A stretch of 64,000 nucleotides of DNA from Bryum argenteum (Eukaryota; Streptophyta; Bryopsida; Bryales; Bryaceae): positions 29,129,010 through 29,193,009 of the forward strand of contig CM073321.1 in the NCBI GenBank assembly GCA_037043015.1, given 5' to 3'. The notes beneath the pieces are model-generated. The model saw nothing but the letters and a program-made list of their open reading frames with translations. It ran no database searches and was not told where the DNA came from. A program made the position numbers and the translations under genes. Each line of letters starts with the position of its first letter. The first letter of the stretch is position 1. Of the stretch, positions 1-64,000 are shown piece after piece.

Positions 1-240
1 AACTACCCAAGCAATTTTTTTCATACAAGATTTGTAACTCACCACAAATGCTAACATGCAAACGAAATCACATCCTTCCCAAGTCATGACCAATCACATT
101 CTTGTGCAGGTCAAGCCAAGGACAAGCGCAGCACACAAGCGCACTATCAACTAAAAGAACCAAAATGGCAGATCGGTAATGATCATCACCGGCATTCTAA
201 TGACAATTTAGCCAATACATAGATAGGTCCTCCCCACAGA

Positions 241-1076
241 TTAGCTAGAGTCGAGCTAAACTGTAGAGGATTGTGTCAATTACAGTTTAGCTCGAGTCGA
301 GCTAAACTGTAGGTGACATATGTCCCTACATTTTAGCTCGACTCGAGTTAAACTGTAATTAAAACAGGCCTCTACAGTTTAGCTCGAGTCGAGCTAAACT
401 GTAGAGGCCTGTATCACCTACAGTTTAGCTCGAGTCGATCTAAACTGTAGTTGACAAATGTCTTTACAGTTTAGCTCGACTCAAGCTAAACTGTAATTGA
501 CAAAGGCATCTACAGTTTAGCTTCAGTCGAGCTAAACTGTAGTTGACAGCAGTCTATAGTTTAGCTCGACTCAAGCTAAACTATAGATGTTACGCTAGGT
601 GTGATACAGTTCAGCTGAAGCCAACCTAAACTGCTGCCAAAGTTAACAAGTTTAAGATTACAACGCAAATAAGGGTTTAGGGTGAAGGGTTAAGGCTGTA
701 CTTAAATGACGTTACAGTGTAATTAATACACTAGTTAAGCTAGAGCCAACTATAAACTGCCCTTAGAATAAAATAACGCCCACATAGATGCAACTACAGT
801 TTAGCTCGACTCGAGCTAAACTGTAGAGGCATGTGTCAACTACAGTTTAGCTCGACTCGAGCTAAACTGTCGCCAAAGTTAACAATGAAATACTACATAA
901 GACGTAGTTTAGGGTTTCGAGAATAGTCTATACAGGAATGACGTAAGACTTGAAGTAAAGATAGACTAGTAGCTTGTAGCGTGCAGTTTAGCTCGAGTCG
1001 AGCTAAACTGTAAGTTTCATATATCTTGCTAATTAAATGCTAGGCTGCAGTTTAGCTCGAGTCGAGCTAAACTGCA
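241..1076. repeat. Array of about a dozen P1 palindromes upstream of cassette A gene 1
   Basis: Roughly a dozen copies of an odd-length palindrome with arms TTTAGCTCGA and TCGAGCTAAA around a single C or G lie at about 241, 281, 327, 364, 418, 464, 510, 553, 794, 841, 983 and 1046, with eroded copies near 602 and 730. Most extend symmetrically to CTACAG/CTGTAG. Some copies differ on both sides at once: CTATAG on both sides at 553-588, and TGCAG matched by CTGCA at 1046-1076. The copy at 364-412 is a perfect 49-bp palindrome. The array precedes the first recognisable exon of cassette A gene 1, and the same palindrome recurs in that gene's introns. By comparison with copy D, part of this stretch may be intron 1. 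Confidence 0.95.
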
Positions 1077-1173
1077 AGTAGTACTAAGAAGGATAAATCA
1101 AACTTAATTCCAAACCGATTGTATCAACTAACACACAGTTCCACTTTATAGCCAGGAGAAGGCATGAGTGCAG

Positions 1174-4100
1174 GAAGCGCTACAACACTTCTTCAAACTA
1201 AGGCCGTTGGACACTGACGAAGACGATGGCCACGACACGAAGCAGTTGGACTGCTGGGAATTCAAGGACCCATCAAAAGTGCTTTCGTGGTCCGCGAGAT
1301 GGATTCCATACACATCATTCCTCAGCCTTGTCGTAACATACGAAGGAGATGTAGAAGACCCCATGTGCGTTGACATTGACTCCGAGCTCACTGACTTCGA
1401 CCACAAAACAGAGAAGGAAGTCATAGCGACATGCACAACCTTCAGGGAGAAAGACAAGGAGTGTGCCTACAACTACGCCATTCTGATCGATATCAAGCAG
1501 ACTCGTTTTGACTTGGGGCAGTTAGTGGAGACCTTAGAGGCATCCAGTTTCGACGAAATGAAGACCACATTGAAACATGAAATGGTAAATAAAGCATGGC
1601 AAACCAAACAGGGGGGAGATCTTAAGGCCAAGCAGCTCGCGATCAAACTGCGATCTGTAATCTTGCATCTCACACACGCTGACATAATGGCGAAGACTCT
1701 CCACCTCAAAGGAAACGCTACACTGGAGGGATCTGGGCTAACCGCAACGGGGAGCGGCGTACAGAGCAGGACCCCATCACGCCTGCAACGTGCTACAAGG
1801 CTTGCCCCTACAACCACCACTACTTCTTACTCGCCTGTGAAGAGGAGAGAAGCTCCAGTGAAGAAGTCGGCCGAGGCGAAGAAGAAAAAGAGCATGCTCA
1901 TCCCCGAAGAGGATGCTTTTACGGCCATGAATGAGGTGATAGAGGCCATTCCAAAGAGCGTGAATACCATGGAGGAAATCGACTTCGAGAACGTGAACCT
2001 CATTTATCAGAAGTTCTTCACAGACTGTCAGGATTGTTTGTCTTTCCTAAACTTGACACAAAGATGGAGATCGACACAATGAGGATGACCGAGTCCCCTC
2101 CGCAGTGGACAATCCGGGCCTTCGAGAAGAAGGGCAAGACGGACTTGATGAATTTTCTCATCAATATGCCTGATAGATCGCAGAAGCAAACGCTCAGCGT
2201 GATGCTGAAGTTGGAGGTGAAGCCGAACGGCCTGGAAGATATGCAGGACTGCGATTTCTGGATAATAAACGGCCAACATAGTGTCGCCGCCTCAAAGCAG
2301 ATGCTTGAGTCCAAAGTCCCAGAAACAAGTTGTAAGGACTTCCGGGTGTGGTCTGCTTTCGTAGTTTGGACGAAGGATGAAGCCAAGCTCCGAAAGATTT
2401 GGGCGTTCTATAACAGAGTGAACCATTTCACTCCGTTTAAGCCGACATGGGCATCGAACATCCTTGCCGCCCGTACAGTGTGGCAGAACTACGGGCGCCC
2501 CCCAAACAGACATGCAGCAGCTGGGGTGGCAGACAAGCGGGTGCAAGTTAAGGGTATTGTGTCACAGTACGCAAATTTTCATGTAAGTATTACCGCAAGT
2601 CGCATCGCAAATCTACCTTTTTTGACTTTTAATAATTTACTGTGGCAGTTTAGCTCGACTCGAGCTAAACTAATGTCAGTTTAGCTCGACTCGAGCTAAA
2701 CCGTCACTGCAGGTTAATCAAGTTCTACATTTTATTTTTCGTTGCATCAAAACCTGTAGCTCGCACTTTAGCTCGGGTCAAATTAAAATGATCAGTCACA
2801 TAAAGGTCGGAATCCTGCGTTTGATTTATTGTGGCAGTTTAGCTCGACTCGAGTTAAACTGTTGCTGCTGCTTCATGAACCCCAACACTTCTGTATACAA
2901 CTGCTATTAAATTTTGTATGTGCACTTTGGCTCGACTCGTGCTAAAGTGATCACGCTCTTATACTCTGAAATCTTACATGCTACTTCTGTGGCATTGCAG
3001 AAATTCGTTGAATCTATTCGACGTAGGTTCGTCATGATTGATGTTGCCAAGGCCCAGGTAGAGGTGAAGAACAAGGTCCTGTCCCTCACTAATGAGCAAA
3101 AGATCATCACCTTCTCTGATGATCTCTGGGACGTATGGGCAGAGTTGATTGGAAGTGTCGCTCAGGGGACCCTTATCGACCCCTACTCCTTGAGGAAGTT
3201 GTGTGACAAAACAAGGTTCAAACCAGACAATGACCAAATTCTATCGAGGGAATTTTTTAAGAACCTCGGAAACCTTTCTGAGTCGGACCATAGGAAACTC
3301 TGTACACATATGCTTAATAGGTCAGGTCCGTCTCGGAATTTGGATTATCCAAAGGTTGCCCTGAAACAACCAGTCACCCTCCTTGAAGATTTCTACTCCG
3401 TCAAGGAGTACGTTGAGCGGTTGAAGCGGAAGGCGACCGCCCAGCTTCAGATCCACAAGATCCGCCCCACACTTGGGATCTTCAAGAATAATCAGTTCGA
3501 CGTGGATGCGTGGAAGAAGTTCAAGAAAGACTACCACGTCACGAAGGCCCCTAAGCACGCACTTTTGGAATGGGGTATCCCTGACAAATATTATGCGGAT
3601 CAGAGGTAGATTCAGCACAAGAATACCAGCTGTGAGGATCTCTCTCCCTGCGCAAAGAGGTTCTTCGTGGTGTTCCTGGAAAAGCGCGAGAAGTTCGTAG
3701 GCCCTGTTGGTAGTGTTATATTCCGTTCCTTACATCGCAGAACCCCACAGAGGCTTGGAGAATGGCTTGAAAACTCATGGCCGGCGGTTGCACCTAAGAT
3801 GAACGTTGGAATCATCGACTTCAGATTGATTCCGGGTAGTGGTAGCACCTCCGCTGATTCCTCGCCTGACCACCTATTCTTCGAAATGTTCATGGCGATC
3901 TTATCGTCTCAGAACAAGCCACCTCTCACAGATGTACCTTGCTGGTTCTTCATTTGTGGGGATGACAGTAATTACGCGCAAGTTGAGGCGTTTGCGAAAA
4001 ATCCTGCCTACTTCCCAGGGGCGAATTACAAGTTGATTCCATTGATGTACTATCCATCTCCGCACGAACGGATCGCGGGATTCAATGCGAAAGCCAAGCA

Positions 4101-5450
4101 AGCCTCGGAGTCCGTGCGTCTTCTCTTCATGATCAGGGAAGACGTAAAACTCGCGAGATTGCCAAGAACCGAGTATCGCGCTCCAAAGCACACGCTTTAC
4201 GAGAAGCTGCGGAAGTACAACGAGTCTCAGTATCACATGTACCCGATCGAGTTGAGGATGGATTTATATTTGCAGGTCATCCAGCTTTTTTGCCAGGAGT
4301 AGGAGAATATTTTTCTTGTTTACGCCGGCGGAAAAGCAAACTGCGCAAGCGTGGTAAGCTTCCTTAGGGTTTAGCTCGACTCGAGCTAAACCGACGTACT
4401 CAATTTGCGCTCGTATTATTCTCTATAGTTTAGCTCGAGTCGAGCTAAACTGTCAGTACAGTTTAGCTCAACTTGAGCCAAAATGTCATACCCATATGGA
4501 CCTGTAAGGCTCCCTTATAGTTTAGCTCGACTTGAGCTAAACTGTCATGCTAAACCATGTTTGCTCCCGCTTCAAATGAATCTGTTGTCTAAGCTGCAGT
4601 GTTTTCTTTGTAGATGTTGTCTCTCGATGCCTACGCCATATTCAATGCCGAAGATAAAGAGGACATCGACCAAGCGTACAGCGATGGGCTTACTCTTGAT
4701 CCCACTGACTTCTCCGTAAACGGCTATTTCGTCGACAAAGTCGAGTTTCCGGAGGTCGGGGCCATGCTTTTGAAGGGCAAGCGCAAAGCTGTTGTGTCCT
4801 TGGATGAAGAGGCCCTTGACGATGAGGCGGACGTCCTCAACCGGGAGGATTCAGGGTCAAGCAGAAGGCTAGTTCACGGTGAAGGCAGCACTTACAGCCT
4901 TGGTTCCAGAGGAGATGACGAAGAGTAAGACATGGAGTTGGACACGACCCCACGGACACCGCAGGAGTCGCGCACCGCTCCTGGGCGAGGAGGCGGCAGG
5001 GGGAGTGCAAAGCGGAAACGTAATCCCCTGTCGAAGGACTCACCCTCAAGTAGGTTTAAGGCTGAGGAGAATGCGGAATTTGCAGCACTACAACGGAAGT
5101 TCGAGGAGGAGACGACACACTGTAGGAAATTGGAAGAGCTCCTTGCGCAACAACAAATTGCGTAGAAGGAACGCGATAAGATGGACCAGGAACGCCATGC
5201 CCAGATGATGGAGATGATGCGGGTTTTATCTTCCGACAAGCCATTAACTTCGGTTCAAACAATGGCAATCACTTCTGCTCAGAGTGGTGATGCAGGTGCT
5301 CCACATGCTGGTCCTACTACTTCTCAGCCACTCACGTCCTCGACGCCTTCAACAAGGAAGCCTTCAGCGCCTACGCCTTCCTCTCCTACGCCTAAATTAC
5401 GACCTGAGGGTGACGCAGAAGAAGAATCTACAGGTCTTCCTTCTTCTTAG
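1174..5450 (+). CDS. Cassette A gene 1: ParB/DGQHR-like (NGQH) protein, frame-disrupted
   Basis: This is a multi-exon gene of unknown function. Exon segments are about 1174-2582, 3001-4276 and 4614-5450. The intron 2583-3000 has clean GTAAGT and GCAG ends and keeps phase 0. The next intron ends in TTTGTAG before an ATG at 4614. The first exon carries a basic Lys/Ala linker (about 1840-1900). Near 2260-2290 it reads FWIINGQHSVAAS, like the NGQH/DGQHR motif of the ParB-nuclease fold, followed by an F-x-V-W segment and a Y-N-R-V-N-H segment. The segment 3667-4276 holds VGIIDFRLIPG and CWFFICGD strands also found in copies B and D. The tail (4930-5450) is charged, possibly coiled-coil, then Ser/Pro/Thr-rich. 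A short first exon like that of copy D was not identified. The frame is broken in a couple of places, so this copy is probably not functional. The ParB-like assignment rests on the motif alone. Confidence 0.6.
2646..2950. repeat. P1 palindromes inside the intron of cassette A gene 1
   Basis: Within the intron 2583-3000 there are full P1 palindromes at about 2646-2671, 2676-2702 and 2835-2862, an eroded one at 2763-2790, and a variant at 2923-2950. The variant's outer arms are CACTTT and AAAGTG, again changed symmetrically. The equivalent intron of copy B contains a P2 palindrome and that of copy D a P3-like palindrome. Confidence 0.9.
4369..4547. repeat. P1 palindromes inside the second intron of cassette A gene 1
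   Basis: Four P1-type palindromes lie at about 4369-4392, 4423-4452, 4455-4488 and 4516-4547, just upstream of the acceptor at 4612-4613. The first has outer arms GG and CC. Copy B holds five P2 palindromes in the matching intron (30,540-30,945). Confidence 0.88.
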
Positions 5451-5564
5451 ATTTTGGATAGTATATAGTATTTAAGCTGTAAATGCCGGAAAACACATAT
5501 ACATGTGAAATTTTGTATCAAACTCAGACATTTTTTTGTAATTAATACATGCCTTTACTATTTT

Positions 5565-5593
5565 ACAGTTTAGCTCGACTCGAGCTAAACTGT
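5565..5593. repeat. P1 palindrome in the gene 1/gene 2 spacer of cassette A
   Basis: A single near-perfect palindrome (ACAGTTTAGCTCGA, centre C, mirror arm) sits between the gene 1 stop at 5448-5450 and the start of gene 2. Copies B (29,555-29,580) and C (54,652-54,673) have one palindrome in the same spacer, with different arm sequence. Confidence 0.9.
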
Positions 5594-5689
5594 TGCCCTT
5601 TTTCCTATCTGCTTCTTATTGGCTCCCATATACTATTTCCTCCATCTTATTGTTTCCTGATTCCATGAATTTGTACTGCGCTGCCAGAT

Positions 5690-6837
5690 TTTAATTTGGA
5701 TAACGAAGCAATCGATGTTCCATTCATGGAATATGTTACGCTTGAATGTTATCGCCATGAGCGGGTTCCATCGATGGAGGACACATTTAAAATGCACGAT
5801 GTCTCACATACTGAGAATGTTGTTGCTGTCCGTCATGAGATACATTGCACTGAGCAGTCACTCGGGTCAATGGGTGTCCATGTTCATTTAGAGGAGAGCA
5901 ATTATGATAATCAGGTATATTATGTTCCATACACTCTGCTCTCACCCATGGCATCGTTGCGATGTATTACATGATTCTGACCTTGAATTCATCGCACCAG
6001 TGACGAAAACTCCCCAGTAATTTTGTTGTGGTGCGCCGTTTTCATTTCATGTCAATAACGCATTGGTCAATGATCTAATTTCTAGAGAAGGCATAGGTCG
6101 GGTTCCAAGGAAATCCTCCGGTACTTGGTTAAATGTTGTTCTCAACCTCAATGGTATCCTCTGTAATTGTACCCCATTTTGGGAAGCTAAAGGATACAGA
6201 AACCGTGCCTTCTGTGTTCACTTGGGTACGTTGCGATTTGGGAACCGAGGTGGGGAAGAAGCTTGTATGGGTGAGGCCCAACTGCAAGGACTTCCTCTCT
6301 CGGGTGGCATCGTTCGCTACCATGAGGGTTTGGGGTTCGATGATCACAACAACCACGGAAGCCATTTGTGATTTTCTCTTCGGTCCTATAAACTCTATAA
6401 GGCCCCTTTGAATTCTTGGTCAAGAAGACTGTGACATGATTCCCTTGAAATCTAGTGGGAGCCGACCTTTGTTTTTGAAGGAACCGAGAAGTCAGAAGTC
6501 TATCTTCCTTAAGACTTTGTCAGCTCATCTCTTCAATAGCTTCGATGGTTTTTATACGGAGGCTAATACGCTCATCGTAGATGATAGTCCGGTTAAGTAC
6601 GTGCTTAATCAGCGGGAAAATGTTCTTTTGCTACCATCTTGGTCTCACAAGGACAATAGGGCACACGAGGATTCTAATTTGTTAGATGAGGTTTTGCCGT
6701 ATCTGTTAGAGCTCCATCAGTTTGACGGTCCTCTTAGCAAGTTTCGGTCATCATTTCAATTTGGACGTGCCATGATATATGATGATCGTGCATCATTAGA
6801 TCTGTATAATGATATACAAAAGGCATTAATAGAATGA
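5690..6837 (+). CDS. Cassette A gene 2: FCP1/NIF-like HAD-fold protein with altered catalytic motif, frame-disrupted
   Basis: Family members with an FCP1 homology domain are HAD-superfamily phosphatases, typically acting on phosphorylated RNA polymerase II tails or other phosphoproteins. Here the domain can be followed in order. Near 6123-6160 is WLNVVLNLNGILC, where the family has DLDETL. Near 6262-6390 is VWVRPNCKDFL followed by a VWGSMITTTTEAICDFLF segment, matching the RP..FL and W-T/S segments. Near 6570-6600 is LIVDDSP, matching the VDDSP motif. The protein ends at a stop at 6835-6837, equivalent to the stops in copies B and C. An N-terminal exon (about 5690-5914, donor GTATAT) has the PSMEDT segment shared with copy B. 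Both aspartates of DxD read as Asn in this copy, so loss or change of phosphatase activity is likely. The core is disrupted by a change of frame after the first motif. The domain call is firm; the function is not known. Confidence 0.65.
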
Positions 6838-7084
6838 AAAATTATTTTATATTCTATTGTCGGGTAATTTTTGACCCTTTGGTTTAATTTGAATTCGTAT
6901 CTTAGAATGTGAAGCTCCCGTAGTAGCTTTTTAGGACTTTTCATAGGTTTCAGAATTTTCAGTTTGTGAATACAAAGACAATGTGATCTTTAATTCTTCT
7001 CAAGACAAGTCTTTCTTGCATGAACTTTATGTACTCCGGATAATTGATGATTTTTTTGGAAAATTGTTGAAATAGATTACGCAG

Positions 7085-7865
7085 GGTGATTGTCGTGCTT
7101 CTCTGGATTCTTTGATGAATGCTGCGGATTTTGGGCCTTCACTTCGGAGTAGAGGACGATTATTGCAGTCTGCTGAAACGGCTCAATCTACCATGGATTT
7201 TTTGACAATGGCGGTAGAAGATGGAGTAGTTAATAGCCCTGTCACTAAGTCATCACCTCCAAAAGTGTTGCAATCCGCTTCCCACGTGTCGCCTCCAACG
7301 ATAAATCATAATGGTTCTCCTCTTCAAATTACATGTACGCCTACGAAGCGTATGTTATACAACATTGACGTGGATATTTCTAAAGAAGTTTTTGTGAAGG
7401 TTTGTTTCTTCATCTCTTGAGAAGTTACTCCAGAGTCTAGAGTGTCCTTTGTATGCTTTGAGTTAAGTGTTTGCAAGAACGAATAACTATTTGTAGATCT
7501 ACTGCTATACACTCTAATACGTTAGACAATTTTTAGACATTGTACTCATATGCTACCTATTGCATGTATGTATCTATTCGCTCATTCACTTATAAGAAAT
7601 GCCGTTGTTTTATTTTGTTCAGGATCGTGTTTTGGAGAGTCCAAAAGCATGTCCTTCGAAGTCTACGGAATACGGAGCAATCAAGCCTTCGTCAGAAAAC
7701 CGCCGCCACTCGCTACCTAAGTCAAGCATCAAGGACCGGCGTCGCAAAAGACTGCAACGCCTTCTTCATAGTCCATTGATGCAAGACAATGATTCTAGCT
7801 GGACGCGTCGGCGTCAACGAGCATTCATCCAATCTCGTATTGTCGCTTATGGTGGAAATCCGTAG
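7085..7865 (+). CDS. Cassette A gene 3 (or 3' exons of gene 2): short basic protein of unknown function
   Basis: Two exons can be read: 7085-7399 (acceptor GCAG, donor GT at 7400) and 7623-7865 (acceptor TTCAG), both phase 0, ending at TAG 7863-7865. The first exon contains AQSTMDFLTMAVEDGVVNSP, clearly matching the AQSTMNY..MAIDDGVVDSP segment of copies B and C. The second is rich in Arg, Lys and Ser (SIKDRRRKRLQRLLHS). No domain was recognised. All copies have a stop at the end of gene 2, so I treat this as a separate transcript or alternative 3' exons. No clear start codon was identified. Confidence 0.45.
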
Positions 7866-8995
7866 TAGTTACATCTATTAGCTACAGAAGTAATTATGCA
7901 CAGATTTGATAGTCATCACTCTTGTATGACATATTCTGTGAACCATGATTGATATTTACAAGCGAATAAATGGAATATTCTTTTATTCCCATCCTTTTTC
8001 TATTGTTTGTTCAGAGCAATGTCTCTTTTTACATATATTCATATCATGTTTGATGCATGATCTAGTACTTTAAGCTTCACATTGATGGATATTTTAGATG
8101 ATTCTATACTCTTAAATCTCCCAAAGTCCTGCATATTTCCCAATATAACGAATATGGGGTTACACGGAGAAAAATATAATAGATAGTATTTATCAATATG
8201 ACTTAAGAATAATTATGTATGCTATAAATCATAAAGTAGGTATAAAATTCACATATATCCCTTGTCCTCTCAACTCCTCTTATTCTATTACTAGTATGTT
8301 CGCGTGTCCTTTGGACACACAGAGGAGTGAAGGCAAAATACAACAAAGCAATATATGCACTAAGTAGCACTTTAAGTCCCAAAAACCTTATTTTGTGTCG
8401 ATTTAACGAATATGACCTTTTGTGCTATGTTTATGTTTTGGTATGTTGCAACAATCAAAGTAAGACAAAATCTTTGGCCTTGAGAGCAGATTTTTGTACA
8501 AGGCTGGAAAAAATGCACCCATATTGTTTATATGTAACATAGCCTCAAGTAATTCAACACATGTATGAATTTATAAAACACCATAGGGTACCGAGAATAC
8601 GCCCCGAGTAGCTTTTTATGTAAATATACGGTCATCGAAAACACAAAAAAAAATGTAAATAGCCCCACATGAAATACCCTCTTAATTCAGGTGTATACCT
8701 TAAATTACAAGGAGTGATCTCCCCGGGTTGCCTTTCCTTCTCATGATTACTTCCGCCCGGTCTCTAATTGGTCACTCTCATTATTTTTATTTTTTATTTT
8801 TATTTTCTTTTTACTTTTTCAATCGCTCATTAGTTTATATTTATTATCATGTTTTATTTATTGTCTCTTATACTAATAACTATAATTATCATGTTTCATA
8901 ATTTATATGTTTTTTCTTTTTTTTTCCATCCCCACTTATCTTCATCCTCTCCAATAATTCATTTTTTCCAGTATCACTCTACTCATTATCACAAC
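7866..8995. other. AT-rich stretch without a supported gene
   Basis: This DNA follows gene 3 of cassette A. Short open frames here are of low complexity and have no recognisable domain. There is an A-run near 8645 and a pyrimidine-rich tract at about 8780-8970. It ends at the left edge of the inverted duplication. Confidence 0.6.
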
Positions 8996-9176
8996 AAGGT
9001 TTCCAAGCATGTAAGACACACTACCAAATTTGTCCCAAGCAGGACGGTAATGCGTGCTGTTTGCTCGGGACTCTCCTTGGTCACCTCACCTTGTCTCTTG
9101 CCAAGCCCAGGGCGTCACTCCCGAGGTCCTCTTGGCTCACCACAGTGTTTGGGCATCCTTTGGAAAGGGATGTGAC
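8996..9176 (-). mobile_element. LTR fragment (edge only) carried in the inverted duplication
   Basis: Read on the minus strand this begins TGTCACATCCC at 9176, the same LTR edge as the solo LTR that starts at 25,449. It is cut off at 8996, where the duplicated segment ends. It sits in the last intron of the duplicated cassette piece. Confidence 0.75.
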
Positions 9177-9257
9177 AATCTTTGAGTTTTTCTTAGTTTA
9201 TGGCTTCATTCGTAGTTTGATTTACTTACATTTCTCTATCTCTTTTCATGGACTTAG

Positions 9258-9726
9258 GCGACAACTGCAGCAGCTCTGCCCATACCGGTCATCTTTGAGT
9301 CCCCGGCTCTTCGTGTATCACCTCATAAGGCATCGTCGCTGAAAATATCTCGTGGTGCAACGACACATTCTCTCTCTACGCCTTGTCCAATTGAAGTCTT
9401 TGGAGTCGGGAGCAGAACTTGGAGACTGCATGACAGAACTAATGGGGCCACCTAAACCGTCTGTTGCCCACGCTGTTGATACCTCGCGTTTTCCCTTGCG
9501 TACTATGCGCCCGCCTTTACACAAGGGTCACCGCCAGACTCAATCACACGATGGATTTCAGCCCAGAGTTAGTTGTCCTCTAGTTCGTGATACATTGGAG
9601 CAACAGATTTTGAAGCTTCAAAGACGTGAAAATTCAAGTTTGCGTTCGTCACCATACAAAGGCTACACTCGTGGACCAGAAGTGTGGAAGGCACTAGCTG
9701 AAATTCGAAGCCGTTCGCACTTGTGA
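9258..9726 (+). pseudogene. Duplicated terminal exon of cassette gene 3
   Basis: The exon follows the acceptor GACTTAG at 9251-9257 and matches the terminal exons of copy B (26,996-27,442) and copy C (56,780-57,223). Shared segments include HKASSLKISR, GHRQTQSHDGFQPRV and TRGPEVWKALAE. It has changed frame once relative to copy C and has no upstream exons here, so it is a detached copy carried by the inverted duplication. The product is a basic, Ser-rich C-terminus with no recognised domain. Confidence 0.6.
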
Positions 9727-10104
9727 TACAACAACAGTCTTGATATGATTTAGAGGACATTGATCGGCGTAGTTCTTCATGGATAGCCCACATTCAACAC
9801 GATACTGTATTGTTCTATTGGTATAGAAATATCGTATTTACCATCGTACATTCAGATCATTCATATGTAACTAGAGCTCACATTTATATCTGGATGAGCA
9901 TATTTCCTTTGACGGGGTCAATTGGTGTATACAATGTCTATAAATAAACATACATTCATGTATATTCCATTGTGGTATACAATTATTCATCCAACTATAT
10001 CTACTTTATACCATTTTTAACGGCCTATTTGGCTTTTTATCATTACTTCTGGGACTCAACAATACTCTCATTATTGAGGGATACTCTCAAAATAATGAAT
10101 ATGG
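9727..10104 (+). repeat. Conserved 3' flank of the cassette (first copy)
   Basis: This non-coding stretch after the terminal exon is shared with 57,227-57,622 (copy C) and with the reverse strand of 24,541-24,890. It holds an imperfect inverted repeat near its end (TCATTATTG... then ...CAAAATAATGA). Similarity to copy C stops at about 10,104, which marks the likely 3' limit of the repeated unit. Confidence 0.65.
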
Positions 10105-10542
10105 TATTTCTTCACCTCCGGCCTGGTCTAGTTCTTTGGGCTGATTCTGAGTTTTGTTTTTGTTCATTTGAGGTAGTGTTACTGTTCCAAAGACCAGTAC
10201 ATCTTGCTCGGTAGCCAGCCACTGTGCCTCCTCTTCGTCTGTAAGAACTTGTGCAAAGTTGTAACAGAGCAACACTTACGGTAATTTTGCTCTCAGCCCC
10301 TTCCTTTGACTTACCAATATTATTTTGACCATCTTGTTGCCCCGAATAGTGACCATATTGTTGCCTCAATCATGATAAACTTCAGCATCAATTAACAAAG
10401 GACGACCTAACAACATACTATAGGCTGCATTTACTTCCTTATTTTTAATCACAGTCAAAGTAATAAGGTAAGGAATAACATGAATGTGAATACCATTCTC
10501 ACATTGCGTATCAAGCCCTTAGGGCGACCACAGTCTAGTCCT
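10105..10542 (-). mobile_element. Gypsy-type LTR retrotransposon fragment (fossil)
   Basis: This is the same piece of Gypsy pol spacer (protease to reverse transcriptase) as 24,094-24,540, carried here on the minus strand by the inverted duplication. It is a broken fragment only, without LTRs. Confidence 0.75.
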
Positions 10543-11486
10543 CAGCAGGCCGTCCGCGTTCAACGACGCTCTCCTTAGTGGGACCTTTGCCCTTATCCAG
10601 CCTCGAGGTCAATGACATCTTTGCTAGTCGATCAGCATCGTCCACGTCATTTGTATGCGTTGATCGAGTTGCAGGTCGATTCTCAGGTGCCGGTGTGGCG
10701 AAGGTTGTGTTCTTCAAAGCCGACTCCCCTTCCAACTGACTAAACTCATCTGTTTGAACATAGAAACGGAAGAATAGTCAAGAAAACTTATACAAAAAAT
10801 GAGTTACAAATCTTATCCTATATCATCTGCCTTCATTTGATGAAGCTCATTCCAGGGAGGGCAGACAATGGTTGCTGCTTCATAAGGTGATTAATAGTTC
10901 TAAGGCGCAATGTCAAAGTTGGGGTTTGATGTTGTTGCCTCGGTATGCTCTGTCGCGACGCGCCCTTCGCTTTTTCTCGACGCGTCCTTCGCTGCCTTCG
11001 ACGGCTGGTAGGGGCATGGTAAAGCCCCAGCATGGTAAAGTCCCTACGGGTCGCGGGACCTCATCAGGCGCCCGACCCCCCCACGCCAGCCGTGTAGGGG
11101 AGTAAGGATGCGGCCCAGAGCGGCGCTAGGGTCGGGGTAGGTGAGCGGGCCGGGGTCCCATCCGGCACCCGACCCCCATCCGGCACCCGACCCCCACCTA
11201 CATGGCCGATTATCGCTGGGAGGGGCGAACGTGTCCCCGAGGGGCGAACCCAGGCCTCTGGCGTTGAGGCTCCGCGGTGGGGCGAGCGCGGGTCCCAAGA
11301 CCCCATCGGCCACCCGACCCCCACCTGACTGCAACGCAGCCCTCACCTACCTCAAGCTGCGCCCACGCGCTGGGTTGCGGCAAGTGAGGGTCCTTGGACA
11401 CCAGCAAGCGCCAGACTCCTTCCCAGATTGCAAATTCACCTAGAAAAACTTCAAATTATTTTTAGAATCGCAACAAATCGAATAGA
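10543..11486. other. Mixed non-coding stretch with a GC-rich core
   Basis: Position 11,040-11,420 is much richer in GC than its neighbours and contains short direct repeats of a CCGGCACCCGACCCCCA unit near 11,160-11,195. An open minus-strand segment at 10,535-10,735 (charged, Ser/Thr/Lys-rich, after an acceptor-like CAAACAG) could be an exon fragment, but I cannot assign it. I see no convincing gene. Confidence 0.45.
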
Positions 11487-12045
11487 AATACCCTATTGGG
11501 TACCCGATGGGAAATACAGATCAATAGTTCTCCATTTAATTTTGACATTTATAAATACAAGGACATTCAACAAAGGTTTTCGTTATCATATTTGAAGATT
11601 TAGCGAAAGTATTAGGCAAACTTACCTCGTCTGCATTGATGATCTTGTCCTAGCTATGAAGACAAAATCAATCGAAAGTCCCCAACGGGTACCCGATGGG
11701 GGCAGAGTTGCCAAATAGTAGGCATGACAAGCGCGACAGAATATCATCGAGGAGATGCAAGATTCTTCTTCTTGACCCTGTCGGGTACTACATTGGTCTT
11801 AGGTGCCATTGGGTGTCGTGACTAGCGCCGCTTCAATGTCGCCTGTCAGCCATCTACAAAAACATCCATTTTATACCCATCGGGTACCCGATGCAGTGTT
11901 TGGGGCTCATCTGGGAGGCTTTGGTTACCATGTCGAAGTGGCAGAGAATTGGCTTCAATCGGTTCGACTCACTCTTTTGTGATGCGGTTTACGTGATGCG
12001 GCATAAGTGAGTGTCAGAGGCTATGGTCCGGCACCGGATGGGGTA
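11487..12045. repeat. P4 palindrome family (core CATCGGGTACCCGATG)
   Basis: An even-length palindrome with core CATCGGGTACCCGATG is perfect at about 11,876-11,891. Near-perfect copies lie at 11,488-11,507 and 11,677-11,698, with half or eroded copies near 11,778 and 12,030. This family differs in sequence from the cassette palindromes and lies upstream of the transposase gene at 12,639. Confidence 0.75.
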
Positions 12046-12511
12046 AGGGCCGTAAATCCAAGGCAACCACGCTGTAGCCTATGTTGAGCCCATTCCAAAA
12101 CGGTAAAGTACGTCGTGATCGGACTTAAAACGGAGGAGTTATGGACGGATGAAGTTTTGGAATTCCAAACTTCATCTGCAGATGGCTCATCCGTCTTACG
12201 TCCAAATCTCAAACTTGAGGTGGTTTCGGAATCCTCGCGCTGTACCCTACAGCGTGGTTGAGATTTTTTTGCGTAATCGAGAGATCCTCTATGCGTCCAC
12301 ATGTGCAACTCCAAACAAACGACTCTTGAATGAGGTGGAATTTGCTAACGAGGGTCCGTCCACAGTGTTGCCCGGGACCTGTGGATTCCGGAATGGTTTG
12401 CTTCGCCGCGATCGGACACCCCATGGATGCGATATTGACGGATGAAGTTTTTGACAAACCATAGGGTTTTTATGGTTCAATGCTTAGGGTCACACTATCA
12501 CACTTGCAGTA

Positions 12512-12611
12512 CACGAAGCTACACTGGTGTTATTAGAGAGGGCTGCACCGGTGTTACAGGAATCATGGTCACACCAACACACCAATAGTGGACAGTGCTA
12601 CACCGGTGTTA
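12512..12611. repeat. P5 palindrome family (core ACACCGGTGT)
   Basis: Copies of a short palindrome, ACACCGGTGTTA-like, occur at about 12,512, 12,547 and 12,599, with half-copies GGTCACACC between them. They sit immediately in front of the first codons of the MULE-like gene. Only three copies are clear. Confidence 0.6.
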
Positions 12612-12638
12612 CAGAGGGGGTCACACCGTCAACACGCC

Positions 12639-14760
12639 ATGGTGATGACAATTGCCATTTGCGACATGCAATCTGAGACTAAGGACGCACAATCATTTCT
12701 TTGGAGGATGCTTAACAAAGTTATGGCGCGTCATGATGTCGTCAACGTCAATTTCAAAGGTTTTATGGCTGACAGCGCTAAAACCAACTGGAACGTTGTT
12801 TGAGAGATTTACGGGGCGGGAGACAAGACTGTGCCCATAAAAGAGAAGGAGAGATCGTGTCTACTCCACTGGACAAAATGCATGCACAGAGTAACAAACT
12901 TATATGTAACCTCGGTGCTCCGCGATGAGCATAAGCGAATCTGTATACAATATAAGGATGCAATCAATATGGACGAGGCCGAGACACGCTACCTTGCAAT
13001 TCGGTCGTGGTAGGTGTCAAGTGAAGCTGTTACAGATTCAAATTTGCCAGCCATGGAGTCCTGGCCGGCGCGGTGGCATTTTCCTTACAGGCAATGGGGA
13101 GGCTTCATGGATCTTGTAAGCGTGCTTTAACTTTTGTTTCTGTGATATGCTTAAATATTTCTCTCGACGTACCATCCACCAGGGCACTTTCCATTCTTCT
13201 CATACCTCTACTCTGTAGACATGCCTCCCTTGTACCGCCACTCCCATAATTCATTTTCCTACACGATTCACATATTTTTGTACTCGCATTTGTTTAGATT
13301 TACGTAACAGTTGGTTTTCCATTTCCAACAGTCCAAATGACCTAATTTGACTTCGTGCAGGACCTTACTGATGAAGAGAAAGCTGAAATGCCAATGTGCA
13401 ATTTGGCTGAAACCATCCACACTGCGTGGTCAAAACAGTCCGGTAAAGACGTTCAGGATATTTTAAAAACATCGATGGACGATTATGTCAGGGCATTCAT
13501 GCAATGCACACGTTACAACGCTTTTCTACACGGTAACCGCGGTTGAACTGGACCGGACAAGGAGGTGCTGCTCTTCAGGCTCGCACATCAAAGTAGGAAT
13601 CTGAATACAATGTACAAAGCCATGGAAGCCATCCCCAGTGCTAAGGACTTCCTGGTTGCGGACCCTGATTATGTTGGCGAGGAAGTTTTTGGATCAAGTG
13701 AAAGGCGTTTGGAAACGCAACCTGGTGCTGATGACAATTCTCATCGGTTTGACAAGGTTAACTTCTCTGAGCCAAAGCACTCCAAAAGGAGAACACGCTC
13801 TCAAGGATCTCCTTCTACTCCTATTCAATTAGATGACGAAGACGTGGAAGATATTCCAGCGGTTGCGCCAGTTCCAACTGCACCCATTGTGCATGTCATT
13901 GAAGTCCAAGAAGATGATTGTGAGAAAGGAAAATTGCATATCCTTCGTGTTCCTGCAAATAGCAATCCGACTTGTATTGGAAACCGGAGCACATAAAAGC
14001 AATGCCAGCAGAAGATCAGTGGGCCAGCAGGCCCAGGACCTACATTCCATGGGACTCGTCACTATCGCCCGAAGAACCTCGACGTCAAGCAATTTTTCTA
14101 CTTCTGTGCAGATGATCTGAACAGGTGTGCTAAAGGCCCCCGCAGAAGGTGGATTACGGATCTAATTCTTCATGTCCCAACGGTTTGGCCTGTTCAGAAA
14201 GGAACAAATCTAACTATACGTGAGGTCTTGGCACTTCAACAAGCGGGATTCCAGCTACAATAAAAATGACCAATGCCGATGGAGCGTCAGTTTGGATATA
14301 ACATTGCCATTGCGGATCAAATTGAAAGCATCCCAATCCCAACACAACCAGATAAGTACATGACGGTGCGCAACGACAAATCCTACAAGCATTTCGTCAC
14401 TCGTAAGAACTCGGGGAAGCAGCTCGCAAGGTGGGAGTTGGCAACGCTTCTACACGCAGAGATGGCTCGGATCACCCTCATTCCTAACCCAGGTATCGGA
14501 GCAGTCATTGATTGAAATCGACCAGCGGATCAGAGGCAGCGGAGTACAAGCTTACGATAGGATCATTCTCTAGCTGCACTTGTATTGATTTCACAGATAT
14601 GGCAGTGCACCACAAATGGCGTGGAGGATGGTACAACTGCAAGCACCTATGCTACATTTTCCGCATGGTTTGTGGATTCCGACTCCAAGATGACCACCTT
14701 GTGACCGCCCCCACCTTAAGCTTCAACGAGATAAAGCCCGTACTGCTTGCAGGGATTTAG
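12639..14760 (+). pseudogene. MULE-like transposase gene with SWIM zinc finger, 5'-truncated and frame-disrupted
   Basis: The reading frame starts abruptly inside a transposase-like core: MVMTIAICDMQSETKDAQ, FKGFMADSAKTNWNVV and a YLAIRSWWLSS segment lie between 12,639 and about 13,030. These recall the DDE core of Mutator-like elements as found in seed-free plants. Further exonic segments lie at 13,355-13,546 (after an acceptor GTGCAG) and 13,565-13,996 (Asp/Glu-rich linker). A short block at about 14,090-14,260 reads WITDLILHVPTVWPVQKG. A SWIM-type finger lies at 14,512-14,760, with CTC followed by CKH (pattern C-x-C...C-x-H). SWIM fingers are common at the C-terminus of MULE transposases. 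The N-terminal DNA-binding part is missing, and several stops and frame changes separate the blocks. I see no terminal inverted repeats. It could also be a decayed domesticated MULE relative. Confidence 0.6.
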
Positions 14761-14954
14761 GATAGGATCTCGGTACGAAATTAGTAGTTCTTGTTCACGA
14801 AGGTCCATGTCAAAGCCTTTGGTGTCTAGACTACCAGAGTGGTTTAACCAACATCCCACTTTTAAAAGTAAATTTTGTGACTTCAGATTTCCTTAATCAT
14901 GAACATAGCTCACAAACATTTTAGATGCACCACCTTATCTTGAGTTTCGTTTTG

Positions 14955-15150
14955 TTGTTCAACTTCAACCCTCGCTCACTCTCACTCTGTTCACCTTCGC
15001 TCACTCTCACTCTGTTCACCTTCGCTCACTCTCACTCTGTTTACCCTCGCTCACTCTCACTCTGTTCACCCTCGCTCACTCTCACAGTCTCACTTTGTTC
15101 ACCTCTCTCACTCTCACTCTGTTCAACTTCTACCCTCGCTCTAACGACTA
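14955..15150. repeat. 25-bp pyrimidine-rich minisatellite
   Basis: At least five units of a 25-bp repeat (TTCACCTTCGCTCACTCTCA plus CTCTG) follow each other, the last ones eroded. The long open frame across it (14,925-15,392) is a by-product of the repeat. Confidence 0.85.
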
Positions 15151-15557
15151 ACGTCACCGTCAGAAGCATGACCCCGTCACAGGTATCTTACCCCTTGCAC
15201 ACCCTCCTTGCATGCCACGGCGCACCATGTCTAGCACGGCGGGCGCGCCTGTGTGTGGAACGCGCCCCCGCTTGCACAGTGCACTCGCCCCCGCGTAAAG
15301 TGAGGACGAGCCATACCATTCCAGTTCATTGGCGACCACCTCTACGGCCACAAACGATAAATTCTTCACACGGTCATCGGTTTATGCAATGAACCCACGA
15401 CCCTATAGCCGTCGCCTTCTATATTGATGATTTCGATGTACTCTGCTGAATTTCCACTCAAAAATCTGATCATTGCTCTTGAAAATCTGCCCATTGCTCG
15501 TGAAAATCTGCTCACCGCTCACCACTCACTGCTCACCGCACGCACCGTCACCACCTT
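15151..15557. other. Non-coding stretch between minisatellite and Gypsy fossil
   Basis: No gene or domain was recognised. A short block near 15,465-15,540 repeats ATTGCTC/GCTCACC-type units. Confidence 0.5.
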
Positions 15558-18500
15558 GTTGTGATAACTGGTCCGACTACTTTTACCTATTGGTATAAGT
15601 TTTAGAATAATTTATATTCGAACCAGTGCAATTGGGCTTCCTTGGGTTGAGTAGAAATTCCGATTGAGAGTAATTTACCTCCTAGTGTTCAAACCCTACC
15701 TATAGGTTATTCTTTGTAGTAGAATAAAATCCAACCACATTTTGGCGACCATGCTTGGGAGGTAATTTTTATTTTCAATTGGAGAAGAATACAATTTGAC
15801 GTCATTACTCAAACCAATTGGAATGGTTATGAACTTGGTAATTTTTTATACTGATGAGTAGCGATGGAATAAATGAGCCTAAAATAAACAAGAGAGAATA
15901 GAGATCTAGGAGAAGATCTAAAATTCGACAGTGCTTGGACCAATTTGATAGCAATAGGTCACGTTCGTTACCCAATAGTCCTAAGAAAGACATTTATGAC
16001 TAAGACCGCGAAGGAGAGTCTGATCAAGAATTCCGTGTGTGAAATTGCCCAATTGAGTGGTTTGAGAGTGATTTTTTAGGTTTTGAAACGGAACCAATGG
16101 CAGTAGCAAATCTTGTATTACCTGTGGGTATAAGAGCCGAGGAAATAACGATCGACCTTATTCGTTAGTACAATTCCCTCAATGGGAATATTGGAAGTGA
16201 CCCTGATAGGCATATACATGTATTTTTAACTGTGTGCAATGCTAACAACGCTAGGACAAATGCACATTGGCTTAGTATATTTTCCGTTACGTTGCAAGGC
16301 AATGCTAAGCAATGGTTTCAGCGACAACAACCGAGGCATTTTAAAAATTGGAATATGCTAAAGACAGAATTTTTAGAACATTTTCGACCAATCGCTTATA
16401 AAGAGAGATTGAGCGAATAATTGCAAGATAATATTATGAGCTTAGGGGAGTCTATTGATTTTTACTGTGGCCGATTGGAAGATTTAGTTTTAAGACTTCC
16501 AGCAGGCCATGGTTATAACGATCAAATGTAGATGAGATTTGTTATTAGAGGTCTAGTACCACATCGATTGAAGACATATGTTGAAGAAATTGTACCCAAT
16601 AATTTAAATGCTGCTTATAGAAGGGCCATATTGTGGGAAGAGGTGAATTTCAAGGACAATTATGGAATGGCCATCCAACCACAATTATAGCCAAGACCTA
16701 CTCAAAGCCTTAGATTGGCACCGATAATTATTAATCTAAATCCATATCCACCCCAGATGTATGCAACCCCTAACCCCAATGTTTCACCTAATGTAGCATT
16801 ATCGTCAAACATACCAATAAATGTAGCACCTGTACAAACTATACTTATAATTCCGCCATCGTTTAATTCAAAATGGACAGAGCAAGCTAGGATTGAATCT
16901 CAATTGATGGAATTGACCAATAAATTTAATGAACTAGCTGTTCATTTTAATGCTACAGAAAAAAAAGACCAACTTCCTAATGATAGAGCTAACATATGGT
17001 GCACCAATTGTAAAGGCCAAGGTCATATGATATTAGATTGCCCATCACCACCTAATTTACCTCTAAAGTGTAAATTTTGTGGTGGAAAACATGATATAGA
17101 ATCATGTAGGAAATTACAACAAAGTTTAGTGGTGGATACTAATTAAAGAAATAGAATTCGACAAGTGTGTTTGATGGAAAATACTAAAAATAATTTTGGT
17201 GATAATTATAATATCTATGGATTTGTACAACAATCTCATTATAAGGGAAATTATTTTTAATCCCAATTATGTGCCAAATAACCAAAATTTTAACCCCAAA
17301 TTTTAATAGAAGTAATTTTAATAATAGCAGATACAACGGAAATCTCAATCGATATATTCCACAAAATCCCACTTCTTAAATAGGGGATGGAATTCAATGT
17401 CAAGTACGAATCCTAACCAAAGTAATCCTATGTATGGAGGTAATAATTTAAACCAACAAGATAAATCTATTAGTATAAGTTACAATTGCCACCAAATGGA
17501 GCATTACGCTCGTGCAATTGTCCTAACGCTAGTGCAAGTGCACCTTATGTTCCATTATGTGGAAATTGTGGTCAGGTTGGCGACACTTCTGAACAATGCA
17601 ATGGACCTAAGCAAGACATCCTAGAAGTACTGATGGGTTGGTTCGGAACTTAGACACAAGTGCAAAATTAGTACTTTTGCCTGATGGTTACAAACCTAGT
17701 GATAATGCAAGAGCAGTTCACCATATATATGTAAATAAAGAGGAAGGAAAAATGAGTTATGCCCAACATGTTACTGAGATAGGAATCGATTTTAAAGAGC
17801 AAATTCAAAATGCTCAATTGGTAACAACTAGGGCTTGAGCAGCAAAACAAATTCCCATAGGTAGCCAACCCATTGTGAGTGAAGATAAGACCCCATCATC
17901 AAAAACTAGTGATGAAAAACCAATTGGAGGACATGCACAATCAAGTGCTGATCCGTTAATCCAATTGGAATTCACTGTTATACCAAATGGTAATAATGAG
18001 AGGATGAGTAGTGAGGATGTACCAATAGGTACGACTCCTTTACAGAAATCCTAATTGGATTACTGACGGTAGTTCCAACGGAACCAAATCGGAAATATTT
18101 TAACCCAATAATTAATGGAGAGTTTAATGATTATCAACCACCCCAAATATTCATGATCATCTTTTGATGGAATTTAGCTAAATTACTGAAAAACAATCAA
18201 ATAGAGAAATACCAATTGGCGAAGATCTGGAGATATTACCACAGCACCTCAATTGGAGAAAACAGACAGTGCCAATTGTAGATCAACCAGTTCATGTTAA
18301 ATCCAGCCGGTTTGGAAAACTAAAAAAATCTCAACCATTTGGAATTATGCAAGGTGTACCCCATTATGATTTTTTGGAAGACTTGGGTCATCTAAAAGCT
18401 GATATCACAATTAAACAATTGTTAGGGGTAGCTCCACTTTTTCGGAGTACTTTACAATTGAATTTAATTAGAAAAAGAAGAAAACATGTAGTACATGAAA

Positions 18501-19890
18501 TCTCAATTAGTCCAGACCCCGGTAGTCCTATGATTGATGTTATGATCGACAAGATAATAATTACCGGAGTGCAGATAGATGGAGGCTCCAGTGTAAACTT
18601 AATGAGCTGGGAAATCATGATTAGCTTACAATTATCGGGTTTACAAGATACCAAATTAGTTTTACTCATGGCTGATAAAAGCCGCGTAATACCAAAGGGT
18701 ATTTTATCTAAAGTAAAAACTATAATATGTGGACTTGTTTTCTTTATAGATTATATTGTATTCCAACAAACTAATTCTTTTTCATCCTACTCTATTTTAT
18801 AGGGTTGACCCTCGCTTTATCAAGCAAATGCTAAAGACGATTGGGGTAAGGGATTAATAACAATTGGGTTAGGATCATCAAAGGCTAAATTACAAATGTA
18901 CTCAAAGAAATATCATGGAGAAACACAATGGGAATCACCTGAATATTCAACTGATTTTGATTACGATATTGATGTTGAAACTAATAAACATACTGGCAAA
19001 GTTCAATTACATAAACCAATTAAACAAAATATAGTACCGACGACAAGAGTTTTTAAGGAGATAGGTCCGGGCAAATATAAATTCTCATGTTCAGAGAATG
19101 AAAATTCCGATAGGGTTCTTGAATCGTGGATGATAGATATACCAGTTTATAGAGTTATTGCAATCCAATTGGAATTAGAACAAAATTGTGAATCTGAGAA
19201 TTTATGGGATTATTCTTCTGAACGTGTCCCAATTATAAATCATGCTCCTAAAAATTTGTGTCGAGATTTAAATTTTGGTACTAAAGAGAATCCAAAGATA
19301 TTTCAATTATGTAGACATTTAAAATTGGAAGAAGTTGATAAATGGTTAAGTTTTTTTAAAGCACATTTGGACACCTTTGCTTTTCCTTATAAAGATTTGA
19401 AAGGTGTACCACCCAAAGTGTGTGAATACTACATCAACTTAGAAGAAGGTGCTAAACCGGTACGCCAAAGGCAACACCGACTTAACCCAAAATACTCCCT
19501 ATTAGTAAAAGAGTAGATAGATAAACTCCTAGAAATAGGATTTATCTGTCAAGTACTCTTGAAGGAATGGGTTAGTCCAATTGTAATAGTACCTTAAAAA
19601 AATGGTAAAATCCGTACTTGTCAAGATTATAGACGTTAAATGCAGCTTCAAAAAAAGATCACTTCCCATTGCCTTTTATGGATAATGTTTTTGACTCCGT
19701 AGCCGGCCATGAGATGTAATCGTTTTTAGACAATTTCTCTGGTTATAACCAGATTACCATAGCGTTAAAAGATCAATTGTTGACTACCTTTACTACCGAT
19801 TGAGGGACCTATGCCTATAATAGGATGCCATTTGGGGTTTGTAATGGGCCTGAGACCTTCTAGAGAATTGTTACCGTAGAGAGAATTAGC
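15558..19890 (+). mobile_element. Gypsy-type LTR retrotransposon fossil 1 (gag, protease, start of reverse transcriptase)
   Basis: A Ty3/Gypsy-type element in sense orientation. A possible end of a 5' LTR is near 15,735, followed by TTGGCGACCATGCTTGGGA, which resembles the primer-binding region of plant Gypsy elements. Parts in order: a retrotransposon gag domain (about 16,180-16,690), a nucleocapsid region with two Cys/His motifs (about 16,999-17,110), an aspartic protease with a DGGSS motif (near 18,577), and the beginning of reverse transcriptase (about 19,340-19,890, with a MPFGVCN segment). The element stops there: integrase and the 3' LTR were not found. It is broken in many places (clearly more than ten) and looks old. 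No LTR pair is available for dating. Confidence 0.85.
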
Positions 19891-21382
19891 CTTAGGAAAA
19901 CTCTGGGTTTCTAGCTGCACCTAAGTCAGTGGAGAAATAGGAGAAGTAATTAAACTATGTTAAAAGAGTTATCTTAAACAATACATAATCACTCCCAGAT
20001 ATAAGTTAAAAGATTAGTTTAGAAGTCATAAGTAAAAATCTAATTCACATTAGGGTAACATAATTAATTAGAAATAATTAAACAAGGATGAGTTAAACTA
20101 AATACGATTAATTAAAATTTGTAATATTAATTAGTCTCTAACCGTAATTAAGTTAATTAAACAAAGTTAAAGTTAATTAATTGAAATTATTATTAAACAA
20201 ACATGATTGCGGTAATTATTTCTAATTACCCTTAACCCCTTAAGGTCCTTACCCTTAGATACCCTGCCCCTTTTATACCCTCTTCTATAAGACCCTTATC
20301 CTAGATATACCCTTGGTATACCCTTTGTTAGTTTAAGTAAACTCTAACCGTGATTTTCCTCTTACTTTGGTTAATCACTACACCTTCATACGAAATTAGA
20401 ATCAAGCAAGCAATATGTTGATAGAAAGCTACTAAAACATACTACAAGCATACCAAATCTCAAGTCATGAAGGTTATCACACAAAACTCTATGGACAATA
20501 GAAGTTAGGCGATCAAATTTTCAAGGCAGCAGACCTTTCTTCACTAAAAAAACATGCCAACTACACTCAAAAGCTCCAAAGTTAGTGCGTGATAGCTCTA
20601 TAGAAAGCTAACAAGTTATATTACAAACCCTCTGAATCTCAATCTCAGAAAGATCACACAAAAGTTATGAGGTCAAATCAAAAACCGTCATCTCAAAACC
20701 GCTCCCATGTTAAGAGAGGAAGAAACCCTCTCTACTTCAAATCGGCACCACGGCCTCATACTATCTTCAAATCACACACTTGATAGCTTTTTACAAACAC
20801 AACCTCAAGATACACAAACCCTCCAAATATCACACTTAGAAACGGTTTTTACAAAACGTAGTGACTCCTCGAAGTCACGGTAATCAAAAATACATGGCAG
20901 CAGACCTTTTTGTACTCAAAAAGGTGTTGCTCCTTCACTACAACTCATCTCACCACGCTTGATAGGTTTTTACAAAGCTCATGACAACATCTACAACATA
21001 CTCAAAGCTCATCTCCAAACTCCAAAAAACACAATGTCCACCTCTCTCAAAATCCGCTCACTACACTAAGGGGAGGAAGAAGAAGAAGGGCACCACCTAG
21101 GCCCCATGCCATGCCCATATGGCATCTCCTATACCATTGGGCTTGCATCGTCAACCTCATCTACTCCCTTATCAACTTCTATTACTCTTATACAACTATT
21201 CTATCACTTATTTTTACATTCTACCTACCCAGTTATCAATCCAAAGATTGGATTTTGACTGAGAGTAATAATAATCACTAACATTCTATTAAAACCAACA
21301 TCAAATAATTCCATCTAATAAAAACTCACTCCATCAAGTCATTTAAGACTTAAAGGTATCCCGATGGCGTAATAAATCTGTC
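19891..21382. other. AT-rich stretch without a recognised gene
   Basis: The sequence follows the truncated end of Gypsy fossil 1. It contains imperfect direct repeats (for example GGCAGCAGACCTTT at about 20,544 and 20,894, and GATAGAAAGCT-like blocks). The many ACACAAA/CTCAAAA phrases look like LTR or other repeat DNA, but no ends could be set. No coding potential is supported. Confidence 0.5.
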
Positions 21383-21640
21383 GCGGCTTCAAATATAATC
21401 GCCAAGTCGCGGACTTGGTTGGTTGGCTTGATAAGTCGATGCCGCATTCTGTCGGTCCGGGTTCGAATCCCGCTGAACTCGTTGAGCGACATTATCGGCT
21501 CGCGACTTGGCTCTGCTAGCGAGACCAAACGGCAGGAAATAATGCCACCAACCGGCGCTCCTACCTCCAGACTGTGACAAGATGCAGTGCCTCCAAGATA
21601 CAGGCCTGTTACGAAGAATTTATTATCCATTCTTCTAAGC
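21383..21640 (+). mobile_element. tRNA-derived SINE candidate
   Basis: A clear RNA polymerase III B box, GGTTCGAATCC, lies at about 21,460-21,470. An A-box-like TGGCTTGATAAG lies about 40 bases upstream. The flanking bases do not fold into a full tRNA: the T-arm pairs only partly and no acceptor stem is found, so a tRNA gene is unlikely. The length, the internal promoter and an unrelated tail up to about 21,640 fit a plant tRNA-derived SINE. Ends and target duplications were not resolved. Confidence 0.5.
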
Positions 21641-21779
21641 CTATATTGTGGTTCTCACCACAAAACATATTTTTAATCTATTAATACACTCATATATTTA
21701 CCACGTACCAGGTACATGGAAAACTATGAGGTTATCAACTTATATTAGTTTTTTACAACATGTAACTGATATCATCACG

Positions 21780-24540
21780 ACAACGCACTAGTACATTAGA
21801 GAAATGGAAGAGTTTGAGTAAGCAATCCAATTTAAGTATTGGCAGGAGGCCCAAAGAAGGGACGAGGAGAAGAAGGAAACAAACACATTAGAAGCCATAC
21901 ATCATGAGACTCTACGCCAGGAGGCCCTATGCTTGTGGCAGGAGGCTCAGAGACTAGAGGAGCAACAAAAGCCGACTGAAAGGCTAAAAGCTCAACAACA
22001 GGCTAGCAAGAAGTGCTCCGAAAACAAGAAGGCAAACGAGAGGCTCAACATAAGGCCTCCCAGTGGGTTTGGCTTGGACTATCGGAAATACAAGATTGGA
22101 GATTTTACCAAAGGAGTGGTAGAGAAGTATTGAGAGTCCCAATACCCCCTGCTGCTGTTTCAAAGGGGACAGAAGGTAGCCATGTTCATACTTAAAGGTC
22201 ACACATTGGTCCGTTGGGGGAAGGAGGAAATTCAATGATGTATAAAGATCACTTAACTGGTGATGAATATTTATTAGCACCATCAAAGCCAGTGCACTGC
22301 CCAGCCGCCCAGGTGGGGGAGTAGGAGCTCCATTAGCTGATAGTGGGCTTTATAGGCCTGGGATGACACTAGACACCGGGATAGGAGCAAACATATGAAC
22401 AATATCAGTGGTATCTCTTTTTGGTGTACCACCAGGGGTGGGACCCGCCGCACTACCAGTAGTAGGATCCAACGTACCACCAGTCGTGGAATCCGCCGTA
22501 CCACCAATGATAGGGTCAACCATATCACCAGGGGTGGGGTCCGCCGTACTACCAGGTGTGGGATCGGCCATACAACTAGTACTAGGATCTGGTATTCGAT
22601 CAACATTGGGCCTAGGAGTAGCACCAGTATTTACCACGCTCGGCATGGCTTAGAGGAAACCTTTGCCATACACAAAGTTTAAAGAGGGGACGAATCTTGA
22701 TGCGCATATTCGGCAATTTGAACGAACGTTGTGGCGTAATGGAGAAGAAGATGAACAAGTAATTATCAACTTACTAAGTACTACTTTGTTGGACAAATTA
22801 GAAGCATGGTATGAGAACTTCCTGGAGAACCATCTCTATTGTTCTTGGGAAGAGGTAAAGGCAGCTTTTAGAAGAAGGTATCGGGACTAGAACACGGATG
22901 AGGCTATATAGAGAGAGCTGAAGTCGTTCAAGCAGGGAGACAAGGAGAAGGTGCACGATTATTATGATCGGTTCATGACGTTGATCAAGTGTCTACAATC
23001 AGACGGAGGAAAAGGTTTCAAAATCACCAGGCAACTTTCGAGCTGACTTACTGGAGTACATTAAGATCACGACAAGTGTAGCACCAGTACGCAATCTGAC
23101 GGAACTGGTTGATGCTGCTCTAAAGTGTGAAGAAAACTGTACTGATTCAAGTCGCAAGCCCACCAAGTTTGAAGTGACGAGGGTGGAATCAACCAATAAA
23201 CCAGTGAACGTGGCTGGAAAAGAGCCACTACCGGAAGCTACAAGGGTACAATGTGGGATATGTAAGAAGTTTGGACATGGTGACAGGAACTGCTGGTTCA
23301 ACCAGACAAACCAAAGGGGACGAGGGGCCAAAAAGGATGGCGAAGAACCAGTAGGGGACAATGAAGTATCAGTGCAGAAGTCAACAACAACTTACCTAGG
23401 TAACTACAACCCGGGGTACTAGAGACCATCCACTTCAAAACCAAGTACCAGTCATTTGGCAGGTTTGGGCGATAAACCAGATCTGTATTATTTATGCCGC
23501 AAACATGGACATAGGAGTTGAAAATGCCCCCGAAAGGTTCAATGGGATTAGTTTTTAGCAGACAAAGCTTTGAAGGCTAAACAACCTGACCACCATGTGA
23601 GCATCGTGGAAATTGAGTTGCTAGAAAACAAGAGGATCCGGTGAACGTGACCAGTGTGACCAGGGCTCCACGCCAAAAGGCTGGATTACCTCCAATTTAC
23701 GAGGAATCTAGCGCAAAAAAATATTAGCCAACCCAATCACATTGTCTTTAGGTTAAGTGCTGCAGATAGCACCAAACACAACTGAGATTGTCAAAGACCA
23801 TGTGTTTTCTCAATTGGGCCAGCACGAGGATTCTGGTTTTGCTCGAACACCAACAGTCAAGCCGATCACTGGTGAAAGAGGTAAGAAAGATCTGATAACT
23901 AGTCTGGCTATTGATGTGGACAGGGGAATTGCCGGTAATAGCAGTGCAGATTGGCAATGGTGTTCTAGATAACGTACTTCTAGACGGAGGATCTGGATAA
24001 CGTGCTTCTAGGCGTCAATCTCATAACTGATGAAGAGCGGACGCGCCTAAGATTGAAGGACCCGCAACCCGCCCCGTTCAGACTCAGAATGGCAGACTAG
24101 ACTGTGGTCGCCCTAAGGGCTTGATACGCAATGTGAGAATGGTATTCACATTCATGTTATTCCTTACCTTATTACTTTGACTGTGATTAAAAATAAGGAA
24201 GTAAATGCAGCCTATAGTATGTTGTTAGGTCGTCCTTTGTTAATTGATGCTGAAGTTTATCATGATTGAGGCAACAATATGGTCACTATTCGAGGCAACG
24301 AGATGGTCAAAATAATATTGGTAAGTCAAAGGAAGGGGCTGAGAGCAAAATTACCGTAAGTGTTGCTCTGTTACAACTTTGCACAAGTTCTTACAGACGA
24401 AGAGGAGGCACAGTGGCTGGCTACCGAGCAAGATGTACTGGTCTTTGGAACAGTAACACTACCTCAAATGAACAAAAACAAAACTCAGAATCAGCCCAAA
24501 GAACTAGACCAGGCCGGAGGTGAAGAAATACCATATTCAT
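21780..24540 (+). mobile_element. Gypsy-type LTR retrotransposon fossil 2 (gag to protease/reverse transcriptase spacer)
   Basis: A second Ty3/Gypsy-type element, unrelated in detail to fossil 1. Parts in order: a Gln/Glu-rich coiled N-terminal region (about 21,840-22,130), a Pro/Val/Gly repeat region (22,430-22,640), a retrotransposon gag domain (22,663-22,890 and onwards), a CCHC knuckle CGICKKFGHGDRNC (about 23,250), a second knuckle-like motif near 23,490, and a protease remnant ending in MLLGRPLLIDAEVYHD (about 24,220). No LTRs were found. It stops where cassette 3' flank begins at about 24,541. It is broken in many places and is old, but older than the inverted duplication that copied its right end. 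Confidence 0.8.
22430..22640 (+). repeat. 30-bp minisatellite inside gag of Gypsy fossil 2
   Basis: About seven imperfect 30-bp units encode a ten-residue repeat of the form V-P-P-x-V-G-S-A. It lies upstream of the gag domain. Such proline-rich repeats are unusual at this position and look like local expansion within the element. Confidence 0.75.
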
Positions 24541-24890
24541 TATTTTGAGAGTATCCCTCAATAATGAGAGTATTGTTGAGTCCTGTATAATGATAAAAAG
24601 CCAAATAGGCCGTTAAAAATGGTATAAAGTAGATATAGTTGGATGAATAATTGTATACCACAATGGAATATACATGAATGTATGTTTATTTATAGACATT
24701 GTATACACCAATTGACCCCACAAAGGAAATATGCTCATCCGGATATAAATGTGAGCTCTAGTTACATATGAATGATCCAATGTACGATGGTAAATACGAT
24801 ATTTCTATACCAATAGAACAATACAAAGATCGTGTTGAATGTGGGCTATCCATGAAGAACTACGCCGATCAATGTCCTCTAAATCATATC
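24541..24890 (-). repeat. Conserved 3' flank of the cassette (copy in B)
   Basis: The reverse complement of this non-coding stretch matches 9,727-10,104 and 57,227-57,622. It follows the extra terminal exon of copy B on the minus strand and abuts Gypsy fossil 2 at about 24,541. Confidence 0.65.
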
Positions 24891-24894
24891 AAGA

Positions 24895-25372
24895 TCGTTG
24901 TTGTATCACAAGTGCGAACGGCTTCAATTTCAGCTAGTGCCTTCCACACTTCGGTCCACGAGTGTAGCCTTTGTATGGTGACGAACGCAAACTTGAATTT
25001 TCACGTCTTTGAAGCTTCAAAATCATTGCTCCAATGTATCACGAACTAGAGGACAACTAACTCAAATTGAAATCCATCGTGTGATTGAGTCGGCGGTGAC
25101 CCTTGTGTAAAGGCGGGCGCATAGTACGCAAGGGAAAACGCGAGGTATCAACAGCGCAAATGAGACGGTTTAGGTGGCCCCATTAGTTCTCGCATGCGCA
25201 TCTCCAAGTTCTGCTCCCGACTCCAAAGACTTCAATTGGACAAGGCGTAGAGAGAGAATGTGTCGTTGCACCACGAGATATTTTCAGCGACGATGCCTTA
25301 TGAGGTGATACACGAAGAGCCGGGGACTCAAAGATGACCGGTATGGGCAGAGCTGCTGCAGTTGTCGCCTAA
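24895..25372 (-). pseudogene. Second (duplicated) terminal exon of cassette B gene 3
   Basis: On the minus strand this repeats the terminal exon also seen at 26,996-27,442, including the GHRQTQSHD-type segment, with several changes that disturb the frame. It is preceded by the end of the last intron (25,373-25,448), the solo LTR, and a short piece of the start of the same intron at 26,975-26,998. Cassette B thus has its last intron and exon twice in tandem, probably from unequal exchange. Confidence 0.6.
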
Positions 25373-25448
25373 GTCCATGAAAAGAGATAGAGAAATGTAA
25401 GTAAATCAAACTACGAATGAAGCCATAAACTAAGAAAAACTCAAAGAT

Positions 25449-26971
25449 TGTCACATCCCTTTCCAAAGGATGCCCAAACACTGTGGTGAGCCAAGAGGAC
25501 CTCGGGAGTGACGCCCTGGGCTTGGCAAGAGACAAGGTGAGGTGACCAAGGAGAGTCCCGAGCAAACAGCACGCATTACCGTCCTGCTTGGGACAAACTT
25601 GGTAGTGTGTCTTACATGCTTGGAAACCTTGTTCAAGCACGCGCCCATGGGTCCTAAGAATGCGCGATTTGGAGTTGTGAATCATGAGATATGGCTCTCC
25701 AACGTTGGAGCGCGTTCTGGGACACTCCGGGACACTCCGGGAGTGTTGCCTTTCGGGACTCAATGTGTCGATCTTTGTGGAGGGCGGCATGTTGCATATC
25801 GCTAGAAAGCTAATGACAAGGGCTTTCTAGAATGCTAAGATTCCTGATGAGAAAAGCAAGAGTTTAGGAGATATGGCTCCTCAAAGTGGTTGGGACTTCG
25901 AAACTCGGGAATGTTGCCTCCCGGGACACGAATGTTCAGAGGCGCATGTCTCCCTTAGGACAGCTTTAATTGAGGCTTGTAGGTAGTTGATCGACATCTA
26001 CACAAAGAGAAGATGTCGAAAATGGGCTTGCACAACCCATTTGAATACCTGAGCTAGGAGCTAGCCTGAGGAGAAGTTACAGCCTGCTTTTGAGGCTAAG
26101 GCAAAAACGGGTGGTCTTCCAAATAGAAAGTGTGTCACGGAACGCCCCTCAACACAAGAGGGGGGAGGGTGCTACCGAAGACTCCAGAGAGTACTATGAG
26201 GAGGGGTGGTCTCCCTCCTCACTTGCACATGGTGCCATGTGGAGCCGGGGTGGCTCCAAGGGGTGAGGCTTGGGATGGGGCCTCACTCCCGCACCTTGTG
26301 GAAAATGGAGAGTGCTTTGGAGCATCTCTAAACATGGGGTTGGGAAGTGTCCCTCTCCAAGTTAGTCCCCGTGATAAGTAGTGCCAGTTCCCGCGAGTAA
26401 TCGGGAATGGCTCAAAAGGGTGAAACATGGAAAGGAAGCCTCACTTCTACACCTTGGGCATTGTGGGATGCTCTTGAGCATCTCGCAGCATTGGGTTGGA
26501 AAGAGTTTCGCTCCAAACTAGTCTCCGGGAAAACTAGTGCCGGATTCTGGGACGGTTTCCGGCAAAGTCCCGAATGGAGTGAGAAACAAGAGTGGGAGGG
26601 GACTAGTGGGAAGTTGGACGATGGATAAGGGCAGTTAGCACTGGGGGTGATTAGTATCACCCTTGGGAGCTTGGCAATTTGTGAAAGGCCGCCCCGTGCC
26701 ACCAAGTGGCACGCTCATGTGTTGGCGGCTGTTCCGGGTTGGCAAGCCCATGTGTTGGTGAGAGTTCCGGATAATGAGTATCGGATAATGAGTTCTGGAG
26801 TCAAGGTGGGTTCGACACCTTGACTTCGAATGGTTCTAATATTGTGTGTGTGGGGCACATGCAAGAGTTAGCAAAGTCGTGGCCGGTTGCTACCAACTAA
26901 GTGAGCCGGGATTCCCCTACCAAGTAAGGCTTGCTAAGAAAGAAAAGAGTTGGAGTAATAAGGGTTGCGTT
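25449..26971 (+). mobile_element. Solo LTR (Gypsy-type relative) in the last intron of the duplicated part of cassette B
   Basis: The stretch begins TGTCACATCCC, a typical plant LTR start, and runs for about 1.5 kb without coding capacity. Cassette intron sequence flanks it on both sides, with an approximate 5-bp duplication (AAGAT / TAGAC). The 3' edge is worn and is set only approximately. The same LTR family occurs as a fragment at 8,996-9,176 and, more diverged, at 37,570-38,860. No internal region is left, so it is probably a solo LTR of moderate age. Confidence 0.65.
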
Positions 26972-26995
26972 ATAGACGAACTGCTTTACGTATTA

Positions 26996-27905
26996 CTAGT
27001 GCAAACGGCTTCGAATTTCAGCTAGTGCCTTCCACACTTCTGGTCCACGAGTGTAGCTTGTGTATGGTGATGAACGCGAACTTGAATTTTCACGTCTTTG
27101 AAGCTTCAAAATCCGTTGCTCCAATGCATCACGAACTGGAGGACAACTAACTCTGGGCTGAAATCCATCGTGTGATTGAGTCTGGCGGTGACCCTCGTGT
27201 AATGGCGGGCGCATAGTACGCAAGGGAAAACGCGAGGTATCAACAGCGTGGACAACAGACGGTTTAGGTGGCCCCATTAGTTCTGTCATGCAGTCACCAA
27301 GTTCTGCTGCCGGCTCCAAAGACTTAAGTGGACAAGGCGTAGAGAGAGAATGTGTCGACGCACTACGAGATATTTTCAAGGACGATGCCTTATGAGGTGA
27401 TAGACGAAGAGCCGGGGACTCAAAGATGACCGGTATGGGCACGACCGCTGCAATTGTTGCCTAAGTCCATGAAAAGAGATAGAGAACTGTAAGTAAATCA
27501 AACTACGATTGAAGTTAAAAACTAAGAAAAACTTTTAGATGAACTGCTTCACGTATGACATACTCGTACCGGAAGTGCATCCTCAACTAACTCAGAATCA
27601 TCATAAAGCTTTCTTTGCTGAGCGCCACCTCAACTTGATTTGTCTATCATGGTACGGTTCTTCAGCGGGGAAGGAGAACATGCAGAGTGTAGTCGTTTAC
27701 CGCCAAAAGGAGGACTATCCACAACACCATCATCGATTGCCATTGTCAAGTAGTTCATAGTTGATTGTACAGTAGCTGCTGAGTACATTATATGGCCCAT
27801 TCCACTCTGCGAAACTGTGTATTGTCCATAGTTCAAAATGGAATCAGCAGAAGCAGCGCAACGGAAATCAAAATCATTGTCCGAAACAGAGACGGAATTG
27901 GACAC
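26996..27905 (-). CDS. Cassette B gene 3: short basic Ser-rich protein, probably broken
   Basis: On the minus strand, one exon starts at 27,905 after the acceptor ATCTAG and reads VSNSVSVSDNDFDFRC, then STMNYLTMAIDDGVVDSP. A last exon at about 27,460-26,996 follows the acceptor GACTTAG and includes HKASSLKISR and TRGPEVWKAL. The C copy has the same exon order. No domain was recognised. The terminal exon joins directly onto a repeat of the intron at 26,998-26,975, so the normal stop is lost. The function is unknown. Confidence 0.5.
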
Positions 27906-27968
27906 CTAGATACGAATTCATTTAAGAGGAATCATCAACAAGGATGATATGCAATATGATATAGCCAA

Positions 27969-27989
27969 ATCAGCTCGACTCGAGTTAAA
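27969..27989. repeat. Palindrome in the gene 2/gene 3 spacer of cassette B
   Basis: An imperfect palindrome (CAGCTCGACTCGAGTTAAA) in the spacer between genes 2 and 3. Copy C has the same site at 56,251-56,275. Here the two arms mix A-type (AGCTCGA) and B-type (TCGAGTTAAA) halves. Confidence 0.75.
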
Positions 27990-28171
27990 CCAATGCTGAG
28001 AGAACTAGCACCATCAAATACTACGATAAATTAAAAGGTCGGACACAAGCCCGCTCTGAAACAAAATCAGTCCGAGAGGAGACATTAATATTGAAATCAT
28101 GTATTATAATCTACACAATATACATGGCAAATTTGAATCATGTCTGGTGAGACCAATCATGGTTAACTAGC

Positions 28172-29434
28172 TTAATCAAGCAATAGCTTCCTAGAAGCCT
28201 CTACAGCGTTAGTAAGCTCTTCGTATTCTGAAGTATCGAGTTCTTCAGAGAGCATTCTACGCCCAATGTTGTCTTCCCTACGGAAAGACAACAAGCCCTA
28301 ACCGCGGCTTTGATGTAGACGTTAAATCCAAGGGAGGAGCTCGTCCACCAAGAATCTGTCACATCCATCATGCTCTCACCACGAGACTGGCAATACGACA
28401 TTCTTTGGTTCATTCACGACGTGCTTCTCACTGCTATCATCGTTGATGATCGTGTCATGCTCATTAAACTTTGAGTTTAGACCATTGAAAAGCATATCCA
28501 GTGGTTTGAGGAAGAGATCCTTATTAGTCCCCTTCAACTTGAAGTTGGACAACTTATTCCGCGGTCCACGAACCCTGACAACCTCACATGAGTTCTGCCC
28601 CCAAAGAAGGCACGGGGATGGCTCACCTAGACGTAGTAGTCACATATGGACTTTGTGGTTGCATGAACCATCGAACTCCATACGGAGACGTATGCAACTT
28701 CACTCAACTCACGAAGAAAATCAAGGCAAAAGGGCGAATCAAAAATGGCCCTGGGACCAATCGGAGCGAGTAGGACAGAGGAATGTGCACATGCGACCAT
28801 GTTGTAAACTTGGTCCTTTGGCATAAATCTCTTCTCCTTGCAAACACAGAGAATACTGTTCAAGTCCAGGATGACATTGAGCCACTTGCATGGTACCCTT
28901 GAAAGAATAGAAGGAGGGATATCCCCCACGGCTGCAACTACCGAATTGTGCAGACAGGGGGTCAGACAAATGTGTAGACAGTTAAGTACTGCATTGCCAC
29001 ATTTTGAGACTGACCATCGCTATAACACTAACAAATTTCAAATCCAAACAAAGTGATTACACCGAACTAATAAAGAAAGGATTGAATGAAAATGAGATTT
29101 TGGTATAGGAACAGCATACCGGCGTCTCTGATTGAGTTTCAGCTGTTTGTGAATTTCGTACAGCGGTCGAGGATGGAAGAGGAATGTGAACCTCGAGCAA
29201 GATTGAATCCGGAATGTGACCTTCATTGTGATCATCTTGCGGCGTGTTACTTGGCTCACCATGAAACGGACTCATCAGACTAGTGTCTTCCATAGGGGGG
29301 ACGTCATGAGACAAACAGACATTCGGAACACTTCGCAAATCAATAGCGTCTGCGTAGAAATCAGAGGGAGAAAATGTGTAAGAAAATATGATTGTATTCC
29401 AAACTCTGCGTTCAAAAATGAGCGTCATATACAA
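28172..29434 (-). CDS. Cassette B gene 2: FCP1/NIF-like HAD-fold protein
   Basis: Minus-strand homologue of 5690-6837 and 54,857-56,070. The N-terminal exon (29,434 to about 29,120) has the PPMEDTSLMSPF segment. The core (28,929-28,627) reads in one frame: KWLNVILDLNSILCVC for motif I, then SPFCLDFLRELSEVAYVSVW and SSMVHATTKSICDY. The second half (about 28,580-28,172) contains the KLSNFKLKGTNKDLF segment and an II-D-S motif where the family has VDDSP, and ends at TAA 28,172-28,174. The first aspartate of the DxD motif is kept but the second is Asn. DLN in this position is a variant I recall from plant FCP1-like relatives, which may be inactive or altered. Parts of the second half are frame-disrupted. 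Confidence 0.6.
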
Positions 29435-29554
29435 AAAGTATTTACACGATGAACACTAAGTCCAATCTAACAAAACTGTCCGAGGGAAATATATATACTA
29501 GGCTAACAACAACTCTCGAAGGCTTCTACAGGCGATTTGCCATTAATCGAAGGA

Positions 29555-29580
29555 GCAGCTTAACTCGAGTCGAGTTAAAT
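29555..29580. repeat. P2 palindrome in the gene 1/gene 2 spacer of cassette B
   Basis: Arms TTAACTCGA and TCGAGTTAA around a central G. It has the same position as the A copy at 5,565 and the C copy at 54,652, with the A-type G/C pair replaced by A/T in both arms. Confidence 0.85.
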
Positions 29581-29600
29581 GAAACACAAGATCGTGGAGT

Positions 29601-32015
29601 TCAATCTGATTCGGTAACGTTCCGATCGAGAGTCTCATCATGTGTCCCTATCTGCTCTTCTTCATCCACGGTCATCCTTTCCAAATCGACTGGGTCCGAG
29701 GGTATGGAGCGACTTGATGGGCCTTGATCCCTACAAACAACTTGATTAATGTTGCCCGCAGGTGAGGGAGCTGCAGTCGACTCAAAAGGCGTGCCTTGGA
29801 GGGAACGTCGAGGAGATGAATGTCGAGCTGCACCGCTGTCGGAAGACTGAGTAGCCCCGTGGGTCAGAAGCAGAGGTTCACTATAACTTGGATCGAGCGA
29901 GAGGAGCGGCTTTGCATTGAGGTGCAAAATTGCTTGGACTACTACCCCAGGTATTCTTGCGAAGGGCTCAGACATCATTATGCTCCATCGTTGCTCATCC
30001 TCCAGTCTCTCGAGCAAGCATTGCTTCAACTTCGGCCCTTTGCCGCGCCTGCGCCTCCTCCTGCATTCTGACGAGACTTTCCATTAGAGCGTCAACGGAT
30101 AGTGACTCCCTTCTCTTCTTCTGAGGCGATAGCGTGGAAGCCGGAAGAGAGCTATCCGAGAAGCCTTGTTCCTGGGGATGAGGAAGATGAGAAGATGAGC
30201 CTCGTCCAGTTTGGGGGGTTATCGGGAGTTGGGATCCGTAGGCCTCAACATTATGGTTAGGATCGTCATTGTCGTCACTTGACCCGATTACGATCGGTCT
30301 TGGGTCATTAACGTCAAGTGGTAACTCTACTGCCCTACCTTTCCTCTTTGTCTTCCCCTTCTCGGCCTTCATGGTGGGTGGTGGTGCTTCCAGTCTCTCC
30401 CTGGATCCGGAAGCCCCAACGACCAGGTACCCGCCTTGGATATCTTGACAATCTAAGCAGAAGACCTCCATCGAAAGTTTGACGACTTCGTCATGCTCGT
30501 CGCTAGAGCTGATCATATAATTCATCAGCAAACACATCTGCAAGTAGACACAACAAGAGATGAACACATGAATCATTTGTACGTTTAACTCGAATCGAGT
30601 TGAAACGGAGCTCGCGTGTGAGAGCACTACTATACTACTCTGATGTGCGCGTTTAACTCGAGTCGAGTTGAATACCAAATATAAACTCTAAGCGCCATCC
30701 ATCAATACATTCAACTTGAGTTGAGTTAAATGTAAGAACGCATGTAAGAACATGGTTTCGTAGCAGACTTGATAATCCATTCAACTCGAGTCGAGTTGAA
30801 TAGAATCCAAGTTAGTGTGAAATGATCCCTGGACACTGAAGTGCGCACTGAAATCGACTCCAGTTAAAGACAACAAACTTAGAAAACAACAGAATCATGT
30901 CAAAATATTCAACTCGAATCAAGTTAATATATTGATCCTCGAGTCGCTCATAGGGAGCCGGAATATATTCCGCATATTCTATCTTATAATTCTTTCCGAA
31001 CTCGCAACTATCGAGGTGATTCTTGATCTTTGCCTCAGCATCCCTACTTCCGTAGATCCAAACCCAAACAGGGATATCAGTTACCACCGGGTCTGTGATA
31101 GACTTTAGGACTTGGAGGACGTTGGGAAAGTACGAGCTTGATGAAGCTGATACCTCATGTGCTCCGGGGAGATTACGGAAGTCCATTATCCCGACCTTGA
31201 TTCGCTTAGAAGATAATTCGTTCCAAGAGTCATCGTGCCATTCCCCGAGCACATCGTCCTCCAGGTTGTAGGCCTTGAAGTTTGTCTCACCCCTTGGAAC
31301 CTGAAACTTCCCCTTGTTGGCGAGAAAGACTTTGAAGAACTGTGCTGCATACGGCGAGAGTTGCTCTACGGACTTGAATGTTCTTATTGCAGGGGAATTT
31401 TGCCAGCGTAAAGAAGGACTGCCTGGAATTCGTGATCAGAACGTTCAGTGTAGCTGGCGTTATCTAAAAATTGGTCTTGAATTTCTACTAGCTCTCCTTC
31501 CTGAAGTCCCCACTCGTGCTAAACAGCATTAAGTTAAGGCGCATGTTGTGAATCATGCGCTTTACGATGGTCTTCCTCTTGTAGTGCTCCAGCCAGTCGT
31601 AAGAGCTGTAGCAATCTACAAACACACCCTTCATCTGCTTCAACGTGACTTTGGGGTATGGATATGACCGTTTCGGGTTTGGTTTGTTGAGCATATGCTC
31701 GGCTAATCGCTTGAGCTGGGGGTAGCTTGTATTGCCGATCCATTTGAAAAACTCCCTGGAGATGTTTCCATGCTCAGGCTTCCACTTCCCCAACTCCGTC
31801 ATCTTCCTTCCTGTGTTGGGGTCGATGAGCTCTCCTTGGGATGCGGCTGAAATGAGCTCAAGTCAAACCTCGTGGACATCATCACGAGCACAGATGATTT
31901 TTAGCTCATTCTAAATGTTGAGCTTATCTCTGGCCGTCTTGCTTCATGTCACTGCTCTCTGGGCGCTTTCAACGTCGATGAGAGCAAATCTAAGCTTAAC
32001 AGCTTCCATGAACTC
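29601..32015 (-). CDS. Cassette B gene 1: C-terminal two-thirds of the ParB-like protein gene, 5'-truncated
   Basis: On the minus strand, an exon from 32,015 (acceptor ATACAG) starts EFMEAVKLRFALIDVE, matching KFVESIRRRFVMIDVA of copy A at the same splice junction. It continues with REFFKWIGN..HMLNKP (31,750-31,650) and VGIMDFRNLPG with PVWVWIYGS (about 31,210-31,060). After an intron filled with palindromes, a last exon starts at 30,539 with an ATG-led MCLLMNYMISSSDEHD segment. It runs into a Ser/Pro-rich, acidic and coiled tail that ends at 29,601. The NGQH-bearing first exons are missing. Sequence beyond 32,150 does not match the cassette. The frame is broken in several places. Confidence 0.55.
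30582..30930. repeat. P2 palindromes in the last intron of cassette B gene 1
   Basis: Five palindromes of the P2 type (arms TTTAACTCGA or TTCAACTCGA and their mirror) lie at about 30,582-30,607, 30,649-30,673, 30,708-30,733, 30,778-30,803 and 30,906-30,930. Outer arms are symmetric within a copy but different between copies: CGTTT/AAACG, ACATT/AATGT, ATATT/AATAT. Confidence 0.9.
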
Positions 32016-32046
32016 CTGTATCAACCGAGTACAATATTGAGTTAGA

Positions 32047-32073
32047 AATTTAACTCGAGTCGAGTTAAAATGG
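32047..32073. repeat. P2 palindrome in the upstream intron of cassette B gene 1
   Basis: A near-perfect palindrome (arms ATTTAACTCGA and mirror) just upstream of the acceptor at 32,016-32,017. This is the intron that holds P1 palindromes in copy A (2583-3000) and a P3-like one in copy D (63,054-63,171). Confidence 0.85.
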
Positions 32074-32533
32074 GTTACAACTGGAGGTATGTACAAAACT
32101 TGTATTTTAAAGAACATGCGAACACAGAAATCCAATGCCAAACTATTCAGCTACAACTTGGTCACATTGAACGAGATCCAAGTATTGAATACTTACCCAT
32201 TCTGTTGTCTGCTTCCCTTCTAGACTGTGGATACCGAATTTAATTGGACAAGCCTCGGCTTTGTTCTAATCCTGAAGCAAACAATGAATGATTGTAACCA
32301 TGAATGTGAAGTTTAGGAACTTTGGTGAGCGCTGCCAAAGCTGCAAAAGCGCTGTCAAACGAGCCACCCACTTGATGCCGCAAATATCTCAAAAAGCAGA
32401 CTCTAAGCTAACACGGTCGAGGCGCAGAGCTAAGAGAAGCAAAAAGCGTCGGGGAGCAGAGCAAGAAGCAAGAAGCAGAGCAAAGAGAGCGAGTAGATAC
32501 AAAAGAGACTATATAAACATGAACGAATACGAC

Positions 32534-32606
32534 CTTCGAGGCCAGGAAATAGCTACTTTCGAGGCTAGGAGCTAGCGACTGTCGAGGCCAGAACGTAGCG
32601 ATAGCA
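32534..32606. repeat. Short tandem repeat, about 24 bp x 3
   Basis: Three imperfect units of the form TCGAGGCCAGGAAATAGCTA follow each other. The surrounding stretch 32,150-32,771 is purine-rich and has no supported gene. Confidence 0.6.
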
Positions 32607-33074
32607 AGAATGCAAGAAAACACCAACTAATGCAAGAATGCGAGAATCCGACAGCCAAATTCAGCAAGCCGAGCGCAGAAAGTGGGGAAGACGAGGAATA
32701 CAATGAGGGCCAAACCCTAGCCCCCCCAATCTCCGCTCCCGACCGTAATTCGAGCAGGCTGCCCGTAATCTCACTATAAGAAACCTGCGTTTTTAATGAT
32801 GTTGTAAATGATGTCTAAAAAGACATCGTAGACATTAATTCGGATGTCTTATAGACGATAAGACATCCTAGACATGACAGATGTCTAAGCAGACGTCTAA
32901 AAAGACAGGAAAATGTCTTAAGATCGAAGATGTCTTAAGGTAATTTTGGAAGGGTAAGAAGTGTGCCACGTAGGTGCCACGTAGATGACACATCAGCTTG
33001 AATTCAACGGGCAGTGCCACATGGGGATGAAATTCATCATGATGTGGAATTTTACATGGTCCCACGAAAGATGA

Positions 33075-33205
33075 CATGGTGGCGCCAGAATCCCACGTGG
33101 ACCCGAGAAAATCCGACGTGGCACCCGGGAAAATCCGACGTGGCACCCGGGAATATCTAACGTGGCATGCGGGAAAAGTTGACGTGGACCCGGGAAAATG
33201 ACATG
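33075..33205. repeat. 22-bp minisatellite inside the CACTA element
   Basis: About five units with the core ACGTGGCACCCGGGAAAATC, GC-rich compared with the rest of the element. Confidence 0.8.
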
Positions 33206-34246
33206 GCATGCCACGTCAGCATATTGCGGAGGTTTTATGCTCCTATCATGATAGTTTTAGACATCAGTTAAGACGACTTAAATGTCTTGCAAGACATCTT
33301 AGATGTTGTACAAGATGTCTTGCAAGACGTATGCAATGTCTTACAAAATATCTTAGAATACAATTTTTATGTCTTATAAGATGTTTCCAGTGCGTAGAAT
33401 GATGTTTACGTTGATGTCCTTATTAAATTTGTGATGTTTGCTCGGATGTTTGTAGCGACATCCCCTAGGACATCGATGTGAACGTTTTGTGTTAAACATG
33501 ATGTTTGCAACAATGTCACTATTGATGTTTTTTGGGCATATGAAAGGACATCTAGGATGACATTTTTAGATGTTTATATAGTCATCAGATCTGTAATCCA
33601 CAGACGTCTCACATAACATCAAATGTAAGCATTGTCACATCAAAAAGTATGAGTCAAACATATATCGCTTAGGTCATTAAAACCTTAGATAACACAAACT
33701 AGAGTATTTACTAATACGCCTGTCAACAACTACGATATACTACGCACCCACAATCTGAACTCCGTAAGTTCCTCCACTACCATGGCTTGTTGTCGATACC
33801 CGTATGGTCATGTGCATGTCCCGCCGCTACACATATTGAATAAACCAATATCAACTGCAATTAAAGAAGGGTTTGTAAAGGTAAAAAAATTCTGATTTAA
33901 TTCCATTTAATTGCACTACCTAGGTTGAGATGGTTTACTTCCTAACCTCAAGATATTGATACAGTTAGACATTCTTGCAAACATCTGCTTAGACATTTTT
34001 TCAGACATCCTTCTAGACATCATTAAAAACAACGTTATAGACATCTATGCATACATTGGTTCCACTCACCCACAAGCACGCATGTCGCTTCGCGGCCTTA
34101 GATTGTGTTCGCTGCCCCAACCCCTTATGTCCCACCTTCCAAAACAGAATTCCATCAACACATTTAGACATCTTCATAGACATGCTCTAAGACATCTTGC
34201 AGACATCATCATAGACATCTTGCAGACATCATCATAGACATCTTCT

Positions 34247-34740
34247 ACAACAAATCAAATACTACAAGTACTAGGGTTTCCTTCACAACAAATCAAATAC
34301 TACAAGTGCTAGGGTTTCTTGTACAAGATGCTTTTGAAATCCAGTACCTCTTAAGTAGCAAATCTTAGCCACATGAAGAAGGAAACCTACTCTTGAGAGC
34401 TATTGGATTTCTACAAATACTATTCTCTTATTGCAGTTAACAATCATTCTGAAACTGAATGGAAACAATTTCGAAATCCTTTATACTTTAAACACAAACT
34501 CTTTGGAAAAACTAAGGCAAAAATGAGCTTTGTAATTCCATTTGAAGATCTCATGACCTAACTATGGCGGCGGCAACAAACCCTAGCCACATGAAGAAGC
34601 AAACCTTAGCCTCTACACTCCAAACACTAACTCTTTGAAAAAATGAAGGCAAAAATGAGCTTCGTGCGGCCTCTAATTCTACTTAAAGGTCTCATGACCT
34701 AACTATGGCGGCGGCAGCAAACCCTAGCCGCCTCTGTTCA
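34247..34740. repeat. Internal direct repeats of the CACTA element
   Basis: A 40-bp unit with CAACAAATCAAATACTACAA and a TAGGGTTTC end occurs twice in tandem (34,250-34,325), with single eroded copies near 34,948 and 35,018. A longer block containing ACTATGGCGGCGGCA and CAAACCCTAGCC occurs at about 34,560 and 34,698. These may be remains of captured or duplicated DNA. Confidence 0.65.
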
Positions 34741-36802
34741 TCCATTGAAGTCAATGAAAATCATCCTTGTAGATGGTTCTGGATGCTGTCGTGGATGTCA
34801 TCTTCGACATCTTCATAGACGTCATGTTAGACATTTTCATGAATGTCATCTTAGACATCCCTGCAGACATTATCATAAACATCTGATGACATCTTCAGGG
34901 TTTCAATTACAACATATTAACTATAAAGGGTTTTTTGTTTTCCCTCACAACAAATCAAATACCAGATGCTTTAAACTTCTTTCCACAACAAAGCACATAT
35001 TGTAAGTCTTAGAGTCTCTTCCACAACAAATCAAATAATCTTTATTGATAGAAAAAGCGTGGAATTACAATCATGAGACTATTTATAGTCTTCCATGGTG
35101 ATAGGCTCTCTTTTAAACTCTCAACTACCTTTTATTTCTACCCTAACTAACTTTCCAACTAACTTTCTTATTACTTATTCTATTCTTTAATTTTCTCCTA
35201 AACTGTATTAAATAGCTACTTTCATAAATTCATATTTCTTATAATTTTGCTTTAATTTGTATAATATTGGTTGTTAATGATAGAGTAATTTATAGTCTTG
35301 CCATTAGACTATAATAATCTAATCTATAAGTAATCAATAATATTTAATTCCTTCTTGAAGTAAGCCAAAAAACATTGTTTATTGTTTTTATTTTCTTTTT
35401 ATATTTTCTTTAAGTATTTGAGGATTACCCCAATCAAAGACCCGCGCCAATGAAGGACAAGCAGTAAGAGAAAAAGTTGATATTATTCTAAAAAGACCCT
35501 TAAGTACTGTCACTTTTTAGTAAATGACGTTTAGGAGGATGTCGTGCAAAAACATCTTCACGTACATCCGAGTAGATGTCTACGCGACATTCGAGCCTCG
35601 ATCAGTAGTTATGGTAAGTTGGACATCGTGTTAGACATCCGACTAGATGTTGAATCACTTGTCAACCGTCCGACGTGGAGTTTTTGTTGCCATGTAGATG
35701 AAGCGTACAAATAACTTTTTAAATCTATGTCCACGTGTTTTTTGAGGATTAAATATCCACGAAATTACTTTTACTTTTTTTTTTGGCACCATTGTTATCT
35801 TATAGATATTATATTTTATATATAATATTTTTTAAATATTTAAATATTTTTAAATCATAAAAAATTACAGAATTATAATATTCTAATTTTTTTGAATATA
35901 ATAAAAATTTACAAAATATATTTTTTATTGAAATATAATTATATATTATAATATTTTTTTTAAAAAATAGACCAATGAAAAAATAGTGAGAATAGCCTGA
36001 AATTAGTATTTTCAGTATTGCCACGGCACATAATGATTTAGCATTAAAAAAAAAGAAAAAAAAAAAAACTAAAGTGTGATGTTTTTTTTCTACATTTGAA
36101 AACCGCTGCCCATTCACCTACTCTTTTAACATTAGAAATGCTTTTTACCCTGTCCACCAGTAAATTTTGGTCGTTTTTACCTTGCTAGTTCAAAATCCCT
36201 TGCCAACGTGGCAGTTTGATGTCTATCGAGATGTCTTCAAAGACATCCATGTCTTCACCAACATCTTTTTGTTTGGTGATGTCTTCATGCCCCTCCAATC
36301 CAAAATGTGCCCGTTAGACGTACAGACATCCTCCCGTCTTCGAAGACATCTTTTAAGACGGTAAGACATCACAAAATACATTAGACATTACACAAGACAT
36401 CACAAAAAACAGGGTTTTCTTATAGTGTCTTGCCCGGGTCGCCTTTTGCACTGCCCATGCCTACCCGGGCCGCCTTACACGCAGCCCCGCCGTATATTGC
36501 CTGGGGTAGCAATTTCTTGCCCTTTTCATGTCTGCCCGTCTCTATACTACACTAAATTCCATACTATTTTTCACTAATTTCTAACTATTTTTTCTAGTTT
36601 ATTTTTTTGAAAAGAAGATTAGTTCAGTAAATGCCTATTCTTACACTATATGTATTGTATCGTAAAAATTTAGAACACTGAATTCGTTAATTTTGCACCC
36701 AAGAAGTGCAATGTACATTTGCAATCCGTTTTGACTAAAATCCTTAATTTTTTCAAATTGATATACCAAACCACTATCAATGTAGATATCCTATCTTTGT
36801 CA

Positions 36803-37176
36803 TGACAACGTACACTTAATCTGATATTTAACTAATTATGGACAAATTCATAGTCCAGAAATAATGTCGGTTGTCCGCCGATATAACCTTGAGACTCCAT
36901 CCGTAATCTTTGAAAGGTCATAACTCAGTTAATTTTTGTCCAAATTAAACATATGAGGTGTTTTTTGATATCTACAGAAAATGTAGATGTCAAAAAACAC
37001 CTCATATGTTTGATTTGGACAAAATTTGAGTGAGTTGTGACCTTTTGAAAGTCGCAGATATGGGGATGTGTCGGCTGGCCGCCGATAAAACCAAGGTTCT
37101 TCATTAGTTGCAAAAAGTCCATAAGTTCGAAATAAGTCCATAATTAGTTAAATATCAGTTCTTAATAAATGTCATC
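36803..37176. repeat. Long fold-back (hairpin) repeat, about 370 bp
   Basis: The left half (36,803 to about 36,980) and the right half (about 36,985-37,176) are imperfect inverted copies around a tiny loop in TCTACAGAAAATGTAGA. The inner 50 bases, including AACACCTCATATGTTT, match best, and the outer CTGATATTTAACTAATTATG pairs again near 37,140-37,158. It could be a MITE-like fold-back element and a source of small RNA. Confidence 0.8.
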
Positions 37177-37402
37177 GCAGCAAGCAAAACTTTTATACAG
37201 GAATTCTTAAAACACTCATGAAATTTAATCAACATTTGTGGTAAGAATCGTTCATATGAGAACATGCAATTATTGCGATTTAAAACCCAAATACAATCAT
37301 GACGAAAGAAAGCTTTCATTACTTTACTCCAAAAAAAAATTACATGCTCTCTGGTCACAAATCAAATATATATTTGACACCATCCAAATATATTAAAACC
37401 TA

Positions 37403-40400
37403 TCAATGCAACTCTAGAGGAGTCTCGACACTTTCAGATTGTGGTTGCTCCTCTCTGATGACAGGTGTAACTCCTCGCCCTTCACGTGGCCGCATCTCCC
37501 ATGCAATCGAGGGGTCCGCATAATCCATTGCCCCTTCCGCCACCATAGCATCTATCACTCCAGATGGCATGTCGCAACCCTTGCTAGCTCACCTTAGCTT
37601 ACACCAACTCCTTCCCAACTCTAGCAAGTGTCACGAGCGCTAACTCTGCACATCCCCCACATGCACAAAGTTAGCTCCCCATACCAACCACCAAGCTCAC
37701 CGCTTGGTTATCAATCCCTCCTACTCATGCAACCGGGACTCAACCCCTTCGTAGGTAGCCAATGGTTAGGTGCGGACTTCCACTTATGTCCAAGGTCCAA
37801 CTTGGTGGCACTCCCATACCACGCGGCCTAACCGCACTTGGTGGTGTCTCCTCACCACCGCCCATGACCACCATGGTGACCCCAAGGCCACCAAGTAATC
37901 ACAACGCCGGCGGTGAGACACCACCCCACATCGGTAGCACTCATGGTCCTCATTTTGCCTATATGAGTCCCCGTGGTGAAGCCCCAACACTAGCTCCCCA
38001 CCGGGACTCACCTTGTCCTATGAGCCACCGTGGTGAAGCCCCAACACTAGCTCCACCCACCGTGCCTCATTTTGCACTTTGAGTCCCCATGGTGGAGCCC
38101 CAACACTAGCTCCACCCATTGGGACTCACCTTGGCTTGGGAGTCCCCATGGTGAGGCCCCAACACTAGCCACACCACTCGGGACTCCCACCTTGGTCACC
38201 ACCAAGGCACCATGGGAGTGGGGAGGAGACCAGCCCTCCCCATAGTATACTCTGTGGGATTCGGCAGCCCCTGGTCCTAGGTGAAGGGCTGGACCCTCAC
38301 ACCTCTAAAGTTTGGAAGACCACCCAATCTCCCAATGCCTTAGCCGCTGGAAGGCCCCGGAGACTTCCCGAACCTTCCAGGGCTCGTATCTACCTCGTCC
38401 CGCATCCAAACGCGACGAGCGACCACTCTATCGACATCTACTCGTCAAGTAGATGCCGATAGACACCTTACTTGCCTCATTCCGACAAGTATTGAGGGAG
38501 TTATGCCCCTCTGAAGATTCGGGAGTCCCGGGCCAGCTTCCCAGTCCAGCACTGTCCCTGGACAGCACTCACTTTAGTCCCACAATCTTCCAACTCCCAT
38601 AACTTTTAGCTCACACCTCCAAATGAGGTGCTCCTTAGCATCCCGGAATCGTGGCAACATGAGCTTCCATAATCTCATGTCCATTCCGTCGTGGCTCCTA
38701 GTCTCCGTGGGTGAGAGGCGTCTCCAACGCCCGGGGTCCTCTCCCACACTAGGCCCACTTAGGTTCCCTTCACCTTGGCACCCCAAGGCCCGGGCGTCAC
38801 TCCGGTGTCCCCCTTGGGCCCTTGGTGGTGCGGGCGCTCCTCAAGGTGAGGTGCGCGACATGGCAGTCGTTCCAACCCTGAATTTTCCTCCAAAATAGAC
38901 GATGCCTCCACAAAAGTATGGTTGCCTTCTTCACCAATGCGGCGAAACCTCACCCCTTTTGGATTGAAGTAGAAACCCTCATTCCCTGGGATCATTGCGT
39001 GCTCGGTGTTTGCCCATTCAAAAGGTGCCTGCGAAGACGTTGTCTCTACTGGTAGCGGTAAATCCCTTGTAACCGGTTCTTGATGTGCTCTATGAATTGG
39101 ACTATTACCAACAGCTTCTCCAATAATGCCCTCCCGCTCTACCAACTGACTTCTAGGTACCGCATCAAGTGGTCTCGGAGTTTCTTCTGCCCCTCCATCA
39201 TTAGTACTCGCTGTCCTCATCCTTGATGCGTTTGTTGTTCTTGGTTGGGTATCATCATCTACTATTGCCGATTGTGCAATCGTCTTCCGTCTTCTCTCCA
39301 ATGGCTCCAAAGATTCTGACTCTGTGTCAGAATCATCGGAAACATGATCATCACTATCATCTTCATCGGTTGTAATGAACCTTTCTTCTTCAGAATCTCT
39401 TTCATCTCCCTCTTCAATTTCATCTTCAGTATCCTCTGCATGTACTGTTGAAGGTCCTGCTACGTCTGCCAAATTTTGTGGTGGTGATTGTCTCATGAAG
39501 CCCTTGAATTCTTGTAGTAGAGTATTGTACAAAAATGTTGTTCGGGCTTCAGATTGATCGAAGACAAAAATTTGTTGCCCTTCAAATCCACCTGTCAGTA
39601 TCTCGGGGATGGATGTCGTAATCCCAAATGCCACCAGCGTCCATTTAGGATGCAAATATGATTGAACAAGTACGCAATTCCATAAAATCTCTCTCTAGCT
39701 TGTCAACGCTTGAAGGCACCCTTCCAGCTGTCCAAGAGTCCAGAAAAAGGGTTGGGAGTACATCTTTTTTCTTTGGCAAATTCTTGATAGCTCCTGTATC
39801 AACTAGGTATTCCATCAACACTACAAAAATTCCAAGCGCTTGTACTTTGCGTCTAACCCTGCTGCCCTCCCTAAAATTCTTTTTGTAATCTTTAACGGTG
39901 TCTGATTGGAACGCCCAGATCCCTCTCACGCACGTCATTCCTTCTATGTCACCCAGAACATCCTGCATCTCGTCGCCATAGGTTTCTCCTGGTGGAAATA
40001 AAAAGACTATAGTCCACCTTAAAATCTTACTCATCCACTTTCGTACCTTACCAAGTAAGCTTTTGTATTCTCCCCTTGTCCAAGCTTTGTCCCGGCCATC
40101 CATACTCCCCCTTCGACAATTGAATACCCACAAACAAGGCGTTTGCATTTCATGGTATTTATCAGTAAAGAATCTGGAACTGCCTCTGATTGGAATCGTT
40201 CCCACACTATTGTCTTCATCTCCTTGCTTGACATCAACTCTCCAATCCCATCGGAAATTTCCTCTTGATCTCCCTCTTATTCCCAAACCTTCGTCACCTC
40301 TACCACCAGCATTCACGTCTTCGAAATGTTGTTTCACATGGGCGTTGATTTTCTCTCCAAATTTAACCAAACTCTCCACGGTTTTCACGGATGGCATTGA

Positions 40401-42648
40401 GCAAGTATTCTTCATGTCTTTGTCTATTTCCTCTGCAAGCGCTTGAAACTGTCTTGCCTTCTCTCCACCGTACCGCTCAACATCTATATTATAGAAATCT
40501 TCCATGGATGTTGGGCGCTCCATCCCTTTAAATGCTATCAACCACCGCAATGCATTTTGAACTGCCCGTCGACGTTGTAGTCGATCCACTATCCATTCGA
40601 GAGTTTGTTTTTCCATAAAACCCTTATGAGCCCTATTAAAATAGTACTTCTGGGAATTCCTCTTTCCATTTACAATAGGTTTAGCTACCGTCTCCTTAGC
40701 CAATTGTAGGTACTCCTCAAGTGGTACCCTTGTTAAAGGCCTCAACCATGTTTTCTCCATCTTTGGTCTTTTTGGTCTTAGATCCTTCGTACTATCCAAC
40801 CCCTTCTCCTTAGCATTTTTCTTTCACTTTTTCTCATCTGCTTTACTATACCATAAACAACCATTTTCGTAGTCTTTGCACACCTCCAAAACAGCTTTGT
40901 AGCATTCTTCATTCTCGTTCCACGCATGCCTAGTCCAATCCAACATCCGTTTTGCCACTAGTCCCAAAGGCTCCCGTGAAGTCATTTGCACGCTAAGATG
41001 CATCGCACTCGCTGCCATAGCTATTGCTTTGGCCCGGTTGGCGTCGTAAGCTCTGACCTCCGCATTGGGTTTCCTACAAGACTCCCTAAGCTTCACCAAT
41101 TGGTCTTGTAGTGACATGTAAAATTTTCTCTCAAACTGCTTTGCATTGATCCGCACAGAGGCCTCAATGTAAAACTGAGGGTTGTTGTATACAACAAATT
41201 TTGCTGCCCGTTCTGTAAATATACTTGCATATTCTTCTTGAGAGAGTCTTTGGGCCGCCAATTGTTGTTTTGCAAACTTGCATGCTTCTATAATGTGTTG
41301 CCGATCCACCGGTTCCCATATTATTGCATTTCGTAACCATCTCGTTTTTAAAATGCCCATTGTATTGTCTTGTTGCCTTTGATACTTCTCAAATACGGTT
41401 TTGAAATGGTCCACTGTATCCTCTTCCTGAATGGAACCTCTTTTTCTACTATATTGCCATCACCATCCACTCTCTTTTCAAGAAATGCAACTGGCCGCAG
41501 TGTAATGGGGACACGAGGTCCTCATCATCTCCCCGTAGCCGTTCATATATCTCAGCCATACGCTTCTTTGACAATGCCCGATGGTTGGTTTCTGCACTAA
41601 CTACACGCCGTACATTCTCCGTGCGAATCTTAAACACCGCCTCCATCCCCAACACATATCCAGCTTTAAATTCCTCCTCTGTTGGGAATGCAACTGTAGG
41701 GCCTTTAGTACTTTTCTCCACTTCTCTTGGTTCTTCCTCATCGGAAGAAGGGTTGTCCAAATCTTCTGATCCTCCGCCCTCTTGCTCTGCTCTCGGAGTT
41801 TCTGTTATTACTGTGTTTTGTTGTACAACACGTGCTTGCCTTCTAGCAGCAGGTGTTTGAGTTTGTGGAGCTCTTGATGTGGATGATCGTCTTCCACGTC
41901 CTCTAGTTGATTCGCTGCCAGTCTGAGTTGGTGCTACTGATGTAGCTAGTATAGACTCCTTGAAATATTAATACTCGTAGGAGTAGTAATATTATGAGCG
42001 CTTCGAACTTCTGCTGTAGTTGGAGCTCCACCATGTGTACCTGTTTCAGAACTTTCATGTCGTCCTCGTGATATTCCTCCTCCACTTGAATTGTTTCCCC
42101 TCGATACCGCAACATTTGGCACACGTGATTTGGATGCTGGACTTTGAGTAGAAGCACGTGCTGCACTTCTTGCCCTCCTCACGCTAGAAGACGGACCCAC
42201 TTCTGTAGCCTTCTGTGTTGGTCCGTCTTTGCTGAATATACTGATTTCTCATTTCCAATATCTCATCAGGATTGCACTGCCTAGCTTTCACAATGGCAGC
42301 AGTACGTTATATTCTCACGTCTTCAGTCAAACCTTTCCAAAATGATGCTAATGAGCGCAATGTTCGGAACGGTTTTTCAGCTTCAAACAACAAATTAGGA
42401 ATTTCTGCCAGCATATTCCCCTTCTCAATCTTGTATAGGGTCACTACATGTGCACGAGTTTGGACTTTCACTTGAACCAACCCCTCTGGAATCGCTACAA
42501 TTTTCTCAATTTGCCCGACGTCCTTGCCGATTGCACAAATCTCCTGACCACGTACCAACGGGTAGTCTGAAATCCATAATCGAGCTTGGTCCTTGTTTGG
42601 AGCCAATATCATCCACCCGTGCTCACTCCATTGACTTTGAGGTGCCAT
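37403..42648 (-). CDS. Long gene of unknown function, interrupted by a solo LTR and frame-disrupted
   Basis: On the minus strand the gene starts with an ATG at 42,648 (MAPQSQWSEHGWMILAP). Open segments follow at about 42,648-42,307, 42,200-41,946 (Ser/Arg-rich), 41,760-41,449, 41,414-40,824, 40,799-39,645 and 39,655 down to the LTR edge at 38,860. Beyond the LTR the frame resumes at 37,564 and ends at TGA 37,403-37,405. Recognisable features are a conserved-looking N-terminus with YPLVRGQEICAIGKDVG, a Trp- and Arg-rich central part (WRWDWRVD-like), and an acidic Ser/Asp/Glu tract (about 39,420-39,290). I do not recognise a known domain. A few frame breaks besides the insertion suggest a pseudogene or a decaying element gene. 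It is divergent from the DUF7869-type gene at 45,409. Confidence 0.5.
37570..38860. mobile_element. Solo LTR with perfect TGGCA target duplication
   Basis: The stretch starts TGTCGC at 37,570, ends GCGACA at 38,860, and is flanked on both sides by TGGCA (37,565-37,569 and 38,861-38,865). It has no internal coding region. On the minus strand it shares scattered blocks with the LTR at 25,449-26,971 (a GAGTGACGCC block and a TGGTCTTCCAAA block), so it is a diverged member of that family. It splits the minus-strand gene of unknown function. The perfect duplication indicates a relatively young insertion. Confidence 0.85.
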
Positions 42649-43391
42649 GTTTACTGTGCAGATATATCTAATAAACAAACAATAATCAGTATATATATAA
42701 AAAATAAAGTTCTTAAGTACTAAATTATCATGTGATAATTTACATTTATCAATGTAATACATTTATAAATATTTATTATTTTAAAAGTGGATAAAATCAA
42801 AAAAAATAAAAGTTTCTATTTTTACAGTGGTTTTTGTAAAAGTAATTTTATTTGTTTATTTTCTAAAAGTTTGTAAGATAGAATTTAACAATGTTGTAAG
42901 AAATAATGATTTCACAAACACATATAACTTTTGAGTTGACTAAATTTTCCTGTAGATTTTGGAAAATCAAATATCAAAACTAAAAAAAATCCAAAAAAGA
43001 TCTATACCCACAAAAATCTACAAATTACAAAAAACCTCAAGGCTACAAACCATCACAAGTAAATTCAAAGAATGATTTTGCAATGAAACTCATGAGTTAC
43101 ATAAAGCTTTAATTTAATAGAAAAATAAAACTAGAAAGAAATTTCAAAGCTCAAAATACAACAATTAATACCAAAACCACAAAAACCCACAATCAAACAA
43201 AAAACCTAGAACTTGAAAATATTCTTGAAATGAAATTCTAAAATTGCTAAAAAAGAAAAACTACAAAAATAGCAAAAAGTCCAAAAACTACAAACGACAC
43301 AAAATCCTATAACCACATAAAAGCATTGCAATAAAATCCTAAAACTCCAAAATAAACTACAAAAATCTATAAAACCACAACAATATGGAAG

Positions 43392-43425
<34 letters not shown>

Positions 43426-45408
43426 ATGGAAATTCTTAAAGCTACAAAATAAGTTTGCCATGAAACCCTAGTATCTCATGAAAAATTTATATAAACACAA
43501 AAAACAATGAAACAACCAAAAAAATAAAATAAAATACAAAACCCTAAAACTACAAAAACATTAATTTGCAATGAAACCCTAACATTGTAAAAGAAAACTT
43601 ACATGAACTTGAAAAATCATGTAAAATTTAGATTCATAACAATGAAACCCTAATTTGTTTGGCATAAAAGGTTGAAATGGTGGTTAGTTTTTGTTGTTTC
43701 AAAAAAATCTCACCTTCAAGGTATTTGCAAATTTTCAACTGATGAAAATAAAATGTGGGGCGGGGTACTTATACCCTCCCCATGCCGCCTCGCCGCTGCC
43801 GCAAAGGAGGCAACCCTGCGGCGAGGCGGCGAGGTGGCCAGCTTGCCCCGGCGGGCGGCGGCTAGGCAGCCAGCGTGCCCCGGCGCGGCAAGGCAGCCAG
43901 CCTGCTGCCGGCCAGCTGCTGCCGGCTAGCCTGCCGGAGTGCCGGTCAGCCTACCTGCTGCCGTCCAGCCACCCCTCCACGCGTGCGGAGGTCTGCGCTG
44001 TCGCAGGGCGGCCAAGGGGGCTGTCCGGCGGCAGGTTTTTTTTTTTTTTTTTTTAATTTTTTTTTTAATTTTTTTATTATTTTTTTTATATTTTAATATT
44101 TTTTTCTAGTTTTTGTTCTTTTCTTTTCCTTTTCTATTTTCTTTTACTTTCTATGGTTTGCTCTAATAATTGCATTGGGAAGTTGCATCTTCATGTTATT
44201 TAGTATGGATAAATAACATGCATGTAGTATTCATAAAATATTTCAAGCAACCGTTTATTTCAAATTTTAGTTTACTTTTTTGTTGTGAGATTCCCAAGTC
44301 TGTATGGCTCTAATTTACTCAAATTTGATGATATTGACTTGAAATTTTTTGGGAGCGCCGGTGGCACAATATTAATAGCACCTTCGACGATTTTTGATTT
44401 TTTAGAAATAAATTAGAATTTCCATAAATATGACATTTTATAGTGAATTAAAATCATGTAGACAACCTCATATTATAATCTACTCTCATTTGTATTATCA
44501 AACCAAAATATACATTTTTACATTACTAAAAATTAAAAGGGGATTCTCTACGTTTTTTGTCAAACGCTACGCAAGTAAAGGAATGTCCTAGGTCTTGCTT
44601 TAGTAATGTTCTTACAAAAATAAGTAAAGTTATTGTATTGATGAAAAACTTTGTTTACTATTTCAAGTATTTAAAATTGGAAAAATTGCTAGAGCAAGTA
44701 CCAAGATGTTGTTTTGCTTGGACAACATTTCCAAAAAACCTTGCAAATCCCTAGTAGTGTTCTAGTAGTTTTCTTTATAAATTTCCATACGTGATTACAA
44801 GCTTTGAGGTACAAGGGGCATGCACATATTATACTAATAATAATTTATGCTTAGAATCAAAGATCTTGACAAATATGTAATTTTATCTCTTACGACATAA
44901 TGATATTTCCATATGCGAGACATATAGAGTGTATGTCATACACTATACAAAATTTACTAGTTTTATTTTTAAAGATTGTGGCATGTGTAACACCCTTATC
45001 GGGTATTTGGAATTTAATTGGCTTCGAGTTGTAAAACATACCTCACGTTTTAAGTCTCTCAAAATAGAGCTACCTTCATATATTGCATGCTATACGTTCA
45101 TATGGTCTTTTTCAACTTTGTAACTTGTAGCAAAAAACCTACACCTGATTTGGTGTCCAACCTAATCCAAATCTCCCAATATTGAATGCTATCAAAAAGT
45201 TTCGGGTCTCTTAATGAATTTGAGCTTGTCATCCAAAGTGTCCAACTAGGATCTCATAGGTATTACATCAATTTGTGGTTCAAAATCAAGTGAACTTGAT
45301 GATTTGGGCATTATTAGTAGAATTTGAAAAACAATGCTTACCTTGAGATTTCTAATCTTCACATTATGAATGACATAGTGTTTGTGGGTTTCTTGTAGGT
45401 AGATAAAA
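42649..45408. other. Intergenic region between two divergent genes
   Basis: A/T-rich, with many AAACCCTA- and CTACAAAAA-type phrases (43,000-43,640), a run of more than 30 A at about 43,390-43,424, and a GC-rich block described separately. No gene was recognised. It may hold promoters for the genes starting at 42,648 and 45,409. Confidence 0.5.
43775..44052. other. Isolated GC-rich, CpG-rich block ending in a T-run
   Basis: Roughly 260 bp of very GC-rich DNA (repeats of GCCAGCCTGC, CTGCCGGC and similar) stands alone in AT-rich surroundings and ends directly in a long T-run at about 44,036-44,053. Its three open frames are by-products of the composition. Confidence 0.7.
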
Positions 45409-48400
45409 ATGGAGAATTTGGGTTTTGGAAGTCCGGTTGTTGGGTATCAAAATTTAGCACCTCCCACAACAAGAACAAATACGGTGGGTAGAAGACTTGT
45501 ACGTAGTCTTGCAACAGACTTTGACAGTCAAAATCTTGGAGAGCAACGGAACTTGAATATGCCAGATGGAGTTGTAGAGCTTCTTATAGAGGACGACGTA
45601 TTGGTAGGACAAGGATTCGTAGATCAAACCTACAAACCAACGATGGAATTACATTATTTAAAATTAACTCCGGACGAGGTTGTAGTGTGTGTAACGGAAG
45701 TCTTTCAAGGTTCACTTTGGGTTGGTGAAGTTGTTGGAGAACGCCTTGAACAATGTGTAGGTTTGGTCATTCGTCAAACTTGCGAAAAAAATGTGGATTG
45801 CCATAGAGAAACATTGGTTTAGAGGAAAGGCAATCATTTACGTTTCAAAATGTGGGAACATCTGCGTTTGATTTCGACGATGAAGTTAATCATGGAATGC
45901 CGATTCCGATGTCTGAAAGCAACCTAGTGGGCAGCAGTGTCGGGGAACGGTCATTACCAGTGACACCGGAGTCACAATCTAGTGTTGGAGGTGTATTTGA
46001 AGTGAAAAGACTGGTGGAACGTAGACCTCGGAGAAAATATTCGATGCAAAACCGGAGGAGTCGACCAACAAGATTACGAAAGAAGGGGGAATCAGCGCAA
46101 ACAAAAGTGACAATTGAAAGCGTACGGGCAACAAAGGTCACAGGAGGTTGTACATTAAATTTTTTGAAGCATGTGAACGAGAGTAATTTTGGACAATCGG
46201 TACATGGCATGGGCACAAAAGTATGAGAGCAGAGCTACATGGATCATGCAAATGCTGAATTCATTTTACACACGAACAAATACCAAACGGAAGGAAAAGT
46301 TTGACACCAAGCTGGATGGTCATCGTGTATGCAACGCATGCTATGCTCGAGCATTAGGATACTCCCAAAGGCGTTTCAAACAACTCAAGCAAGCACGATC
46401 ACTATATGGAAAGGTAGCTGGCGTACATGGGAATAATGGTAAGCAGAAAGAGCAAGGGAAGATATCTGCAGCACGAGAAAGTTTTGCGGAGTTTGTCAAT
46501 GAAGTGGGGTGTACCCAGCCGCATCGACAAGTGAAGAGAAGATCAGACGATGCAATATTGCCGTTGATACTATCGCCAATGAATACGACAAAAACTGATG
46601 TCTTTCATTATGTGAATGAGGAGGTGAAGAAGCTAGTTGATGGACATCCAATATCAATAAGTTCGTTTCACAAAATGTGGAGGACAGACTTTCCCCACGT
46701 GCAAATTCCACCATTCTCAAGGTTTTCAAAGTGCTTTCATTGCTGGGAGTACAAATGTGGCATGGAATCCACAACGAATGAGGCCGCCAAGGCGAAAAAT
46801 CAAAAATTGTTTTTGGTACACATTAACCGTCAAATGGACGAGCGCGAGATTATTGGATTTTCAAAAGGTCACTATCATAACTCCGGATCTTTTCATGAGC
46901 ATAATCGTAGATGGGATGGACCAAAATACAACAATGGTGCCAAAGATGAAGCAAACAAAGAAAAATATTGAATGGCGGTTCGTGAAGACACACCTATGCG
47001 CAGCTTGTTGTGCACGGGATTGGCCTCTATGCAGATGTATGGCTCGATGCACACCACAAGCACGATAGCAATCAAGTTGTTACCTCGTTGATGCATGTTA
47101 TTACGGATGTGAAGAGGAGGAAAGGAATGTTGCCACCAACTTTTACGAATTCAAGCGGATAATACGACGCGGGAGAACAAGAACATATACATGTTCGCCT
47201 TGTGTGCTGCACTAGTGGGTATGGGGTTTTTTCAAGAGGTGGGGCTATGTTTTCTATTGGTTGGGCACACACACGAAGATATAGACCAACGTTTTAGTAC
47301 CATTTCAAACACGTTAAAGAGGAGCGTCATTGATTCTATGAAGGAGTTACTATCATTAGTCGAGAGAGGAACCTCGTATACCGAAGCGTATGTGAGTGCG
47401 AGGCATTTAGAGAATGTGAGGGATTGGAAGTCTTTCATCACTCCTCATTTGCTCAGAGGTGGCGATACTTTGACTGGCATAAACTTCCCACATCACATGC
47501 GATTTTACATGGTGGGTGGAATGCCTCGAGTATAGTCTAAGACTTTCAGTAAAGATGTTTGGATTCTAGCGGATGGGCATCCATGTTTGAGATCAATGCC
47601 TACTAGAGCCGAGAAGCCAATGCTAGCTGAGGTATTTGGGGCTGATGCAAGGGAACTGAGGGCATTAGAAGATTTTGTGGCCTACAAGGAGAAGTGGGTA
47701 GAACGATTCCAAAACGTGGAGAAGAACTTGGAAGCCATTGATCAAGCAAAGTGGTTGGCAGATTATTTGGAACACTTTCCTGAACAAGATAGGAGCACGG
47801 CAACAAATGTCCCTTTTTGGCCAGAAGACAATCAAAGCCCAAACAGAGCAACCGTAAATGCAACTGCAACTTCTATCGAAAATCAAGATGGAACGTTGGA
47901 CACGAACATGGTGGATCCTATAATGAGAACAATGCCTGATCCAAAACGAAGGCAATATTTTGGTCCTCGTAGGGAGAGACCATCAGAAGAGGCTGCGACA
48001 AGAGCACCAACAAGACGTAGAACTTCAATACTAGAGTTGCATGTACTAATTACACCAGAGAACGGAGAAGGTCCGTTTACCCATTTTTGTCCAGATGATG
48101 ATGTGAAGGTTGGACACTTTGTAGCGCTGACGGTGGATCCCACGGAGGTTCAAGCAGGTGTACTGTTTTATATTGGAAAAGTTTTGGAATTTGGTCATGG
48201 AAGGTGGGCAACAAAAATGAAAGTAGTGTGCTACTGGCCGCAATGGAGGGGATTGCAAGAAATATCATCGGTTCTTGATAGACAACGGTATTCAAATTGC
48301 ATGGAGTCAAAGTGGGAGCCATCGGGTGAAAGACATGGATGGGTGGAGAAAGAAGCATCGTTTTATTCATGGGTAGATGAAACACAACATGCAAGAACCA

Positions 48401-48558
48401 AAGAACCGCAACAACTTTGTATTCCAATACACGATGTTTCAACGGAGCGAAACATTAAAATTCCAACTTTTGCAAAACCACACCTTCTAGCATACATTGC
48501 AATGCAAGTTGAATACGTAGATAACGAACGCCTTCAAAATGATATAGACCGTTATTAG
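45409..48558 (+). CDS. DUF7869-type transposase-like gene 1, frame-disrupted
   Basis: An ATG at 45,409 after TTTCTTGTAG starts MENLGFGSPVVGYQNL. Further segments lie at 45,822-46,216 (basic RRPRRKYS), 46,189-46,971, 46,880-47,060, 47,150-47,535 and 47,587-48,558. Diagnostic blocks in order are DGHRVCNACYARALGYSQRR, SIIVDGMDQNTTMVPK, an H-K-H-D-S-N segment, a D-N-x(4)-E-N-K-N segment at about 47,160, and LLVGHTHEDIDQRFS (near 47,265). This set is what I know from DUF7869 proteins, whose spaced acidic residues suggest an RNase H-like, transposase-type fold. The C-terminal part (about 48,080-48,440) looks like a small beta domain. A few frame changes interrupt it. No terminal inverted repeats were found. 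Inactive transposon gene and decayed domesticated gene are both possible. Confidence 0.65.
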
Positions 48559-49908
48559 TATAGAGATTAGGGAGAAATAAATATTTAGAGAAGAGAATGT
48601 GTACTTTTAGCAGTGTAAGTTTATTTTAGTGGTAATCATAAATTATGGTTGCTAACTAAAGGAGTTTTAGATTTCTTATACCTTACATGTCTTTTTTGTT
48701 ACAAAGATGCGATAAAGTTTTGGATAACTTGGTCATTTATACCACTTGAAGGAGTCTAAAATCTGGGAAATGAATGCAACACATGAAAATTTTCAAGATA
48801 CATTGCATCCAATCATGAGGTTCAATAATTACCAGAAATGAATGTTTCTTTAGAATTTTGATATTAAAATAGGATACAACATTCAAGGATGAAATGGTAC
48901 ACCTAATTTCACTAAATGCGATTTTTGAACCATCCATTTGCAAGTGCATGATTCTACCCCCAAGTGCAAAAATTCCTAATTCTGCGTTTTAGGCTCCACA
49001 ACACTTTACAATAGTACGTCTAGTATTAGATAAAATGTGTCAGTGGAAATACCATGTTTTAATTACTAAAAAGTTGTGTGTAGTTATATATGGAAATAAG
49101 ATACAAACTCGAAAAAAAATACATTATCTAATTGTCAACACCCAAGCACTAATTCAACTTTGATGATGCTCATATCTCACTTCCCATTAGTTAACGTTCT
49201 CTAAACCGATAAGGTCATCGTTGACTCGAGAAGGAAGCTAAAAAATTATCCCCTCTCTACCAATTTCTAAGATGTTGTCATGCTGTAGCTGTTGAGGTCG
49301 GGCTAGTCAGTCTCTCAACCTTTCGTTTCATTTTCTCTCACTCTCGTCCGTGGTCTCAAGGAGCACTTAGTTTGATATTCTGTTCCGGTGTGTGTGTGTT
49401 CAAGGTTGCGTGTTTGTGTAGAAGGAGTTTGAGTTGGTGCTGACTGCGTCCGATAAAGTTTCTCATTTACAGGTTTTAGTGTTCTGGAAAAGGCGCATGA
49501 TGGATTAGTTTGATTCAGTTTCAAGTTATGACAGTTGCCCGTCATGTATTTTTCGACTTCTGTATTAAATACTGATTGTTGTGCGTGCTTTCTTCAGTTG
49601 CGAGCCCTACGTTTCCTTTCGAAATCTGCAAATCGCAGGTGAGCGTGGTTCGCAAATTGAGTGCAAGGCACAATTCCTCAGTGTTTCAACACTTACTATT
49701 AATAGCATGTACCTTATCCACGGGTCGCAGATAACTTTTCTGTGTCTGTGGAGATTATGTGTTGGAATATGTGCTCATTCGCTAGATGAGGTCCACGCCG
49801 CACCTTATACGTCACTGTATAATATCGAGTGTTAGTTGGTTTTGAGGTCCGTAAATACCGCCGATATTTCCGGGAGAATGTTTAAGCATATCGGTCCTTA
49901 GTGAAGGA
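48559..49908. other. Non-coding stretch before the P2 palindrome array
   Basis: No gene was recognised. A pyrimidine-rich tract with TGTGTGTGTG (near 49,388) and possible splice-like sites at 49,300-49,640 may be untranslated leader of the gene at 50,519. Confidence 0.45.
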
Positions 49909-50445
49909 ATTCAACTCGAGTCGAGTTGAAATTTTACCTCTGTAGTATACATGTAAACTTTCAACTGTACAATTTCAACTCGAGTCGAGTTAAATTGTAT
50001 CTCGTCAAGTATCAGACATGGTGTCAGAATTAGGAATGATATATCCATGGGTGTTGATATTCATTTTGAGTCGAGTTGAAATGGGAAATCCTCTAGTTTC
50101 AGTTGGATTATTAAGAAGCGGATGCTCCTTGTATTGGTGTGGAATTTCAAGTCAAGTCGAGTTGAAATTCACGGCGACTGTGGATATTCGTCAGGAACAC
50201 TTGATATTGTAATAAGCCCAATAATACTGTATTTAACTCGAATCGAGTTAAATATGAATTATTACATAATTGGAGATATATTCGTTAAGTATCAATATTA
50301 TTCACAGAATCAAGAATGCTCTATCTCTGGGTGATAATATTCAACTCAACTCAAGTTGAATTGGACATCATCGAGTCCTCTGGTTTATCCGTGAGAAGAT
50401 AATCTCTCTCCGGAATCCAGTGTTCAACTCGAGTTGTGTTGAAAT
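49909..50445. repeat. Array of eight P2 palindromes upstream of DUF7869-type gene 2
   Basis: Palindromes with arms TTCAACTCGA and TCGAGTTGAA lie at about 49,909-49,933, 49,970-49,997, 50,061-50,083 (short centre), 50,142-50,169, 50,230-50,254, 50,336-50,362 and 50,420-50,445. Outer arms are symmetric in each copy but differ between copies: CAATTT/AAATTG, GAATTTC/GAAATTC, TATTTA/TAAATA. The core is the same as in cassettes B and C. Position relative to the gene is like that of the arrays before cassettes A and D. Confidence 0.9.
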
Positions 50446-50518
50446 TAACGGAGCAGATTTCTAAGCTATCGTTTGTAATAATTTTTCAGTCTCAACCATA
50501 GCTGCTCAAGATGTTTAA

Positions 50519-53074
50519 ATGCTTGGTGATTACTCCTTTGATGATGATGTTGTGGTGCAACCGGAGGAGGTGGAAAACGTTCCAAACTGTGAAGGTATCC
50601 CCCAGCGTCTTTGGGCTACTAAGTTCGTTACCCTTTACGGTGACGATCGTCGCCCTGTAGCGGAGGGCCTATGTCCCAGCATCAGTTACGATCTCCTTCT
50701 CAGTAGCAACGGTCCACTTGGGCACTTCCGAGTTGCAGTTCAGATCTCAAAAACTGTTGATGCCACAGTGGTGCTAGATGAGTGGAGATACTCAGTCAAG
50801 GCCTGGCCGTTCGATAAAGTCTTCTGTAATGGAGCTAGTCTCAGAGACCATAGGATAAGACACGATCATGACTCTCGTGTTGCACTTCTTGCGAGACCTC
50901 AGTCATCTCGTAGCGGACGTTACAACAATATAGCTAGGAACCCGCCTCGTGAAACATCCATCAAATCCAAGGGATTATTAACTCATGAGTCTATCAATTC
51001 TGTCTCAAGCAAAGTTTGCTGCACCAGGAACTGCGTTCAGCCCTTCCCCAGGGAGAAGATCCGATGTTTTGGAGAGCGGATGTATAGTGGAACGACCTAC
51101 CAATTCACGTTTCACATGAAGCTTGACATTCACAGGCAGGTTCATTGGAATGTTGACGAGAAGAGGGTGGTCGTGGTTGAGTTAATCGATTTTTGCTTGC
51201 CTGCGTGGAGACATATTGCTGGAGTGTCCGAGTTAACCTTCCATCAATTTCAAACGTACGTGACCGATGGCCTCATTTAACATCCCCATGGAAATTCGTC
51301 TTTGCTTAAGCCGCCTAAGCACACGTCGCAAACAACTGCAACCCTGCGTTGCATCCTGGACAACTGTGCGGATCACATGCCCCACCAAACGAGGACATTG
51401 AAATTCGGAGAGAAGGTTGTATCGATGATTCTTCTCGCTTCCTGGACAAGGAAGAGTGCCATCTCGGAGATCAACGCCGCAAATGAAGGCTTCGGTTTGA
51501 AGATGGTCTCGCCATCTTGTCTGAGTAGAATTTGGAAGTTCCACTTTCCTGAATTTGATGCCAAGAAACCCGGGATAACTTCGCTCGGTGCTCCAAATGT
51601 GATCGGTTGCACACACTCCGTCGTGGCTCTATATCTCGGTCGCAACAAGCACTACTTTGGGCAAAGAAGCTCGAGGTACACTTTGCTGCAGCCCGTGCTC
51701 ATCGAGAGTTATATTATGCAAACAGGTATAGGTCAAAAACCTACCCGCATGAGTGTTTGACCATTATGCATGACAAAATGGATCATGCAAAGACCGCTTC
51801 ACCTGTCTTTTCTCACAAGAGTAAGGAGCTCGATGGTCTGATGAAGCTACCAGTATCCGTCACAAGAACGATCGCTCATGGCCACGGAGATGTACGCTAC
51901 GCTCATTACGGTCTAGATACTTTCGCACACAATTCAAATTACACGGTGCGCTCTTTTGCTAAGCTGCTCCGAGATATAGAGTTGCCACCAAAGTACTCTT
52001 TCAGGGAGCTTTTTGTTGGGTCGAGGTCGGCACCTATCTTTGATGTTGTTCTCCAAGGTGCACAGACTTGCATATCGTCACTCCGTCCAGCACCAACTCT
52101 TCCACTTCCAGGGATTCCTCTTCCGCCAATTCTCAATGTTCAGATGGACAATGCAGCAGGTGACAACAAGAATAGATATGTATTCTGTTTTTGGTCTCTT
52201 CTTGTTGCAAAGAAGATCTTTCGGGAGGTATACGTCAATTTCATGTTGGTTCGGGATACCCATGATGACATCGATGCAATGTTTGGGAGGTGGAGCATGT
52301 TGTTGGGGAAAGACAATTTCCCCACTATTCCGCTACTCATGAAATCATTCATGGACGTCGAATCTATTCCAGCCATCCTCCACCTTGTTGAAGAGGTGCC
52401 GGATTTTAAAGGATTTATCGATGGGTTTATTAGGGATGGAGGGGAAGCACTTACTGGTCATATGAAGGGACAACAACTCAAGTTTCTTTTGGATTCTACA
52501 AGCTGTCCCGTGATGAAGTACCCTCGCAGAAGATTGGTTGCCAAATGATACAACCGGAATTAAGTTGTGGAGAGAGGACTCGGAAGGTCGATGTTTGTGG
52601 CCACGTGGTGATCCAACTCCTACAACGCATCGTGCAATGGGGGGGGTGTGGACGACGTGGTGAAGGGCATATCTGGATTTATCAAGTAATGGGAGCCAAT
52701 GTCTGATGAAGATAGAATTGGAGAGTATAGAAGACGCTATGAACATCTTGTGTTCTATTGGCGCATTGTGAAGGCAGCATTAGAGGTTCCTATTGAACCA
52801 TCGAATGTTCTTCAGGACGGATTTTGGCCATTATTGAGCATAGATGGCATCCAGGGTTTGAGATGTGCAAGAGACTTACAATGGATGAGATTTGGACAAA
52901 GGATTGCGTTGGAAGGTTGACGATACTCAACCTCCTTTGTGGGAAATTACAGCTTCATTGATAACTTCATGGAAGTCAAAGGTCAAGAAGGATACAACGG
53001 AGTGGACTTTTAAAAATCCAGTGGATCAAATTAAAATCATTGGCAATACTATAGTTGAATTTTCAAATGCTTGA
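50519..53074 (+). CDS. DUF7869-type transposase-like gene 2, frame-disrupted
   Basis: The first segment (50,519-51,280) starts MLGDYSFDDDVVV and ends with a CCTRNCVQPFPREKIRCFGE cysteine segment, an F-x-F-x-M-K-L-D-I-H segment and FCLPAWRHIAGVSELTFHQF. The last is the same 'C..AW...GVS..TF' block as in gene 1. The second (51,302-51,600) contains W-K-F-H-F-P. The third (about 51,650-52,546) has LTIMHDKMDHAKT, VQMDNAAGDNKNRYVF and RDTHDDIDAMFGRWSM, the spaced acidic motifs of the DUF7869 core. A tail segment with charged residues ends at 53,074. At least two frame changes and one stop separate the parts. It lies just upstream of cassette C in the same orientation and shares the B/C palindrome type, which suggests a common origin or a common binding factor. 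Confidence 0.65.
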
Positions 53075-53923
53075 AGGTCTTACATGTATTAAATTCGTAT
53101 TTGTCTGTTGTAACAACTACATAGTCATGGCTTTGTTTTACGACTTAGAAATATTAATCTTTTGTTTCAAATTCAAAAGACTATAGGCATTTAAAAGTAT
53201 AGAAGATATGCTAGACCAAATGATCTACAAGGATGTGTGGTTTGGGATGTTGGTAGTATTGATAGGGTATGGAGTTTTTCAAGTTACTTAGCTTGCTTCG
53301 AGCAACACTTTTTCGTGGTATTGGGTTTCATTCGAAATCAAAAGTACATTGTACGCATTTATGAAATTATATCTCTATTATATATTACAGTGTAGGTTTG
53401 TTCTTTCCATTTAATACTTTTGTCGATTGATTTCTGTTATTAAAAATGATAACATGTATTTAGCTTGTTGTAAAAGGTAGTAGTGGTTAGCACCACTGAT
53501 GTTTATGTGCGTCATACATGTCACAATTAAGGGTACGTGGCTGGTTGGTAGCACAAATTTTCCTGCCCGCCAAAGCTCACTTAGCAGTACCAAGTCATGT
53601 GTACATTTTAGCTGCTCAAACGAGTCCGATTGTAATCAAACTCGGACCACCTTTGTTATACAGATACTCCTTCTCATCCAACCACTGAGCTCATGACTTG
53701 GTGTCCATTTTAAAATTACTCCGGCCTTTATATTAATCAATTGGAATTCCGACTTGGAAAGTCCACTATGCACAAACTTTCCCCCATATTACACTATAAA
53801 TTGAATGGAAACTTTAAGATTCATAACTTTCTAAGTTATTTGTGGACAACAAAACATCAATCTAAAACCTCTCAATTTCATTTTGAGAGGATTATTAACT
53901 CTCAAATTAATGAATATTGTGTT
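53075..53923. other. Spacer between DUF7869-type gene 2 and cassette C
   Basis: No gene was recognised. A small palindrome AGTGGTTAGCACCACT is at about 53,481-53,496. Cassette similarity begins abruptly at about 53,924. Confidence 0.55.
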
Positions 53924-54625
53924 GGCTCAAGTGACGACGATGACGATCCTGACGAAGAAGTTGAGGCCTACGGATCCCAACTTCTAATTACGCCCCAAAC
54001 TAGGCGAGGCTCAACTTCCCATCTTCCTCAGCCCCAGGAACACGGCTTTTCCGATAGCTCTCTTACGGCTTCCACCCCTTCGCCTCAGAGGAAGCAAAGG
54101 GGGACGACATCCGTTGACACTCTAATGAAGAAGTTGGTTAGAATGCAGAAGGAGATGTAGGCTCGACATAGGATCAAGGTGGAAGCAATGCTTGCTCGAG
54201 AGCACGAGGATTGCAAAGCTCAGAGACTAGAGGATGAGCAACGATGGAGCAAAATGATGTCTCAAGTCTTTGAGAGAATACCTGGGATAGTAGTCCAAGC
54301 GCTTTTGAACCTCTATGCAAAGCCGCTCCTCACGCTCGACCCAAGTTATAGTAAACCTCTGCTTCTGACCGACGGGGCCACTCAGTCTTGCGAAAGCGGT
54401 GCAGCTCGAGAGACATCTCTTCGATGTTCCCTCCTAGGCATGCCATTCAAGTCGAGTGCAGCTCCAGCACCTGCGGGCAATATCGAACAGGTGGATTGTG
54501 GAGGTCCAGGCCCCGCAAGTGGCTCCATTCTCACGGACCTAGTCGATCTGGAAATAAAGCCGGTCGATGAAGAGGAGCAGATAGGAACACATGATGAGAC
54601 TCTCAATACGAATGTTATTGAATAA
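53924..54625 (+). CDS. Cassette C gene 1: C-terminal tail only (5'-truncated)
   Basis: Homology to the end of copy B gene 1 starts inside an acidic segment (GSSDDDDDPDEEVEAYGSQ) and continues through SHLPQPQEHGFSDSS and LEDEQRWSKMMSQVFERIPG to a stop at 54,623-54,625. The frame is interrupted once after the KKLVRMQKEM segment. No upstream exons exist, so this is a 5'-truncated copy. It has a Ser/Pro-rich tail with a coiled-coil-like charged region and no catalytic part. Confidence 0.6.
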
Positions 54626-54651
54626 GGTTGAACTCCATGATCTAGTCTTCC

Positions 54652-54673
54652 ATTTAACTCGACTCGAGTTGAA
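54652..54673. repeat. P2 palindrome in the gene 1/gene 2 spacer of cassette C
   Basis: Arms TTTAACTCGA and TCGAGTTGAA around a central C, one mismatch. Same position as in copies A and B. Confidence 0.85.
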
Positions 54674-54856
54674 CTGCTTCTACGACTAATGGCAGATTGC
54701 CTGCAGAAGCCTTTGAGAGTTGTTGCTAGCCTAGTATATATCGCCTTAGGACAGTTTTGTTAGATTGGACTCAACGTTCATCATGTAAATACTTTTTGTA
54801 GATGACGCTCATTTTGAACGAAGAGTTTGGAATACAATCATATTTTCTTACAGATT

Positions 54857-56070
54857 TTTTCCCTTTGATTTTTACGTGGGCTCTGTTGATTCCAAAGTGT
54901 TCCAAATGTATGTTTGTCCCATGAGGTCTCCCCTATGCAAGACACTAGTCCACTGAGTCCTTTTCATGGTGAGCCAAGTAACATGGCGCAAGATGTTTAC
55001 AATGAAGGTCACATTCTGGATTCCATCTTGCTCGAGACATTCCTCTTCCATCCTCGACCGCTGTACAAGATGCACAAATAGCTGAAACTCAATCAGAGGC
55101 GCCGATAAGTTTTTCTCGTACCAAAATCTCATTTTCATTGAATCCTTTCTTTATGAGTTTGTTGTAATCGCATTGTTTGACTACCGGATTGCTGAGTAAT
55201 ATAGCGTTGGACAGTCTCAAAATTAAGCAGTGCAGTACTTAACTGTCTACACATTTGTCTGCCCCCCTTGAAAACAAGGAATGAGTCATTTGCACACTCC
55301 GGTAGTTGCAGCCGTGGAGGATGTCTCTCGTTCTATTTCTTCAAGGGTGCCATGCAAGTGGGTCAATGTCATCCTCGACTTGAACGATATTCTCTGTGTT
55401 TGCAAGGAGAGGAGATTATGCCGAAGGACCAAGTTTACAACATGGTCGCATGTGCACATTCCTCTGTCCTACCCGCTCCTATTGGTCCCAAGGTCGTTTT
55501 CGTTCGGCCCTTCTGCCTTGATTTCCATCGTGAGTTGAGTGAAGTTGCATACGTCTCCGTATGGAGTTCGATGGTTCATGCAACCACAAAGTCCATATGT
55601 GACTACTTCGTCTGGGTGAGCCATCCCCGTGCCTTCTTTGGGGGCAGAACTCATGTGAGGTTGTCAAGGTTCGTGGACCGCGGAATAAGTTGTCCAACTT
55701 CAAGTTGAAGGGGACTAATAAGGATCTCTTTTACAAGCCACTGGATATGCTTTTCAATGGTCTAAACTCAAAGTTTAATGAGCATGACACGATCATCATC
55801 GACGATAGCCGTGAGAAGCACGTCATGAATGAACCCGTGATTGTTGTACTGCCAGTCTTGTGGTGAGAGCATGATGGATGTGACAGATTCTTGGTTGACG
55901 AGCTCCTCCCTTGGATTTAACGTCTACATCAAAGCCGCGGTCAGGGCTTGTTGTCTTTCCGTAGGGAAGACAACATTGGGCATAGAATGCTCTCTAAAGA
56001 ACTCAATACTTCAGAATACAAAGAGCTTAGTAGCGCCGTAGAGACTTCTAGGAAGCTAGTGCATGATTGA
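54857..56070 (+). CDS. Cassette C gene 2: FCP1/NIF-like HAD-fold protein, frame-disrupted
   Basis: Homologue of 5690-6837 and of the minus-strand copy at 28,172-29,434. The core shows CKWVNVILDLNDILCVC (about 55,350-55,400), then FVRPFCLDFHRELSEVAYV and SSMVHATTKSICDYF (55,497-55,610). It continues with NFKLKGTNKDLFYKPLDM and TIIIDDSREKHVMNE (about 55,690-55,835), and a tail ending KLVHD at TGA 56,068-56,070. IIIDDS is the equivalent of the family VDDSP motif. The first motif keeps one Asp and has Asn in the second position, as in copy B. It has been interrupted in frame in several places. The product, if ever made, would be a nuclear phosphatase-like protein of uncertain activity. Confidence 0.6.
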
Positions 56071-56250
56071 GCTAGTCACCCTTGCTTGGTCTCATCTGAC
56101 AAGAATCAAATTTGACATGTATATTGTGTAAATTATAATAAATAATTTCAATAATATTTTTACGTTTCAGACTGGTTTCATTTCAAAGCGTCCTTGGGTC
56201 CAACGTCTTAACTTATTGTAGTATTTGATGGTGTTAGTTCTGTCAAGATT

Positions 56251-56275
56251 GATTTAACTCGAGTCGAGCTGATTT
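56251..56275. repeat. Palindrome in the gene 2/gene 3 spacer of cassette C
   Basis: An imperfect palindrome (TTTAACTCGA, centre G, TCGAGCTGA) at the position that corresponds to 27,969-27,989 in copy B. As there, one half-site is B-type and the other A-type. Confidence 0.75.
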
Positions 56276-56336
56276 GGCTATATCATATTGCATATCATTC
56301 TTCTTGATGATTCCTCTAAAATGAATTCGTATCTAG

Positions 56337-57223
56337 GTGTCCTATTCTGTCTCAGTTTCGGACAATGATTTTGATTTCCGTTGCGCTGCTTTTGCTGATT
56401 TGATTTTGGACTATGGACAATACAAAATTTTGCAGTGGAATAGGCCATAGAATGTACTCAACAGCTACCGCTCAATCAACTATGAACTACTCGATGATGG
56501 CAATCGATGATGGTGTTGTGGATAGTCCTCTTTATGGCGGTAAACGACCACACAATGCATGTTCTCCTTCCCCGTTGAAAAACCGTACCATGATAGACAA
56601 ATCAAGTTGAGGTGGCGTTCCGCAAAGAAAGCTTTGTGATGATTCTGAGTTAGTTGAGGATCCACTTCCACTATAGGTATGTGATAAGTGAAGCAGTTCA
56701 TCTATGAATTTTTCTGTGGTTGTTAACTCCAATCGTAATGTGATTTACTTACATTTTTCTATCTCTTTCATGGACTTAGGTGACCGTTGCTGCAGCCGTG
56801 CCCAAACCATTCCAATTTGAGTCCCCGGGTGTTCGTGTTTCACCTCATAAGGCATCGACGCCGAAAAAATCTCGTCGTGCGACATCACATTGTCTCTCTA
56901 CGCCTTGTCTATTGAAGTCTGTGGAGTCGGCAACAGTACTTGGAGACTGCATGACGAAATCAATGGAGCCGCTTAATCCTTTTGTTGCCCATGCTGATGA
57001 TTCTTTGCGTTTGTCCTTCCGTACTATACGCTCGCTATTACACGAAGGTCACCGCCAGACTAAATCACACAACGCATTTCAGCCCAGAGTTACTTGTCTT
57101 CCAGCTCGTGATGCACGGGAGCAACGGATTTTGAAGCTTCAAGCACGTGCAAAATCAAGTTATCGGTCGTCATTGTATACAGGCTACGATCATGGCCCAA
57201 AAGTGTGGAAGACACGAGCATAA
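56337..57223 (+). CDS. Cassette C gene 3: short basic Ser-rich protein, frame-disrupted
   Basis: The first exon follows the acceptor ATCTAG (56,331-56,336), reading VSYSVSVSDNDFDFRC, and includes AQSTMNYSMMAIDDGVVDSP (about 56,470-56,530). The last exon (56,780-57,223) follows GACTTAG and reads in one frame to the stop, with SPHKASTPKKSRRATSH, GHRQTKSHNAFQPRV and GYDHGPKVWKTRA. The protein is basic with no known domain. Early exon sequence is frame-disrupted. This copy best shows the intact terminal exon. Confidence 0.5.
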
Positions 57224-57226
57224 ATT

Positions 57227-57622
57227 CTAAGCCGTTTGCACTTTTGATACGGAAACAGTCTTGATATGATTTAGAAGACATTGGCGTAGTTCTTCATGGA
57301 TAGCCCACGTTCAACACGATACTGTATGGTTCTATTGGTATAGAAATATCGTATTTACCATCGTACATTCACATCATTCATATGTAACTAGAGCTCACAT
57401 TTAAATCTGGATGAGCATATTTCCTATGACGGGGTCAATTGATGTATACAATGTCTATAGAGAAACATACATTTATGTATATCCCATTCTGGGATACAAT
57501 TATTCATCCATCTACATCTTTTTTATACCATTTTTAACGGCCTATTTGGCTTTTTATCATTTCTTATGGGACTCAGCAGTACTCTCATTATTGCGGGATA
57601 CTCACAAAATAATAAATAAGGT
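57227..57622 (+). repeat. Conserved 3' flank and probable 3' end of the cassette (copy C)
   Basis: Matches 9,727-10,104 and the reverse strand of 24,541-24,890 across nearly 400 non-coding bases, then stops. The shared end lies in an imperfect inverted repeat (TCATTATTGCGGG... CAAAATAAT). Conservation of non-coding flank to a common point argues that the cassette moves or is copied as a unit. Confidence 0.65.
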
Positions 57623-58069
57623 GTTCAAGTTTCAAAAAATCTTTCAGAACATCATGAGCGTAGCAAGTAAAGGATAAGAAATTATATATAGAAACCTTAT
57701 TTTAGAGATGAATTTGCGTTATGAGGTTGACATACCAAGTTGCTTAGTTTTAATACATAGAATCTTCAAATATGTTTGAAGTTCACGATGCGATGCTCCA
57801 ACCTCATCCCTTGCTCTCATTGTTCCGTTTTGCAATAGAGTTTGTCCATTATCGCAGTATCGTGCACTTTTTTGGAGTTTTAGACTGCGGAAGTTCTCTG
57901 CTAAAAACCGTTTCAAAAAACCTGTAAAACAAACAATGGTACACAAGCGTTTCAATTTCAGCATGCACATTTGTTCCGTAAAATTCAGCAAGCAGACGAG
58001 TTTCGAAATTATTTAGCAGATTTTCACATTTCAGAACAAGACTGATTCCTTGAGTCATTCATAATCTTA
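57623..58069. other. Non-coding stretch after cassette C
   Basis: No gene was recognised. An open minus-strand stretch at 57,719-57,991 has no recognisable domain. Confidence 0.45.
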
Positions 58070-58970
58070 GAATACCTCACCTTATTTACGAAATACTAAT
58101 CTTAAAATACCTCACTTAAAATAACTCAATTCTAATCTTAGAATACTACATTCACAAGAATTGAGTATTATACTTAGAATATCATATCAAATTAACTACA
58201 TAATCATGTTAGAATACCACACCTTATTTACTAAATACTAATCTTTGATTACCTCATTTAATATATCTCAATTCTAATCTTAGAATACTACATTTAGAGT
58301 AATTGAATCCTATACTTAGAATACTACACCTAATTTACTAAATACTAATTTAAGTATACTACACTTAAATTAATTGAATATTATACTTATAATTACACAC
58401 TTCATTTACCAAATAATAATATTAGAATACCTCACCTCATCTACTAAATACAAATCTTTGAAGACCTCACTTAAAATAACTCAATTCAAATCTTAGAATA
58501 CTACATTTAGAATAATTGAATACTATACTTTGAATACCATATCAAATTTACTAAATAATCATGTTAGAATACCTCAATTTATTTACTCAATAGTAATCTT
58601 AGAATACCTCACTTAAAATAACTTAACTCTAATCTTAAAGTACTACATTTAGAATAATTAAGTACTATATTTTGAATACCATATCAAATTTACTAAATAA
58701 TCATGTTAGAATACCACACCTTATTTACTTAATTATTAATCTTAAAATACCACACTCAGAATAACTAAAAAATGAACATAAAATACCACCCTTAGAATAT
58801 TAACCATACAACATACACTTACTAGGTTAAAGAATGTGAACAAAGAGTATGTCACTCAAAATACTAAATTTATCATACGACATTTAGAAAAAGTGAATAC
58901 TATCCTTAAAATACTTCACATAATTTACCAAATGCTAATCCTTAAAATCCTACTCTTAGCAAAACTTAGT
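58070..58970. repeat. AT-rich degenerate tandem repeat region
   Basis: Phrases such as CTTAGAATACCTCACTTAAA, TCAATTCTAATCTTAGAATA and TTACTAAATACTAATCTT recur many times with varying spacing, giving a higher-order repeat of roughly 150-190 bp. There is no coding potential. Confidence 0.8.
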
Positions 58971-59065
58971 AATGAATGAAACATATCACACTTGGAACAC
59001 GAAACATAGAAAATTAAATAAGACAAATAATGTGAAAAAAATTAATCTTAGATTACGTGTTTGCC

Positions 59066-59160
59066 ATACCCATGTGCATGGGTATGATAATGTACATGGG
59101 TATGTATGTGCCATGGCCATGTACATTACCATGCCCATGCACATGTACATGGGCATAAGC
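59066..59160. repeat. Cluster of CATG-based palindromes
   Basis: Repeats of ACCCATGTGCATGGGT, GTACATGGGTATG, GCCATGGCCATG and CCCATGCACATGTACATGGG overlap within under 100 bp, so the whole stretch can fold on itself. Confidence 0.75.
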
Positions 59161-60106
59161 ATGCGTGTAATGATGGAGGGTCAGGATGACCCCAACCATC
59201 AATTAGCTCCGCCATCATTCTTCATTTTCCCACATTCTTCTCCATTTCTGCTTATTCCTCGTCACTCCTTGCTTTGGCTGTGCATGTCTCCTCGCCCTTG
59301 TCTGCGTTTCCTCCTTGCTCCTCGCGCTTTGTCTTTGCTCGTCGCTTCTCTACTTGCTTGTCTGTGCTCACTTTTGCTTGTATGTGCTCACTCTACTTAC
59401 TTGCAGCGGCTCTGCCCTGTTTTTTTTGCTCGCATTTCAGCGCTCTTACTCGCAGCGTCTCAACGCTTTTCTTGCTCGCGTCATCGACGCTCACTCTGCT
59501 TGTCTGCGCGTTGCTTATTTTGTTCCGCGTCACTCTAAATTCAGGTTCGACAATTTTCTAAACTTTGCTATTTCTGTTTTAAATTCAGCATTGGCAGTGC
59601 AAAAAATTGCTTCAAGGGTTTAGGGTTTCGGCCTGAGTGCTTGCATTTTGTTTCTTTATAGTGCTTGATTTTCTGTAGGGTTTGAACTAAATCCATTTCA
59701 TTGTTAATTTACGTTCATGGCCTCAACAGACTCATAAAAACGGGTTGCAAATTCTAGCTTGCTACTGTGAGGAATTTCAAGATTTTTTTTACCTTGTTGG
59801 AAGCGCACCTAGCATTTTCTGGTAAGTGACCTTACTAGTTGTAATAGGGTGTATTTGAATCGCTGTTTTGGTGCGTTGGTTGGTGAAATTAGAGAATTGG
59901 GAGCAGCATGAGCATGCAATTGTTGTAATTTGCTATAATCTATGACTGTAATAGATTTTGGTTCTAGCTGCAATTAGACAATCCGCGCTCCTAGCTAAAT
60001 TAGGGCTTTAGTGAATTGTAGGTTTTTTTAAAGAATTAGTTCAAGAGAAATGCCGTACACTTCGGAACTTTCAATTCAGCACATGAAATTTTATGTTCAC
60101 ATATGT
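59161..60106. other. Possible leader region before cassette D, no supported gene
   Basis: A pyrimidine-rich tract (about 59,210-59,545) with CTCGC/GCTTG-type repeats gives a long but low-complexity open frame that I do not accept as a gene. The remainder shows no feature. Confidence 0.5.
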
Positions 60107-60980
60107 ATTGTCGCCTTGACGATACATTATTTCTTTATTTAGTATGCAATTTCAGAATGATCCATGCTCACCAACGCAATTATCGTCAACCCGACGATAG
60201 ACATCAACATTTTTCTAAAATAAAAATTACATGTCCATAAATTTTGTGGGTTCATGTTGATACCGTCAACACGACAACAAGTCAAGGTTGGTTTCGCCTA
60301 CCCAAATGCGCTAAACAGTAGTTGTCGTCGAGTCAACAATACAATTTGATTCATGGTCACCAACAAAGTTATCGTCGACTCGACGATAAACATGTACATT
60401 TGTCTAAAATAAAATTTACATGTTCATAACTTTTGAGGTTTCATGTTGATATCGTCGACACGACAATAAGTTAGGATTGTTTCCCGCCTTCCCAAATGCG
60501 CTAAACAGTAGTTATCGTCGACTCGACAATACAATTTAATTCTTGCTTACCAACACAGTTATCGTCGACCTGACGATAAACATTAACATTTGTCTACAAT
60601 AAACATACATGTTCATAAATTATGTAGGTTTATATCGATATCGTCGGCACGACGATAAGTCAAAATTGTTTTCCACCTTCCGGAATGCGCCAAACAGTAG
60701 TTATAGTCGACTCGACGATACAATTTGATTCAGAATTGTCTTAACTCATCAATAAGATTCACAAATATCGATACCTAATCTCAAAAATAAGGGACCATAT
60801 AGAAGTTAGAACAGGACTTCCAGTATTATGACCATTAATTTTGTTGATTGTCAGTCAATATCTTTATTTATCGTCGACACGACGATATCGGTTATAGTTT
60901 GTGTTGTTGTCACAAAAATCTGAGACAACTTCAATGAAGCTAATTAGAACATCGTAGTTATTATCATTGGGTCGACGATA
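60107..60980. repeat. Tandem repeat of about 190 bp carrying P3 palindromes (TTATCGTCGA arms)
   Basis: A unit of about 188-191 bp is repeated at least three times between about 60,165 and 60,740. Markers are CTAAACAGTAGTT at 60,311, 60,502 and, as CCAAACAGTAGTT, 60,690. Each unit carries three palindromes with arms TTATCGTCGA and TCGACGATAA or close variants. Examples are at 60,368-60,388, 60,449-60,468, 60,513-60,533, 60,559-60,579, 60,638-60,659 and 60,867-60,888. The array ends just before exon 1 of cassette D gene 1. Confidence 0.9.
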
Positions 60981-61051
60981 AAGAACATTCCATAGGTCTA
61001 AAGGAAGAAAACGGAAGGTATGACATGATAAATCCTGGAATGGTTACAGCA

Positions 61052-64000
61052 ATGGCGAGGACAAAAAGCAGTGCTAGAATTGTCCGGATAGAAAACATGG
61101 AAGTTGATCACTTGTCGGATGAGACATCAGATCACATAGAGGTACGACTTCCTTAGAATAAGTTTCTAACCTCTACGCGCATTGTTATAGCCGATTAGGA
61201 GGTCTTTGACAAATTCTCACTCTTCAATGAGTCTGCTAAGAAGGAATGTTCGCATGATGGTGTTTTATCAATATGATCAAGAATCGCTCCAAATAATAAG
61301 AGTAAATGACGAATGAACTCATACTAGATTTACAAATTGCGACGCTTCATAGCCACCACTTTTTCTAGTTTTTCCGCATCGCTGAAATAGTCGTCAACTC
61401 TTATCGTCAATCGACAATAAGATTGTAACTTGTGGACTCTAGAGAGCACACTAATATTTTTATTTGCTTGCACTCATGGTAATTTAGTGCTGGAGATAGA
61501 CATAGGATATCGTTGGGTCAACTATTCATTAGGAAGTAGAGTCAGGCAGTACAATGTTATACTGTTTCTCAAGTAAGTTTGCTAAGGTTGCTTCTTTTCT
61601 TCTATGTAGACGGCAACGATGACGTCCAAAGATACATACAACTACAATGTCACTCGTCATCACCTTGTACCGTGTGAGAATCCCTTCAAGCCTGAGGCCT
61701 TTAGCGACATGCAAGACACATACGCCAAACTCTTCGAATTCCGAGAGAACATAATGGAGTGGTCATTCAAAGAGAACAAGTTCAAGAATTTTGTGATGGT
61801 GCAAATTAAGATCGGAACCTCAGGGATTTTCAATGTCTGGAACTTAAACGAGAAAGTCTCGATCATCGAGAATGTCTGGGAACACTTTATAGTGATCGTA
61901 CTTAGAGCGGTATATGACAACGGAAAGGAGCTTGACCACCAGCACTCAATTGTCTTAGATTGTAGAAAGGAACATGCGAGGTTCAATCTAGAGAACCTCA
62001 TGTCATTCATCCCGAGGACAAAATGGGAACCCCTCAACGAGGAATTCAGGAAATGAAATTATATTCCTTAGGTGCACAATAATGGAAATAGTATTTCCAA
62101 TCGATTGAATAGAATCTTTGCCTCACTCTAATGGTACGCCACTGAATCCGTCACTAAAACGCCGAATACTGGGGGCAATCTAAAGAAAAAGTGCGCGGCT
62201 CCCACGAAGTCGCGGACAGATCTTACTTCCACCGGTGCTGGATCTCGTAGTCGTGCTACGAAGCCTAGTCATCCAAGACTGGCGGCCAAGAAGAGAGATG
62301 CCCCTGCTCAAGTTGCTGCTGGCTCAAGCCGAAAGCGGAGGAAGAGCGCAGCTGCTTCACGTTTGGCTGCTGCTGACGATTCTACTGCTGGAAGCGTTAT
62401 TTCGGCTATAACAACAGTAACAGCCGGCCGCACATGGTCCAACAATGAAGTGCCCAATTTTGGGAAGATCGCAACAATGCAGAAGGATTTTTGGGATAAA
62501 CACAAGAAATGCTTTCTCGTCGATTTGGAGCCTGTAGATGTGACCATCGATGAATGCATCCTTGCGAATGATCGGTACATCATTGGAACCCTTCACAAGG
62601 ACATAATGGAAAGTGTTAAGGCTAGTCTTGTCAATATGATTGACGTCCGGCAGAGACAGAAGGTTTGCTTGATGCCTGTTGATAAGAATAATCAACTTTT
62701 TAGAAGGAAGCCTTTAAATTGGGAAGATATCAAGGACGGCAATTTCATGACCATAAACGGCCAGCACAACATCTTCGCATCGAAGGCACTCAAGACTGGA
62801 GGTTGCGGAGCAGATCGTCGTAAGAAGCTTCGCACATGGAGTGCATTCATCGTGTAGTCCCTCGATCCATCTCAGTTGACGGCTATTTCCAAATTCTATA
62901 ACATCACAAACCATCTAGACCATGCCAAGCTAACATGGGGCAACTAGATTGTAAGTTGTAGAAACATTTGGACCTCGCTCAATCATCCCGCCGAGTACAG
63001 CCTTGAAGACAAAGAGAGGGGTAACCGCACTGTCTTCAACGAGGCGAATTACAAGGTTAATTTGCATTCCCGCTTGTTATCGTGGGGTCGACAATAAGGT
63101 TCTTCTATTACTTGATCGATTCTTGTAATCTAGCTTGCGTTTACTTACTTGAACTTTTTGGTAAAATTCAGAGTTTCACGGACGCTGTCATGGAGAGATT
63201 CCAGAACAGCAACCCCGACGGTGAATGAGCTAAGATTCAATCCTTGAAACATCTGAAGAACGAGCTCCAAATGATCACTTTGCCGGATTATATCTAGAAT
63301 CACTGGCAAGTATTCCTTACCTTGCACCACAACGGGGAGATTATTGACCCAACCACGATACAACCCTACAAGCTCACCAAGGGGTACAAGACGCACGTTC
63401 TAAAGCGCGAGTTCTTCGAACGCTTTGGTTGGTTCACGGATAAGGACTTTCAAACCGTGGTTCAGCATCTGCTCATGTTGACCCCCGGTTGAAATGCACC
63501 GTATTCCAAGATCTCAGTCCACCAAACCAAATTTCTTGTACCCAACAACATGTCGAGCGCTGATTGGGTTGAGCGGCATAAGCGCAAGAAGGTGGTGATG
63601 CAGAAAATCCTGGATCTCAAGCCTTTGCTCAAATTCGTGGACAATGGTGGTGATGTAATAAAGGCAACGTGGTCGGCCTGGAAAGCTAGGCACAAGTTCA
63701 CGTCGGCTACATGGGATCATCTTATTGCACATATACCTGCGGATTTCTTTACGAAAAGACTCCGCAATGAGGCAAGACATAAGCGAGCAAAAGATATGAC
63801 CGACGTTCATTCCGACGTACAATTTATGATGAAAAGGTTTATGGCCACGAAATACCGATTACCCGGGAGTGCAAGAGGAGTACAGATGAGAGGATAGACT
63901 GGGCCAACATGGCGCTTGTTGTGAGTTCTATGTATACTTACTCTACTCGGCCGGTAAACCTCGTCGTATTGGATGTTCAGAACATTCCACGTTGCCCCGT
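61052..64000 (+). CDS. Cassette D gene 1: ParB/DGQHR-like (NGQH) protein gene, partial at window end, frame-disrupted
   Basis: A short first exon (61,052-61,141, MARTKSSARIVRIENMEVDH) ends at a GT donor and joins in phase 0 to an exon at 61,610 (acceptor TATGTAG). The second exon has VLDCRKEHARFNLENLM, matching ILIDIKQTRFDLGQLVE of copy A. It then has a basic linker (SSRKRRKSAAAS, about 62,320-62,350) and the block FMTINGQHNIFASKAL (about 62,745-62,790), the NGQH motif, followed by RTWSAFIV. An intron at 63,054-63,171 sits where copy A has 2583-3000. After it come VLKREFFERFGWF, a W-V-E-R-H-K-R-K-K segment, and, at the very end, LVVLDVQNIP, equivalent to VGIIDFRLIP of copy A. Several stops interrupt the frame. 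The rest of the gene lies outside the window. Confidence 0.6.
61399..61420. repeat. P3 palindrome in intron 1 of cassette D gene 1
   Basis: A palindrome with arms CTTAT and ATAAG outside a GTC/GAC core in intron 61,142-61,609. The outer arms match each other and differ from the other P3 copies. Confidence 0.75.
63076..63098. repeat. P3-type palindrome in the second intron of cassette D gene 1
   Basis: An eroded P3 palindrome (TTATCGTGGGGTCGACAATA) in intron 63,054-63,171, at the intron position that carries P1 in copy A and P2 in copy B. Confidence 0.7.

Follow-up and report, generated by a model that had tools for sequence, protein, structure and literature searches.

Genes and palindromes of the window

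The window, by which we mean the whole 64-kb stretch of DNA analysed here, carries four cassettes (A to D), whose genes are called gene 1, gene 2 and gene 3, together with palindromes of three types (A, B and D) and two DUF7869 genes. Gene 1 is homologous among A, B and D, and gene 3 between A and B/C. The features are listed below with their coordinates and strand, palindromes being unstranded.

236-1080, unstranded: array of 12 A-type palindromes preceding the gene 1 INGQH exon, partly organised as 46-bp tandem repeats
1172-2583, plus: cassette A gene 1, exon with the INGQHSVAASK motif, frameshift near 2036
2584-3000, plus: intron of gene 1 in cassette A, containing five A-type palindromes
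3001-4353, plus: middle exon of gene 1 in cassette A, with TAG codons in frame at 3607 and 4300 and the frame running on to a splice donor at 4354
4354-4613, plus: cassette A next gene 1 intron with four A-type palindromes at 4370-4541
4614-5449, plus: cassette A last large gene 1 exon, basic patch and coiled-coil-like stretch (both by inspection), two in-frame stops
5569-5589, unstranded: A-type palindrome in the gene 1-2 spacer of A
5696-6837, plus: cassette A gene 2, NIF/FCP1-like domain
7078-7865, plus: cassette A gene 3, no known family
26993-27906, minus: cassette B gene 3
27969-27989, unstranded: palindrome in the gene 2-3 spacer of B, equidistant from types A and B
28183-29353, minus: cassette B gene 2, NIF-like
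29559-29579, unstranded: B-type palindrome in the gene 1-2 spacer of B
29621-30537, minus: cassette B gene 1, coiled-coil-like exon
30584-30928, unstranded: group of six B-type palindromes within the second intron of gene 1 in B
30933-32015, minus: cassette B gene 1 middle exon, broken by stops; the INGQH exon is missing
32049-32069, unstranded: B-type palindrome in the B gene 1 intron equivalent to A 2584-3000
49910-50443, unstranded: 7 clustered B-type palindromes, of which one has 5 mismatches, in a DUF7869 leader
50520-52548, plus: DUF7869 gene with two long stretches of 57% and 40% identity to its counterpart on contig L001
53924-57225, plus: cassette C, sharing about 85% identity with B and comprising the gene 1 end, genes 2 and 3 and two palindromes (54653, 56253)
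60105-61000, unstranded: D-type palindrome cluster, partly in 190-bp repeats
61051-63897, plus: cassette D gene 1, broken by stops and truncated by the window end
63077-63097, unstranded: D-type palindrome in the D gene 1 intron equivalent to A 2584-3000

A CACTA element at 32772-36427 also lies in the window, as does a zinc-knuckle stretch of retroelement-like appearance (by inspection), whose profile match is below the cut-off.

Gene 1 is a single gene containing at least three large exons: the INGQH, the middle and the coiled-coil-like exon. In cassette A and in L016 and L017, two contigs of a second assembly described below, the middle exon leads to a GTAAG donor in phase 0 and the next exon follows an AG in phase 0. 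This junction rules out a division into two separate genes and upholds the gene model of the earlier note; it also places the sites at 4370-4541 (A) and 30584-30928 (B) in the next gene 1 intron. The coiled-coil-like exon of L016 does not begin with ATG, and the TAG at 4300 of cassette A is premature. The INGQH motif is common to gene 1 of A, D, L016, L017 and a third contig, L018. Searches of Pfam, NCBIfam, PHROGs and PDB sequences gave no match supporting any family for gene 1, no known DNA-binding domain appeared in profile searches, and BLAST found no match between the last exons of A and B. AlphaFold2 models reached a pLDDT of 34 for the motif region of gene 1 and 37 for DUF7869, with no usable fold.

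Across the first two large exons of gene 1, cassettes A, B and D together have 9 TAG, 4 TGA and 0 TAA in frame; a TAA and a TAG interrupt the third exon of A. An alternative genetic code was rejected because the stops are both TAG and TGA, which points to decay; the excess of these two codons would be compatible with loss of methylated C. All window cassettes are broken, whereas gene 1 is open in L016 and L017. Protein-pattern searches with the window gene 1 found no relatives in viral_contigs or genome_contigs, and none of the open gene 1 were found in viral_contigs.

Proteins of the NIF/FCP1-like family of HAD enzymes have a DxD catalytic motif I. Against the corresponding profile (PF03031, cut-off 21.8 bits), gene 2 of L016 scored 53.8 bits (E 2.3e-14) and that of A 27.1 bits, and the pieces of B and C remained under the cut-off with 20.3 and 17.2 bits. 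In motif I, Asn takes the place of the second Asp (LNLN in A, LDLN in B and C, FDLN in L016), so that gene 2, judged by its sequence, is a NIF/FCP1-like gene whose motif I is degenerate. For gene 3, the one piece scanned had no Pfam match.

The DUF7869 assignment (PF25273, cut-off 26 bits) is supported by 120 bits for window positions 51559-52545 and by 145.8 bits for the L001 protein. The second DUF7869 gene of the window, at 45-48 kb, is 33% identical to the L001 protein over 149 columns and has no palindrome at ≤4 mismatches. The window DUF7869 gene had no relatives in contig searches and the L001 protein none in viral_contigs; DUF7869 had no match in the PDB sequence search and occurred in 0 of 14 control genomes.

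Types and placement of the palindromes

Palindromes were scored against three 21-bp types with a cut-off of ≤4 mismatches over 21 bp. The 64-kb window contains 50 such sites, as compared with a mean of 0.15 and a maximum of 1 in 20 first-order shuffles. They are distributed among cassettes A (22 sites, 240-5589), B (9, 27969-32069), C (2, at 54653 and 56253) and D (11, 60180-63097), and the B-type cluster at 49910-50443 adds 6. The A-type palindrome is TTTAGCTCGA-S-TCGAGCTAAA, the B-type half-site is TTYAACTCGA and the D-type half-site TTATCGTCGA.

The earlier note had reported odd palindromes with copy-specific arms at matching intron and spacer places, and the palindrome and type scans located them in A, B, C and D at these places. 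Forty-five of the 50 sites match only the type of their own cassette, five (332, 2767, 2838, 27969 and 56253) tie between the similar types A and B, and none is of a foreign type. In the window outside the cassettes and the DUF7869 leader, including introns and spacers of unrelated genes, where an equal abundance would have counted against the proposal of the earlier note, no site was found at ≤4 mismatches. The palindromes are thus confirmed as real, far above chance and copy-specific. The cluster at 49910-50443, leading into the DUF7869 gene, is an addition to the places listed by the earlier note.

When three sites beyond 4 mismatches are included, the centre base is G or C in 50 of 53 sites. 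Counted from the centre, the motif extends 10 bp in B, 14-16 bp in A and about 9 bp in D, and sequence information drops steeply beyond the edges. Many D sites are imperfect, and the one at 61400-61421 has an even centre.

All 50 site centres fall outside exons, as limited by the analyst from homology and splice signals, even though exons make up about 70% of the spans; the binomial p of 1e-26 for this confinement is naive, as the sites include tandem copies and are not independent. On four contigs of the second assembly all 28 counted palindromes likewise lie outside exons. Counting at each position only those loci that contain it, own-type palindromes occur in the first gene 1 intron in 6/6 loci (A, B, D, L016, L017, L018) and in the second in 4/4 (A, B, L016, L017). 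The gene 1-2 spacer holds a palindrome in 5/5 loci (A, B, C, L016, L017) and the gene 2-3 spacer in 2/4 (present in B and C, absent from A and L016), while palindromes precede the INGQH exon in A, D, L017 and L018. L016 has an extra site at 788, in an apparent gene 3 intron, though the frame is open through it.

Related copies and the lineage of gene 1

An exact scan of genome_contigs for the A/B palindrome TTTARCTCGASTCGAGYTAAA returned one contig, CADCWO010000071.1 (L001), binned as a cyanobacterium. On it, DUF7869 is encoded in an uninterrupted reading frame of 963 codons. The leader of this frame has A-type sites at 3819, 4194 and 4274, and three weak A-type sites (4 mismatches) lie downstream, with one weaker still. 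The DUF7869 copy at 50 kb in the window and that of this contig bear the palindromic tag without an adjoining gene 1.

The assembly to which this contig belongs (G001) has gene 1 on three more contigs. Gene 1 is open in L016 and L017, and gene 2 in L016, and the palindromes of both contigs are of a fourth type, TTCAGCTCGA. L018 carries a D-like gene 1, truncated by the contig end, and palindromes of a fifth type, TTATCCTCGA. At ≤3 mismatches the A/B pattern occurs in G001 at 15 places, 14 of them on contigs with element genes (reversed control, 1), and all 5 places of the D/L018 pattern are on the contig of L018 (control, 0). A gene 2 search of G001 returned only L016's own copy, and the palindrome patterns had no match in viral_contigs. 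Among 386 genomes of the phylum of G001 the open gene 1 exon matched one, G001 itself. Since the genes have introns, these contigs are probably misbinned eukaryote DNA; the AVDCRST prefix of the G001 records presumably points to a soil crust sample.

The gene 1 tree, built from the first two large exons of six loci (A, B, D, L016, L017 and L018), pairs L017 with L016 and D with L018, each with support of 1.0, joins these two pairs at 0.87 and keeps A and B separate. The half-sites read TYARCTCGA in A, B, L016 and L017 and TATCSTCGA in D and L018, so that the tree and the half-site matrices give the same split of D and L018 from the rest, with support of 1.0. Gene 1 distance and motif distance are correlated (Mantel r = 0.80, 4/720 permutations, six loci; r = 0.95, 2/120 permutations, five loci with L016 left out), a correlation resting on few points because at most five of the gene 1 lineages are independent. 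L001 adds nothing to this comparison because it has A-type sites and no gene 1 on the contig. The earlier note had made its proposal depend on a link between cassette lineage and palindrome type, and the data, as far as they go, support one: palindrome type follows gene 1 lineage over six loci, three of them from G001. The proposal itself, a cassette-encoded protein that recognises the palindromes and co-evolves with them, is supported in part.

L016 and L017 differ by a dS of 0.85-1.13, and their gene 1 dN/dS is 0.14 and 0.12 in the first two exons and 0.25 in the coiled-coil exon, which shows that the open copies are under purifying selection. In four equivalent palindromes of this pair, the fourth having two candidate partners in L017, 0 of 80 arm positions have changed despite a dS of about 1, and the centre differs, G to C, in 3 of the 4. 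Three of the eight L016 sites (4250, 4325 and 5811) are without counterpart in L017. Within the window, where pair counts inside tandem arrays are not independent, palindromes are better conserved than spacers in the A repeats (525/588 vs 453/700) and in the 50-kb cluster (50/62 vs 82/139), and also between B and C (40/42 vs 2028/2335); in the 190-bp repeats of D they are no better conserved (161/189 vs 311/380).

Known systems and possible readers of the palindromes

The closest parallel, already drawn by the earlier note, is the VANDAL transposons of Arabidopsis. These have family-private short motifs, dense in intron, intergenic and terminal non-coding DNA, often in tandem repeats and differing between related families, which are read by the element-encoded VANC protein in a sequence-private anti-silencing (PMC5735166, PMC10398659). 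The cassettes resemble them in family-specific motifs concentrated in non-coding DNA; an element-encoded reader, demonstrated there, is proposed here. They differ in the sites themselves: VANC21 reads the 9-base non-palindromic YAGTATTAY, arrayed in one orientation (PMC5735166), whereas the cassette sites are odd palindromes of about 19-31 bp. No Pfam match to the MULE transposase encoded by VANDAL elements, or to DUF1985 or DUF287 of the reader protein, was found in 30 window stretches (29 distinct) or 8 contig proteins, although such a gene may lie outside these stretches. The logic of the parallel stands, and the proteins scanned show no relation; since the defining domains were not found and the VANC motifs are non-palindromic, we call the cassette system VANC-like in its working and not a VANDAL. 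The listings of literature searches on DUF7869, on ParB-type or NIF-type transposons and on palindromic anti-silencing include no paper on this element.

Two further systems share single traits with the cassettes. CACTA (En/Spm) elements have subterminal TnpA sites near both ends, bound by an element-encoded protein; the likeness lies in repeated motifs in non-coding DNA and in such a protein, for the cassettes a putative reader, and the difference in the position of the cassette sites, which are in internal introns and spacers. The motif of the CACTA element present in the window differs from the palindromes, and its paired termini bound an element unrelated to the cassettes, for which no ends were found. 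ParB proteins act on palindromic parS sites, and DGQHR proteins have Arg after QH. Gene 1 of A, D, L016, L017 and L018 shares the INGQH motif with them, and the cassettes likewise have palindromic sites, but the gene 1 residue after QH is Ser or Asn; membership in ParB/DGQHR was rejected, as there is the motif only and no Pfam, NCBIfam or PDB match.

We consider it probable that the cassettes represent a transposon-like element, the gene 1 protein of which forms a dimer on the element's own palindromes and maintains expression of the element. The sites could also belong to the transposase of the element, perhaps the DUF7869 protein, or to an accessory protein in excision, like the TnpA sites of CACTA, without a regulatory role. 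Both the DUF7869 gene at 50 kb and that of L001 have palindromes in the leader, so that a possibly transposase-like gene shares the tag; the placement in internal introns and spacers and the tracking of gene 1 by motif type speak against this reading, which we find unlikely. A host origin, with the cassettes forming a gene family of the host and one of its transcription factors binding the palindromes, is rather improbable as well: it agrees with the purifying selection on the open copies and with the lack of visible transposon ends, but within the 64 kb of the window there are four cassettes, each of them broken and together representing three families, besides a CACTA element and a retroelement-like zinc-knuckle stretch, and a single host factor would not account for family-private spellings.

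Two other explanations concern the palindromes alone. They might act in transcripts as RNA hairpins affecting splicing or stability, as the introns, leaders and spacers in which they lie are for the most part probably transcribed. RNA pairing tolerates G-T mismatches on the sense strand, not A-C ones; in 53 sites the former (26) are no commoner than the latter (28), leaving no RNA-hairpin signal, and we regard this role as very improbable. Even harder to credit is an origin as small independent hairpin-type mobile elements inserting in non-coding DNA. Palindromes are indeed short, multicopy and outside exons, but at ≤4 mismatches none lies outside the cassettes and the DUF7869 leader in the window, in G001 the two patterns keep to element-gene contigs (14/15 and 5/5 places), types are exclusive to lineages, and positions are common to diverged copies.

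In the favoured reading, with gene 1 as reader, the cassettes would be copies of a multi-gene, transposon-like element. Each family would encode a DNA-binding protein that acts as a dimer, the best candidate being the long gene 1 product, which has a basic patch and a coiled-coil-like exon. This protein would read a long odd palindrome with a half-site of about 9-15 bp around a G or C centre, present many times in the introns, spacers and leaders of the same family. Sites that are symmetric, sharply bounded and centred on G or C, together with the coiled-coil-like exon, would suit a dimer on double-stranded DNA. Binding might maintain or switch on element gene expression, the simplest way being to oppose host silencing over the full length of the element. 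A conserved contact could recognise the inner TCGA-S-TCGA and a contact that evolves faster the outer bases, whereby reader and sites would diverge together and families would stop cross-talking. This reading draws support from the copy-specific types, their confinement to non-coding DNA, the recurrence of positions in independent copies and the agreement of motif with gene 1 lineage. Other findings weigh against it: profile searches gave gene 1 no known DNA-binding domain, the D palindromes are kept no better than their spacers, the gene 2-3 spacer is tagged in 2 of 4 loci, three L016 sites lack a partner in L017, the tagged DUF7869 copies have no neighbouring gene 1, and the window copies are decayed. 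We infer gene 1 binding, its dimer state and anti-silencing, as well as mobility, which can only be inferred since no terminal repeats or target duplications of the cassettes were found.

More tentatively, the cassettes may represent a second, independently evolved element-private recognition system in eukaryotes. In it, a new family, gene 1, with its own dimerising coiled coil would read a long palindromic tag distributed over the element, the degenerate gene 2, resembling an RNA polymerase II CTD phosphatase, would tie the tagged DNA to transcription, and the element would license its own expression, reader and tag having co-diversified across at least five lineages with the TCGA-S-TCGA core fixed. 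If true, the unrelated proteins, longer symmetric sites and open copies would mean that reader-tag co-evolution arises repeatedly, and the system would offer five natural reader-site pairs showing how a protein and dozens of scattered sites shift specificity together.

Insertions, genes and repeats around the cassettes

Besides the cassettes, the copies of a three-gene, probably mobile unit, the window holds the following features:

32772-36427, a CACTA-type element inserted upstream of cassette B
38759-42762, minus strand, a group of long open frames
45403-48558, a second DUF7869 gene, frameshifted, of a different subfamily and without the TCGA-S-TCGA-centred palindromes
8993-10540 and 24095-25633, an inverted duplicate (97.5% identity) comprising the tail of cassette B and neighbouring DNA
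58046-58842, a repeat array 3' of cassette C, with copy spacing of 142 and 71 bp

The CACTA-type element has the termini CACTATAAGAAA and is flanked by a 3-bp duplication, TCT; GATGTCTT/AAGACATC motifs are numerous in the regions close to its ends. The long minus-strand frames probably constitute a single gene, of which none of the three pieces scanned against Pfam reached the cut-off.

Related contigs outside the window

The cyanobacterium-binned species genome, which contains the DUF7869-bearing contig L001 (CADCWO010000071.1) and three contigs carrying cassette gene 1 (L016, L017 and L018), appears to include misbinned eukaryote contigs. When equivalent palindromes of L016 and L017 were compared, the arms were identical in all four pairs and the central G and C were swapped in three, as if the site had been inverted or the centre were free to be either G or C.
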